From Flammula alnicola (Eukaryota > Basidiomycota > Agaricomycetes > Agaricales > Strophariaceae), in assembly GCA_015499995.1 (NCBI GenBank), contig JADNRV010000142.1, positions 62,001-126,000 on the forward strand: a stretch of 64,000 bases of DNA, in the 5' to 3' direction. The notes beneath the pieces are model-generated. The model ran no database searches and had not been told where the DNA came from. It saw only the letters and a program-made list of their open reading frames with translations. Shown here one piece after another: positions 1-64,000 of the stretch. The position numbers were made by a program, and so were the translations under genes. The stretch's first letter is position 1; the number at the start of each line of letters is the position of its first letter.

Positions 1-2
1 TG

Positions 3-983
3 ATCCTGGATGCGTCTCTTGAATCTCTCGAGGACGATCCAGATGCTGCATACGCTGGTGTTGACGGCTCCTGCCCTCCGGGGTGGCAGGCCGCCACTGG
101 CATTGTTATCAAACGGCAGGGCGCACAGGTTTATTCTGGATGTCATGCTGCCGGGAGGGCCTCGTCTACGGATGCAGAGCTCTTTGCTATTCGCGTTGCC
201 ATCTCCAATGCTGTTGGCTTTGGGGATGTCAAACGCATTACTATTTTCACTGATGCGATGCATGCCGCGCGCCTCTCAGTGGATCCCTCTCCGCACTCCT
301 TTCAGTCTCAGTCACTGATGGTGTGTCGTATACTTGAGCCGTGGTTCGGGCGCTCGCCAGACCACAAGGTTACTTTCATCGAGTCTCCCTCCGATATGGA
401 GTGGGGCATTCAAAACGAAGCACACGATCTCGTTGCTGGTATGCGCGGCGTTGCCGTCGTTCCTACCACCAAGCTCTCTCTCCAGTATGTCCACGATTTT
501 GTGGACAAATCGGCACGCGCTGATTGGAAACAAAGAGTTTCCGATCAGCCATTTCTGCTTGGCTCCAACTTTATGGAGCTGCAAGGGTTGAACGGGGACC
601 CTGTCCAGCCTAGTCCCACTCGCAGGGGACCTTGGCTTGAAGCCGGCAGTCAGAGTGTTTCGCTCTTTGCCCGCATGTGCCGTTTAATTACGAATCATGC
701 GCCGATCGGCTCGTACTACGAGCGGTTCAAAATCGATGACCCTAGGGCCCCTGGTTTTTTTTTTTTTTAAATCATCAATTTTATACCGGTGCACGAAAGC
801 AGTCCAGCTAGGGCCCTCGGTTGTGAGTGTGGGGTTTATCCTCAGACTCGCGATCATATATTCAAGTGCAAGAAACAGCCTTGGACTCGCCGGAAGCTGA
901 AACTCGTTTCGGAGCTGGCAACGTATCTGTTGGAGCACCCTACGGCGTTCTCCTTCTCCCGGCACCCTGCTGGAGTCGGATGA
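3..983 (+). pseudogene. LINE ORF2 C-terminus: RNase H and terminal Cys/His motif, broken
   Basis: Reads in frame from position 3 as the RNase H domain of a LINE polyprotein. Visible are the first acidic residue in the AYAGVDGS stretch, the STDAEL glutamate, and the FTDAMHAAR aspartate. A conserved MEW..QNEAHDL block follows, then the terminal CxCGxxPQTRxHxxxC motif near 820-870. RNase H removes RNA from the RNA:DNA hybrid during target-primed reverse transcription. The frame is closed by a stop at 768-770 brought in by the small insertion at 751-807; the last 60 codons resume beyond it in the same frame. Compared with the same region at 59600-60509 only scattered substitutions are seen. Confidence 0.9.
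751..807 (-). mobile_element. 57 bp LINE 3'-end micro-insertion
   Basis: A poly(T) run followed by the reverse complement of the last 40 or so bases of the LINE 3' UTR, flanked by the duplicated 9-mer CTAGGGCCC (742-750 and 808-816). The uninterrupted sequence is seen at 60330-60350. This is an extremely 5'-truncated retrotransposition event in the opposite orientation to its host LINE. Confidence 0.85.
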
Positions 984-1540
984 GGGACTTTGGGAGGGGG
1001 GCGATCCTGATCGCGGAGTGGGCCGCGGTCAAATCTACTCGACTACCCGTGATGTGTTTCCGTCTGGCGGCGGCGAAGTTCCGCAAGTGCCTAGGGCCCT
1101 GGTCATCCCAGGGCCGGTGGCGTCGACTCTCTGAGCCGGTGTCATGCGCCGTCGACGGAGGACCCAGTTCAGTGGACGGCGGTGGGGGCTTCGGCCCCTG
1201 CTTAGCTATTACAACGTTAATTTTACCATTGAACCGGGGAGGGTCTGGCAGGCTCTCTTCGCTTTCAGGTGACCCCTCTTCCCATCCCAATACTCCTATC
1301 TGCCGTTCATGCGGTAGCGTTAACAACACCGCAACAACGGACAATCTGTAGTTGCGAGACTACCTATCTGGGTTTCAGGCGGCTGCGCCGTCTCGCTCGC
1401 GCGCGTCGCATGCTCGCCATCGAGCCAACTTCTTTCTTTTGCATGCGTAGTATACCGCCTTCATTTGTATTAGTTAGAGACCGGACTGCTTTCGCGCACT
1501 GGTATAAAATTGATGATTTTAAAAAAAAAAAAAAAAAAAA

Positions 1541-2799
1541 GGTGAAATTGGCTCTGAGCTGTTCACCACTTACTCTGATGCTGCTCATGGTGATTGCATT
1601 GACACTGGTGACGATCCATTGGCTCTCGGTTGTACATGTGCGGTTTATCCTCAGACGCGCGATCATCTCTTTGGGTGCCCTAAGCTCCCGATGCTACCTC
1701 ACAGGGCCCCGCACCTAGTGTGGGGTCTTGAGAAATTTTTGACTGACAACGTTGCGGCGTTTGCTTTCAACCGGCCCCCAGCCGGAGTTGGATGAGGGAC
1801 TCTGGATGGGGGGTGATCCTAGGTGTCGTTGGGGCCTTGGCCCAAGACCTAGTGCCCGCAGGTGTTTCCACGTTGGACTGTTCCGGACCCGTAAGGGCGA
1901 GGGGCCTGTTCGTCACAGGCTTCGATTGTCGGCCTTAGTGGGCGGCTTTTGGCACGATATCCTGTGGAGGACCCGCATTGGTGTAACGAGGACGTCAAGT
2001 TTGCCGAATAAGTGGGGAGAGCCGGGCAAGCTCTGACTTCATCTGGGTGACCCCCCTGTCCACCCTTTTAATCTGTATCTACCTTACACTCGGTAGCATT
2101 AACAACGCCACATGTTTGCATTTCCTGGGCTGCGAGGTCCGTCATTTGGGTTTCAGACTGCTGTGCAGTCTCGCCCGCGTCGCGCTCGTGCGCGCCGCAT
2201 GCTCCCCTGCGAGCAACTAACTCCTTTCTTTTGCTTTGGGTATTGTAGCGTACTCACTTGTATTAGATAGGGTCCGGCCTGCGATCGTGCACCGGTATAT
2301 AAATTGTTGATTTAAAAAAAAGAAAAAAAAAAAGGCATTGACACTGGCCGCTCTACTGGTGGTTATGTGACTATGATGGCTGGTGGTGCTATTGGCTGGG
2401 AGTAAACTGCAAAGTCTAGTTACTTTGTCCACTACTGAATCTGAGTATGTGGCTGCAGTTGAAGCTGGCAAGGAGATTGCCTGGATGCGCAATATCCTTG
2501 GTGAATTTGGCTATATTGTTGACCAGCCATCTACTTTACACATGGACAATCAGTCTGCTATCAGTGTGTCCAAGAATCCTGAGCATCATGGGCGCATGAA
2601 ACACTTGGATCTGCGCTTTTACTGGCTTAGGGATGCTGTTAATGACAAACACATTGCCCCTTCTTATATTCCTACTGCAGAACAAATTGCAGATATTCTT
2701 ACCAAACCACTCCCTGCTCCCAAGGTTCAATTTGTAGAGACCAAATGGGCATTAGGCCTTAGTCTCTTTCTACTTTTCTTTTATCTATGGACTCTGTAG
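1541..2799 (+). pseudogene. Copia retrotransposon RNase H region, split by a LINE
   Basis: Two pieces of a Ty1/Copia polyprotein, 1541-1608 and 2335-2799. Together they give the RNase H domain with the usual landmarks: TYSDAAH, TTESEYVA, a DNQSA segment, KHLDLRFYWLRD and ADILTKPLP near the C-terminus. The two pieces are separated by a 726 bp LINE tail bounded by the 13 bp duplication GCATTGACACTGG (1596-1608 and 2335-2347). Removing it restores a continuous frame up to the stop at 2799. Upstream domains are cut off by LINE L1. A close relative of this junction occurs at 14155-14216. Confidence 0.9.
1609..2334 (+). mobile_element. Tad1-like LINE, 5'-truncated tail (copy L2)
   Basis: Starts within the last 60 codons of ORF2 and runs through the stop, 3' UTR and an interrupted poly(A) at 2314-2333. 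Target-site duplication GCATTGACACTGG on both sides shows simple target-primed insertion into Copia RNase H. Its sequence is nearly the same as the LINE tail at 14217-14955, which is inserted at exactly the same Copia position. Confidence 0.92.
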
Positions 2800-2832
2800 T
2801 CTACTTTGGAGACTTGTGAGATCACGGGGGGA

Positions 2833-3120
2833 TGTTAAAACTGCCTGCACATGTCTCCAAGTTATCTTATCTTATCTTATCTTATCTCTTATCTTATCTC
2901 TTATCTGCACTTCCTCCTTTTCACTTGTTGTGCATTTGTAGATTAGATTCTTATCATGTTCTAGATCATCTCTAGATTATCTCCAGATACTTTCTAGATC
3001 CTTTCTATTTAGTATATAAAGTCTTTTGACATTTGCCAGAAGTCCTTAGTTACTCACTCTGGACTTCAGGCAAGTAGTTAGTATTTTGCCCAATACAATC
3101 AGTTACTCACTCTGGACTTC
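2833..3120 (+). repeat. Copia 3' LTR (right end uncertain)
   Basis: Begins TGTTAAAACTG directly after a polypurine run (2826-2832), 33 bp past the Copia stop codon, as expected for a 3' LTR. It holds a TTATC pentamer-type tandem repeat (about 2863-2910) and a TATATAAAG promoter-like box near 3013. The phrase ACTCACTCTGGACTTCAG is duplicated at about 3054 and 3107. The terminal CA and a second LTR are not available for comparison, so the end is a guess. Confidence 0.6.
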
Positions 3121-3282
3121 AGCTTACTATAGCTCCTGTGTCCCTCGCTCCGAGTTGCTCATATTTGGCGCACAGCTGTGTCACACGTTCCTGCGCTTGC
3201 CACCTTTAACATGCCTCACATTTCCACTTGTTTTCATTCTCAATCAATCATCTCCTTACCTCTACCATCCGTAAATAGTTCA

Positions 3283-3627
3283 ATGAATCAAGAAAATCAT
3301 TCTGCAACTCCACCTCCATCTCAGAGAGAGCAACGCAGGTCCGATACTCAGAAAGTGAAGGATGTTCTTCGTTACATGGCTGACAAATGCAATTACTTTT
3401 CACTTCGACAGTTCCTGGAAACATTATTCACTTCAGAAGATGGTGACCTTCATAAATCAGCAAATATGTTTCTAATTAGTGGATATGCCTGTGGGGTACT
3501 GGATGAATGGGCAAAGAAGATACCAAGTGAAGAGATGTTGGAATGGGTGATGGAGAGGGCTGTCAAGGCTTGCCATCGGGAGTTCAGCTTTTTGACAGAT
3601 CGAGCTTTGCAAGGACCTCACAAGAAA
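3283..3627 (+). pseudogene. Unrecognised ORF fragment, truncated by a LINE scrap
   Basis: An open frame from an ATG at 3283 encodes a polar N-terminus and then a plausible helical domain (motifs VKDVLRYMADKC, FLETLF, EWAKKIPSEEM, KACHREFSFLTDR). The composition looks like a real protein, not noise. I do not recognise the family. Coding sequence ends where LINE sequence begins at about 3628; the frame then runs 10 codons into the LINE before a stop at 3655-3657. It could be part of a host gene or of a transposon cargo gene. The 160 bp between the LTR and this ATG contain nothing I can name. Confidence 0.4.
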
Positions 3628-3738
3628 ACACATCATATATATTCGTACATGTGCTAAGAATTACATCGAGGGACATCCCGTCTCTCGCCACGTTCCAGCT
3701 CAACACCCGTATCTCATCATGCATTTGTGCCAGTACTT
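3628..3738 (-). mobile_element. LINE scrap (start of ORF2)
   Basis: About 110 bp matching the first codons of LINE ORF2 (start of the endonuclease, the SWNVARDG region) on the minus strand. Compare the same region at 56545-56655. No poly(A) or target duplication is visible, so this is a remnant left by rearrangement and not a clean insertion. Confidence 0.75.
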
Positions 3739-4795
3739 TGCTGTGCCCCACCTATTCCAGTTGGAATGACTGGAATCCGGTGGAATGGGACTGGAATCCA
3801 GTGGAATAGACTGGATTCCAGTGGAATGAAACTGGAATGGACTGGAATGGGACCAAAATCCACTGGAATGGATAGGAATATATTGTATTTTGTTTAATTT
3901 AGATGTCACATGTCACAGGCCTTTGAATTTGTAAAAAAAAGTCACACCTCTCCTTATCCCAAGCCCTTTGTCCAAAAACCATGCCACAAAATCCAAATCT
4001 AAATATAGAAATTTAGGGTGAAATCATCTAAAATAGGTTGCGAAAACTATAGGGTCCACCGCAGATGTCTGAAACCAAAAATTCAGGCACAGGAGTCACA
4101 TGTCACACAGGTGTGACATGTGCAAATTGACTCCTTTATATGCCTTATTTGTCTATTTGAGATATATATGTTATGTGACTGACTGGTGAGTGATTCAGGG
4201 TCAATAAGGTACCATCAGATTTAGCATTTTGAGGAGATTCTAAATATATCTATATTATGTGTCCCAGACAGGCAATATTACTATATTTAGGCTGTTTTGA
4301 GGACCGTGGGAATTTTATGCCTAAAAAGGTAATTATAGCACCTGCTGTGAAACCTGTGTTACCTTTAGAAATCATATGATCTGCTGCTCTCGTTGATGAG
4401 AAAACTGCAAAAAACTTGACCAAACCCAAGTCTTTTCAAAATCACCTAATCCAAATATTGAATTTCCACTAGTCCCTACCACTTTTTATGATAAATCTTA
4501 AGCAAATGCCTGCACAGTTATGTGTATCCTGCCAAGTGTAGTTATGAAATGCGATATCTCATTGTGGCGAAGATTTTTCATATTTTTCATTTCAGAACTT
4601 CCAAGGAATATTTCATATCTTTCTGGCAATGATTTCATAACTGCCTGACAACTTAAATCATATCTTTCTGCTGAAGATTTTTCATTTCATAACTTCTAGG
4701 CAATCTTCTCATATCTTTCTTGCAACTATTTCATATCTTCTAGGCAATCTTTTGTTATTAAATACTTAATTTCATGTGTGAATGTATTATGTAAT
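3739..4795 (-). mobile_element. GGAATCC-rich TIR element, inverted copy
   Basis: Left edge GTACTTT..CCCCACCTATTCC resembles the inverted terminus of the element at 24999-25954. A cluster of GGAAT/ATTCC repeats follows at 3760-3880. The AT-rich interior (3881-4795) has no ORF. Stretches at 4195-4330 match, in reverse, positions 25430-25590, for example the GGTACCATCAGAT and GGACCGTGGGAA segments. It is a non-coding, probably non-autonomous DNA element. The right end is obscured by the neighbouring related element. Confidence 0.6.
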
Positions 4796-6808
4796 TGATG
4801 GGAACTAGTGGAATCCGGCGGAATCCACGTGGATTCCGGGTGATTCCGGTGGAGTGGGTTTGGCACAGGGACCAGCCAAAATACCGGATGTCAGTCCGGT
4901 GGAGTGGGTACCGGATTGGCCCGGAATCCGGTATGGGCACCGGAATTTGCCGGAACGGAATGCAAAACGGAATGGAAAATGGAATCCGGTCAGCTGTGTA
5001 GTGATTTATTATATATTTATTGTATAATCAATGTATTAAGTAATTAATTAATGATTTCCTATTAATTACATGAATTGATGGATGCTGAACAGCCCGTACA
5101 GTGCACGTGACCTCGGCAAACCTGGCAAAGCGTTCCGCGTGATGGTGACGCGGCTCCAATGTTGCCACGTCACCACCCTTTCTCCCTCCCACCACCATCC
5201 CCACCGTACCCTGCCATCCCTCCACGCGGACCACCTGCCGTTCCATGAACACCACGACCGCACAACCGCGGCGACGACAACGGCGACCGCAGCACGCAAC
5301 GACAGCGACCCGGATCCGCAAAACCGAGCCTGCAGGACGCGACGACGCGGCGCGTAAGGGAATACGCGCCGCGGGGGGTGTTGGATAGCAAGGGGGGACC
5401 CAGGAATGGGAGGCCCACACGGTACATCGTAAACGACGGCCCCCGCAACGAAGGCTGACCCCCCCACTGCGTCCCTCGCAGATGCACAGTGCCACAGGCG
5501 CGTAAAATGACGCCGACGGCAACGTCGCACGCGGCCCACCGCAACCCCAACCGTCACGCAATGGGTACGCCATGGCAACGACAGCGGGAGCACGACGTCG
5601 TGCTCCCGTGTCGTTCTGCCGTCGGGTGGGCGGGCGTAACAGCGACGACGCGATGACAGAAGCAACAACCGACGCGACGACGCCGCGACGGCGGAAGCAA
5701 CGACGAGGCCACAGCCCACGCGACGACGGGTGACACGACGACCGACGACGCCACGACACGACGACGGACGACGGACGACGCGGCAACGGACGACCGACAA
5801 CGGACGACGCGACGATGATGGACACGACGACGCGACGACGACGGACACGACAACGCGACAACGACGCGACGAAGGACGATGCGACAACGACGCGACGACG
5901 ACGGACACGACAACGCGACAACGACGCGACGAAGGACGATGCGACAACGACGCGACGACCCACAGGGCTACAACCGCCGCGACAACCGACAACCGACAAT
6001 GACGGACGCGACAACGACGGGACCACGGAAGCGCCCACAAGGCGACGGCGGAAGCGACGACGCCGCGAACACGGACGCGACCACGGACGCGACGACACCG
6101 CGACGACGACACGACCACGGAGGCGCCAACGAAGCGACGGCGGAGGCACCAACGACACGACCACGGATGCACCAACGACGCGACCACTGACACGACCACG
6201 ACGCAACGACGCAACCACGCAACCGCCAGGACGTGAAGCGCCCACGGACGTGAAGCGCCCACGGACGTGAAGCGCCCACGGACGTGAAGCGCCCACGGAC
6301 GTGAAGCGCCCACGGACGTGAAGCGCCCACGGACGACCCGCAAGAACGACACCGCGGCGACCAACGGCCCATCGAGAACGACAACAACGGCGGCGCCGAC
6401 AACGACACCGCCGCCGCGGGAGGACCAGCCCGACGCGACGAAGAACGAGGCAGTGCGTGCAGTGGGTGAGGTGGGCAAGGGATCCAGGTATATTGAAAAC
6501 GAGCTGCAGGCATTCCTGCGGCTCGTTTTCTTGCTTTTTTTGTAATATACCATGTAATTGTAGTTTAAATAAATATATTTGATTGTCTCCCTACATTGTA
6601 CAATGCTGTATCAGTCCTCTCCAGAGTTAATAGAAGTTCACCAGAATTACCTTCAATTCCACAGGAATTCCATCATTCCACGTGGATTCCATAACCATTC
6701 CACGTGGATTCCCTCCATTCCATGTGGATTCCAAAACCATTCCATGTGGATTCCCTCCATTCCACGTGGATTCCTTCCCATTCCACGTGGAATCAGTGGG
6801 GGAGTGAA
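4796..6808 (+). mobile_element. GGAATCC-rich TIR element containing a minisatellite
   Basis: A subterminal GGAAT cluster at 4800-4990 aligns in the same orientation with 25020-25200, including a GACCAGCCAAAAT segment. A second cluster at 6615-6805 ends GGAATCAGTGGGGGAGTGAAA, the same terminus as at 25930-25950. The interior carries a GC-rich low-complexity block (5640-6340) and no credible gene. 5030-5640 and 6340-6600 hold no feature I recognise. Several perfect palindromes built from GGAATCCACGTGGATTCC occur, for example near 4816. Confidence 0.55.
5640..6340. repeat. CGACGA-rich minisatellite block
   Basis: Degenerate CGACGACGA-type repeats with two clear higher-order arrays: a 60 bp unit present twice in register (5821-5880 and 5881-5940), and a 17 bp unit GTGAAGCGCCCACGGAC present six times (6233-6334). 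Long ORFs in several frames on both strands result from the low complexity and show no protein-like features. Confidence 0.85.
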
Positions 6809-6832
6809 AAGTACTCGCTTGACATCTCGGAC

Positions 6833-6838
<6 letters not shown>

Positions 6839-6872
<34 letters not shown>

Positions 6873-8426
6873 CAACAGTTTTATACCGGTGCACGAAAGC
6901 AGTCCGGTCTCTAACTAATACAAACGGAGGCGGTAAACTACGCGTGCAGAAGAAAGAAGTTGGCTCGACGGCGAGCATGCGACGCACGGGCGAGGCGGCG
7001 CAGCCGCCTGAAACCCAGATAGGTAGTCTCGCAACTACAGATTGTCCGTCGTTGCGGCGTTGTTAACGCTACCGCACGAACGGCAGATAGGAGTATTGGG
7101 ATGGGAAGGGGGGTCACCCGAAAGTGAAGAGAGCCTGCCAGACTCTCCCCGGTTCAACGGTAAAATTTACGTTGTAATAGCTAAGCGGGAGCTGAAGCCC
7201 CCACCGCCGTCCACCGAACTGGGTCCTCCGTCGACGGCGCATGACACCGGCTCAGAGAGTCGACGCCACCGGCCCTGGGACGACCAGGGCCCTAGGCACT
7301 TGCGGTGCAATTTAGGCCCCCCCTTGCGAGGAGACCGATTGGAGGCGATCTTAATGCCACTCCCCCAACATTGCCGCTTCAACTTAACCCGAATTGAAAC
7401 TTATTATGCCCAATCGAGCGACAGTGGATATAGATCTGTCGAGCCAGTACAAGGGGACTATCCGAGTACCGCTACGGCCCAGCCGACACCAGGGCGCTAC
7501 CCCCAGCCGTACATTCCCGTCCCCCGGCAGGTGGTTCGCTTAATGCCTTTCGGCGCGGATCCCCAATCCTGTCCAGAGTCACTGTCTTGCCGCGATCCAA
7601 ACCCAGTTGTGCTTCATATGCCACAGCCCACATAGCCTCCCACATGGCAACCGGGAGATAAGCCATTTTAGACTCGCGACTAACGACGCTGCTCACTACT
7701 CTATTGCGACGTGCCGGGTGCCCTGTCCTTGCCGAACGGCGCCCCACCTGGACAGCCCACAGGCCTCCCACATCCAAGCAGTGCGTTATCCGCTGGTGGG
7801 TATGCAACCGAAACCCGGATCACAATGCCGGTGGTCTACCCATGGTCGGGTTGTTATCAGCCCAATTCCCGGTTCTTACCGTGCCCTATCCTTTCGGACC
7901 CTTTACGGGCTGCTATCCGAGGTGCCCCAATACGGCTTTGCCCGAGCCTGGCTGACTTACCGACCTATAAGGCTGAGCGACGATCCCAAATGGGCCAGAG
8001 TCGATTTACATCAGCATTCCGCGGAATCGCTTGGACCCCGGACACTCTGCACTGTCGACGTAGGCCTACACAGCGCTCATCGTGCCCAACCCCTACGGCG
8101 GCCCTTAGGCCATTGCTCACTACAGCGAGGAGACCGTCCCACGGTGCACCTGCTACGCCCCACAACATGGCGGACGATTTATGCCAGCTCCAAAGTATGC
8201 CCCCATGTCGCCCAAAGGTGACCGCAGTGGTCCGCCGAAGCCCTTAGACCACGATACACCGACAACGCGCCCAACGGCAGATGAATTACATCAGCATTCC
8301 ACAGAATGGAACCCCGGTCACAAGCTTATGGTACTTGCTATGTGCAGGAATCGAACCCACAACCTCTCGGATGGTGCACAGCCACCCTTAAAGGCAACGC
8401 AGTAACCGCTAAGCCACCACGCCCCT
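6839..8426 (-). mobile_element. Long tRNA-headed retroelement with LINE 3' tail (SINE1a)
   Basis: Read on the minus strand this is one element. A tRNA-like head (8425-8342) is followed by a body of about 1 kb (8341-7312) without coding potential. Then come about 440 bp of LINE 3' UTR (7311-6869) and a poly(A) that appears as poly(T) at 6839-6868. A 17 bp target duplication beginning ACATCTCGGACGG flanks it (6822-6838 and 8427-8443), so head, body and LINE tail moved together. The design (pol III-type head, unrelated body, LINE tail) is that of a SINE, but it is several times longer than usual SINEs. The same body recurs at 15907-16934. Confidence 0.85.
8342..8425 (-). promoter_or_regulatory. 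tRNA-like head with A and B boxes (SINE1a)
   Basis: Reverse complement contains TGGCTTAGCGG, which fits the A-box consensus, and about 49 nt later GGTTCGATTCC, which fits the B box inside a TGTGGGTTCGATTCCTGCA T-arm-like stem. The wide spacing suits a long-variable-arm tRNA ancestor. No complete acceptor stem is seen, so it is a promoter head, not a working tRNA. Confidence 0.75.
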
Positions 8427-8445
8427 ACATCTCGGACGGTTTTCC

Positions 8446-9486
8446 GAAAAGATTTCCAGTCCTCGGGCAGGCGACTGCGCCGGAACGTGTCAAGGGCGTC
8501 TGAGCACTCCTGGGTCCACCAGGACTTAGATCGCCGGGTAACAAAGGACTCCTTAGCATGGGAATCCCATGCAGAAGAGAAGACCAAAGCCACCGCTTGC
8601 GCAGCAGCCTCGATCTGTTCCTCGGTGTTAAGAGGGGCAGTCGGGTCGATAGCCTGAAGCCCCGAGCTGATAGAATTGATGAATGCCGGAACATCATCAG
8701 TAGGAAGAGACATCCGAACTGCCCCGTCAGGGGCAGGAGAGATGTCCAGTGTGGTCGAAATCGGAATGTGGTCCGATTTGAGTTGAATGTCCAGGCATCG
8801 GACAGTAGTTTGGTCGATCACCTGGTTGGGTGGGACGAAAGCCAGATCGATCACCGTTTTGTGCTTGGTGGGATCTCTTGGTATGTGCGTGGGCCCTGGG
8901 TTGCCAAAAGCAGCCAGTTCAAGCTCAAGAATAGCAGCGGATGGCTGCAATGAGATAGCGCATCCCTCCCGACCACTGTGACCTTCGTCCCAGTCCTCGG
9001 AGTGTGCATTGAAGTCCCCGCCCATGAAATGGAAACGAGGAAGTGTAGTGTCGTGGGCCTTGAGCCAATTAATGGCCCCATGGTCCACGTCAGAATAGAC
9101 ATTCATCAAAAAGAAGGTCTCGGCACTTGTTGAGAGTGACAGGACCTGTATATCAGGGTGATCGATCACATCCCTTCATATAGACGGACGATACCGGGCT
9201 AACCTAGTCGAAACATAGGTCATAACCCGGGGTCGCTCATCAGCAGTGGTGGGCGCACGGACCATTGCCAGCCAATCTGGGTGGTTCGGTGCGTCTATGA
9301 CATCCTCGCCCTTTCTGGTTTTAGCAGACGGGGCGGTCCTTATGTGTCGCCAAGGGGGTTCTTGAACGAAAATGATATCATAAATGTTGTTACAAGTAGA
9401 TAGAATTACATCCAGGGACATCCCGTCCCTGGCCACGTTCCAACTCAACACCCGCACCTCATCCAGCATGGGTTGTACTGGCATTA
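8446..9486 (-). pseudogene. LINE ORF2 N-terminus: AP-like endonuclease
   Basis: ORF2 starts at an ATG that overlaps the ORF1 stop as TAATG near 9484. The endonuclease domain shows SWNVARDG, QEPPW, GGDFNAHSEDW and SDHIPI, the residues expected of an APE-type nuclease that nicks target DNA to prime reverse transcription. The frame carries a nonsense codon at about 9178, where other copies have CGA and this one has TGA, a C-to-T change at a CpG. The rest reads on to 8446, where the tRNA-headed element is inserted. The RT is missing from this copy. Confidence 0.88.
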
Positions 9487-10289
9487 AGCTACGTTATGTG
9501 AGCGATGGGTGGGACGACGATTTAGCCAGAAATCACGTACCTCAGCATATTTAGCTTCGATCCAAGGGCGGTCAAAGCGATGACGCCAGAACGAGCAATA
9601 GCTCGAAGAGGCCCAATGATCTTTGCGGCACGATGGGCACCGCGCAGAGTGGGGGCAATCTGCACTGAGCGGAGTGCCTTTGGTCGGGGGCTTAGCCTCC
9701 GGGTGGGGTTTACAGCACGAGGCGGCAATGCAATGAACATCGGCCTCATGAGGTCCAGAGCAGCGCGCACAGATCGGCTGGCGCGCTTTGCAAGAATTCT
9801 TCGGGTGGCCCCACCTCCAGCAACGAGTGCAGAGGGGGACGCCGGCGCTGACAATGGTTGGGCGAATGAGGATCACCCTTCCACGGAACATGAAGGTCTT
9901 GTTGATAAGACGCTTCGCACATTGACCTGATTGCGAGTCATAGATTTCGAAGAAGGCATGAGCGGTAGAGCTTGCCTTCGAGTTGCAGATGACTTGGGGG
10001 GGCCCGCGAGCATAATGTCCATGGACAGAGGGGAGGCGAGCAACGCCATCTTCACCTCCGTGCCGGTGGTAGGGACCCTGGTGACATAGTCACTAAAGGC
10101 CGGTAGATCGAGAGCCTTAAGATAAGACTTCGAGGTAGGGAGCCCAACCCACACGTCAAGAGTGTCAGATTTGGGGGTGATAACATGGACGAATCCACAG
10201 ATGATGTTGAGGTCGGCCTCGTTGGCCACACCAGAGGTAGCGAGGGATATACCCTCGTATGCACGAGAGGCAGACAGGACCCGAAGGGT

Positions 10290-10329
<40 letters not shown>

Positions 10330-12275
10330 ACAATTTATATTCCGATGCACGATCGCAGTTCGGTCCCTAACTAATACAAACGAGTACGCTACAATACCCA
10401 AAGCAAAAGAGAGGAGTTGGCTGCTCGCAGGGGAGCATGCGGCGCGCGCGAGCGCGACGCGGGCGAGACTGCACTGCAGCCTGAAACCCAAATAACGGAC
10501 CTCGCAGCCCAGGAAATACAAACGCGCGGCGTTGTTAACGCTACCAAACGTAAGGTGGATATGGATTAAAAGGGTGGACAGGGGGGTCACCCAGATGAAG
10601 TCAGAGCTTGCCCGGCTCTCCCCACTTCGTTGGCAAACTCGACGTTGTTGTTACACCATGGCAGGTCCTCCAAACGATGCGTGCCATAGACTCAGAGAGT
10701 CACAAGCGAAGCCATGCAACGAACACGGCTGCAGCCCTCGCGGGATTTATCGCACCATAATGGAAACACCTGCAGGCACTAGGTCTTGGGCCAAGGCCCC
10801 AACGACACCTAGGATCACCCCCCATCCAGAGTCCCTCATCCGACTCCAGCTGGGGGCCGGTTGAAAGCAAACGCCGTAACGTTGTCAGTCAAAAATTTCT
10901 CAAGACCCCACACTAGGTGCGGGGCCCTGTGAGCGTATGCACGAGAGGCAGACAGGACCCGAAGGGTCCTGGCTGCGTCTCGGAGTCCTTTGTCGATCTT
11001 GTCGCGAAGCTCGACGATTTTGCTGTCCTTGAGGCGCTCCCCAGGGCCAGAGTACTGGATCAGGACCTGCTTGCGAGTAGGTCCCGATAAGGTAAACGAA
11101 GGGGTGGTCTTCTGCTTCTTCACAGACGACGGCCCCATCGGAGATGACAGGAATCGTTTGTTGCCAGACAGTTCCGCCTGCATGGCAGGAACTCGAGGCG
11201 CTGGTGGATAACGAGGGGGTCCACCCCCAAAGGCACTACGGCCCATGGCGAGGTCCCTCTGGGACAACGGGTTGGCAGCGGCCATCTCAGCATAGCTGAG
11301 ACGACTGCTCTTCCAACCAGCCGGCTGTGGAGGAATAGGAGGCGGAGGCCTCAAGTAGGAATCCGCCGGCCTCTTGCGAGGCTGACAGGGGGCAGGGGCA
11401 CCCTTCGAAGGCACAGCCGGAGGCTGCGACTTCGGAGGTGCCTCTGCACCAGATGGCGCTGTAAACGCCGGCGCCCTAGCCTTGCCAGTGGACTTCCTAG
11501 TCCTGGGGGCAGGGGTCGCGGATGACATCCCAGTGTCCATGTCAGTGTCCATGGGACCCGACCTGGAAGCACCAGGGAGGATGGAGGCCGTGGAGGCATG
11601 AATCGTCTCCTCATGAGGGGAGACCGAGGCCACAACCGTTGAAGTAAGTTCGTGGACGGTGCGATTACCGTCCGCGTTGAGTGTAGTGGCTTCCCACCAT
11701 GAAGATGAGTACACCGCTGAGATAAACCCAACGATGGACAATGCGAGAGGTCGAGAGACCTCCGAACCAGCAGTATCCAAGGCTTCGCCGCCCGAACGAC
11801 GAAACCAGGACGATGCCATCTGGAGAGACTCAGAGAGTTGATGCATCACCTCGTCGTCTGTCTCCGGAGGTGCGGTGGTGCTATCACGGGTAGAAGGACC
11901 TGCAGGGGGGGCATCCTCCCCATACATGTCCTCGTCTTCGTCGCCAGGATTGCCCTCTTCGCCGTAGGGCACCTCACTGTCGTCGTGGATAACAGAGGAC
12001 CTCGATCGAGGTCGATCGGGTCTCGGTGTGAGTTGCCTCGTCTGCTGAGGAACTGGGGATGCGTACACCTGCCTCTGGGGGGAGGCAGATGCAGTAGACT
12101 GCGCTGCCTGGACAGACGCAGTGGTGGAAGGTGCCAACGACGCGAGGAAGGCCTCCTGTGCAGCACGCTTCTCCTCTGGGGTCAGACCAGCCAGAGGATT
12201 AGCAGCAGGTGTGGCAGGCGATCGGGTAGATCGATCGCCACCACCTTTGGGATTCGGATTGGATTTAGGCGGCAT
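9484..12275 (-). pseudogene. LINE ORF1: gag-like nucleic-acid binding protein
   Basis: Begins at ATG 12275 (MPPKSNPNPKGGG) with a long Pro/Ser/Thr-rich, probably disordered region. A more conserved domain follows (KIVELRDKIDKGLRDA), and then Cys/His knuckles near the C-terminus: CTRCWRWGHPKNSC, CARCSGPHEADVHC and a third CPSCRKDH block. Such ORF1 proteins coat LINE RNA. It is interrupted by the LINE tail at 10292-10933. One base is missing from a C7 run at about 10006-10012, since eight C would keep the frame to the knuckles. Confidence 0.85.
10292..10933 (-). mobile_element. Tad1-like LINE tail with unusually long target duplication (L5)
   Basis: Poly(T) at 10292-10323, then the complete LINE 3' UTR and the last 30 codons of ORF2 on the minus strand, inserted into ORF1 of L4. 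The flanking direct repeat is 36 bp long (10256-10291 and 10934-10969), against 13-17 bp for most other insertions here. The ORF1 reading frame across the join is restored when one repeat copy and the insert are removed. Confidence 0.88.
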
Positions 12276-12394
12276 TGCTTGCTAGTAACAGAGCGCCCAA
12301 GAGCGCTCGACGGTGTGAAGCTGTGGGGGACGATGTTGCTGGTTGCTGGATTTGTTCCCACGGTCGACCATAGTAGTTACTGGAAAAGGAGAGA

Positions 12395-14216
12395 TGCACC
12401 TTCCTACTGCACCTCTGCCTAATACTACTCCATATGCAGAATGGTACAAGAAGAAACCAGATGTGAGCCATTTGCGTGTTTGGGGCTGCACTGCATATGT
12501 CTATATTCAAAGGGACAAACGCAAGTCGCTTCAGCCACACATGGAGAAATGCATCTTTGTTGGTTACCCTACTGGTTACAAGGGTTGGCAGTTCTACAAT
12601 CCAGCCACAAAGAAGTTTATAATCTCTGAACGTGCTGTGTTTGATGAGCGTCACTTCCCTGGCATTGCTGGCTCTGGCCCACTCGCCAAAAACACTCCTA
12701 TGCCAATTGGCACGCCTTTGGAACCGGAGACTGCTCCTTTTGTGCTGGAAATCGGGGGGATGATCATGATGATAATTTGATTCCTCCTGTGCAAATTCCG
12801 CGTCCTGCTGTTATTCCTGCACCGCCTGCGCCTGCTAACGCACCTGATGCTCCTCCTGAACCTCCTGTTGTACCGTCTATTCCAGAACAGCCTCCTGCAC
12901 CTGCGCCTCGCACTCCTACACCACCACCGCAGCCTAGACGCTCTACGCGTATTTCTAAGCAACCTGGTGAATGGTGGAAAGTCACACCTGCTCCGCCACC
13001 TCCAGTTGAGGAAGACGATGATGCAGCTAATGATGATGGTCTTGAGTATGTGCAATTTGCTGGTGCTGCGTCGACCTCAGATCCTCGCAACTACAGGCAA
13101 GCAATGAAGGGCGATGATGCGGACAAGTGGCGTGATGCTGCAAATGCAGAGTACAATACTTTGCTCCAGAATGGCACTTGGGAGTTAGTTGATCTCCCAC
13201 CTGGAGAAAAGGCCATTGGCTCTGGTTGGGTGTTTAAAGTCAAACGCAATGCGGACGGTTCTATTGAGCACTACAAGGCTCGCTTGGTCGCCAAGGGCTA
13301 TAGTCAACGCCCTGGAGTTGACTATGACGAGGTCTTTGCTCCCACATTCTGTCCTGCAACTCTGCGCATGATCTTTGCATTGGCTGCACTTGAGAACCTT
13401 GAACTGCGCTCTGTTGACATTTCAGCTGCTTTTACCAATGGTGACCTAGATGAGTGGATATACATGATACAACCTGAAGGTTTTCACCAAGGTGGACCTA
13501 ATATGGTTTGTAGACTCCGAAAATCTCTCTATGGTCTCAAGCAGTCTGCGCGTCAATGGAATATCAAGTTGCATGCTGCTCTCACTGAGATGGGCTTCAA
13601 ACGCGTTGAATCTGACCGCTCTGTCTATATCTACTCTAATGGAGACGTCAAGATCTTTGTGCCCATTTACATTGATGACATTACCTTTGCATCCAAGTCC
13701 ACTGCAGCTCTTGACAATGCGGTCAAGCAACTTGCTCAGCACTTCAAATGTTGTGATCTCGGACCCACTGAGTTCCTACTTGGTGTTGCAGTCACTAGAG
13801 ATCGCCAGAAGCATCTTGTCTCGCTCCATCAGCGCCAATTCATTCTGGACATGCTTGAGCGCTACAGTATGACCGATTCGCATCCTGTGCTTACTCCTAT
13901 TGCACCTGGCACTGTCTTGTCCAAAGACATGGGTCCTCAGAATGCCGCAGAAGTGGAAGCTATGCGCAATACTCCTTACCTCAGTGCTATTGGGTCTTTG
14001 CAGTATTTGGCTACCATGACTCGCCCTGATATTGCGCATGCTGTGTCATATTTGGCACGCTTTAACTGCAATCCTGGTCCCAGGCATTGGGCTGCTGTCA
14101 AGCATTTGTTCCGCTATCTCAAGGGCACCTTAGAGTACAAGTTGCAGTATTCTGGTGAAATTGGCTCTGAGCTGTTCACCACTTACTCTGATGCTGCTCA
14201 TGATGATTGCATTGAC
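12395..14216 (+). pseudogene. Copia integrase C-terminus and reverse transcriptase
   Basis: Reads from the end of the integrase (HLRVWGCTAYV, CIFVGYPTGYKGWQFY) through a Pro-rich linker into the RT. RT landmarks are VDISAAFTNGDLDEWIYM, LYGLKQSARQWN and the catalytic YIDD, followed by the SLQYLATMTRPDIAHAVSYL connection and the first residues of RNase H. A single missing G in the run at 12754-12759 splits it into two frames. The 5' side is cut by LINE L4. At 14216 it passes in frame into a LINE tail, so the annotated frame ends at 14408 with LINE C-terminal residues. It cannot move on its own. Confidence 0.9.
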
Positions 14217-14955
14217 ACTGGTGACGATCCATTGGCTTTCGGTTGTACGTGTGGGGTTTATCCTCAGACGCACGATCATCTCTTTGGGTGCCCTAAGCTC
14301 CCAATGCTACCTCACAGGGCCCCGCACCTAGTGTGGGGTCTTGAGAAATTTTTGACTGACAACGTTACAGTGTTTGCTTTCAACCGGCTCCCAGCTGGAG
14401 TTGGATGAGGGACTCTGGATGGGGGGTGATCCTAGGTGTCGTTGGGGCCTTGGCCCAAGACCTAGTGCCCGCAGGTGTTTCCACGTTGGACTGTTCCGGA
14501 CCCGTAAGGGCGAGGGGCCTGTTCGTCGCAGGCTTCGATTGTCGGCCTTAGTGGGCGGCTTTTGGCACGATATCCCGTGGAGGACCCGCATTGGTGTAAC
14601 GAGGACGTCGAGTTTGCCGAATAAGTGGGGAGAGCCGGGCAAGCTCTGACTTCATCTGGGTGACCCCCCTGTCCACCCTTTTAATCCATATCTACCTTAC
14701 GCTCGGTAGCGTTAACAACGCCGCGCGTTTGCATTTCCTGGGCTGCGAGGTCCATCATTTGGGTTTCAGGCTGCTGCGCAGTCTCGCCCGCGCGCTCGCA
14801 CGCGCCGCATGCTCCCCTGCAAGCAACTAACTCCTTTCTTTTGCTTTGGGTATTGTAGCGTACTCGTTTGTATTAGTTAGGGACCGAACTGCGCTCGTGC
14901 ATCGGAATACAAATTGTTGATTTTAAAAAATAAAAATAAAAAAAAAAAAAAAAAA
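14217..14955 (+). mobile_element. Tad1-like LINE tail fused to Copia (L6)
   Basis: The last ORF2 codons, the 3' UTR and a mixed poly(A) ending at 14955. The junction with Copia is at exactly the base where L2 joins Copia at 1609. Downstream there is no Copia sequence and no target duplication; a minus-strand LINE starts at once. This fits a Copia-LINE read-through transcript that ended at the LINE poly(A) and was itself retrotransposed, or a duplicated segment. Confidence 0.85.
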
Positions 14956-15906
14956 GAGAGTTGCGGCCGCCCACTTCAAGCCACGGCCCGCCGCGCACGG
15001 GGGTCGGACGGAGAGGATTACCCTTTAGATCCTCCAACTCCAAGAAATTGGAGCCAAGTAAATTGGAAACCTCGTCGACCTCTGTCGACCAGGCATCCCG
15101 TGCTACAGTGTCAGCTTTGTTCTTGAGCCAAGCTACAGATAGAGGAGTATTCGGCATAACAGGTACACCAGGAAACCCCAGGATGAGGTCATGAGCCTCT
15201 TGATGAATGTCCCATTCCATATCGGAAGGAGACTCTGCAAAAACGACTTTGCGGTTGCCACCACCCTGGAACCATCGTTCGAGTGTCCGACACACTATCA
15301 GAGATGAGCCCTGATGAGAGTGCGGGGAAGGATCAACGGCCATTCGAGCAGCATGCATCGAATCCGTGAAAATAACTACCCTGGTGACGTCTCTGAATGC
15401 TACCATTGCAGAGATAGCCACCGAGATGGCATCGAGCTCAGCATCACTGCTAATAGCTCGTCTGGAAGAGTGACATCTGGCCAATACCAGAGCACCCTGC
15501 CATTTGATAACAATGCCGTTGGCGGCCTGCCAGGGCCCTGGGGGACCGAGCCGTCGACACCAGCATATGCGGTTCCTGGCTCATCGTCACACCTCTCGAT
15601 GAGTTTGTCCAGTACGATTTTCCAAGCAGCATCAGGGTCTTCAGCCCTGCTGATACGGGGTTTAGCCATCCATGTAAACCGGCTCGCATGCCGATCCATT
15701 AGACGATATCCAGGCCTGGCGTCTGGAGCGAAAGGCTCCAGTTCCTCCAGACCAGCAGGGTGGAACAATGCATTGCCCACAAGTCTGCCATGCACCTTGT
15801 CTCGGTGACGCTCAGTCATATTCTCCATAGCCATCTTATGAGGAATGGCTTTTTTAAGTAGAGGCCCAGCCATGAATGACCGGACCGGATGGGTGTCAGA
15901 CAAGAA

Positions 15907-15990
15907 GGGGCGTGGTGGCTTAGCGGTTACTGCGTTGCCTTTAAGGGTGGCTGTGCACCATCCGAGAGGTTGTGGGTTCGATTCCTGCAC
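15907..15990 (+). promoter_or_regulatory. tRNA-like head with A and B boxes (SINE1b)
   Basis: A box TGGCTTAGCGG at 15916-15926 and B box GGTTCGATTCC at 15975-15985, 48 nt apart, with a T-arm-like stem around the B box. Near-identical to the head at 8342-8425. It would be expected to drive RNA polymerase III transcription of the element. Confidence 0.78.
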
Positions 15991-16931
15991 ATAGCAAGTA
16001 CCATAAGCTTGTGACCGTGGGCTCCTCGCTGCAGTGCCGGAATGTAAGTCGTCTGCCGTTGGGCGCGCTGTCGGTGCTGTCGTTCTTTGAGGGCCTTCGG
16101 CAACCCACTGTAGTCCCCTTTGGGCGATGTGGGGTGCACGGGAGCGCTGTACCGTAAGTCGTCTGCCATGTTGCGGGGCGCAGCAGTTGTTGCCGAGCAT
16201 GCGCTCCTCGCTGTAGGGCGCAAGGGCCGTATGGTCGCTACAGGGGGCGGGCACAATGACCACTGTCGTAGGCCTACGTCGGGCGGTGGGAGTGTCCGGG
16301 GTCCAAGTGATTCCGCGGAATGCTGATGTAAGTCGACCCTGGCACATTTGGGATCGTCGCTCGGCCTTATAGGTCGGTAAGTCGGCCAGGCTCGTGCAAA
16401 GCCGCTTTGGGGCACCTCGGATAGCAGCCCGTAAAGGGTCCGAAAGGATAGGGCACGGTAAGAACCGGGAATCGGTCTGATAACAACCCGACCTTGGGGA
16501 GACCACCGGCATCGATCCGGGTTTCGGTCGCATACCCACCCCTCTCGAGGGCTAGGACAGGGCACCCGGCACGGCGCAACAGAGTAGTGAGTGCCGTCGT
16601 TAGTCGTAACAGGTCGAGCTCCCGGCTGCACGGCTGGGTAGGGGGCTTTCAGCAAGACAGTGACTCTGGACAGGATTGGGGATCCGCGCCGCAAGGCATA
16701 AGCGAACCACCTGCCGGGGGACGGGAAGGTTAAGCCGGGTGTCGCGCCCCGGTAAGACTGAGCCGTAGCGGTACTCGGATAGTCCCCTTGTACTGGCTCG
16801 ACAGATCTATATCCACTGTCGCTCGATTGGGCATAATAAGTTCCAATTCGGGTTAAGTTGAAGCGGCAATGTTGGGGGCAGGGACTCGATGAGCCCCCTC
16901 CAATCGGTCTCCCCGCAAGGGGGGGCCTAAA

Positions 16932-19106
16932 TTGCGACACATGGTGAGGGCTGGATGGGCGAGAGGGTTGAGGACTAGCGTCCTTGCCTTTGACCTTGCT
17001 CAGTTCTTCCCTTCTCTTAATCATGAGGTTCTCATGATAATTCTCCGGAAGCTTGGCTTTCCGCCTCTGGTGGTCAAGTTTTTCAGTTCTTATCTGGTAG
17101 AGAGGAAGACGCAGTATGCGTGGAATTCCTTCCTGTCAGACCCTCTGCAGGCAGATGTAGGTGTGGGACAGGGCTCTGCCCTGTCCCCTGTCTTGTCTGC
17201 TATTTACTTGGCGCCTATCATGCGTCTTTTCTACAAGAGGTGCCGTGAGATTCATCTTGCGGTTGACCTTCTGTCATATGTTGACGATGGTACCCTGATT
17301 TCTCAGGAGACCGGACTTGATCCCAATGTTGTAAACCTTCGTAAGGCTTACAAGATTATATTTGAGCTTTTTACCAAGTTTGCTCTCGCTCTGGAGCACG
17401 CGAAGTCGGAGATTTTTCACTTCGACAACATGGCTTCAGTTTATAACCCTGCCATTGATTTGGGTGAAGAACCCTACACTGCAGGCAAATGGCTCAAGCC
17501 TAAGCCGTTCTGGCGATATCTTGGGTTTTATTTTGATCGCAAGCTCACTTTCAAGGAGCATGTGAGGTACTATTCCACCAAAGGGTTCACATCGGTCGTC
17601 TCGATGCGAATGCTGGGGTCTTCTACCAGAGGGTTGCCGCCGCATCTTAAGCGCCTCCTTTACCGCACGTGCGTTGTCCCCATAATCACTTATGGCTACC
17701 GCATGTGGTATTTTCGCAAGGCCCGGAACAAGGGGCTTATCGCGCAACTCACCAACGTCCAGCGTAAAGCTGGGCTTTGGATTACTGGGTGCTTTCGCAC
17801 TTCTCCCTCGTATGGCGTCAAGGCCCTTGCCGGCCTCTTGCCCATGCCCCTACTTTTGGACAGATTGAACTCTCGGGCAGTTGCTCGGATCTCTCTCTTG
17901 TCTGATACTCACCCGGTCCGGTCATTTATGGCTGGGCCTTTACTTAAGAAAGCCACTCCTCACAAGATGGCGATTCAAAACTTTACCGAGCGCCAACAAG
18001 AAAAGTTGCGCGGTGGACTTGTGGGCAATGCGTTGTTCCACCCCGCGGGTCTGGAGGAACTGGAGCCTTTTGCTCCAGACGCCAGGCCTGGATATCGTCT
18101 AATGGACCGGCATGCGAGCCGGTTTACATGGATGACTAAACCCCGTGTTAGCAGGGCTGAAGATCCTGATGCTGCGTGGAAAATCGTACTGGACAAACTC
18201 ATCGAGAAGTGTGACGATGAGCCAGGAACTGCATATGCTGGTGTCGACGGCTCGGTCCCCCCGGGGCCCTGGCAGGCCGCCAACGGCATTGTTATCAAAC
18301 GGCAGGGTGCGCTGGTTTTAGCCAGGTGCCACTCTTCCGGACGGGCAATAAGCACTGACGCTGAGCTCGACGCCATCTCGGTGGCTATCTCTGCAATAGT
18401 AGCATTCGGAGACGTCACTAGGATAGTCATTTTCACGGATTCGATGCATGCTGCTCGAATGGCCGTTGATCCTTCCCCGCATTCTCATCAGGGCTCTTCT
18501 CTGATAGTATGTCGGACACTTGAACGATGGTTCCAGGGTGGTGGCAACCGCAAAGTCGTTTTTGCAGAGTCTCCTTCCGATATGGAGTGGGACATCCATC
18601 AGGAGGCTCATGACCTCATCTTGGGGTTTCCCGGTGTGCCTGTTACACCGAATACCCCTGTATCTATTGCTTGGCTTAAGAATAAAGCCGACACTGTAGT
18701 GCGGGATGCCTGGTCGACAGAGGTCGACAAGGTTCCCAATTTACTTGGCTCCAATTTTTTGGAGTTAGAGGATCTAAAGGGTAATCCTCTCCGTCCGACC
18801 CCCATTCGCGGTGGGCTGTGGCTTGAAGTAGGCGGCCGCAACTCTCAGTTGTTCGCCCGCATGTGCCGTGTAATAACGAATCATGCTCCGATCGGCTCGT
18901 ATTACGAGCGGTTCAAAATCGATGATCCATTGGCTCTCGGTTGTACGTGTGGGGTTTATCCTCAGACGCGCGATCATCTCTTTGGGTGCCCTAAGCTCCC
19001 GATGCTACCTCACAGGGCCCCGCACCTAGTGTGGGGTCTTGAGAAATTCTTGACTGACAACGTTACGGCGTTTGCTTTCAACCGGCCCCCAGCCGGAGTC
19101 GGATGA
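16932..19106 (+). CDS. LINE ORF2 fragment, open: reverse transcriptase, RNase H, Cys/His tail
   Basis: An uninterrupted 724-codon frame. RT motifs: VLAFDLAQFFPSLNHEV, GVGQGSALSPVLSAIYL and the catalytic SYVDDGTL, followed by the thumb region. RNase H shows AYAGVDGSVP, STDAELDAI and IFTDSMHAAR. It ends with a CTCGVYPQTRDHLFGC motif. The upstream endonuclease is absent and the first ATG lies inside the RT, so this is a truncated protein. It would have no proper start of its own beyond the tRNA-headed leader. It is the best-preserved RT/RNase H of its subfamily in the window and keeps the frame (GGTGGTGGC) where the copies at 48866 and 53362 have a shortened G run. Confidence 0.9.
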   Translation: MRHMVRAGWARGLRTSVLAFDLAQFFPSLNHEVLMIILRKLGFPPLVVKFFSSYLVERKTQYAWNSFLSDPLQADVGVGQGSALSPVLSAIYLAPIMRLFYKRCREIHLAVDLLSYVDDGTLISQETGLDPNVVNLRKAYKIIFELFTKFALALEHAKSEIFHFDNMASVYNPAIDLGEEPYTAGKWLKPKPFWRYLGFYFDRKLTFKEHVRYYSTKGFTSVVSMRMLGSSTRGLPPHLKRLLYRTCVVPIITYGYRMWYFRKARNKGLIAQLTNVQRKAGLWITGCFRTSPSYGVKALAGLLPMPLLLDRLNSRAVARISLLSDTHPVRSFMAGPLLKKATPHKMAIQNFTERQQEKLRGGLVGNALFHPAGLEELEPFAPDARPGYRLMDRHASRFTWMTKPRVSRAEDPDAAWKIVLDKLIEKCDDEPGTAYAGVDGSVPPGPWQAANGIVIKRQGALVLARCHSSGRAISTDAELDAISVAISAIVAFGDVTRIVIFTDSMHAARMAVDPSPHSHQGSSLIVCRTLERWFQGGGNRKVVFAESPSDMEWDIHQEAHDLILGFPGVPVTPNTPVSIAWLKNKADTVVRDAWSTEVDKVPNLLGSNFLELEDLKGNPLRPTPIRGGLWLEVGGRNSQLFARMCRVITNHAPIGSYYERFKIDDPLALGCTCGVYPQTRDHLFGCPKLPMLPHRAPHLVWGLEKFLTDNVTAFAFNRPPAGVG

Positions 19107-20467
19107 GGGACTCTGGATGGGGGTGATCCTGGGCGTCGTCGGGGCCTTGGCCCAAGACCTAGTGCCCGTAGGTGTTTCCATTATGGTGCGATAAATCCCG
19201 CGAGGGCCGCAGCCGTGTTCGTTGCATGGCTTCGCTTGTGACTCTCTGAGTCTATGGCACGCATCATTTGGAGGACCCGCCATGGTGTAACGACAACGTC
19301 GAGTTTGCCAACGAAGTGGGGAGAGCCGGGCAAGCTCTGACTTCATCTGGGTGACCCCCTGTCTACCCTTTAATCCATATTTACCTTACGTTCGGTAGCG
19401 TTAACAACGCCGCGCGTTTGTACTTCCTGGGCTGCGAGGTCCGTCATTTGGGTTTCAGTCTGCTGCGCAGTCTCGCCCGCGTCGCGCTCACGCGCGCCGC
19501 ATGCTCCCCTGCGAGCAACCAATTTCTTTCTTTTGCGATGGGTATTGTAGCGTACTCGTTTGTATTAGTTAGAGTCCGAGCTGCGTTCGAGTTTCGGAAT
19601 ATAAATTGTTGATTTTAAAAAAAAAAAAAAAAAAAAAAAAGGGTGTCAGACAAGAGAGAAATCCGAGCAACTGCCCGAGAGTTCAACCTGTCCAGAAGTA
19701 AAGGCATGGGCAGAAGGCCGGCAAGGGCCTCAACGCCATACGAGGGAGAAGTGCGGAAGCACCCAGTGATCCAGAGCCCAGCCTTACGCTGGACATTGGT
19801 GAGCTGCGCAATAAGACCCTTGTTCCGGGCCTTGCGAAAATACCACATGCGGTAGCCATAAGTAATTATGGGGATAATGCACGTGCGGTAGAGGAGGCGC
19901 TTAAGATGCGGCGGCAGCCCTCTGGTAGAAGACCCAAGCATTTTCATCAATACAACCGATGTAAATCCTTTGGTGGAATAGTATCTCACATGCTCCTTGA
20001 AAGTCAGCTTGCGATCAAAGTAAAACCCAAGATATCGCCAAAACGGCTTTGGCTTGAGCCACTTGCCTGCAGTGTAGGGTTCTTCACCCAAATCTATGGC
20101 AGGATTATAAACTGAAGCTGTGTTATCGAAGTGAAAAATCTCTGACTTCGCGTGCTCCAGAGCAAGAGCGAACTTGGTAAAAAGCTCAAATATAATCTTG
20201 TAAGCCTTACGAAGGTTTACAACATTGGGATCGAGTCCAGCCTCTTGAGAAATTAGAGTACCGTCATCCACATATGACAGAAGGTCAACCGCAAGATGAA
20301 TCTCGCGGCACCTCTTGTAGAATAGATGCATGATAGGCGCCAAGTAGATAGCCGACAGGACAGAGGACAGGGCAGAGCCCTGTCCCACGCCCACATCTGC
20401 TTGCAAAGGGTCTGACAGAAAGGAGTTCCACGCATACTGCGTCTTCCTTTCTACCAGATAAGAACTG

Positions 20468-20560
20468 GGCCACAGTAGCCCAGTGGTTTCGATCACTAAA
20501 GACCTGTTGAGGTGGCTGTGCAGCTGCTGGAAAGGTTGCGGGTTCGATTCCTGCTCACCC
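20468..20560 (+). promoter_or_regulatory. tRNA-like head with A and B boxes (SINE2)
   Basis: Contains TAGCCCAGTGG (A box) and GGTTCGATTCC (B box) within a GCGGG/CCTGC T-arm-like stem. It shares the segment GGTGGCTGTGCA and the B-box region with the SINE1 head, so the two heads come from related tRNA-like ancestors with a long variable arm. Confidence 0.72.
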
Positions 20561-21522
20561 CTTCTACCTGATTACAAAGGAGGGAGTTTGTGACAAACAG
20601 TTGGTTACTGTCACAATCGGTACTGTACGCCGGTAAACGGATACAGGACTAAGGCTGGTCGTCATGATCCTCCGGCCGTGTGGGATGCGGATCTCCGGGC
20701 CTGGCAAGCCTACGGCATATCGGGGGGGAACGATCACCGTACCCCAAATTGGCAGGCTTGATACACCTGTCGTACCCATTGCGGGAGCGAAAGCACAGGG
20801 GGCAGTAAGCGGGGGTAGTTATATTTAGAACAAGCCGAACGTCCTGAGAAGGGCCAGGCCACCCTCCACCGCTGAAGACCGGTCCAGCGCCAACTGGCAT
20901 AAACCGAGTCGGATGGTTGTTAGTCAGCATCGAAGGGCAGGGTCGATCTGCAAGCTGTAAAGTGCGGCATCATTGGTGGCCTCTACCAGGGTCACTCAAT
21001 GGTTGGGCGAATAGTCCGGGGACCATGAACCGCCTTACTGGGAGGCCGTAGGAGTTAGCCCCGGGCCGTTGCAGACACTCCGGGGGGTATCTCCGCAAGG
21101 TTGGCCCCTTGGACCGAGCATACCATTAGGGAAGGTAGCCCGAAATAACTCCATGCTGAGACTTGTCTGTCGGATCAGTTCTCAGATGCACAACATGGTT
21201 GGTTGCTGGCAAGGCAGAGAGTGGGGACAGGTGGGGATCCGCGCCAATTGGCTTAAGCGAACCAGCTGCCCTGCAACGGGAAACCGAGTACTCGGGGCTC
21301 TATATGAACTCCCCGGGGAGACGCGAGCCGTAGCGGGCCAGGGCAGTCCCCTGCGACCCGGCTCGAGGAGAGCACTAAATCCTCTGTCGGGTCACCTGGC
21401 TGATTAAGCCAGGTATTGAGTCTAAGTTGATTCCGGGTACCAGCGCAAGCTGGCGTCTGCCCCGCAAGGGCGCAAGATGGTAGGGCTTCCCTTCGGGGGG
21501 CCCTATAGCTCGTAAACTGTTG

Positions 21523-21559
<37 letters not shown>
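20468..21559 (+). mobile_element. Second long tRNA-headed retroelement family (SINE2)
   Basis: Bounded by the 14 bp duplication CCAGATAAGAACTG (20454-20467 and 21560-21573). It has a tRNA-like head, a body of about 950 bp, a 3' end (AAACTGTTGATTTT) resembling the LINE 3' terminus, and a poly(A) at 21529-21559. No coding potential is evident. The second half of the body aligns with SINE1 around GGATCCGCGCC, TTAAGCGAACCA and GAGCCGTAGCGG. Stable hairpins lie near the 3' end: CCAGC-GCAA-GCTGG (21440-21453), GCCC-CGCAA-GGGC (21459-21471) and a UUCG-capped stem at 21481-21506. Confidence 0.85.
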
Positions 21560-21561
<2 letters not shown>

Positions 21562-22684
21562 AGATAAGAACTGAAAAACTTGACCACCAAAGGCAGAAAG
21601 CCAAGCTTCCGGAGAATAATCACGAGAACCTCGTGATTGAGAGACGGAAAGAACTGAGCAAGGTCAAAGGCGAGGACGCTAGTCCTCAACCCCTTCGCCC
21701 ACCCAGCCCTCACCATGTGTTTCAAAAACAGAACCGCATCCTCGGTTGAGCGCCCCCTGACGCCCCCAACCTGATTCGGGTGAAATATATCCTGTCCGAC
21801 AGCGTCAAACTGAATGCGGTTCAAGATGATTTTCTCGATGAGCTTCCCCATAGTGTTCAGAAGCACAATAGGCCTGAACGCCTTAGGGGTAGAGTAGGAG
21901 GGCTTGCCGGGTTTAGGGATAATAACCGACATGGATTCCTTGAAAGGAGACGGCCAATGTCCCACACGCATGCAGGCATTACCAATCGAGATGAGGACCT
22001 CCACCGAGTGGGGGTCCCGACGTACAATCTTCTTCAAGTGGGACCAATTGACATGATCCGGACCCGGAGAAGAGAGACCGGAACATGCAGAAAGAGCTTC
22101 TGTGAGTTCCAGCGGGGAGAAAGGGGCCCATTCCCAAACAGGAAGTTGCGGGATAGACTCCAAGAGAGCAGCATCATATGTTCTATCCGACGCTGAGTTG
22201 TACGTGCCATGCAGGGCGTCCCACAAGGCAGGCAAATCATTGCAAGGCTCTCCACGATACTGGATCGCCTCACTGGGGGGGAGCTTCCGCTGCTGGACCC
22301 AATTCATCAGGTCCCACGGTCGCTTATTGGTACCTGCGATCTCTCCGATGTGATCATCAAAGAAAACATGTTTTGTTTCTCGGACTACCTTCCGAAAGGA
22401 TTTCCAATTCTCGAGGGAGCGATCCCTCCGAAAATTGAGCAAGGCGTCAGAGCACTCCTGGGACCACCAGGGCTTCGAACGTTTGGTAATAGAGGTCCCT
22501 TTAGCATGGGCAGACCATGCCTCTGAGAAAATCTGCGCCACTTCTTGAGCCGCAGTCTCAATCTGATCCTCGGTGGTCATCGGGGCTCTTGGGTCTATAG
22601 CCGCAAGCCCCGAAGTGATAGATTTAACGAAGGCCTCAACAGACTCTGTAGGAAGAGACATCCGAACCGCCCCATCAGGGGCGG

Positions 22685-24729
22685 CGCTGCTCCTCTATAA
22701 CCCCAACAGCAAGATTCTGGCAACTGATAAAGTCCAAGCAAAAGTCTTGACAGTAGAATGAAAGGCTCAAAAGGGCCAATTCAGCTCAATGGGCCGCCAA
22801 CCGCGGCTGTCAATTTCTGTCGCAAACTTTGTCAATCTAATGGGCCGTGGATACAGCACAACCAACATGAAAAAGCTCATCATCTGGGCTTCTAATGACT
22901 TCCTCCCTGCAGGTGTTATTCAGACAGGGACGGCATCAGTCAAATGCAACCTACAAGGCACCGTTCGCTCAAACCCTCAACCGGCTTCCGAGGATATGGA
23001 AGCAGCAGGAGCTGCTGAGGATTCTGATCTTGAGGAAGGAGGCAGAAGCCGCACGATGGGCAGGCTGAAGAGAAAGACTGCTGAAGTCTCATCCTCGGAC
23101 CAGAAGATGGAGGTAACACATAAACAGGCCCGGTGATAGGGCCGTAAACAGGCCACACATGAATTTTGCAATATATCATCTTTTACCTATGGAATATAAC
23201 CGAGACAGAGAGACTATAACATACCCAAGTTAGTAGTCTAAGGCCTAGCTATGCGACTACTAGCTGTCATATAACCTGTGACAATGGCAATCAGACGTGG
23301 TTCAGAGCTAGCTGAGTCCGTATGATAATCCGGGAGACAGTTAAAAGTTAGAAAACAGTGAAACATAGAACGCATAAGTTACAAACGACGAGCGAGGCAT
23401 AAACGCACCATGGGGAATAAATTAAAGGACTTCTGGATGCTTTGGAAATAGTGCGCGGCGAATTCAGTACAATCAGAGTATTGCTGAAAAGCTAGCTATA
23501 AAATACTACAGCTAGGAGTACAAGACGCAGCTATTTAGCATGCGGTCAAAACGCACAACTACTAGCGAGCATATCTTGTGACTTACTACGAGACGCACGG
23601 GACGCGGACGCGTTAGTTAGATGCACGCTCTACCCTCTACCCGGGGGACTACCAAAAGTGGTAATAGGACGAGAAAGGAAAGAAGGAACCAGCAGTAATG
23701 ATGGCCGCAGATCCGGAATAAAGCGGCACTGCTAGCCGAGATGCACGCATGATGCGCATGGTACGCGGAAGTCAGGAGCATCCTAGCACACTGAAAAGGG
23801 ATGAATTTCCAAATCCTTTGACCTCTATCTGGTCACCTGGAATACTCAACCCTATACCCATTGCCTGCAGGCATTATTTACACGAGATAAGAATGTTTTA
23901 CACTATTTTATTCGCATACTGTAACCACACATAGCTATAGTATAAAAGATGTACCTCTATAGCTAGTTACCTTAAGCAATCTCTTCCCTGTTTTATTTCG
24001 AGCTAAGACGCAGTGTCTAGTAAGAAAGAAGACGAATAAAGGATCAGTTTGACTTCATAGAGTTCGTTTGAAGCCAGAGAAGGCTTAGTTAAATAAAGAG
24101 AAAAGTTCTTGAGGACAAGGTCCAAGAATTTAGAAGCCAGAGTGTGCTTAGAGGCCAAGAAAGCGCCTAGAGAGTCAGAAACAGAGTCCACAGTGGGCTA
24201 GCAGATCGTTCAGAAGGTAGCGCACAGTGCGGCCTTAGTTTCAGACCAGTTCCCAAAGCTTCAGAGCAGCTAGTGGCTTCGAAATTTGAGCTAGCAGCGT
24301 CCTAGAGAGTTCCTCTCAAATAAAAACCATAAAATCAATAAAACCGTTCATCCCTGTGATAAAACGAGGCTTGAAACTACAATAAAATGTGTATTTGAAT
24401 AATCCCTCATACCCACTTTAAACGAACCGCGAGGCGCTGTCTACAAGTCAGCTAGCTAAACAAAACAAACACCATGGAGTACAGCACACTACATATTTCT
24501 GAAGCTAGTAGAGTGTCGCTCGACCTAGTTAGAATCTCGCTCCACAGTTGTGTGTGTTGTTTAGGTCGCTGAGTGCGTAGCGGGTCTCTTATCTGGAGCC
24601 CACCGTGAGGGTTGGTTCAGAAACATATTTTATTGGAACTTTGAAATTCGTAGCATTACACAAAACCGGTACAATTGAGCGAGGACGTTTGTAAAAGCGA
24701 AATCAATCGAAAAATACCACATCTAGTCA
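22685..24729 (+). other. Probable 5' region (LTR and leader) of a Gypsy-like element; no clear gene
   Basis: No convincing gene. A 115-codon open frame at 22789-23136 is polar and unrecognised and may be chance. The stretch is rich in the tetramer CTAG/AGCTAG, as is the gag that follows. A segment TGGAGCCCACCGTGAGGG at about 24595-24612 resembles a primer-binding region just after an LTR, about 115 bp before the gag frame opens. I could not find the second LTR needed to prove the LTR limits. Confidence 0.4.
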
Positions 24730-24998
24730 GTGAAAACGGCGCCTAAGCCAAGCAATCTGCCGCCGTCGTTGGCGAGACCCACGCAGCCAGCTAGTGGACC
24801 TTCACAAAGCGGGCCGCAACCCAGAGGTACGCGTAACTCGCAAGCCGCTGGTCAAATACTGGGACTACCTAACGAAAACCTGGGAAAGAAAAGGAGAAGA
24901 AGAAGGAGTAACACACCGAAATCAAGCACGATTGCGGAACAAAACGAGCCAGTTGGAGAAACTAGTGAAAACCGAGCATCTGTAGAGCCTCAAACGGA

Positions 24999-25954
24999 GG
25001 TCTTTATTGTCCTCCACTGATTCCTACCAGAATCCTGCGGAATCCTGTCATTCCGGAGGAATAATTTTTGGGTCATTTTGGCTGAGAGGCCAGCCAAAAT
25101 GCGAAATTTCATTCCGGAGGAATGCAGACCGGAATGAGCTGCAACCGGAATACCCAACAGGAATGGCCGGAACGGAATGGCCACCGGAATCTGGTTATTT
25201 CCAAAAAAGGAAATATGGTTATTTTTAGCAACAACGTGAAAATATCACACTATTACATAAAATGACATCAAAATGAAACTGTGGGACCTATTTCTAATCA
25301 AGATATTCCATATTTAGCAAGTGCAATTTTCAAAACCGCCGGCTTCGGGCGAGTTTTTTGCGTTTTTCTCAATGACGAAAGCAGCTAGTCACATGATTTT
25401 GATATATTTGTGATTCTGGAAGTATGCTCTATAGTTACTTTTTTTGGCAAAAAGTTCCCACGGTCCCCAAAACAGACCAAATAAGGTGATTTCAGTTACC
25501 CGAGTGAGATGACATATACATATTTGTAATCTCCTTAAAATTCTGAATCTGATGGTACCCCATTGACCCTGAATCTCTCAGAATTGGTTACGCAATCTAC
25601 AAATATATTATAGATAGATAGGGTATGTAGTCCGATGTTTTTGGTAGGTTAGCAACAGTTCTCTGGTCTAATGGTTAAAGGGTCTGGGATATTAGTTACT
25701 GGATTTCTTCCGGGGCTCTGGGTTCAATTCCTGAAAGATGCAAAATCTTTGAGTGATATTTTTCTCTGAGTTCTGTCTAAGTCCACCAAGTTGAAGTCCT
25801 AACCGGAATTTCGGTCATTCCTGTGGATTCCGGTCAGGATTCCTGCGGAATTGAGTCCATTCCTGCGGATTCTGGTCCATTCCTGCAGAGTCCGGTCCAT
25901 TCCTCTGGAATCTGGTCATTCCAGGAGGAATCAGTGGAGGAATGAAAAGTATTG
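24999..25954. mobile_element. GGAATCC-rich TIR element (MITE-like), 956 bp
   Basis: Both ends carry CCTCCACTGATTCC in inverted orientation within imperfect terminal repeats of about 25 bp. The flanks are a 10 bp direct repeat CTCAAACGGA (24989-24998 and 25955-25964). Clusters of GGAAT/ATTCC lie inside both ends (25019-25200, 25795-25945). The interior is AT-rich and non-coding. It has relatives at 3739-6808. The transposase that moved it is not in the window as far as I can tell. Confidence 0.82.
25668..25740 (+). other. Degenerate tRNA-like sequence inside the TIR element
   Basis: Contains TGGTCTAATGG (fits an A box) and GGTTCAATTCC (a B box with one change), about 45 nt apart. No proper acceptor stem can be drawn. 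It may be an old tRNA-derived insertion or an internal promoter. Confidence 0.45.
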
Positions 25955-26995
25955 CTCAAACGGAAGAATTCCGTTCAGCAAAATCAGAACCTCTGTCACC
26001 TAGCCTCTCAATAAGCTCGAAAGAAACTAGCTTGCTAAAAGAGAAAATACCCGAAGATTGGGACCAAGCTAGTGAAGAAGAACTAGGAAAGGAGTTACTA
26101 AAGGAAATTCCGCTAGAACGAGATTTAGGACTAGACAAAGAGGAGGAGAGCCGTCTATCCACTAGCAAAGAAAAACAGAGACAAAAATCTCAACCAGAAA
26201 AGCAAGAGACATACTCAGCGGCATTTGTGAGATTTCTAGTAGAGCTAGCTAAAAAGAAACTAGGAAGACCCGATACTATGCCCATCATGCCGATGCCAGC
26301 TAGGAATCCGAAGGGGGCGCCTCAGTTTGAAGATAGCAGGCCGGAAGAGTTGTTGAGATATTTCGACGACTTAGAGGAGTGTTTCAAAGGGAATACGGGA
26401 TTGACGGACGCTGATAAAAAGAAATATGTTGGACGATACATATCGCCCAGAATAGAGGCACAATGGCAATTCTTTGACTCATATGCGGGCGCAGGAAAAA
26501 CCTACGTCGACTACAAGAAAGATATCATTAAGGACTGCCCCGAAGCTATAGGTCTATCTACTGGATCTCTGAAGCGCCTTAAACAAGTGTGCAAAGAAAA
26601 TCAGAGAATCGGAGAATCGGATCTCTCAGAGCTGTTAACGTTCAAAAGAGCGTTTAAAGTCAAGTCCAAGAAGCTAGTGGAAGCACTGACATTGCTAGCG
26701 AATCATACGCTAGTAGCCTACTTTGCGGGGTGCCTCACCCCAGAATTCCGAAACCGAGTATATGCCAAGCTAGATCTGCAGGCAACTCAGTCAAAGAATA
26801 TGCTGGATTTCTTAATCAGCAATAATGTGGGAGGACTCACCGCGTCGACTGCACCACCAGCTCGGGCGGAAGACAGGTACAAGCTAGACGAGTTTATCCG
26901 AGTGGCAGAAGACCTAGCCCGGGCACTAAATCCTGGAGCCACAGGAGTGGAAAGGGAGGAGTTACCACTGGTTCCTCCGGTCAGAATAAAAACAG

Positions 26996-27575
26996 CACAT
27001 GGGACAGTGTAACTATGGTGTATATAACAGTTACTAAGGAACCAACAATGTCACAATGGTCACGGTGCTGGACGGACCCAGTCAGGAACAACATATGTAC
27101 TGTGGGAAATGGTCCGGCTAGGATGGCTACAATGTCCCGAGGATCACGGTCGAGACGGATCCGTCTGGGCGCGCCGGCACGCCGAGCGCTGGCCGATCCA
27201 CGGTATTCGGTTAGCCGTCCGGCGCCATTATTTCTGTCGGGCAGCGCGCGCCCCCGAACTATTGGCTGGCGCGGGCACCGGTCAATTTATGATGCCCTGG
27301 TGATGTATATTATGCCATCCCGTAGGGTCTATATATACATTGGATAGCTGTAAACTCTATTTATATGATCAGGCAAGATTGATGCCGACGTTTTCGGCAT
27401 CCTCGCTCCCCGCGTTGGTAGCCCGCTCCATTTTTGGTATCCTCGGCCTCCGCTGTTCGCGTCCTCGGGTGCCGGTCATTTTTTTTCCCCCGGCGATGTA
27501 GGTCAGGCAGTACCGTATGGTGTATACATACCCCTGATACAGTAAAGTAATATTTAGGTGCTCAGGAAATCATGA
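26996..27575 (+). repeat. Left terminal inverted repeat of the KDZ transposon
   Basis: Matches in reverse the sequence at 61547-61095 continuing into 45143-45020. Agreement is almost perfect for the outer 400 bp and weaker toward the inner end, which finishes at TCAGGAAATCATGA. It contains GC-rich and TATA-like stretches but no ORF of interest. Confidence 0.88.
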
Positions 27576-27714
27576 GACAGACGTGTTCAGTAGCCTTGCA
27601 CCCCGAGTTAGCAGCCGTTCAGTTCCATAGCCATATGGACAATAATTCCCATCACATGACTGGTTCAATCTTGGAAAGGAAATCTAGAGAAGCATTCCCT
27701 TTCCGAGAACCATC
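27576..27714 (+). promoter_or_regulatory. Presumed promoter region of the dioxygenase gene
   Basis: 139 bp between the left inverted repeat and the ATG of the TET/JBP gene. No TATA box stands out. Transcription may start in the repeat itself. Confidence 0.35.
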
Positions 27715-28966
27715 ATGCCAGCAGCTGTAGACCTCGCTCTTGAACTCACAGAATCTATTGCTGCCTACATGACTGTCAAATTCCATCAAAAAGTCCGAGG
27801 CCTAGATAGTCCGGTTCCCATACCAAGTGATTGGGACACACACATCTTGTATGAATGTCATCTGGCCTTGGACATCCTCCATCAGGCATACAATAACCGG
27901 AGTAAGCAAACTTCAGTCACGAGGTTATATTACCTTTTATTGATCCATAACAGAGGTAACATCATGGCGCGCCGAGGACTACGTCGCCGAGCTCACCGAG
28001 CGATCAACAGGTCAAATTCTCCGAGTTGAGGCAAAATTAAGGAAGAAGTTCCCTCCCATATATTCACCAACTGTCTACACAATGGACCCATGCATAGTTA
28101 CCGACATAGAGGGTAATATCCTGCTATGGTATCTCCCTAGAGCCCTGACAGCAGAACGTACTGTAAGTCTGTTTGACTAGCTCCCGGACGGTGCCGAGAC
28201 TGACCGGCCTCAGGTGCAAATGTGGGATGACATGAACTTACTTGACAAGTCCCTTCGTATCAGCAAAGGTTCAACCAGTTGGCGAATCAAACCGACATTT
28301 TTCCGAGCTCATCCGGGATGGTTGAAGCCTGGCAATGCCAGTATGTCGCCCGCTTGGTTTCAGCAAGCCCATGAGGTAAGACAATTGTAAACTTATAAAC
28401 TAAGGAGTAATAATTCATTTTTACAGAAATCAAACAAGCTTGAAGTTTCAGTGGAACTCGCGAAGAACCATAGCCTGGCATGGTTGCGGAAACAAGTCAG
28501 AGGCTCAGCTCTGGTCGGCGGTATTTTGAGCATCATCCATCCTGAGCTATATGCTGCCGGAATGGATGCTCTGAGGCAGTTAAACACCGACCCGAGGTCC
28601 GTACACAAGGGCAATCGGCTTGCCGAGATACTCCGAGTATGGAGCTCTCCCTTCACAGTAATGACAGTGATCAGCAACCGCGACCCACCATTTCACCGAG
28701 ACAATGGTTCAGCTTATCAATGGTTCGATATCTTGGTGGCCCTAGGACAGTACAACAATGGAAGAATGGAGTTCCCAGGACTAGGGATGAGGTTCAAGTA
28801 TGACCCTGGCACTGTTGTAGGGTTGGCCGGCAGAGTAGTGCAGCATGGGGCGACATGTCCTGGGAACCGAGCATGTCTGGTATATCACATGAAGAACAAG
28901 GTCATTGAAGCGCTCGGCATACCGAGTCCGTCTTGGATGAACCAATCGAAATATGATCATGTATAG
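27715..28966 (+). CDS. TET/JBP-family 2-oxoglutarate/Fe(II) dioxygenase
   Basis: Four exons (27715-27901, 27954-28162, 28214-28375, 28427-28966) with introns of 52, 51 and 51 nt, all GTAAG..CAG, give 365 residues in one frame. The core shows the double-stranded beta-helix signature of TET/JBP enzymes: PPFHRDNGS with iron ligands His276 and Asp278, then FPGLGMRFKYDPGTVVG, third ligand His326 in VVQHGA, and Arg334 for 2-oxoglutarate in GNRACLVY. Such enzymes oxidise 5-methylcytosine (or thymine) in DNA. Unspliced, the second intron has an in-frame stop, supporting splicing. It converges on the acidic-protein gene 78 bp away. Fungal TET/JBP genes are known to be carried by KDZ transposons; here all ligands are present, so activity is likely. 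Confidence 0.87.
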
Positions 28967-29044
28967 CACAGTTATGTATTTAATCTACCATTCATGAAAG
29001 TCACATAATAGTATATTTAAAGTGGCTCATTGACAAATAGCAGC

Positions 29045-30683
29045 CTACTCGGAATCCTCCCCATCGCTTTCGGAACCCACAGAGCCTCCATCGCAGTTAC
29101 CTTCCTCAAGTTCAGACTCTTCATCTTCACTGACCTCCTCATCCCAATCTCCATCGGCATCTGAATCGCCACTATTGTCATGGTCGCTGTCATCGGAACC
29201 TTCATCGGAGCCTTCGGTGCTGTCAGACTCACGGGCGGAGCCGTCGGAACTACCTGGATGGAAGTCATTTGGCACCGATGTTGGCCCGCTCGCAGATGAC
29301 TGGCTGTCAGAGTCAATTCCAGGAATGATGTCGGGAACTGCGCGAGTAAAGGGCAAGGAAGATTGCTCTTTCACTGGTGGCTCAGCCCACTGGCCATCCA
29401 AATCAATTCCGGGACTCATCTCGGCCACCGATTGAGGAGAGGGGGATGTAGATGCCTTAACCGATGAGGTAGCTGGCGGAGGTTCAGCCCCTGACAGAAC
29501 TTGCGTAAAAGAGGACTGGTGCAGCTGGGGGTGAGGCAGATGCTTGTAGACTTTTGGATTGTAGTGGTGGCGATCACCTGCAGGCTCTCCATCAGCCACC
29601 TTCTCCTTCCCCTTGCGAGTTTCACGTCCGCCCATAGGATCCGGGTGTTTGTGTCTTGGGTACTTCTGGTGATATTCCTTCGGGAGCCGAGGCCCATCCT
29701 TGAAAGGCATACCGTATTTTGAATGGACCTCGTCAAGGACGTCATAAGCTCCGATCCTCGCCGCCGAGCGGTCTGCCGCCTCTTCGCCACCTCTAATTGC
29801 ATTATTGACTCGATTAGTGAGAAGCTGAAGCTTCTCAAAGGCCAACAGCAAGGCCTGGCGCAAAGGACCGCAGCTAGGGCAGGTCGGCGGTGACTCGGCA
29901 TCCGCTTTCGGGGTCGACTCGGTGGCGCCTTTCTGAGTGGAGACGGAGGGTTCGGCAGACATGGGCACCGGTGGTGTTGGCCTTTCAGCCATCCCGGGGA
30001 CAACGCGGTCGCGAGCGGGATTCAGATATCGAACGGTAGCTGATTTACCAGTTTCTATGGTCCTAGCTTTCTGCCTGTCGTGCGCCTAAGAAGTTAAGTC
30101 ATCAGGTAGTGCCCAAATATACCTCCCCAAGTAACTGACCTTGTTGTAAAAGTCGACAAAATGGTTAAACGTATCGAGACGGGTAACACGGCAGGCCTCA
30201 ACCTCCTCCTTGGGCTTGTTCCACCAATACGCATACTCGTCAGTCAAACCAATGATGTTGGAATCGTCAAAAGCCATAAAGTCCATATTGATTGAAGCCG
30301 GGAGTGTGAAGGTCTCGGGACCGAGAGGTGGTTCGTTCGAGAAGATGGCATCTGTGACATCTTGGAGCAGGTAAGGAAGTTCGATTCGGAAGCCATTCAA
30401 TGCGCAGTAGCCGACGTGCGCCATGATCTGTTCCTGTACCATAAGGTTAGAAGAGTGAACTGGAGCTTCACGGCCAAATGCAAAGGCTTACTGCCTCGTC
30501 TTCTAGGTTCCGATGCCAATTCACGTTCAGCCAGTCGCGATCCGCATCCATCAGGGCTCTCAATGCTGTGCGAAGTCTGGCCATCAAGAGGTGAAGCTTT
30601 AAGCGGGCCTCAGCCTCCCGCTCTTCGTATGATGTCAGCATTCTGTCCTGAGGAGACGGGGAAACAAGCCGTGCAAGGGGCAT
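29045..30683 (-). CDS. Acidic protein of the KDZ element, unknown function
   Basis: Three exons (30683-30492, 30433-30140, 30085-29045) with introns of 58 and 54 nt and all phases closing give 508 residues from ATG 30683. The N-terminal 190 residues look folded (helical EEREAEARLKLHLLMARLR, then NGFRIELPYLLQDV and EYAYWWNKPKEEVE). A Pro/Ser-rich middle has a possible CPSCG pair. The last 90 residues are an Asp/Glu/Ser-rich tail (DESEDEES-like). Acidic tails of this kind suggest chromatin or histone contact, but that is inference. It lies 92 bp downstream of the transposase on the same strand and converges with the dioxygenase gene. I do not recognise the family. Confidence 0.7.
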
Positions 30684-30774
30684 AGTCAAGAGATGAGAAA
30701 GAAACAATTGCCTCACTGCATGAAGATGAGATGAGATAAGATCATGTGATATAACATGCCTCACAGCAATACAA

Positions 30775-33700
30775 TTACACTACAAGCCGCCAGGAACACG
30801 TATGATCACTATTGGCGTTCGTAAACATAACTTCTGATACGCGCCCGAGCTCGTTCCACATTGCCATTTGTTGTTCAGCATATGCTCGGTGACCGCGCGC
30901 AATCTGACCGTCGGGATCTCGGTGGAGCAGCCATGTGTCCCGGCGGGCCTTCCATTTCTCGGCCATGTGTACATAGAATCGAACCGTCCATTGCATTTCA
31001 CGTCTCGTAAGAATGAGTTCCTCCGCCCATCGACCTCTTTGTGCTCTCGCCCTGAGCCAATTGACTCGATAAACTGGGATTTTCCGTCAGCATGGCCCCG
31101 AGCGGCAGAAATGAAGATCCTACATTCATTGTAGTATTCACTCTCGGGGACCGAAAGTGTTCCAGGCCGAGCAGAGCTCCAGAACCACGGCAGTCGATCG
31201 GTACTCTGACCATAGGCATTGGGTTCTGACACCGCCGTACTGATGGTGCAATCAGAAATCAGTAGTTCTGGATACTTTACGGCTATGGTGCCCGTATCAT
31301 CGAGGCTCATCATAACCTCACGATTGTGGTTGTAAACACGTCTTTGGAGTTTCCAAATCTTGTTTAGCAGGTTCACCTTATCCCAAGAACGTGTCCGTTG
31401 GGCTCCGATTGCGCCTCGGAGCCTGTTCTTGTATTGCCAGGAAAGCTGTATAACGGCACCTCTAACAAGTTCCAGGGCGTCGTCGGCGTGGCCACTCCGA
31501 ATGTGAAGCTCGGTATCCCGAAGGGATTGAATGAAGGATCGGCGGTCCACCGGGAGATTTGTGAGGACTGCTAATGCAATTGCAGAAGGGAAAGGGAGGC
31601 CTTGCCGCTCGGGGTCCGCTCGGCTAATCCTCGGATTGTGGACTTCGGGATCCTCATTCTCACTGACTTCGGCATCTATCACAGGTGCAGGATTGGCATC
31701 GTAGATACCATTGGTCATCTCTGCACCAAGGTATTCGCTGGCGCTCCGCATGAACCCGTCCACTAGTTTCCTGTTCTGCCTACGCTTGGCCACCAACTCG
31801 AGCTTTTGGGCCGTGGTGGGTGTCAGACCGAGCTTCCTCACATGAGACCGAAGGTCGAATCTAAATAGCTGCTAATCAGAAATGACTTTGATGCCCCGTC
31901 ACAGCGATTAACTTACTGAGCTTCTTCGAGCTTCAAACCCTGAGATATCCATGTTGCCTGCCCTGTTTGTTCTCCGCCCCGCAGTTCTTTCTCGGACAGT
32001 TGAAGCTCAATTTCCCGACGGGTCGGAGCTTTGGACAAAGTAGGGAGAATGTCGGGGAGAGGGGGGAAGACAGACGAACCTTTCTTAACCTTAACTTGAT
32101 AGATGTCCATAACATCGGGGTTGTTCTGGCGACGTCCTTCGGCTGCGATAATCTGTTCAGTCCATTCAGGGATCAACTCTGTCGGAGCTGCCTCGGTCAG
32201 TCCATCGTAGTAGTCTTGGCTGGACTGCTGTTCTTTAACGGCACGGAAATACTTCTTCGTGACGGTAGAAGCTGAATAATACTCTTAAGTTAATGTAGAC
32301 CAGTGCAGAGATAAAACACTAACCCATATTGATGGTCTTTTTCCAGTTTGAGTCACCCATGTGGTCGTCCAGAATCTCCGTTCGGTGGGCCGTGGTCACT
32401 CCGCGTGCACTTCGAGATGTTCGGTTCAACAAACTCCAGAGAGTCTCCAAGATTTCCCCATCGACAATACCAACACCCGGGATATATGTTGTTGCAAACC
32501 GGTAGAGACATTCCTCCTTGTGCCCATGCACATGCCAGAGACCAATGGCCTTCATGAGTTTTAAGGTAGCTGGCAATGTCAGGCCATGTTGCTCCCGGAA
32601 ACGTTTGGTGAGTTTGACATGATACTGACACATAATGTCATAGACACAGAGTGTGCAGCTGATCCCCTCCATGTGGGTTGTTTTGAAGGCTTCGGAGAGG
32701 CTGAAATCCATGCACATTTGTCTCTCTCCCAATTCAAAGTCCACGACGCTGCTCGGGCAGAAGCAGCCATGGCGGGCACAAGCCTGTGCACCAATGCCTC
32801 GGACTCGGCGTCCGGCTGCCACCTTTTCGCCATCTTTATGTGCCCGATGGACATGGCAAGTCGGCTTCTGCGAAGTATTAATTAGCATTAATGGTGCTGT
32901 TATTGCGTCCAACATGCGGGGCACCGAGGATGAATTGGCTCGGTGCCGAGGAGGAGGCCTCCTCGGTGCCATGCAGGTGCCGAGGGCAGGTAACTTTTGG
33001 TGCCTTTACGGGACCGAGAGAGACCTCACCTCGGCGCCATGGAGGCACCGAGGTGAAGGCTGTGTCGGCAGCGTGCGGTCACCGAGACGACGTATTTCTC
33101 GGGACCGTGAGGGCACCGACATAGCATGCACGTCGGCACCTGCATGGCGCCGAGGAGGCGGCTTTCTCGGTGCCACACAGGTGCCGAGGGCAGGTAAATT
33201 TCGGTGCCTTTACGGGACCGAGAGAGACCTCACCTCGGCGCCATGGAGGCACCGAGGTGAAGGCTGTGTCGGCAGCGTGCGGTCACCGAGACGACGTATT
33301 TCTCGGACCGTGAGGGCACCGACATAGCATGCACGTCGGCACCTGCATGGCGCCGAGGAGGAGGCTTTCTCGGTGCCACGCAGGTGCCGAGTGAAGGTAC
33401 CTTTCGGCGCCTTACGGACCGAGTGAAGTACCTTCGGCCTTTACGGACGAGAGACCTCACCTCGGCGCCATGGAGGCACCGAGGTGAAGGCTGTGTTGGC
33501 AGCGTGCGGTCACCGAGACGACGTATTCTCGGGACCGTGAGGGCACCGACATAGCATGCACGTCAGCACCTGCATGGCACCGAGGAGGAGGCTTCTCGGT
33601 GCACGCAGGTGCCGAGTGAAGGTACTTTCGGCGCCTTTACAGGACGAGAGAGACCTCACCTCGGCGCCATGGAGGCACCGAGGTGAAGGCTGTGTCGGCA

Positions 33701-35681
33701 GCGTGCGGTCACCGAGACGACGTATTTCTCGGGACCGTGAGGGCACCGACATAGCCTGCACGTCGGCGCCTCCATGGCGCCGAGGTGAGGTCTCTCTCGG
33801 TCCCGTAAAGGCGCCGAAAGGTACCTTCACTCGGCACCTGCGTGGCACCGAGAAAGCCTCCTCCTCGGCGCCATGCAGGTGCCGAGAACGATTTTCCACG
33901 GAGCCGAGTGGGGGCGTCGGGCACCATTGACTGCCATCTCTGCAGCATAAAACGAACTCACATGTGCGTATTTGTGGGCGTGTTTCGCCGCATCGACTAA
34001 ATGTTCCTCGTATGGCTTTGGCGCTGTCATAAAGGCCTCACCATTGGTAAGGTGGACGTCGTCATGTTCGTTCTTCTGGTTGAGGTGATCTGCTTTGAAA
34101 TTCCCATCGGCACAGAATTTCCTGATATACAGCCACCATAATGGGTCATCGGTCCACTCATCCGGAAGGTTTACACCCGGCTGTGGACACGTTGGACAAA
34201 ACAATCCTAACTTCCCTCTGGCAATTTCGGGCGCGGCTGGGCTTCCCTCGGCATCTCGATCAACCTCCATCAACGGCGGCTCTGCAGCTGCGTCACGCTC
34301 CTGAGGCTCCTGTTCCCCATCCTGTCTCTCGGTTACAGGTTCGTCATGCCCACGGCCATGCATTTCCACAGCTTGAGATTCCTGTATTCACGACTGAGCC
34401 GACGGAGCTCTCGGTACCGGTTGAGGACTGCCTTCGGGAATGCAGGACAGGTCAGCCGCCGCAGCTTAGCATAATACTGATATGCGGTTGTTTTGCACTC
34501 GAGATTCGAAAGTCGAAAGTCATTCAGGACGTTCATTGTGAAGACCGTTTTGATGATGTCATAGGTATTCGGGAACAGGCCCATCTCGATGTATTGAAGC
34601 TGTTCTTCAACCTCGGGATGGCAACCACATTTTACCACAGGCAGATGGTGGATCCCTGAGACATCGACAATGGTGATGAATTTGTGCCCATCGTTGTCCG
34701 TCGGTCGCGGGCGAGGCAGTGTCTCGGGATGGGCAGCATTAACATCGAAGTCGTCCTCGATCTCTTCGTCATCTGCATCTTCGGGATCGCCGACGACACC
34801 GCCATCGGCATCCCGCCATATATCACCTTCAAAACTATCCTCTTCAGTAATCGCTGGAGGTGGACCCATGTCGTAGCCTTCTGCCCCCTGATTTGGCTCT
34901 GTGTACTCTATTTAGCCATGTCTGGTGAACATTTGTAGGACTCACCGTCGGGATCCCGAACTGGCTCCCGGCCAACGTCGCACTGCATTCCTTGATGCCC
35001 GAGGTGTAGTTTAACCCCAACCTCCCAAAGAGCTCCAACGTGGAAGTATCGTCCATTCCATTTCTCAACGCGATGGAACAGCAGGAATTGGTGTTCATTC
35101 CTGCAGCACAGTCCACATAATAGTCTGCCACCCACACATTCGCGGCACCGCCACTTCGCCGACCGCACCCGGCATGACTGACATTTCAGACTGGGATCGC
35201 TCGGCGCTTCCAATGACAACACAGTCTGCAGATGGTATCCTCGTTTTGGTATCCACTCGCGTAGGTAATCATTCTGGGACTACCAAAATTGAAAAGACAC
35301 GCAACAAATGAACATGATTCTTACTTTTCCTCGGCCTACCGAAGGTAGGTTTTGCACATTTTGAATGACTTGGTCATCTGTCGGATCTCCATCATACTGT
35401 TGTGGCTCGGGCCACTCAGCCTGGTGAGCGGCAACTACCTCGGGCTGCACAGGCATCGAGCTTTGAGTGGGTGTCCCTCGGGGTTGCTCTGCACGCTCCT
35501 CGTCAACTGCCTCGTCAAACCAGTTAAGCTCCTCGGGGTCACTATCATTTTCCCCGGAGTCTACTGATTGTACAGCTTGGACACGTCGGCGCATGAGAGG
35601 GTTGATTTGGATGGCAATGGGGGACAGGAAGGGTGTACTTGCGCAAAGACGATCACCTTTTGATATTTTACCTCGTGGCAT
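30775..35681 (-). CDS. KDZ (Kyakuja-Dileera-Zisupton) transposase with CxC2-type Zn cluster
   Basis: Seven exons: 35681-35325, 35279-34946, 34898-33962, 32867-32324, 32271-31917, 31860-31124, 31073-30775. All phases close if one A is restored in the run at 34363-34365, giving about 1187 residues. After an acidic N-terminus comes the Cys cluster from about residue 152 (CQSC, WRCREC, LCGLCCRNEH, FHRVEKWNG), then the MGLFPNT..FTMNVLNDF block. The transposase core holds CARHGCFCPSSVVDFELGER (D586), VYDIMCQYH (D620) and GVGIVDGEILETLWS (E681), candidates for the RNase H-fold acidic residues. HRTEILDDHMGDSNWKK and a C-terminal VNWLRARAQRGRW helix region follow. The fourth exon is preceded by a 1094 nt intron swollen by a tandem repeat. 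Expected role: cut-and-paste transposition using the 0.58 kb inverted repeats. The single-base gap may be a sequencing error. Confidence 0.93.
32868..33961. repeat. Tandem and inverted repeat array inside a transposase intron
   Basis: An intron (minus strand GTGAGT at 33961, CAG at 32868) that is 1094 nt long where all others are 45-56 nt. It is filled by about four direct copies of a roughly 200-227 bp unit (landmark CCATGGAGGCACCGAG at 33037, 33240, 33467 and 33667), followed by an inverted partial copy (about 33760-33895). Units are built from GGCACCGAG/CTCGGTGCC half-palindromes and could fold strongly in RNA. Confidence 0.88.
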
Positions 35682-36718
35682 GGTAGGATAATTTATCTTC
35701 CGCACCAGAAGATCATGAGGTATCCCTGACACACGAAGGTCGTGATGCTCGGCCTCCGAGAGTCAGCTGTTCTACCACAAAAGGAGATCACATGTGGTCC
35801 ATGCGTGGCATTCTATTCTTGCTATCTCTCTCGGATTGTAAATGCAAGTAGGCAGGCGACAGGAACGTGGGCAATGTGAGGCTTCCACTGCAAGAATGCG
35901 ACATGTATACTAGGTAACACTGACTCGGAGGCTGACTGACAGGAAAGACAGAGCAGTTGGGAAAGATCTAAAGATTTTTGTACTATGCGCGATTACCTAG
36001 GAATGTTGCCACGAGTGATATCTTGCCATAAAATGTGTCCGGAGAGCAATCTGAGTTGCCACTCTGACGATATTAAAAAAAAGGTGCAGAAGACACTGTT
36101 TGTGCAAGATCAGAACGAAAGTTTACAATGTATGCAACTAACCTGTGGTCTCTGGAAAAGAAAAATCTGAATCTCAACAACTACACCATGGAATCTCTTC
36201 CGGGGTATCTCATTTTGTAAAGGCTCTCAATAAGTAGGCCTCTAGACTATATAAAACCACTGTTGGCAATATTCTAACTCCCCATTGGAAAAAGAGAGCT
36301 CACCTGCAAACATGTCGCTTCCCAAAAAAGGCAATGATCGGACTAAGCGATGTCATTTAGGCAATTGGCTGGGCAGGGCCATCGGCGCGGGTGATCGAAA
36401 TCGTGCGATCTTGATCCTGAGCGTCCGATCTTGATCGAAACCTGCAGATCATCAGGTACCATTCAGGATGAAGACGCAGGGCCACTGACCCGACGACCCC
36501 GACGGAGATAATGATAATAAATGTCAGACAGGTGGCCATTGTCCGGTCCGATATTGAAAGGGGGTGTCGGGAGGATGACGTCGGACCACTGCCCTGCAAC
36601 CCCCGACGGAGATAATCACAACTAATGTCACAACATCAGGTGATTATCAGATGCGATAGTGAAACAGGACCCCTTTTATAGGGTGGTATTGTCGGAAAAT
36701 CTGATTCCTTCCACCCCC
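35682..36718. promoter_or_regulatory. Divergent intergenic region between transposase and lysine-rich gene
   Basis: 1037 bp without a credible ORF. A TATATAAAA box lies at 36248-36256. Two imperfect direct repeats of about 60 bp (around CCCGACGGAGATAATGATAA at 36494 and CCCGACGGAGATAATCACAA at 36601) occur before the plus-strand gene and may be regulatory or transposase-binding. It presumably holds both promoters. Confidence 0.4.
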
Positions 36719-38839
36719 ATGCCTCAACCTCATAATGATGTTGCACATTCCAATGTTGAAGAGAATGATCCCCAAATCGACACCAATATGGATGACGATG
36801 GACCCGACTCCCAAATCTGGACAGCAAAGGAAAAGGCGCTCCTCAAGGCTCATGTTGAAGGATACCGAGCGGCCCCGAGGAAAACCAAGGCGAGCTATAT
36901 CGTGAACACCGTAATTCCCAAAATCAAGGAATTGTGGAAGGGCCGATACTCGAAGAAAAGCATGAACAATGATAGCGGTCTGAAATCAGAGTGGGCCAAA
37001 AAGAAAAAGGTGAGTATTTGATGCGTCTCGGCTTCCGCGCGTGGTCAATTCGGGCAATTTTGCAGTCTATTTTTAATTGGTTCCCGAATCATGCACCGAC
37101 GGAGCGCCGGATGAAAATCCCGGGGTTCAATTTGAAGGTTACCTTCGACTCAGTCGTTGCCGAACGGAAGAAAAAGGAAATTGAGGAGGAGGCTAAGGAG
37201 CAAGCCGGAGGGGAACATGAAAGTAAGCATTGGATCAAATATTATCAGGGAGCGAAGAAGGCAGTGAAGGAGGGATTGAGTGATGAGGAAAGGGCCGAAT
37301 ATGAGCGGGAGGTTGAGGAGTGGAAAACGAGAGGAGTGCCGAAAGAAGTTCAAGCTGCGTACGTATATTTGCCACACCGAGTGTCGGCCTGCCGATGTTG
37401 AATTTATACGTAGGACGGTCGCACGGCGTGGAAACAAGATCATCCGTGAAATGGACAAGCTCCGGTGGAATAGCATGCGAATGCGAACAGTGGCATTTGA
37501 ATGTCATTATAAGGCCGATGGCAAGATAGCGTTTTCCAGGTAAGGGCCGAGGCAGCCGAAGTAGAAACCAACTAATACTGCTGTCAGCTATGATACTCAA
37601 AGTATGCAGACCAATGTCCCGACAAATGTACCGACGTTTCTTCAGTTCAACCCCACGGCCCATAGAGAGTTCAAGAAGGCATATGTGAAGTATATAAAAC
37701 ATATCTCTTCCTTGGAGAGTGGGACGCAACAACCGACTGTGACTGCGGCGGGGCCGACGGGAACAATTTTCAAGTTGGCCGATCTGCAGTTCAATCCGTC
37801 GGGATTACCTCGGGTTCCCGATGTCATGAAGAATACTCAAGGGATCGAAAGCAGTCTGATGCAGCAATCAATGATTAGAGTTTACTGGACGAAGCACTAC
37901 GGTATGGAAGCAGTACCCTACATTGGGGATGGTATTAATTATCCGGACAGCTCTTGCCAGGGGAAAGGAAGGGAAAGTGCCGTTCACGGCTATTGCCCTT
38001 CAATCGTCAGAATTTATTGACACGGCTGATCTTCCAACCCGAACCCCATTCCAAGACCCAGGGAGGTACAATGGTGGACAAACTCATGCAATACTCAAAT
38101 TATGGAGAACAAGGCAAGCGAGGGGGAACTTCCCTTCAAGTTCAACTCCATACTTGGGCGTGACAAGACGTCCGATTTGACCGAGTATCCCGACGGCATA
38201 TTTAATGATTTCCATCCTGCAATGTCCTTGACAAACCACAGACCGCCTTCGGCTACGGAACACCTGCGACACATTTCACCCGACGGGGACGAAGATGACC
38301 CTGATTCCAGTGAGGAATTCAGACTTCCGAAGGCTGCATGGGACACCGAAGATGATGAAGAGGAGGGAGACCATAACAGCAACGGCGCGCCGACATCCCC
38401 GCCCAGTCCCGAGAAGACACCATCGGTGGATCGAGAGACAAGCCAGGAGCACATGGGGAGCGAAAGTGACGCGATAATTGCGCTGACTAGGACACGGCGT
38501 GGGTTTAATGGTAATGTTGTGTTGTCAGATGACAGCACAGGTGGTCAGACTCCGGATCCGCCTAGGATGCAGGACATGCCGTCTAGTCCGACGGTGCTGG
38601 GTTCCTCACCTGGGCAAGCAATGAGCCAGCCAGTGAAACTTACCAGTGTGAGACGAACTCGGGGACGTTCAGCAAGAGGAGAGCAACAGTTAGTTACACC
38701 GGCGCCGAGCGGTCCCGCGACACCTGCCCCTGTGGAAGCAACTCGGCAATTACGTTCAACAACGAAGAAAAAACCTGCATCCGAAACTACCCCACCTGTT
38801 CCAACTGTGAAGAGGGCCTCCCGAAGTAGAAAAAGATAA
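36719..38839 (+). CDS. Lysine-rich, HMG-like cargo protein of the KDZ element
   Basis: Six exons (36719-37009, 37066-37358, 37414-37539, 37588-37901, 37951-38065, 38119-38839) with introns of 48-56 nt close in phase to 619 residues. The N-terminus has an acidic start, then WTAKEKALLKAHVEGYR and KIKELWKGRYSKK, which resembles a Myb/SANT-like or similar DNA-contacting helical region. A charged stretch HWIKYYQGAKKAVKEGLSDE with ERAEYEREVEEW looks like HMG-box-type helices. The middle has FNPTAHREFKKAYVKYIKHI. The C-terminal 200 residues are Ser/Pro/Asp-rich and end in basic RTRGRSARG and KRASRSRKR. Function is not known; DNA binding is inference. Similar proteins accompany transposons in mushroom-forming fungi as far as I know. 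Confidence 0.75.
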
Positions 38840-39314
38840 CATAGAACACAGGTTCTTTCCAAACTACCACACCTAGTAGTTTGTTGAATATCACATCTCC
38901 CTGATTGTCCTCAATGATCTCGGCGCCTGAAGAACATCTTTGCTTGAGAGGTGAGGCATGGAATCATTCGCCGACTGTTGTTATGTATTTTACATGCTAT
39001 CGAATACTTGCATAGACCGCAAATGCATGAGCTAGTGACTCTGTACATGGAGCTCGGTCACCGAGGGTACTTCCATCCTGTCGGCGGCCGACAGGAGTGA
39101 ACCATCCGACGAGACTGAATTCACACCAACGGCCAAGAAACATATGAATTGAGACTATATTAAAAAAAGGGGCACATGCGAAAACAAATGGTATCGACGA
39201 TGCATGTGCCCCTACAATAATGACAAGAGATGGACAAAAAAGCGGAGGTCCGGAATGGGGGAGCTACAATATGTACACCAAGAACAACGGCAGAACAAGA
39301 AAAAGAAGGGCCTC
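38840..39314. other. Convergent intergenic region, no feature seen
   Basis: 475 bp between two convergent genes. No ORF or repeat stands out except short A-rich runs, as expected for a pair of 3' UTRs. Confidence 0.5.
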
Positions 39315-41731
39315 CTACTTGGCCCTGCGTCCATTGCCCCCCTTAACCTTCGCTGCCCCCGTGGCCTTCTTCTTCTTCTTCTTCGGTGCGCCGGGTGTCT
39401 CTCCGTCGGCGTCCTCGTCCGCCCCTCTCGTCTTCCGCTTAGTCCCCGCAGCGCCCGGCGTGTGTTCCTCCTCCGAACTTTCCTCGGAGGTAGAGCCTTC
39501 CGAGGGTGTGGCCGTCTTTGCCTTCTGCTTTGTCTTGTTCCGTGTCCGGGTGCCTACCGCCGACGGGATCTTTGGTGTATCCTCTTCCTCTTCGCCGTCG
39601 CCATCCTCGCTACCAGCCTGGGATACACTCGAGGCCTCAGCAGGCCCCCCCTTGGAAGTTCGCTCTTCGGTGGGCAGGGGTGGTTCCGGCTCCGTGGGGG
39701 TTGGTGGTGCTGGTGCGGGCCCGACAGGAAGGGTGACTTCGACTGGCCGGCATTGTCTGTCTCGGGGACGCTCGGCTTCGGTGCAGGGCTCGGCGACAGA
39801 GGGAGCGAAGGGGGCGTTGCACGACGACGCGGCGATGACGATTGGGGGAGAGGCGAGGGTGTTCGGCGACGAGTGGGGGATGGCGAAATGGGTAGGTCCG
39901 GCGGGGTTCGGCGACGAGAGGGGGATGGTGACAGACTTGGCTGCATGGGCGGGCTTGGCGACGACCTCAATGGTGGAGGGGCAACAGGTGGTGCAGCTTC
40001 CGACGGGTTCGGTGGGTCCTCGGCTGCGACAGAACTCCGGTCTGATTCACCGGACGGATGCTCCGGGGGTGTCGGTCGTGGTGGGGAATCGAGGAAGGGG
40101 GGCGGGGATCGAAGACCAGGCTTGAGGTACTCCAGGATATCATTACGATCCTGGAGCCGGTGTAAACTCAATGTTCCAAGGTGGGTGTCGACCGCCGCGA
40201 TATCCCTCCGAAGCTCCCGGTTCTGCTCCTTGACCTCGCGAACGGTCAGGAGCAAGTCCACGAGGAGCTCTCCCACAGTGGTGGGATTCGTGGGTTCCTC
40301 TCCAGCAAGCCCGGGCGCTGGGACCTGACTGGATCCTGCTGCGGGTGTTGGCACTAGAACGTCGCCGAGGGAGCCGAGCGGGGTATCGAGGCCGAAGGAG
40401 GGCGTCCTGCTGACGGTGGACATCTCGCACCTCACCTTGCGGGTCTTGCATGTCCAACAAGCGGTCTTGCCGTGCTTGGCGGCGGAGGCGGCGGCGGCGG
40501 GGCTGACGAAGATGCACGCGACGTTGTGCTTTGCGCAGCTGACGCACTTCGTGTCCACCTCGACGGCACCTTTCGGGGGTTTCTTCGACTCCTGCTTGTC
40601 GGTCTTCCGCTTCTGCACCACAGCCAGTGGGCGGACCTTCTTGTCCTCATCCTCCTCGTACTCGTCCTCGTCCTCGTCCTCGCCCCCATCCTCGCTCTCG
40701 GTCAGCTCCACCCGCGCCTTGCCTTTCTTCCCCTTCGGTCGAGCCTTCTCTTCTTCCTCGCTGTCGGTCTCGGCATCCGAGTCGTCGACAGTTTTGCGGG
40801 ACTTGATTTGGCGTTTTGGTCGACCTCGGGTGCCGGCGGCGTGTCGGTCTTCCCCCTTGCTGACTGGCGCCTTCGGCTTGACTCGGATGGTCACCTCCAT
40901 CTTCTTGCGTGGCTTTCCCTCACGCTTGTCGTCGACCTTGACCTCCTTCCTCTTCTGCGGTCCTTCACCCTTCTTCTCCACGTCCTCCCTGTCTCTCTGC
41001 ACCCTCTCCCCACTGCCTGTCCTCATTCCCGATGGCGCCGCATGCTCTCTGACGCCCCCAGATCCCTCCCCGACTGTCTCCGCTTCCTTCTTGGACTTCG
41101 ATTTGCCCTTGGGCACACCGATCTTCGGTCCGTCCACCATCGGCCGCACCTCCCCACCCTTCGCTGCGATCCCAGCCTCAACCGCCTTTGCCTTTCCCTT
41201 CTCCTTCATGCGCGGTTCCTCGGACGCGCTCGGTCTCCCTCCAGGCTCGACCACTCGCTTCCTCTTTCCCTCTGATCCCCGCTCACCCTCCGCTATCTCC
41301 TTCCCCTGCTCTGGCTTCCGCACCTCGCGCTCCTTCGCCTCCTCTGCCGTCTTCGCCGCCCCTTTTCCTGCCCGCCGCCGTTGAGTCCCTCCTCAGCCAA
41401 CTTGAGAACGCCGGCGGTGACCTTCCGAACTACTCGGAAGGGAACGATGCCGTCGGCGCCCTTCTTGTTGTCGTACGCCGGCTTCATGTAGTCGATGAAG
41501 CCCAGGGGGGTGTCGTAACGTGAGATGGCGGCATGCGCCTCAAGCTACCAATGAATTGAGTAAGTATCACCTTTAACAGATTAAGACGGAAAGACTTACC
41601 ATACCCTTGAAGAGCAGCTCGTGCTCTTCGAGGTACTCTTCCTCTTCGTTGTCGTTATAGAGGCGCAGGAGGCGCTTCTCCCATTTTGCGACCAGTTTGG
41701 TGGCCTCTTCGAGTGTGACATGGGCAGGCAT
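39315..41731 (-). CDS. Cys-cluster, coiled-coil cargo protein of the KDZ element
   Basis: Two exons (41731-41600 and 41544-39315, intron 55 nt). The N-terminal 100 residues are well structured (LEEATKLVAKWEKRLLRLY, ISRYDTPLGFIDYMKPAYD). A long Lys/Glu/Arg-rich region follows. Then comes a Cys cluster with CVSCAKHNVAC and CWTCKTRKVRC, two CxxCx5-6C groups like those of fungal Zn-binding transposon proteins. A coiled coil (LTVREVKEQNRELRRDI) and a Pro/Ser-rich tail with RRRTP repeats end in a Lys-rich C-terminus. Two single-base losses are needed to join the frames: one in a G run at about 41359-41362, one near 39740-39750. With both restored the protein is about 787 residues. Plus-strand ORFs here are antisense shadows. 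Confidence 0.7.
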
Positions 41732-42151
41732 GATGATGTGGAGATGGGTAAGCTAGGTGGACGTTGGTGTGTAGCGGTTGGGGGTTACTGGGAGGCGAAA
41801 GAATGCTAAGTCGAACTCGGAAAGTTCAACCTTGAACAAACATGCACAACGTCTGTCACGTGACTTGTGGCGGGCTCCGATAACGGATCGAGGCAGTCTC
41901 CGATAACAAATCAAGCAAAGTAGAAAGCCTGTCTCAAGGTTCCTTTCCACCATCTTTGGCTCATCTGATCTGGACTGCTCACCTCTGCCTGTCGCTCTTC
42001 GACAGTCGGACATTGCAAAGGTAATTTCTTGCGAATCGCCGAACGGACATTCGCACGAGCGTCGGCGGTCAACACCGGAAAGAAAGGTAGGTATGAGATC
42101 TCGATTGTGAAGAATATTCTGAGACATTAATCCTATTTTCACTGCTGGAAG
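41732..42151. promoter_or_regulatory. Divergent region; 5' end of the micro-exon gene uncertain
   Basis: Lies between the Cys-cluster gene and the first micro-exon I can place. Possible further small exons end at about 42020 and 42096 (each before a GTA donor), but I could not find a convincing initiator ATG or close the phases. Confidence 0.35.
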
Positions 42152-44868
42152 TCTGTCAATCGAATAGTGAACCCTCCGCTGCCATGGATTTGTTAGAGGG
42201 TTAGTCCTCTCTGGTAGTCGGCATGCCGAGTGTACTCAATAACCAATCTAGCGATCCCTGAGTGGCCAGGTATCTTCTACCTGCATTCCGGAAAGCAGAA
42301 CCCTCAAAGGACCACAGATTCTGGCTCCGATAACACTTCGGCATCTCCCCAAGATGTCCTGGACATTCTTGGTAAGTATTGTCTTGAAATCGGAATGCCG
42401 AGAGAATGTTAATTAGATGTAGAGTCCGAATCGGAGGCTGAGGCCGCTTCCTCGAACATACAACGCATTGTCCCCGATATTATCGAGATTCTTGGTAAGG
42501 TCATATTCCGTCGGTATGCCAATATTCTATTCATTTCAATCAGACTCTGGCTCCGAGGCAGAAGGCGCTCCAAAACTCAGTCGACGCCGAGTTCCCGAAA
42601 TCATCGATTTTCTCAGTGAGTTTTTTGCATCGTTGTGTGCATTGGCAATAATTGGGGCCAGATTCGGAGTCCGAGCCCGAAATTGGCCGAGTGGCGAAGC
42701 GCCTCCCTGTCACAGCAGAGGAATTAGAGGGAGTACTAGGTTTGTTCTTGATTTCTATCAGCTCCTGAAATATTATTGATCTTCCTAGCCGGGGAACAAA
42801 TGGACAGCGAGAATGAGAGTGGTTCCGCTGAGGGAACACCAGAAACGGGTGACTTTCTCACTGAGTAATCTCAATGCTATTGCCTTTAACTTTCAAAACT
42901 CAGGATACTTTCAAGAAACTGCGGCGAAAACCCCATCGATGATCGTTGTCCAAGATGGGGCAGACGTGCGGAGTGAGTTGGCTATGTCTCCTCGGCTGTG
43001 CTCGGCTTTCCACATACTGAAGAGATGGCAGACAATGCTCCCAAAATTACACCTGTTCGAAGGACTGTTGATAAAGTGTATCTAAACCTCTTGATTGGTC
43101 AGTCCTCTCACCTCTTGAGTGATCGGCTGATTTTAATTAACGATCTTGTAGACTCCGAGGAAGAGGGTGCATCTCCATTCAAAGACCTAGAGGACATGTC
43201 TGGCAGTGAGTATTCCTTCCCTTCCACTGCGTAAAGCTGACAGTTACTCGATTAGACACCGGTATTGGGTTCGACAAAGTCCAAGATATCCTAGGTCTGT
43301 GGCCGGTTGTTCACCCTCGGCTTCCTTGAGCTTACCGACATTCTCCAGACTCCGACCCTGTTCCGGCGGGCCATAACCTTAATGTTGTTCAGTTGGTCGA
43401 ATCCATTATCAGTAGAGACAGCTACCCTGTGAATGACAAATATTTCCACCCCCCTCCCGAGGCCAGGTTTGTGACCAACAGGAACATCTATAGCCGAGAG
43501 GCGCCGATGAGCCCCGTCGCCCCATATGAAAGTGCAATAACGCCGTCGACATTGAGTTGGATGCAACAAGATGCTTCTCAAACTTCAGTCCCCATGCAAA
43601 ATTTGTAAGCCTAGCCTCAACTTGACTGTTTTCCCAATGGTATTGACATATAGTACAGTTCTATACAGAGCAGATGATCCACAATGTCCACCTTGGGGTG
43701 GAGAACTCTTTTTTTTTTTTTTTTTTTTTTTTTTTATATCAACAATTTTTATTCCGAAGCTCGATCGCAGCTCGGACTCTAACTAATACAAACGAGTACG
43801 CTACAATACCCAATGCAAAAGAAAGAAATTGGTCGCTCGCAGGGGAGCGTGCGGCGCGCGCGAGCGCGACGCGGGCGAGACTGCACTGCAGCCTGAAACC
43901 CAAATAGCGGACCTCGCAGCCCAGGAAATACAAACGCGCGGCGTTGTTAACGCTACCGAACGTAAGGTAGATATGGATTAAAAGGGTGGACAGGGGGGTC
44001 ACCCAGATGAAGTCGGAGCCTGCCCGGCTCTCCCCACTTCGTTGGCAAACTCGACGTTGTCGTTACACCATGGCGGGTCCTCCAAGTGATGCGTGCCATA
44101 GACTCAGAGAGTCACAGGCGAAGCCATGCAACGAACACGGCTGCGGCCCTCGCGGGATTTATCGCACCACAATGGAAACACCTTTGGGCATTAGGTCTTG
44201 GGCCAGGGCCCCAACGACACCTAGGATCACCCCCCGTCCAGAGTCCCTCATCCGACTCCGGCCTGGGGCCGATTGAATGCAAACGCACTAGGGTTGTCGC
44301 TCAAAAATTTCTCAAGACCCCATACTAGGTACGGGGCCCTGTGAGGTAGCATCAAGAGCTTGGGGCACTTGAAAATATGTGCACGAGTCTGTGGATATTT
44401 CCCGCACACGCACCCGAGAGCCAACGGGTCGTCGATTTTGAACCGCTCGTAGTACGAGCCGATCGGAGCATGATTCGTTATTACACGGCACATGCGGGCG
44501 AACAACTGAGAGTTGCGGCCGCCGACTTCAAGCCACGGCCCACCGCGAACGGGGGTCGGACGGAGAGGATTACCCTTTAGATCCTCTAACTCCAAGAAAT
44601 TGGAGCCAAGTAAATTGGGAACCTCGTCGACCTCTGTCGACCAGGCATCCCGCGCTACAGTGTCAGCTTTATTCTTAAGCCAAGCGATAGATAGAGGGGT
44701 GGGGTGGAGAACTCTGACCTGGATGTCAATACGTATGAAAACAAGCTTCTAGTATTGAAAAGCGCACGCCGGAACCAGCTGCAGTTGGAGATGCTTTCGG
44801 TAAATACTTTATGTGATGTTCGCAAGGATTTGGAAAAAGTGGAAGACATTCTTAGGCCTTGGCTTTAG
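42152..44868 (+). pseudogene. Micro-exon gene of the KDZ element, last exon broken by a LINE
   Basis: At least eleven tiny exons (42152-42199, 42252-42269, 42318-42371, 42417-42494, 42544-42615, 42662-42739, 42789-42848, 42904-42972, 43023-43097, 43152-43205, 43256-43294) and a longer one from 43349. Each small exon is a multiple of three (18-78 nt), split by 45-55 nt introns all in phase 1. Many encode variants of one repeat: an acidic start (DSGSD, DVESESEAE, DSGSEAE, DSESEPE, DSEEE) and an end such as VLDIL, IIEIL, IIDFL or VQDIL. The final exon (from about 43653 with the LINE removed) encodes a Leu/Lys/Glu-rich helical C-terminus ending at 44868. Joining it in frame needs one more A in the run near 43598. 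Function unknown; the protein would be a flexible acidic repeat chain. The intact gene is broken by a LINE at 43710-44700. Confidence 0.68.
43710..44700 (-). mobile_element. Tad1-like LINE, 5'-truncated, in the micro-exon gene (L8)
   Basis: Poly(T) at 43710-43735, then LINE 3' UTR and the C-terminal third of RNase H on the minus strand, up to 44700. The 15 bp duplication GGGGTGGAGAACTCT lies at 43695-43709 and 44701-44715. Removing it restores an open frame in the last exon of the host gene. It is the only LINE inside the coding part of the KDZ element. Confidence 0.92.
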
Positions 44869-45019
44869 GTTCTCTAGCCTACAATATTTCTGGTAGCATG
44901 CTTTACATGAAATGATGTCTGAAGGATTAGAGAACAAGTGTACCAACGTCATCCATACATCTGAATGCAACCCGAGCCAGCTATCACGTCGGGGACCGAG
45001 CGTGCCGAAACTGTCAGCA
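44869..45019. other. 3' flank of the micro-exon gene
   Basis: 150 bp between the last stop codon and the inner edge of the right inverted repeat. Nothing further is seen. Confidence 0.4.
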
Positions 45020-45143
45020 TCATGATTTCCTGAACATATGAATACACCACATTTATAAGGACTATAGAGGTACCCTCTCTTACTGCCTAACATACATCGT
45101 CGCGTTTAAATAAATTGACCGGCGCCCGAGGCCGCGACAAGCC
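45020..45143 (-). repeat. Right terminal inverted repeat of the KDZ transposon, inner part
   Basis: Reverse complement of 27575 back to about 27452. It stops at the 13-mer GCCGCGACAAGCC, which is duplicated at 61082-61094 on the other side of the inserted LINE nest. The remaining repeat continues there. Confidence 0.85.
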
Positions 45144-46818
45144 GATCTCTCCTTTTCCAGTAACTACTACGGTCGACCGTGGGAACAAACTCAGCAACCA
45201 GCAACATCGTCCCCCACAGCTTCACACCGTCGAGCGCTCTCGGGCGCTCTGTTACTAGCAAGCAATGCCGCCCAAAACCAATCCTAATCCCAAAGGTGGT
45301 GGCGATCGATCTACCCGATCGCCCGCCACGCCTGCTCTTGTCGATCCGCTGGCTGGTTTATCCCCAGCGGAGAGACTCGCTGTTCAGCAGGCCGCCCTCG
45401 CAAGGCTGGCCCCCTCTACCACTGCGTCTGTTCAGGCAGCGCAGTCTACTGCATCTCCCTCCCCTCAGAGGCAGGTGTACGCATCTCCAGTTCCTCAGCA
45501 GACGAGGCAACTCACACCGAGACCCGATCGACCTCGATCGAGGTCTTTGATTATCCACGACGACAGTGAGGTGCCCTACGGCGAAGAGGGCAATCCTGGC
45601 GACGAAGACGAGGACATGTATGGGGAAGTCCCCCCTGCAGGTCCTTCTACCCGCGATAGCACCACCGCACCTCCGGAGACAGACGACGAGGTGATGCATC
45701 GACTCTCGGAGTCTCTCCGGATGGCATCGTCCTGGTTTCGTCGCTCCGGCGGCGAGGCCTTCGATTCTGCTGGTTCGGAGGTCTCTCGACCTCTTGCATC
45801 GTCCATCGTTGGGTTTATCTCAGCGGTGTACTCATCTTCGTGGTGGGAAGCCACTACACTCAACGCGGACGGTAATCGTACCGTCCACGAACTTACTTCG
45901 ACGGTTGTGGCCTCGGTCTCCCATCATGAGGAGACGATTCATGCCTCCACGGCCCCCATCCTCCCTGGTGCTTCCAGGTCGGGTCCTATGGACACTGACA
46001 CGGACACTGGGACGTCATCCGCGACCCCCGCCCCCACGACTAGGAAGCCGACTGGGAAGGCTAGGGCGCCGGCGTTCACAGCGCCATCTGGTGCAGCGGC
46101 ACCTCCGAAGTCGCAGCCTTCGGCTGCGCCTTCGAAGGGTGCCCCTGCCCCCCGTCAGCCTCGCAAGAGGCCGGCGGACTCCTACTTGAGGCCCCCGCCT
46201 CCTATTCCCCCCCGGCCAGCCGGTTATCCGTCCACCCGTCAGAGCTATGCTCAGATGGCTACGGCCAACCCGTTGTCCCAGAGGGACCCTGCCATGGGCC
46301 CTAGTGCCCTTGGTGGTGGACCCCCTCGCTATCCACCCGCGCCTCGAGTTCCTGCCATGCAGGCGGAGCTCAGGGGCAATAAACGATTCCTGTCGTCTCC
46401 GATAGGGCCGGCCTCTGCGAAGAAGCAGAAGACTACCCCGTCGTTTACTTCGTCTGGACCTACTCGCAAGCAGGTCCTGATCCAATACTCTGGCCCTGGG
46501 GAGCGCCCCAAGGACAGCAAAATCGTCGAGCTTCGCGATAAGATCGACAAAGGACTCCGAGATGCAGCCAGGACCCTTTGGGTCCTGTCTGCCTCTCGTG
46601 CGTACGAGGGCATTTCCCTCGCTACCTCTGGTGTGGCCAACGAGGCCGACCTCAACGTTATCCGTGGATTCGTCCATGCTATCACCCCCACATCCGACAC
46701 CCTTGACGTGTGGGTTGGGCTCCCCACCTCGAAGTCTTATCTCAAGGCTCTTGATTTACCTGCGTTCAGTGATTACAACACTAGGACCCCCACCAATGCG
46801 ACGGAGGTGAAGATGGCG

Positions 46819-49800
46819 CTCTCTTGGAGTCCATCCCGCAACTTCCTGTTCGGGAATGGGCTCCCTTCTCCCCGCTGGAACTCACGGAAGCTCTTTCTGC
46901 GTGTTCCGGTCTTTCTTCTCCGGGTCCGGATCATGTCAATTGGTCCCACCTGAAGAAGATTGTACGTCGGGACCCTCACTCTGTGGAGGTCCTTATCTCG
47001 ATTGCCAATGCCTGCATGCGTGTGGGTCATTGGCCGTCGCCCTTTAAGGAGTCTATGTCGGTTATTATCCCCAAACCCGGCAAGCCCTCGTACTCTACCC
47101 CTAAGGCGTTCAGGCCCATTGTGCTTCTGAATACTGTGGGGAAACTCATCGAGAAAATGATCTCGAACCGCATTCAGTTCGACGCTGTCGGGCAGGATAT
47201 ATTTCACCCGAATCAGGTCGGAGGCGTCAGGGGACGCTCCACCGAAGACGCGGGTCTGTTTTTGACACACATGGTGAGGGCTGGGTGGGCTAGAGGGCTG
47301 AGGACTAGCGTCCTTGCCTTTGACCTTGCTCAGTTCTTTCCTTCTCTTAATCACGAGGTTCTCGTGATCATTCTCCGGAAGCTTGGCTTTCCACCGCTGG
47401 TGGTCAAGTTTTTCAGTTCTTATCTGGTAGAAAGGAAGACGCAGTATGCGTGGAATTCCTTCCTGTCAGACCCTCTGCAGGCAGATGTGGGCGTGGGACA
47501 GGGCTCTGCCCTGTCCCCTGTCTTGTCGGCCATTTACTTGGCGCCTATCATGCGTCTTTTCTACAAGAGGTGCCGTGAGATTCATCTTGCGGTTGACCTT
47601 CTGTCATATGTGGACGATGGTACCCTGATTTCTCAGGAGACCGGACTCGATCCCAATGTTGTAAACCTTCGTAAGGCTTACAAGATTATATTTGAGCTTT
47701 TTACCAAGTTCGCTCTCGCTCTGGAGCACGCGAAGTCGGAGATTTTTCACTTCGACAACACGGCTTCAGTTTATAACCCTGCCATTGATTTGGGTGAAGA
47801 ACCCTACACTGCAGGCAAATGGCTCAAGCCTAAGCCGTTCTGGCGGTATCTTGGGTTTTATTTTGATCGCAAGCTCACTTTTAAGGAGCATGTGAGATAT
47901 TATTCCACCAAAGGGTTCACATCGGTCGTATCGATGAGAATGCTTGGGTCTTCTACCAGAGGGCTGCCGCCGCATCTTAAGCGCCTCCTCTACCGCACGT
48001 GCGTTATCCCCATAATTACTTATGGTTACCGCATGTGGTATTTCCGCAAGGCCCGGAACAAGGGGCTTATTGCGCAACTTACCAACGTTCAGCGTAAGGC
48101 TGGGCTTTGGATTACTGGGTGCTTCCGCACTTCTCCCTCGTATGGTGTCGAGGCCCTCGCCGGCCTTCTGCCCATGCCCCTACTTCTGGACAGGCTGAAC
48201 TCTCAGGCAGTTGCCCGGATCTCTCTCTTGTCTGATACACACCCGGTCCGGTCATTTATGGCTGGTCCTCTACTTAAGAGAGCCGTCCCTCACAAGATGG
48301 CGATTGAGAATTTTACCGAGCGTCAACGTGAAAAGTTGCGCGGCGGACTTGTGGGCAATGCATTGTTCCACCCCGCTGGTCTGGAGGAACTGGAGCCTTT
48401 TGCTCCAGACGCCAGGCCTGGATATCGTCTAATGGATCGGCATGCGAGCCGGTTTACATGGATGGCTAAACCCCGTATCAGCAGGGCCGAAGACCCTGAT
48501 GCTGCGTGGAAAATCGTACTGGACAAACTCATCGAAAAGTGTGACGATGAGCCAGGAACCGCATATGCTGGTGTCGACGGCTCGGTCCCTCCGGGGCCCT
48601 GGCAGGCCGCCAACGGCATTGTTATCAAACGGCAGGGTGCGCTGGTCTTAGCCAGATGTCACTCTTCCGGACGAGCTATTAGCACTGATGCTGAGCTCGA
48701 TGCCATCTCGGTGGCCATTTCCGCAATGGTAGCATTCGGAGACGTCACCAGGATAGTTATTTTCACGGATTCGATGCATGCTGCTCGAATGGCCGTGGAT
48801 CCTTCCCCGCATTCTCATCAGGGCTCGTCTCTGATCGTGTGTCGGACACTTGAACGATGGTTCCAGGGGGTGGTAACCGTAAAGTCGTTTTTGCAGAGTC
48901 CCCCTCCGATATGGAGTGGGACATCCATCAAGAGGCTCATGACCTCGTCTTGGGGTTTCCCGGTGTACCTGTTGCACCGAATACCCCTCTATCTATCGCT
49001 TGGCTTAAGAATAAAGCTGACACTGTAGCGCGGGATGCCTGGTCGACAGAGGTCGACGAGGTTCCCAATTTACTTGGCTCCAATTTCTTGGAGTTAGAGG
49101 ATCTAAAGGGTAATCCTCTCCGTCCGACCCCCGTTCGCGGTGGGCCGTGGCTTGAAGTCGGCGGCCGCAACTCTCAGTTGTTCGCCCGCATGTGCCGTGT
49201 AATAACGAATCATGCTCCGATCGGCTCGTACTACGAGCGGTTCAAAATCGACGACCCGTTGGCTCTCGGGTGCGTGTGCGGGAAATATCCACAGACTCGT
49301 GCACATATTTTCAAGTGCCCCAAGCTCTTGATGCTACCTCACAGGGCCCCGTACCTAGTATGGGGTCTTGAGAAATTTTTGAGCGACAACCCTAGTGCGT
49401 TTGCGTTCAATCGGCCCCAGGCCGGAGTCGGATGAGGGACTCTGGATGGGGGGTGATCCTAGGTGTCGTTGGGGCCTTGGCCCAAGACCTAGTGCCCGCA
49501 GGTGTTTTCATTATGGTGCGATAAATCCCGCGAGGGCCGCAGCCGTGTTCGTTGCATGGCTTCGCTTGCGACTCCCTGAGTCTATTGCACGCATCATTTG
49601 GAGGACCCGCCATGGTGTAACGACAACGTCGAGTTTGCCAACGAAGTGGGGAGAGCCGGGCAAGCTCCGACTTCATCTGGGTGACCCCCCTGTCCACCCT
49701 TTTAATCCATATTTACCTTACGTTCGGTAGCGTTAACAACGCCGCGCGTTTGTATTTCCTGGGCTGCGAGGTCCGCTATTTGGGTTTCAGGCTGCAGTGC

Positions 49801-49941
49801 AGTCTCGCCCGCGTCGCGCTCGCGCGCGCCGCACGCTCCCCTGCGAGCGACTAATTTCTTTCTTTTGCATTGGGTATTGTAGCGTATCCGTTTGTATTAG
49901 TTAGAGTCCGAGCTGCGATCGAGCTTCGGAATAAAAATTGT

Positions 49942-49976
<35 letters not shown>
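46819..49976 (+). mobile_element. Tad1-like LINE, 5'-truncated, inside L9 ORF1 (L10)
   Basis: Starts in the ORF2 linker (CTCTCTTGGAGTCC) and runs through RT, RNase H, 3' UTR and a poly(A) ending at 49976. Flanked by GGTGAAGATGGCG at 46806-46818 and 49977-49989. Confidence 0.93.
46824..49435 (+). pseudogene. LINE L10 ORF2: linker, RT, RNase H, Cys/His tail
   Basis: One open frame from 46824 to 49028, then a second from 48857 to 49435. The break is a G5 run at 48866-48870 where the related copy at 18533 and the flanking codons call for one more base. RT motifs FRPIVLLNTVGKLIEK, FDLAQFFPSLNH, GVGQGSALSP and SYVDDGTL are intact. RNase H AGVDGSVP, STDAELDAI and FTDSMHAAR are intact. The C-terminus has CVCGKYPQTRAHIFKC. 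The endonuclease is missing by truncation. Confidence 0.9.
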
Positions 49977-49978
<2 letters not shown>

Positions 49979-52253
49979 TGAAGATGGCGATGCTCGCCTC
50001 TCCTCTGTCCATGGATATCATGCTCGCGGGCCCCCTCGCGTCATCCGCAACTCGAAGGCGAGCTCTACCGCCACGCCTTCTTCGAAATATACGACTCGCA
50101 ATCGGGTCAACGCGCGAAGCGTCTTATCAACAAGACCTTCATGTTCCGTGGCAGGGTGATTCTCATTCGCCCAACCACTGTCAGCCCCGGAGTCCCCCTC
50201 TGCACTCGTTGCTGGAGGTGGGGCCACCCGAGGAACTCCTGCAAAGCGCGCCAGCCGATCTGTGCGCGCTGCTCTGGCCCGCATGAGGCGGAGGTGCATC
50301 GCATCGCTGCCTCATGCTGCAAACCTCACCCGGAGGCTAAGCCCCCGACCAAAGGCACTCCGCTTGGTACGGACTGCCCCCACACCGCGCGGTGCCCTTC
50401 GTGCCGCAAGGATCATTGGGCCACTTCGAGCCATTGCTCGTTCTGGCGTCACCGCTTCGTCCTTCCTTGGATCGAGGCTAAATATGCTGAGGTACGTGAT
50501 TTTTGGCTAAATCGTCGTCCCACCCATCGCTCACATAACGTAGCTTAATGCCAGTACAACCAATGCTGGATGAGGTGCGGGTGCTGAGTTGGAACGTGGC
50601 CAGGGACGGGATGTCCCTGGATGTAATTCTATCTACATGTAAAACATATATGATATTATTTTCGTGCAAGAACCCCCTTGGCGACACATAAGGACCGCCC
50701 CGTCTGCTAAAACCAGAAAGGGCGAGGATGTCATAGGCGCGCCGAACCACCCAGATTGGCTGGCAATGGTCCGTGCACCCACCAATGCTGATGAGCGACC
50801 CCGGGTTATGACCTATGTTTCGACTAGGTTGGCCCGGTATCGTCCGTCTATACGAAGGGATGTGGTCGATCACCCCGATATACAGGTCCTGTCACTCTCA
50901 ACAAGTGCCGAGACCTTCCTTTTGATGAATGTCTATTCTGACGCGGACCATGGAGCCATTAATTGGCTCAAGGCCCACGACACTACACTTCCTCGTTTCC
51001 ATTTTATGGGCGGGGACTTCAACGCACATTCCGAGGACTGGGACGAAGGTCACAGTGGTCGGGAGGGATGCGATCTCTCACTGCAGCAGTCCGCTGCTAT
51101 TCTTGGGCTTGAACTGGCTGCTTTTGGCAATCCAGGGCCCACGCACATACCAAGAGATCCCACCAAGCGCAAAACGGTGATCGATCTCGCTTTCGTCCCA
51201 CCTAACCAGGTGATTGACGGTACTGTTGTCCGATGCCCGGACATTCAACTCAAATCGGACCATATTCCGATTTCGATCACACTGGACATCTCTCCCGCCC
51301 CTAACGGGGCGGTTCGGATGTCTCTTCCTACTGATGATGTTCCGGCGTTCATCAATTCTATTAGTTCTGGGCTCCGGGCCATTGACCCGACTGCCCCTCT
51401 AAACTCCGAGGAACACATCGAGGCTGCTGCGCAAGCGGTGGCTTTAGTCTTCTCTTCTGCATGGGAGTCCCATGCTAAAGAGTCCTTTGTTACCCGGCGA
51501 TCTAAGCCCTGGTGGACCCAGGAGTGCTCAGACGCCCTTGACACGTTCCGGCGCAGTCGCATGCCCGAGGACTGGAAATCCTTTCGGAAGATCATCCGAG
51601 ATGTCAAGCGCGAGTTCTTTGATCAACGGATCCATGAAATCGCGTCTGCTAACAAGCGCCCGTGGGACCTCATGAATTGGGTCCAACAGCGCAAACTTCC
51701 TCCCTGTGAGGCTCTCCATTATCGTGGCGAGCCTTGCAACGACATGCCCGCCCTTTGGGACGCGCTCCACGGTACCTACAACTCTGCGTCTGGCAGAGTG
51801 TTTGATGCTAATTTGTTGAACTCTCTCCCTACGCTTCCTGTTAGGGAGTGGGTTCGCTTCTCTGCGCTGGAATTCACGGAGGCTCTCTCTGCGTGTTCTG
51901 GTCTATCCGCTCCGGGTCCGGATCATGTCAATTGGTCCCACCTGAAGGGGATAGTACGTCGCGACCCTCATTCTGTTGAGGTCTTCCTCTCGATTGCCAA
52001 TGCCTGCATGCGTGTGGGCTATTGGCCATCTGTATTTAAGGATTCGCTGTCGGTGATTATACCTAAACCGAATAAGCCATCTTACTCTGCACCTAAGGCA
52101 TTCAGGCCTATTGTTCTCCTGAATACCGTTGGTAAATTAATTGAGAAAATGATCTCAAACCGCATCCAGTTCGACGCTGTCGGGCTGGACATTTTCCATC
52201 CTAACCAGGTGGGTGGAGTGCGTCAGCGCTCCACTGAGGATGCTGGGCTCTTC

Positions 52254-52286
<33 letters not shown>

Positions 52287-52797
52287 ACAATTTTTATTCC
52301 GAAGCTCGATCGCAGCTCGGACTCTAACTAATACAAACGAGTACGCTACAATACCCAATGCAAAAGAAAGAAATTGGTCGCTCGCAGGGGAGCGTGCGGC
52401 GCGCGCGAGCGCGACGCGGGCGAGACTGCACTGCAGCCTGAAACCCAAATAGCGGACCTCGCAGCCCAGGAAATACAAACGCGTGGCGTTGTTAACGCTA
52501 CCGAGCGTAAGGTAGATATGGATTAAAAGGGTGGACAGGGGGGTCACCCAGATGAAGTCAGAGCTTGCCCGGCTCTCCCCACTTCTTCGGCAAACTCGAC
52601 GTCCTCGTTACACCAAGGCGGGTCCTCCACGGGATATCGTGCCAAAAGCCGCCCACTAAGGCCGACAATCGAAGCCTGCGACGAACAGGCCCTCGCCCTC
52701 ACGGGTCCGGAACAGTCCAACGTGGAAACACCTGCGGGCACTAGGTCTTGGGCCAAGGCCCCAACGACACCTAGGATCACCCCCCGTCCAGAGTCCC

Positions 52798-55700
52798 TCA
52801 TCCGACTCCGGCCTGGGGCCGATTGAACGCAAACGCACTAGGGTTGTCGCTCAAAAATTTCTCAAGACCCCATACTAGGTACGGGGCCCTGTGAGGTAGC
52901 ATCAAGAGCTTGGGGCACTTGAAAATATGTGCACGAGTCTGTGGATATTTCCCGCACACGCACCCGAGAGCCAACGGGTCGTCGATTTTGAACCGCTCGT
53001 AGTACGAGCCGATCGGAGCATGATTCGTTATTACACGGCACATGCGGGCGAACAACTGAGAGTTGCGGCCGCCGACTTCAAGCCACGGCCCACCGCGAAC
53101 GGGGGTCGGACGGAGAGGATTACCCTTTAGATCCTCTAACTCCAAGAAATTGGAGCCAAGTAAATTGGGAACCTCGTCGACCTCTGTCGACCAGGCATCC
53201 CGCGCTACAGTGTCAGCTTTATTCTTAAGCCAAGCGATAGATAAAGGGGTATTCGGTGTAACAGGTACACCGGGAAACCCCAAGACGAGGTCATGAGCCT
53301 CTTGATGGATGTCCCACTCCATATCGGAGGGGGACTCTGCAAAAACGACTTTACGGTTACCACCCCCTGGAACCATCGTTCAAGTGTCCGACAAACGATC
53401 AGAGACGAGCCCTGATGAGAATGCGGGGAAGGATCCACGGCCATTCGAGCAGCATGCATCGAATCCGTGAAAATAACTATCCTGGTGACGTCTCCGAATG
53501 CTACCATTGCGGAAATGGCCACCGAGATGGCATCGAGCTCAGCATCAGTGCTAATAGCTCGTCCGGAAGAGTGACATCTGGCTAATACCAGAGCACCCTG
53601 CCGTTTGATAACAATGCCGTTGGCGGCTTGCCAGGGCCCCGGAGGGACCGAGCCGTCGACACCAGCATATGCGGTACCTGGCTCATCGTCACACTTTTCG
53701 ATGAGTTTGTCCAGTATGATTTTCCACGCAGCATCAGGGTCTTCGCCCTGCTGATACGGGGTTTGTCCATCCATGTAAACCGGCTTGCATGCCGGTCCAT
53801 TAGACGATGTCCAGGCCTGGCGTCTGGAGCAAAAGGCTCCAGTTCTTCCAGACCAGCGGGGTGGAACAATGCATTGCCCACAAGTCCGCCGCGCAGCTTG
53901 TCTCGCTGACGCTCGGTAAAGTTCTCAATCGCCATCTTGTGAGGAGTGGCTTTCTTAAGTAAAGGGCCAGCCATAAATGACCGGACCGGGTGAGTATCAG
54001 ACAAGAGAGAAATCCGAGCAACTGCCCGAGAGTTCAACCTGTCCAAAAGTAAGGGCATGGGCAGAAGGCCGGCAAGGGCCTCGACGCCATACGAGGGAGA
54101 AGTGCGGAAGCACCCAGTAATCCAAAGCCCAGCTTTACGCTGAACATTGGTAAGTTGCGCAATAAGCCCCTTGTTACGGGCCTTGCGGAAATACCACATG
54201 CGGTAGCCATAAGTAATTATGGGGATAACGCACGTGCGGTAGAGGAGGCGCTTAAGATGTGGCGGCAGCCCTCTGGTAGAAGACCCAAGCATTCTCATCG
54301 ATACAACCGATGTGAATCCTTTGGTGGAATAGTATCTCACATGCTCCTTGAAAGTGAGCTTGCGATCAAAATAAAACCCAAGATATCGCCAGAACGGCTT
54401 AGGCTTGAGCCATTTGCCTGCAGTGTAGGGTTCCTCACCCAAATCAATGGCAGGGTTATAAACTGAAGCCGTGTTGTCAAGTGAAAAATCTCCGACTTCG
54501 CGTGCTCCAAAGCGAGAGCGAACTTGGTGAAGAGCTCAAATATAATCTTGTAAGCCTTACGAAGGTTTACAACATTGGGATCGAGTCCGGTCTCCTGAGA
54601 AATCAGGGTACCATCGTCAACATACGACAGAAGGTCGACCGCAAGATGAATCTCACGGCACCTCTTGTAGAAAAGACGCATGATAGGCGCCAAGTAAATA
54701 GCCGACAAGACAGGGGACAGGGCAGAGCCCTGTCCCACGCCCACGTCTGCCTGCAGAGGGTCTGACAAGAAGGAATTCCACGCATACTGCGTCTTCCGTT
54801 CTACCAGATAAGAACTAAAAACTTGACCACCAGCGGTGGAAAGCCAAGCTTCCGGAGAATAATCACGAGAACTTCGTGATTAAGAGAAGGAAAGAACTGA
54901 GCAAGGTCAAAGGCGAGGACGCTAGTCCTCAACCCTCTAGCCCACCCAGCCCTCACCATGTGTGTCAAAAACAACCCGCGTCCTCGGTGGAGCGTCCCCT
55001 GACGCCTCCAACCTGATTCGGGTGAAATATATCCTGCCCGACAGCGTCGAACTGAATGCGGTTCGAGATCATTTTCTCGATGAGTTTCCCCACAGTATTC
55101 AGAAGCACAATGGGCCTGAACGCCTTAGGGGTAGAGTACGAGGGCTTGCCGGGTTTGGGGATAATAACCGACATAGACTCCTTAAAGGGCGACGGCCAAT
55201 GACCCACACGCATGCAGGCATTAGCAATCGAGATAAGGACCTCCACAGAGTGAGGGTCCCGACGTACAATCTTCTTCAGGTGGGACCAATTGACATGATC
55301 CGGACCCGGAGAAGAAAGACCGGAACACGCAGAAAGAGCTTCCGTGAGTTCCAGCGGGGAAAAGGGAGCCCATTCCCGAACAGGAAGTTGCGGGATGGAC
55401 TCCAAGAGAGCAGCATCGTACGTTCTATCCGACGCTGAATTGTACGTGCCATGCAGGGCATCCCACAAGGCAGGCAAATCATTGCAAGGCTCTCCACGGT
55501 ACTGGATCGCCTCACTGGGAGGGAGCTTCCGTTGTTGGACCCAATTCATAAGGTCCCACGGTCGCTTATTAGTGCCCGCGATCTCTCCAATGCGATCATC
55601 GAAGAAAACACGTTTCGTTTCCCGGACTAACTTCCGAAAGGATTTCCAATTCTCGGGGGAGCGATCCCCACGAAATTTGAGCAGGGCGTCAGAGCATTCC

Positions 55701-56657
55701 TGGGACCACCAGGGCTTCGAACGCTTAGTAATAGAGGTCTCTTTGCATGGGCAGCCCATGCCTCTGAGAAAATCTGCGCCACTTCTTGAGCCGCAGTTTC
55801 AATCTGATCCTCGGTAGTCATCGGGGCCAGCGGATCTACAGCCGCAGTCCCGAAGTGATAGAATTAACGAAAGCCTAACAGACTCCGTAGGAAGAGACAT
55901 CCGAACCGCCCCGTCAGGGGCGGGAAGGATGTCCAGTGTAGTATAAATCGGAATATGTCCGATTAAGCTGGATGTCCGGGCATCGGACAGTAGACTCATT
56001 CACCACCTGATCGGGGGGAACAAAAGCCAGATCGATCACCGTGCTGCGCTTGGTGCGATCTCTCGGAATGTGTGTGGGCCCAGGGTTGCCAAAAGCGGCA
56101 AGCTCAAGTCCAAGGATGGCCGCAGATTGTTGCAGCGATAAGCACACCCCTCCCGAGGGAACCGGGGTCCCAGTCCGGAGAGTGTGCGTTAAAATCTCCC
56201 ATCATTAGATGACATCGGGGAAGATCTCGATCATGATCCGAGCCAGTTAATAGCTCCATGATCGGAATCTGAATACACGTTCAGAAGGTAAAAGGAACTC
56301 TCGCCCGAGGAGAGCGAGAGAACCATGATGTCGGGATGATCAATAATATCCCTTCGTTGAGCCGGGCGATACCGGGCCAGCCTAGTCGAAACATAGGTCA
56401 TGACCCGGGGTCGCTCGTCAGGGGTGGTGGGGCGCACCATGGCCAACCAGTCTGGATGGTTGGGCGCGCCGACTACATCTTCACCCTTTCTGCTCTTCGC
56501 AGACGGGGCGGTTCTTATGTGCCTCCAGGGAGGCTCTTGGATGAATAACACATCATATATATTTGTACATGTGCTAAGTATTACATCGAGGGACACCCCG
56601 TCCCTCGCCACGTTCCAACTCAGAACCCGTATCTCATCAAGCGGTTGTGCCTGCATT
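52798..56657 (-). pseudogene. LINE L11 ORF2, several frameshifts
   Basis: Reads endonuclease (56657-55915), linker and RT (about 55860-53582) and RNase H to the CVCGKYPQTRAHIFKC tail and stop at 52798. Breaks occur near 56150-56235 (endonuclease), 55800-55920, 54830-54960, about 54470, 53750 and the C5 run at 53362-53366, the same place as in L10. The catalytic SYVDDGTL and RNase H residues are still encoded. It is more decayed than L9 and L10. Confidence 0.85.
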
Positions 56658-58323
56658 AAGCTACGTTTTGTGAGTAGAGTGCACGACGATGATTCCAATA
56701 ATCACGTACCTGGGCATATTTGGCATCGATCCATTCACGATCGTACCGGTTGTGCCAGAAATGACACTTTCTGTCGTAAGGTTTGTGCGCGCCCTTACAA
56801 TTAGGGCAGCGCGCGGCATGAGGGCAGTCCACCCCAGTGGGGGTAGGTGGAACAGGTGGAGTTGCCTTGGGATTTCCCTTGCAACACGAAGCGGCGATAC
56901 GATGTACCTCCTCCTCGTGTGGCCCGGAGCAATGAGCGCAGCGGGGCTGGGGAGCCCTGCAAACGTTGGATGGATGGCCCCACCTCCAGCACCTAGTGCA
57001 GAGAGGGACGCCGGGGCTGGCGCGTGCCGCAAGAATGCGGTAAGCCCTACCACGGAACATGAAGGTCTTGTTAATAAGAGCCTTCGCGCGGGCTCCCGAC
57101 TGAGAGTCCCAGATATTGAGGTACGCCACACAAGTGGTGCTCTTCGAGGAGTTGCGCTTAATCCGAGGCTCGGATTTGAAAGGCGCGAAGACAGAAAGTG
57201 GAGAGGCAAGAATTGCCATCTTCACTTCGGCCCCTGTGGTGAGGGTTTTACTGGCGAAATCGCCGTAAGCAGGAAGATCAAGTACCCGAAGGTACGAGGT
57301 GGAAGAAGGGAGGCTGACCGACACCTTGACAGTGTCAGACTCCGGAAGGATTCTATGCACCCATCCTCGGGCGATATCGAGATCGCTCTGGGTGGATACA
57401 AGGGAGGTGGCAAGAGAAATGCCATCGTATGCGTGCGAGGCGGACAGCATCCGATTGGCGCTGCCTGCATCGCGGAAGGCTTTGTCGATCTTGTGGACCA
57501 GGTCGACGAGTTTAGTGTCGTGCGGCTTCGTGTAGGGGCCGCTAAACGCGAGGAGGATCTGCTTGCGTGATGGGCCAGCAGTGGTGAAAGAGGGGTGCCT
57601 CTTCTGCCTCTTGGCAGCAGAAACCCGCTCATCGATGGCCGCTTGCATCGCAGGGACGCGGGGCGGAGGTGGATACCTGGCAAGAGCACTAGGGCCCATG
57701 GCAGGATCTCGTTGCGACAAAGGGTTGGCCGCCGCAAGCTCAGCAAATGTGCGCTTACGGGGACCGGCGCTCCAAGGAGCACCGGATTGCCAACCCTTAG
57801 GTCGATGAGGAATAGGAGGCGGAGGCCTCAAATAAGAATCCGCCGGCCTCTTGCGAGACTGGCGAGGAGCAGGAGGGCCCTGCTTCGGCGCAGCCGAAGG
57901 CTGCGACGAAGCTGGGCCCACCTTGCTCGTGGGGGCTCTACCCTTCCCTTTATCCTGACGAGGAGGGGGAGGGCGTGAGGTGGTGTCTGTCTCCATGGCA
58001 GACGACTCCGCATCACTGGAATGGGGGTCGATCTGGGCGAAGGGGACGGTGTTGGGCCTCATGACGGTGTCGTCTGGGCCTGAGATGGTCTCTCCGATGA
58101 CATATCCCAGAGAGAGGGCTTCGTCTCCGACGACGGACGCGGTGATGTCGGTCCATCCGGTAGATTCAGCTGCGGACACCAAGGAGGCGATCGCAGCAGC
58201 GAGATCAGTTGCAGGGCGAGCAGGGGCATCGTCAGATGAAGTCGGGTTTCCCCTCATCCATGCTGCAATGGCCCTCGCACTCCGGGACATGTCATCGATT
58301 GCAGATGTGAGCTCACCCTCCAT
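56656..58323 (-). pseudogene. LINE L11 ORF1, 5'-truncated but open
   Basis: An open frame of over 550 codons: Pro/Ser-rich region, conserved KLVDLVHKIDKAFRDAG domain, then knuckles CTRCWRWGHPSNVC, CAHCSGPHEEEVH and CPNCKGAHKPYDRKC. It ends with a TAATG stop/start overlap. The N-terminal part (about 115 residues by comparison with the copy at 61875) was lost on insertion. Confidence 0.88.
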
Positions 58324-61094
58324 CTGGGCTCTTCCTGACACACATTGTGCGCGCAGGCTGGGCTAAGGGTTTAAAGACTAGCGTGGTCGCCTTTGACCTC
58401 GCTCAGTTTTTCCCTTCACTTAATCACGATGCGCTTGTGATTATCCTTCGGAAACTTGGCTTCCCTCCATTGGTGGTCAAGTTTTTCGCATCTTATCTGG
58501 TAGAGAGGAAGACGCGGTATGCGTGGAACTCCTTTTTATCAGACCCGCTACAGGCAGACGTGGGGGTGGGCCAGGGATCGGCCTTGTCCCCTGTCTTGTC
58601 GGCTATTTACCTGGCGCCTATCATGCGCCTATTCGAGAAGCGGTGCCTCGACCTTGGGTTGAGGGTTGACCTCCTCTCGTATGTTGATGACGGCACGCTC
58701 ATCGTGCAAGATGAGTGGCTGGATCATAATATTGCGATGCTGAAGAAGGCATACGCTGTTATCTTCGAGCTGTTCAAGGCTTTTGCCTTGGCGCTCGAAC
58801 ACGACAAGTCTGAGATCTATCATTTTGATCGGTCTCATGCTTATTATAATCCTAGTATCGATCTCGGGTATGCACCTTACACCGGAGATCGTGCTAACTA
58901 CCTCAAGCCCAAGCCGTTTTGGCGGTACCTGGGCTTCTACTTCGATCGCAAGCTCACTTTTAATGAGCATGTGCGCTATTACTCCACCAAGGGTTTTACA
59001 TCGGTTGTCTCGATGAAGATGCTTGGCTCCTCTACTCGGGGGCTTCTGCCTATGCAGAAGCGACTCCTGTACCGCACCTGTGTGGTCCCCATATTCACGT
59101 ATGGGTATCGCATGTGGTTTTTCAAGGGTGCCCGCAATAAGGGCCTCATCAAACAGCTTACGCAAGTCCAGCGTAAGGCTGCTCTTTGGATTACGGGTGC
59201 ATTCCGTACTTCGCCCTCGGGAGGGGTGGAGGCCCTTGCGGGCCTCCTACCCATCCCTATACTTCTCGAGAGACTGCGCGACCGCTCCACTGTGCGGGTC
59301 GCCACTCTCTCCGACACTCATCCGGTCCGGTCATTTATGTCCGGGTCATCACTTAAGCGCGCGACCCCCCATCCTATGTCGGTTGAACGCATGCCTGCCG
59401 CCCATCGCCGTAAGGTGACGGGTGCTCTTATGGATAATGTCAATTATTCCAGTGTCCCTGTCGAGTCCACGGAGCCTTTTGCTCCTGAGGCTCGGCCGGG
59501 TTATCGAATCCTCGATCGGTACGCCGATCGGTTCAAGTGGCTTTCCAAGCCTCGCTTCAGCAGGTCCGAAGATCCTGAAGCGGCCTGGAAGCTTATCCTG
59601 GATGCGTCTCTCGAGTCTCTCGAGGACGATCCAGACGCTGCATACGCTGGTGTTGACGGCTCCTGCCCTCCGGGGTGGCAAGCCGCCACTGGTGTTGTTA
59701 TCAAACGGCAGGGCGCGCAGGTTTATTCTGGGTGTCATGCTGCCGGGAGGGCCTCGTCTACGGATGCAGAGCTCTTTGCTATTCGCGTAGCCATCTCCAA
59801 TGCCATTGGCTTTGGGGATGTCAAACACGTTACTATTTTCACTGATGCGATGCATGCCGCGCGCCTCTCGGTGGATCCCTCGCTGCACTCCTTTCAGTCT
59901 CAGTCACTGATGGTGTGTCGTATACTTGAACCATGGTTCAGGCACTCGCCTGACCATAAGGTTACCTTTATCGAGTCCCCCTCTGATATGGAGTGGGATA
60001 TTCAAAATGAAGCACACGATCTCGTTGCTGGTATGCGCGGCGTTGCCGTCGTTCCTACCACCAAGCTATCTCTCCAGTATGTCCGCGACTTCGTGGACAA
60101 ATCGGCACGCGCAGATTGGAAACAAAGAGTTTCTGATCAGCCATTCCTGCTTGGCTCCAACTTTATGGAGCTGCAAGGGTTGAACGGGGACCCTGTCCAG
60201 CCTAGTCCCACTCGCGGGGGACCTTGGCTTGAAGCCGGTAGTCAGAGCGTTTCGCTCTTTGCCCGCATGTGCCGTTTAATTACGAATCATGCTCCGATCG
60301 GCTCGTACTACGAGCGGTTCAAAATCGATGACCCTAGGGCCCTCGGTTGTGAGTGTGGGGTTTATCCTCAGACTCGCGATCATATTTTCAAGTGCAAGAA
60401 ACAGCCTTGGACTCGCCGGAAACCGAAACTTGTTTCGGAGCTGGCGACGTATCTGTTGGAGCACCCTACGGCGTTCTCCTTCCCCCGGCACCCTGCTGGA
60501 GTCGGATGAGGGACTCTGGGTGGGGGGCGATTCTGGGTGCGAGCGGCGCCGCGGTCAAAGCGGCCTGTTGCCCACAGGTGTTTCTGCATTGCGTCACAGT
60601 GATGGCGGACTTCGCGAGAGGCGAGAGGGCTGGTCGTTCCAGTCCTGGCGGGGTCGACTCCCTGAGTTGGCTTCGTGCATCACTTGCAGAGGACCCGACC
60701 TGGTTGACGGCGGTGGGGGCTTCGGCCCCTGCTTAGCTATGACCACGTTGATTTTACTGGTGAATCGGGGAGGGCCTGGCAGGCTCTTCTCACATCTGGA
60801 TGACCCCCTCGTCCATCCCAATATTCCTATCTGCCGTTCGTGCGGTAGCGTTAACAACGCCGCAACGACGGACAATCTGTAGTTGCGAGACTACCTATCT
60901 GGGTTTCAGGCGGCTGCGCCGTCTCACCCGCGCCGCGCTCGCGCGCGTCGCATGCTCGCCGTCGAGCCAACTTCTTTCTTTTGCACGCGTAGTTTACCGC
61001 CTCCGTTTGTATTAGTTAGAGACCGGACTGCTTTCGTGCACCGGTATAAAATTGTTGATTTAAAAAAAAAAAAAAAAAAAAGCCGCGACAAGCC

Positions 61095-61547
61095 ACCCGA
61101 GAATGCCGAAAATCGAGCGGAGTAACAACGCAGGGAGCGAGGATGCTGAAAATGTCGGCATCAATCTTGCCTGATCATATAAATAGAATTTACAGCTATC
61201 CAATGTATATATAGACCCTACGGGACGGCATAATATACATCGCCAGGGCATCATAAATTGACCGGTGCCCGCGCCAGCCAATAGTTCGGGGGCGCGCGCT
61301 GCCCAACAGAAATAATGGCGCCGGATGGCTAACCGAATACCGTGGATCGGCCAGGGCTCGGCGTGCTGGCGCGCCCAGACGGATCCATCTCAACCGTGAT
61401 CCTCGGGACATTGTAGCCATCCTAGCCGGACCATTTCCCACAGTACATATGTTGTTCCTGACTGGGTCCGTCCAGCACCGTGACCATTGTGACATTGTTG
61501 GTTCCTTAGTAACTGTTATATACACCATAGTTACACTGTCCCATGTG
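61095..61547 (-). repeat. Right terminal inverted repeat of the KDZ transposon, outer part
   Basis: Reverse complement of 26996 to about 27451, almost identical over its outer 400 bp. It ends TAGTTACACTGTCCCATGTG, the inverse of the left terminus. Confidence 0.9.
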
Positions 61548-61740
61548 CGCTGTTGGCTGCTCGTTGGGCGGGACCCTCGGCAATCCACTGTAGTCCCGTT
61601 TAGGGCTTGTGGCGCCGCCTTGTAGGACCCTTTGTGTAAATCGTCTGCCATGTTGTGGGCATGTCGGGGGCTGCAGGCCGTTCCGTGCCTTAGGGCGCAA
61701 GGGCGCGATGCCGCTACAGAGGACGGGCACAATGACCACC
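61548..61740 (+). mobile_element. Fragment of a SINE1-like body
   Basis: Aligns with 16067-16263 of SINE1b (segments CCACTGTAGTCCC, GTCTGCCATGTTG, AGGGCGCAAGGGC, GGGCACAATGACCAC) with moderate divergence, so it is a different family member. Its left side is cut by the KDZ inverted repeat and its right side by the LINE that starts at 61741. Confidence 0.75.
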
Positions 61741-61874
61741 AATCTCCTCCTTATTCGGTAACCACTTCGTGCGACCGTGGGAAACAACTTCAGCAACACC
61801 AACATCGTCCCCCACAGCTCCTCCTCGTTGAGCGCTTCTGAGCGCTACTTTACCAATCGACAGATAACAACACA

Positions 61875-63789
61875 ATGCCCCCCAAACCCAGTTCTGGTGG
61901 CGATCCGCCGAGCGGATCTCGCGCATCGGAAAGATTGTCTGGATTTGCGCCTCGGCGCACTCCTGGAGTTGGTTCGTCGTCTGCTTCGGCGGCGGCAGCC
62001 TCTACCCCTGCGTCTCCCTCTCCTCAGAGGCAGACGTACTCATCTACAGTCCCTCAACAACAGCGGGACAAAACCCCAGTCAGTGAGCGCGAACGCACTC
62101 CTGTATTTACTTCGTCGGCCCTGCCACCTCCGCAGGATCCGTCCCACTACCTCACGGATGAGGATGTCGTTCTCGATTTTGAGGCGACTCCTCCCCCGGC
62201 TTCTCAATCGACAGCAGATCCCGCCCTGGAGGGTGAGCTCACATCTGCAATCGATGACATGTCCCGGAGTGCGAGGGCCATTGCAGCATGGATGAGGGGA
62301 AACCCGACTTCATCTGACGATGCCCTTGCTCGCCCTGCAACTGATCTCGCTGCTGCGATCGCCTCCTTGGTGTCCGCAGCTGAATCTACCGGATGGACCG
62401 ACATCACCGCGTCCGTCGTCGGAGACGACGCCCTCTCTCTGGGATATGTCATCGGAGAGACCATCTCAGGCCCAGACGACACCGTCATGAGGCCCAACAC
62501 CGTCCCCTTCGCCCAGATCGACCCCCATTCCAGTGATGCGGAGTCGTCTGCCATGGAGACGGATACCACCTCACGCCCTCCCCCTCCTCGTCAGGATAAG
62601 GGGAAGGGTAGAGCCCCCACGAGCAAGGTGGGACCAGCTTCGTCGCAGCCTTCGGCTGTGCCGAAGCAGGGCCCTCCTGCCCCTCGCCAGTCTCGCAAGA
62701 GGCCGGCGGATTCTTACTTGAGGCCCCCGCCTCCTGTTCCTCCTCGACCTAAGGGTTGGCAGTCCCAGGTATCCACCTCCGCCCCGCGTCCCTTCGATGC
62801 AAGCGGCCATCGATGAGAGGGTTTCTGCTGCCAAGAGGCAGAAGAGGCACCCCTCTTTCACCACTGCTGGCCCATCACGCAAGCAGATCCTCCTCGCGTT
62901 TAGCGGCCCCTACACGAAGCCGCACGACACGAAACTCGCCGACCTGGTCCACAAGATCGACAAAGCCTTCCGCGATGCAGGCAGCGCCAATCGGATGCTG
63001 TCTGCCTCGCACGCATACGATGGCATTTCTCTTGCCACCTCCCTTGTATCCACCCAGAGCGATCTCGATATCGCCCGAGGATGGGTGCATAGAATCCTTC
63101 CGGAGTCTGACACTGTCAAGGTGTCGGTCAGCCTCCCTTCGTCCACCTCGTACCTTCGGGTACTTGATCTTCCTGCTTACGGCGATTTCGCCAGTAAGAC
63201 CCTCACCACAGGGGCCGAAGTGAAGATGGCAATTCTTGCCTCTCCACTCTCTATCTTCGCGCCTTTCAAATCCGAGCCTCGGATTAAGCGCAATTCCTCG
63301 AAGAGCACCACGTGTGTGGCGTATCTCAACATCTGGGACTCTCAGTCGGGAGCCCGCGCGAAGGCTCTTATCAACAAGACCTTCATGTTCCGTGGTCGGG
63401 CTTACCGCATTCTTGCGGCGCGCGCCAGCCCCGGCGTCCCTCTCTGCACTAGGTGCTGGAGGTGGGGCCATCCATCCAACGTTTGCAGGGCTCCCCAGCC
63501 CCGCTGCGCTCATTGCTCCGGGCCACACGGGGAGGAGGTACATCGTATCGCCGCTTCGTGTTGCAAGGGAAATCCAAAGGCAACTCCGCCAGTACCACCC
63601 ACTCCTACTGGTACGGACTGCCCTCATGCCGCGCGCTGCCCTAATTGTAAGGGCGCGCACAAACCTTACGACAGAAAGTGTCATTTCTGGCACAACCGGT
63701 ACGATCGTGAATGGATCGATGCCAAATATGCCCAGGTACGTGATTATTGGAATCATCGTCGTGCACTCTACTCACAGAACGTAGCTTAA
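61875..63789 (+). pseudogene. LINE L12 ORF1 with a small internal deletion
   Basis: Starts at ATG 61875 (MPPKPSSGGDPPSG). Disordered Pro/Ser-rich N-terminus, a conserved KLADLVHKIDKAFRDAG domain and knuckles CTRCWRWGHPSNVC, CAHCSGPHGEEVH and CPNCKGAHKPYDRKC. Compared with L11 a stretch of about 110 bp is missing at about 62765-62770, between the Pro-rich region and the conserved domain. This shifts the frame and closes it at 62816; the remainder is open from 62797 to 63789. Confidence 0.85.
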
Positions 63790-64000
63790 TGCAGGCACAA
63801 CCGCTTGATGAGATACGGGTTTTGAGTTGGAACGTGGCGAGGGACGGGATGTCCCTCGATGTAATCCTTAGCACTTGTACAAATATATATGACGTGTTAT
63901 TCATCCAAGAGCCTCCCTGGAGGCACATAAGAACCGCCCCGTCTGCGAAGAGCAGAAAGGGTGAAGATGTAGTCGGTGCACCTAACCATCCAGAATGGTT
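63789..64000 (+). CDS. LINE L12 ORF2, N-terminus of endonuclease (partial)
   Basis: The ATG at 63789 shares its A with the ORF1 stop (TAATG). It encodes the start of the APE-type endonuclease: LSWNVARDGMSLDVI, FIQEPPW and RTAPSAKSRKGED. It is open to the window edge. The stop/start overlap suggests that ORF2 is made by re-initiation after ORF1. Confidence 0.88.
   Translation, partial: MQAQPLDEIRVLSWNVARDGMSLDVILSTCTNIYDVLFIQEPPWRHIRTAPSAKSRKGEDVVGAPNHPEW

Follow-up and report, generated by a model that had tools for sequence, protein, structure and literature searches.

The name KDZ is said to come from work by Iyer et al. in 2014. Complete transposons that carry a TET gene have been described in 11 lineages, including the Kyakuja elements of the Agaricomycetes (Kojima 2025, PMC12730594). 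According to the sections of that description available to us, Kyakuja elements have 7-bp target duplications and CA..TG ends, and two families from Laccaria are without terminal inverted repeats (TIRs), a feature that is not given there as part of the Kyakuja definition. Escape from methylation has already been proposed for TET-bearing transposons in the same work, where it is also stated that the function of the TET proteins was not validated and that oxidised methylcytosine is found on retrotransposons as well, so that the action may be untargeted.

The sequence analysed here (the window) is a 64,000-nucleotide stretch from Flammula alnicola (Agaricales). A first-pass annotation had described within it a complete KDZ-TET transposon and had considered a defined element of this kind not to be standard. 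That judgement has been overtaken: Kojima published complete TET-bearing Kyakuja transposons in December 2025, and the novelty of the present element is reduced for this reason. Our preferred reading, to which we assign a probability of roughly 0.6, is that the window contains a damaged copy of a six-gene family in which the KDZ protein likely cuts and pastes the element and the TET protein is predicted to oxidise the element's methylcytosine.

Structure and damage of the window copy

In the window, a pair of TIRs (26996-27575, and 61547 back to 45020) encloses six genes (Table 1). The outer parts, 26996-27446 and the reverse complement of 61097-61547, are 95.8% identical over 452 bp. When the alignment was extended to 27575 on the left and across a LINE nest to 45020 on the right, 522 of 582 columns (89.7%) agreed, and the score of 853 compares with a best of 35 among 200 shuffles; similarity in the inner 130 bp is much below that of the outer 450. 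The LINE nest is flanked on both sides by the same 13 bp, GCCGCGACAAGCC, and this duplication, together with the alignment, bears out the earlier proposal that the right TIR is to be rejoined across the nest. The termini, CACATGGG..CCCATGTG, are of the CA..TG type, and the left boundary is also seen in a second copy (C77), there with another flank. Without both LINE inserts the element measures 17,595 bp (26996-45143 plus 61095-61547, less the 1,006-bp LINE insert at 43710-44715), as the first estimate of about 17.6 kb had it. Read from the left TIR, the order is TET (+), gene 2 (-), KDZ (-), gene 4 (+), gene 5 (-), gene 6 (+) and right TIR.

Table 1. Features of the element, with positions counted from the first base of the window
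Feature	Position	Strand	Basis or remark
Left TIR	26996-27575	+	Terminus CACATGGGACAG; match strong in outer 450 bp and weak in inner 130 bp
Gene 1, TET/JBP dioxygenase	27715-28966	+	PF12851; four exons, 364-codon ORF model without stop
Gene 2, acidic-tailed protein	29045-30683	-	Gene model; C447 relative; Hypholoma homologue
Gene 3, KDZ transposase with CxC2	30775-35681	-	PF18758, PF18803
Tandem and inverted repeat array in KDZ intron	32942-33886		Self-comparison
Gene 4, orphan protein BDZ97DRAFT_1925910	36719-38839	+	Gene model, annotation
Gene 5, charged protein	39315-41731	-	Gene model; weak Zn2Cys6-like match
Gene 6, conserved part (gene start lies upstream)	43330-44865	+	C447 and C119 matches; split by LINE fragment
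LINE, truncated, in gene 6	43710-44700	-	15-bp duplications GGGGTGGAGAACTCT at 43695-43709 and 44701-44715
Right TIR, inner part	45020-45143	-	TIR alignment
LINE nest within right TIR	45144-61081		13-bp duplication at 45131-45143 and 61082-61094
Right TIR, outer part	61095-61547	-	TIR alignment; terminus CCCATGTG

The TET/JBP domain of gene 1 was matched above the Pfam cut-off (PF12851, E-value: 5.8e-20). The KDZ domain was above its cut-off as well (PF18758, E-value: 3.1e-36); with the gene 3 model it reached 138 bits against a cut-off of 26.6, and the CxC2 domain (PF18803) was matched too. Genes 2, 4, 5 and 6 were modelled as spliced, and with these models and Pfam matches the reported content of a KDZ transposase, a TET/JBP dioxygenase and four further spliced genes is confirmed. 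Gene 5 of the window copy has a weak match to PF00172 (22.1 bits, cut-off 21), and its relative in copy C447 has no Pfam match; no Pfam family scored above the cut-off for genes 2, 4 and 6. The automatic model of gene 4 was mis-spliced near its end, and the annotated BDZ97DRAFT_1925910 was preferred; the predicted fold of this protein, based on a four-sequence alignment, had a mean pLDDT of 32.7. Proteins were also compared with a collection of 5.8 billion sequences by a search that reaches only relatives with exact words in common. Four matches, all from F. alnicola, were found for the C447 gene 4 protein, and two for gene 2, from F. alnicola and Hypholoma sublateritium (with the best 7,994 word-sharing candidates scored). 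The TET protein gave 12 matches, seven of them organism-named: Flammula, Hypholoma, Psilocybe, Agrocybe, Hebeloma, Crepidotus and Pluteus.

The window copy is damaged: both ends are present, and gene 6 and the right TIR are broken by LINEs. Compared with C77, the reading frame of the window KDZ gene is shifted by one base near 34362, and at the matching position the KDZ gene of C447 has a single continuous frame. C77 itself shows single-base length differences within TET and gene 4, and sequencing error is a possible source of the single-base differences in all three genes. The repeat array in the KDZ intron is shorter in C77 (gaps of 204 and 228 bp). The window copy is probably no longer autonomous. 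The description of the element as complete holds for its two ends but not for gene 6, which is split, for the KDZ frame, which is off, or for the target duplication, which is absent.

The transposon family in the F. alnicola genome

The 74.4-Mb genome (861 contigs) was scanned with the terminus CACATRGGACAGTGTAACWAT, allowing up to three mismatches, and with the reversed terminus as a control. The scan gave 41 matches, compared with 3+3 in the control. Twenty of these form ten facing pairs, while 21 are unpaired. The pairs are the window copy (C49), C59 (19,085 bp), C119 (17,851 bp), C264 (16,698 bp), C415 (18,690 bp), C447 (16,679 bp), C548 (18,765 bp), C9 (11,185 bp), C590 (16,842 bp) and the short C323 (3,205 bp). 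KDZ and TET matches lie between the ends in each of the nine long pairs, and in each the TET match is 1.5-1.8 kb from one end. The family ends are CACATRGG..CCYATGTG, paired around KDZ and TET. That the 580-bp repeat is a solo LTR or an unrelated repeat is ruled out by these facing ends; furthermore, the terminal repeats are inverted, not direct as an LTR retrotransposon or solo LTR would need. The first-pass annotation had staked its reading on a genome search for copies with the same termini and on dispersed solo LTRs or KDZ copies with other ends not turning up: the search returned the ten facing pairs, with KDZ and TET inside all nine long ones, and one of them, C447, carries all six genes collinearly. 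The transposon family is real.

Exact 7-bp target duplications were found at C59, C119, C264, C548, C9 and C590, or six of the ten pairs. C323 has a duplication matching at six of seven bases and C447 an imperfect pair; no target duplication was found at C415 or the window copy. A test for 8-bp duplications was failed by all five pairs to which it was applied.

Copy C77 represents 10.8 kb of a second member of the window subfamily, located at another site and cut by the start of its contig. It differs from the window copy by 31 substitutions in 10,796 aligned bases (0.3%), nine of which lie beside the contig start. C447 and C119 form a diverged subfamily with about 64-71% DNA identity to the window copy in the longer matched pieces, and their TIRs of 488-540 bp are 92.0% and 96.3% identical, respectively. 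C447 carries a counterpart of each of the six genes of the window copy, with order and orientation conserved, and the pieces of C119 that were examined match genes 1, 2, 3, 5 and 6. C323 has a perfect 1,044-bp TIR, and its ends, compared over about 300 bp, are 83-90% similar to those of C447 and C119; it gave no blastn match to the window (E-value threshold: 1e-6) and no tblastn match to the query proteins (E-value threshold: 0.01). Seven other regions with terminus-like ends (C856, C534, C140, C210, C201, C223 and C205) likewise gave no match to the query proteins, with one exception. A KDZ-like stretch is present in C201.

Between C447 and C119, dN/dS was 0.26 for TET (381 codons), 0.36 for gene 2 (388 codons, with two further codons of C119 aligned to stops), 0.125 for part of KDZ (606 codons), 0.22 for part of gene 5 (398 codons, 12 gapped) and 0.35 for gene 6 (450 codons). 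The ratio is below 0.4 in all five genes compared, two of them partial. For gene 4, comparison of 335 codons between the window copy and C447 gave a pN of 0.25 and a saturated pS of 0.79; dN/dS between these two copies is at or near saturation, with pS values of 0.66-0.79.

The origin of the window copy is less straightforward than that of the family. It is flanked by AAAACAG and CGCTGTT, and no target duplication joins the two sides. The left flank lies inside a repeat that is matched 31 times across the genome (counting itself) and that from our own inspection of its frame reads like a retroelement gag gene, and the right flank lies inside a different repeat, with 26 matches including itself. 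With flanks in different repeats and no common duplication, a simple intact insertion in the window is unsupported. There is an even chance that the window copy is a chimera of two copies of the (real) family, made by recombination or by the assembler, and that 26996-61547 never moved as a unit. C415 is in a like state, with flanks that match those of C264 and C548, and this pair indicates that chimeric joins, whether biological or assembly-made, occur in this genome. On the other hand, a matching 13-bp duplication bridges the LINE nest, the genes follow the same order as in C447 as far as the right TIR, and the target duplication may instead have been lost later.

CpG-biased change and the predicted role of TET

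Transitions between recent copies fall predominantly at CpG sites: nine of ten between the window TIRs (outer 415 bp), four of five between the TIRs of C119, and 11 of 13 between the window copy and C77 with the repeat array excluded. The C447 TIR pair disagrees, with one of ten. In a comparison set up post hoc, when the pattern had already been seen, and with control LINE pairs that were hand-picked, that overlap one another and whose divergence may largely be older than their insertion, the three comparisons without C447 (24/28) exceeded both 12 LINE pairs (239/656, Fisher p = 2e-7) and the four youngest LINE pairs (41/131, p = 2e-7). Under the same limits, p against the LINE pairs was 5e-4 when the C447 TIRs were included (25/38) and 0.058 for the three TIR pairs alone (14/25). 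For the older divergence between C447 and C119, 178 of 424 transitions are at CpG. Seven of the nine CpG transitions between the window TIRs have the T/A state on the right TIR, which bears the LINE nest.

An excess of CpG transitions between recent copies is expected if the elements are methylated, and the bias suggests deamination of methylated CpG within them. The observation is new here, and it provides sequence evidence that these TET carriers are methylated. Under the preferred reading, that methylation would be the mark on which TET acts, and TET would keep the TIRs and promoters from silencing. The Kyakuja-type transposase would act on the TIRs and move the element, the same enzyme may act in trans on the short 3.2-kb copy, and some of the four other proteins may aid DNA binding.

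Alternatively, TET may be a passenger, or may have another role, for instance in transcriptional regulation or in producing a lasting modified base, and give the element no protection. Kojima's caution about unvalidated function and perhaps untargeted action (PMC12730594) leans this way, as does the persistence of CpG-biased change in the F. alnicola elements; TET is nevertheless present in all nine long pairs, and its dN/dS of 0.26 likewise argues against a mere passenger. We consider this alternative a serious one but less likely than not. A more elaborate version of the protective role, in which the six genes would form a self-contained anti-silencing module, is unlikely: the zinc-cluster-like and other proteins would bind the TIRs as a landing platform and bring TET, and methylation would be rewritten before the transposase acts. 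With its exact ends, near-identical second copy and gene-less derivative, this multi-copy element offers a test bed for the idea that TET counters methylation.

Comparison with described KDZ elements

The F. alnicola family resembles Kyakuja, as far as the available text describes it (Kojima 2025, PMC12730594), in its KDZ transposase, AG-type TET, CA..TG ends, 7-bp duplications and Agaricales host. The assignment to AG-type is made from homology to Coprinopsis cinerea CcTET and from conserved residues. The C447 TET relative matches CcTET (8jkk and 7vpn, E-value: 8e-40), and the TET of the window copy and C447 retains the metal-binding HRD (HxD) motif and the Asp at position 337, an Asp described as essential for TET activity on 5mC (PMC12730594). 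Position 331 differs: the window copy has Ser there, C447 has Ala and CcTET has Gly; it is Gly or Ser across Kojima's Kyakuja set (PMC12730594).

Relatives of genes 1 and 2 are present in Hypholoma sublateritium (HYPSUDRAFT_148770, the TET, and HYPSUDRAFT_1067936), and as the longest contig given for each has the same length (110,833 bp), they are probably linked.

Cryptococcus neoformans KDZ1, KDZ2 and KDZ3 (PMC12810828) likewise combine a KDZ transposase with TIRs, of 139-241 bp in elements of 9-11 kb. They differ from the F. alnicola family in having a CxC1 rather than a CxC2 domain and duplications of 8 bp (KDZ1) or 4-8 bp (KDZ2 and KDZ3) rather than 7 bp, and TET is not mentioned in the part of their description available to us. 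It is improbable that the family belongs to another KDZ branch, such as Zisupton or an undescribed long-TIR branch: the lack of TIRs in the two Laccaria families (PMC12730594) and the 241-bp TIRs of KDZ1 (PMC12810828) would fit such a placement, but the duplications are exactly 7 bp long, against 8 bp in Zisupton and Dileera, the ends are CA..TG, and the TET is closest to CcTET, described as AG-type (PMC12730594).

A search of titles and abstracts in the open-licence literature found no other long-TIR, TET-bearing KDZ element and no paper on F. alnicola transposons. Based on duplication length, termini and predicted TET type, we provisionally classify the family as a structural variant of TET-bearing Kyakuja. 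Unlike the two Laccaria families, it has TIRs of 488-580 bp (window copy, C447 and C119). Long TIRs and a full gene set, the part of the first-pass claim of novelty that stands, extend beyond the Kyakuja text available to us (PMC12730594): to that description the family adds TIRs of about 0.5 kb, a conserved six-gene set in which four genes are co-conserved with KDZ and TET, and a gene-less derivative.

Intron repeat array and terminal repeats

In the array carried in an intron of the KDZ transposase gene (table), aligning the window copy with the second copy of its subfamily, on contig C77, leaves two gaps, one of 204 bp and one of 228 bp, although outside the array the two copies are only 0.3% different. 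The inter-exon stretch corresponding to this array in the diverged relative on C447 is approximately 0.4 kb long. When the window terminal inverted repeats were compared (26996-27410 against 61547-61133), 7 of the 9 CpG transitions were found in the right repeat, which holds the LINE nest. One possible reason for this excess is the spread of methylation out of the nest.

Features of the window and of the Flammula alnicola genome (G000)
Feature	Location	Context
Repeat array, tandem and inverted copies	window 32942-33886	within KDZ intron
Further KDZ transposase	G000 C49:133460-133837	close to window, on its right
TET genes L043-L047	G000 C323:355796, C235:392351, C268:24478, C588:20551, C779:212696	

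Element ends on other contigs

One element end, together with its flank, recurs on three short G000 contigs (C726:6515, C814:2736 and C828:3111); these are likely assembly duplicates of a single insertion. The copy at C415:11344-30033 appears complete; its two flanks are those of the copies on C264 and C548, and it is therefore a recombinant or a misassembly.

Other KDZ and TET genes

The neighbouring KDZ transposase shows approximately 27-29% identity to that of the window. Five TET genes (L043-L047) all lie within one repeat, with approximately 98-99% identity across 0.7-2.1 kb. Because the genome search gave no KDZ matches on C323, C235, C588 or C779, and none within 17 kb of the TET gene on C268, these genes may be carried by a mobile element of a different kind.
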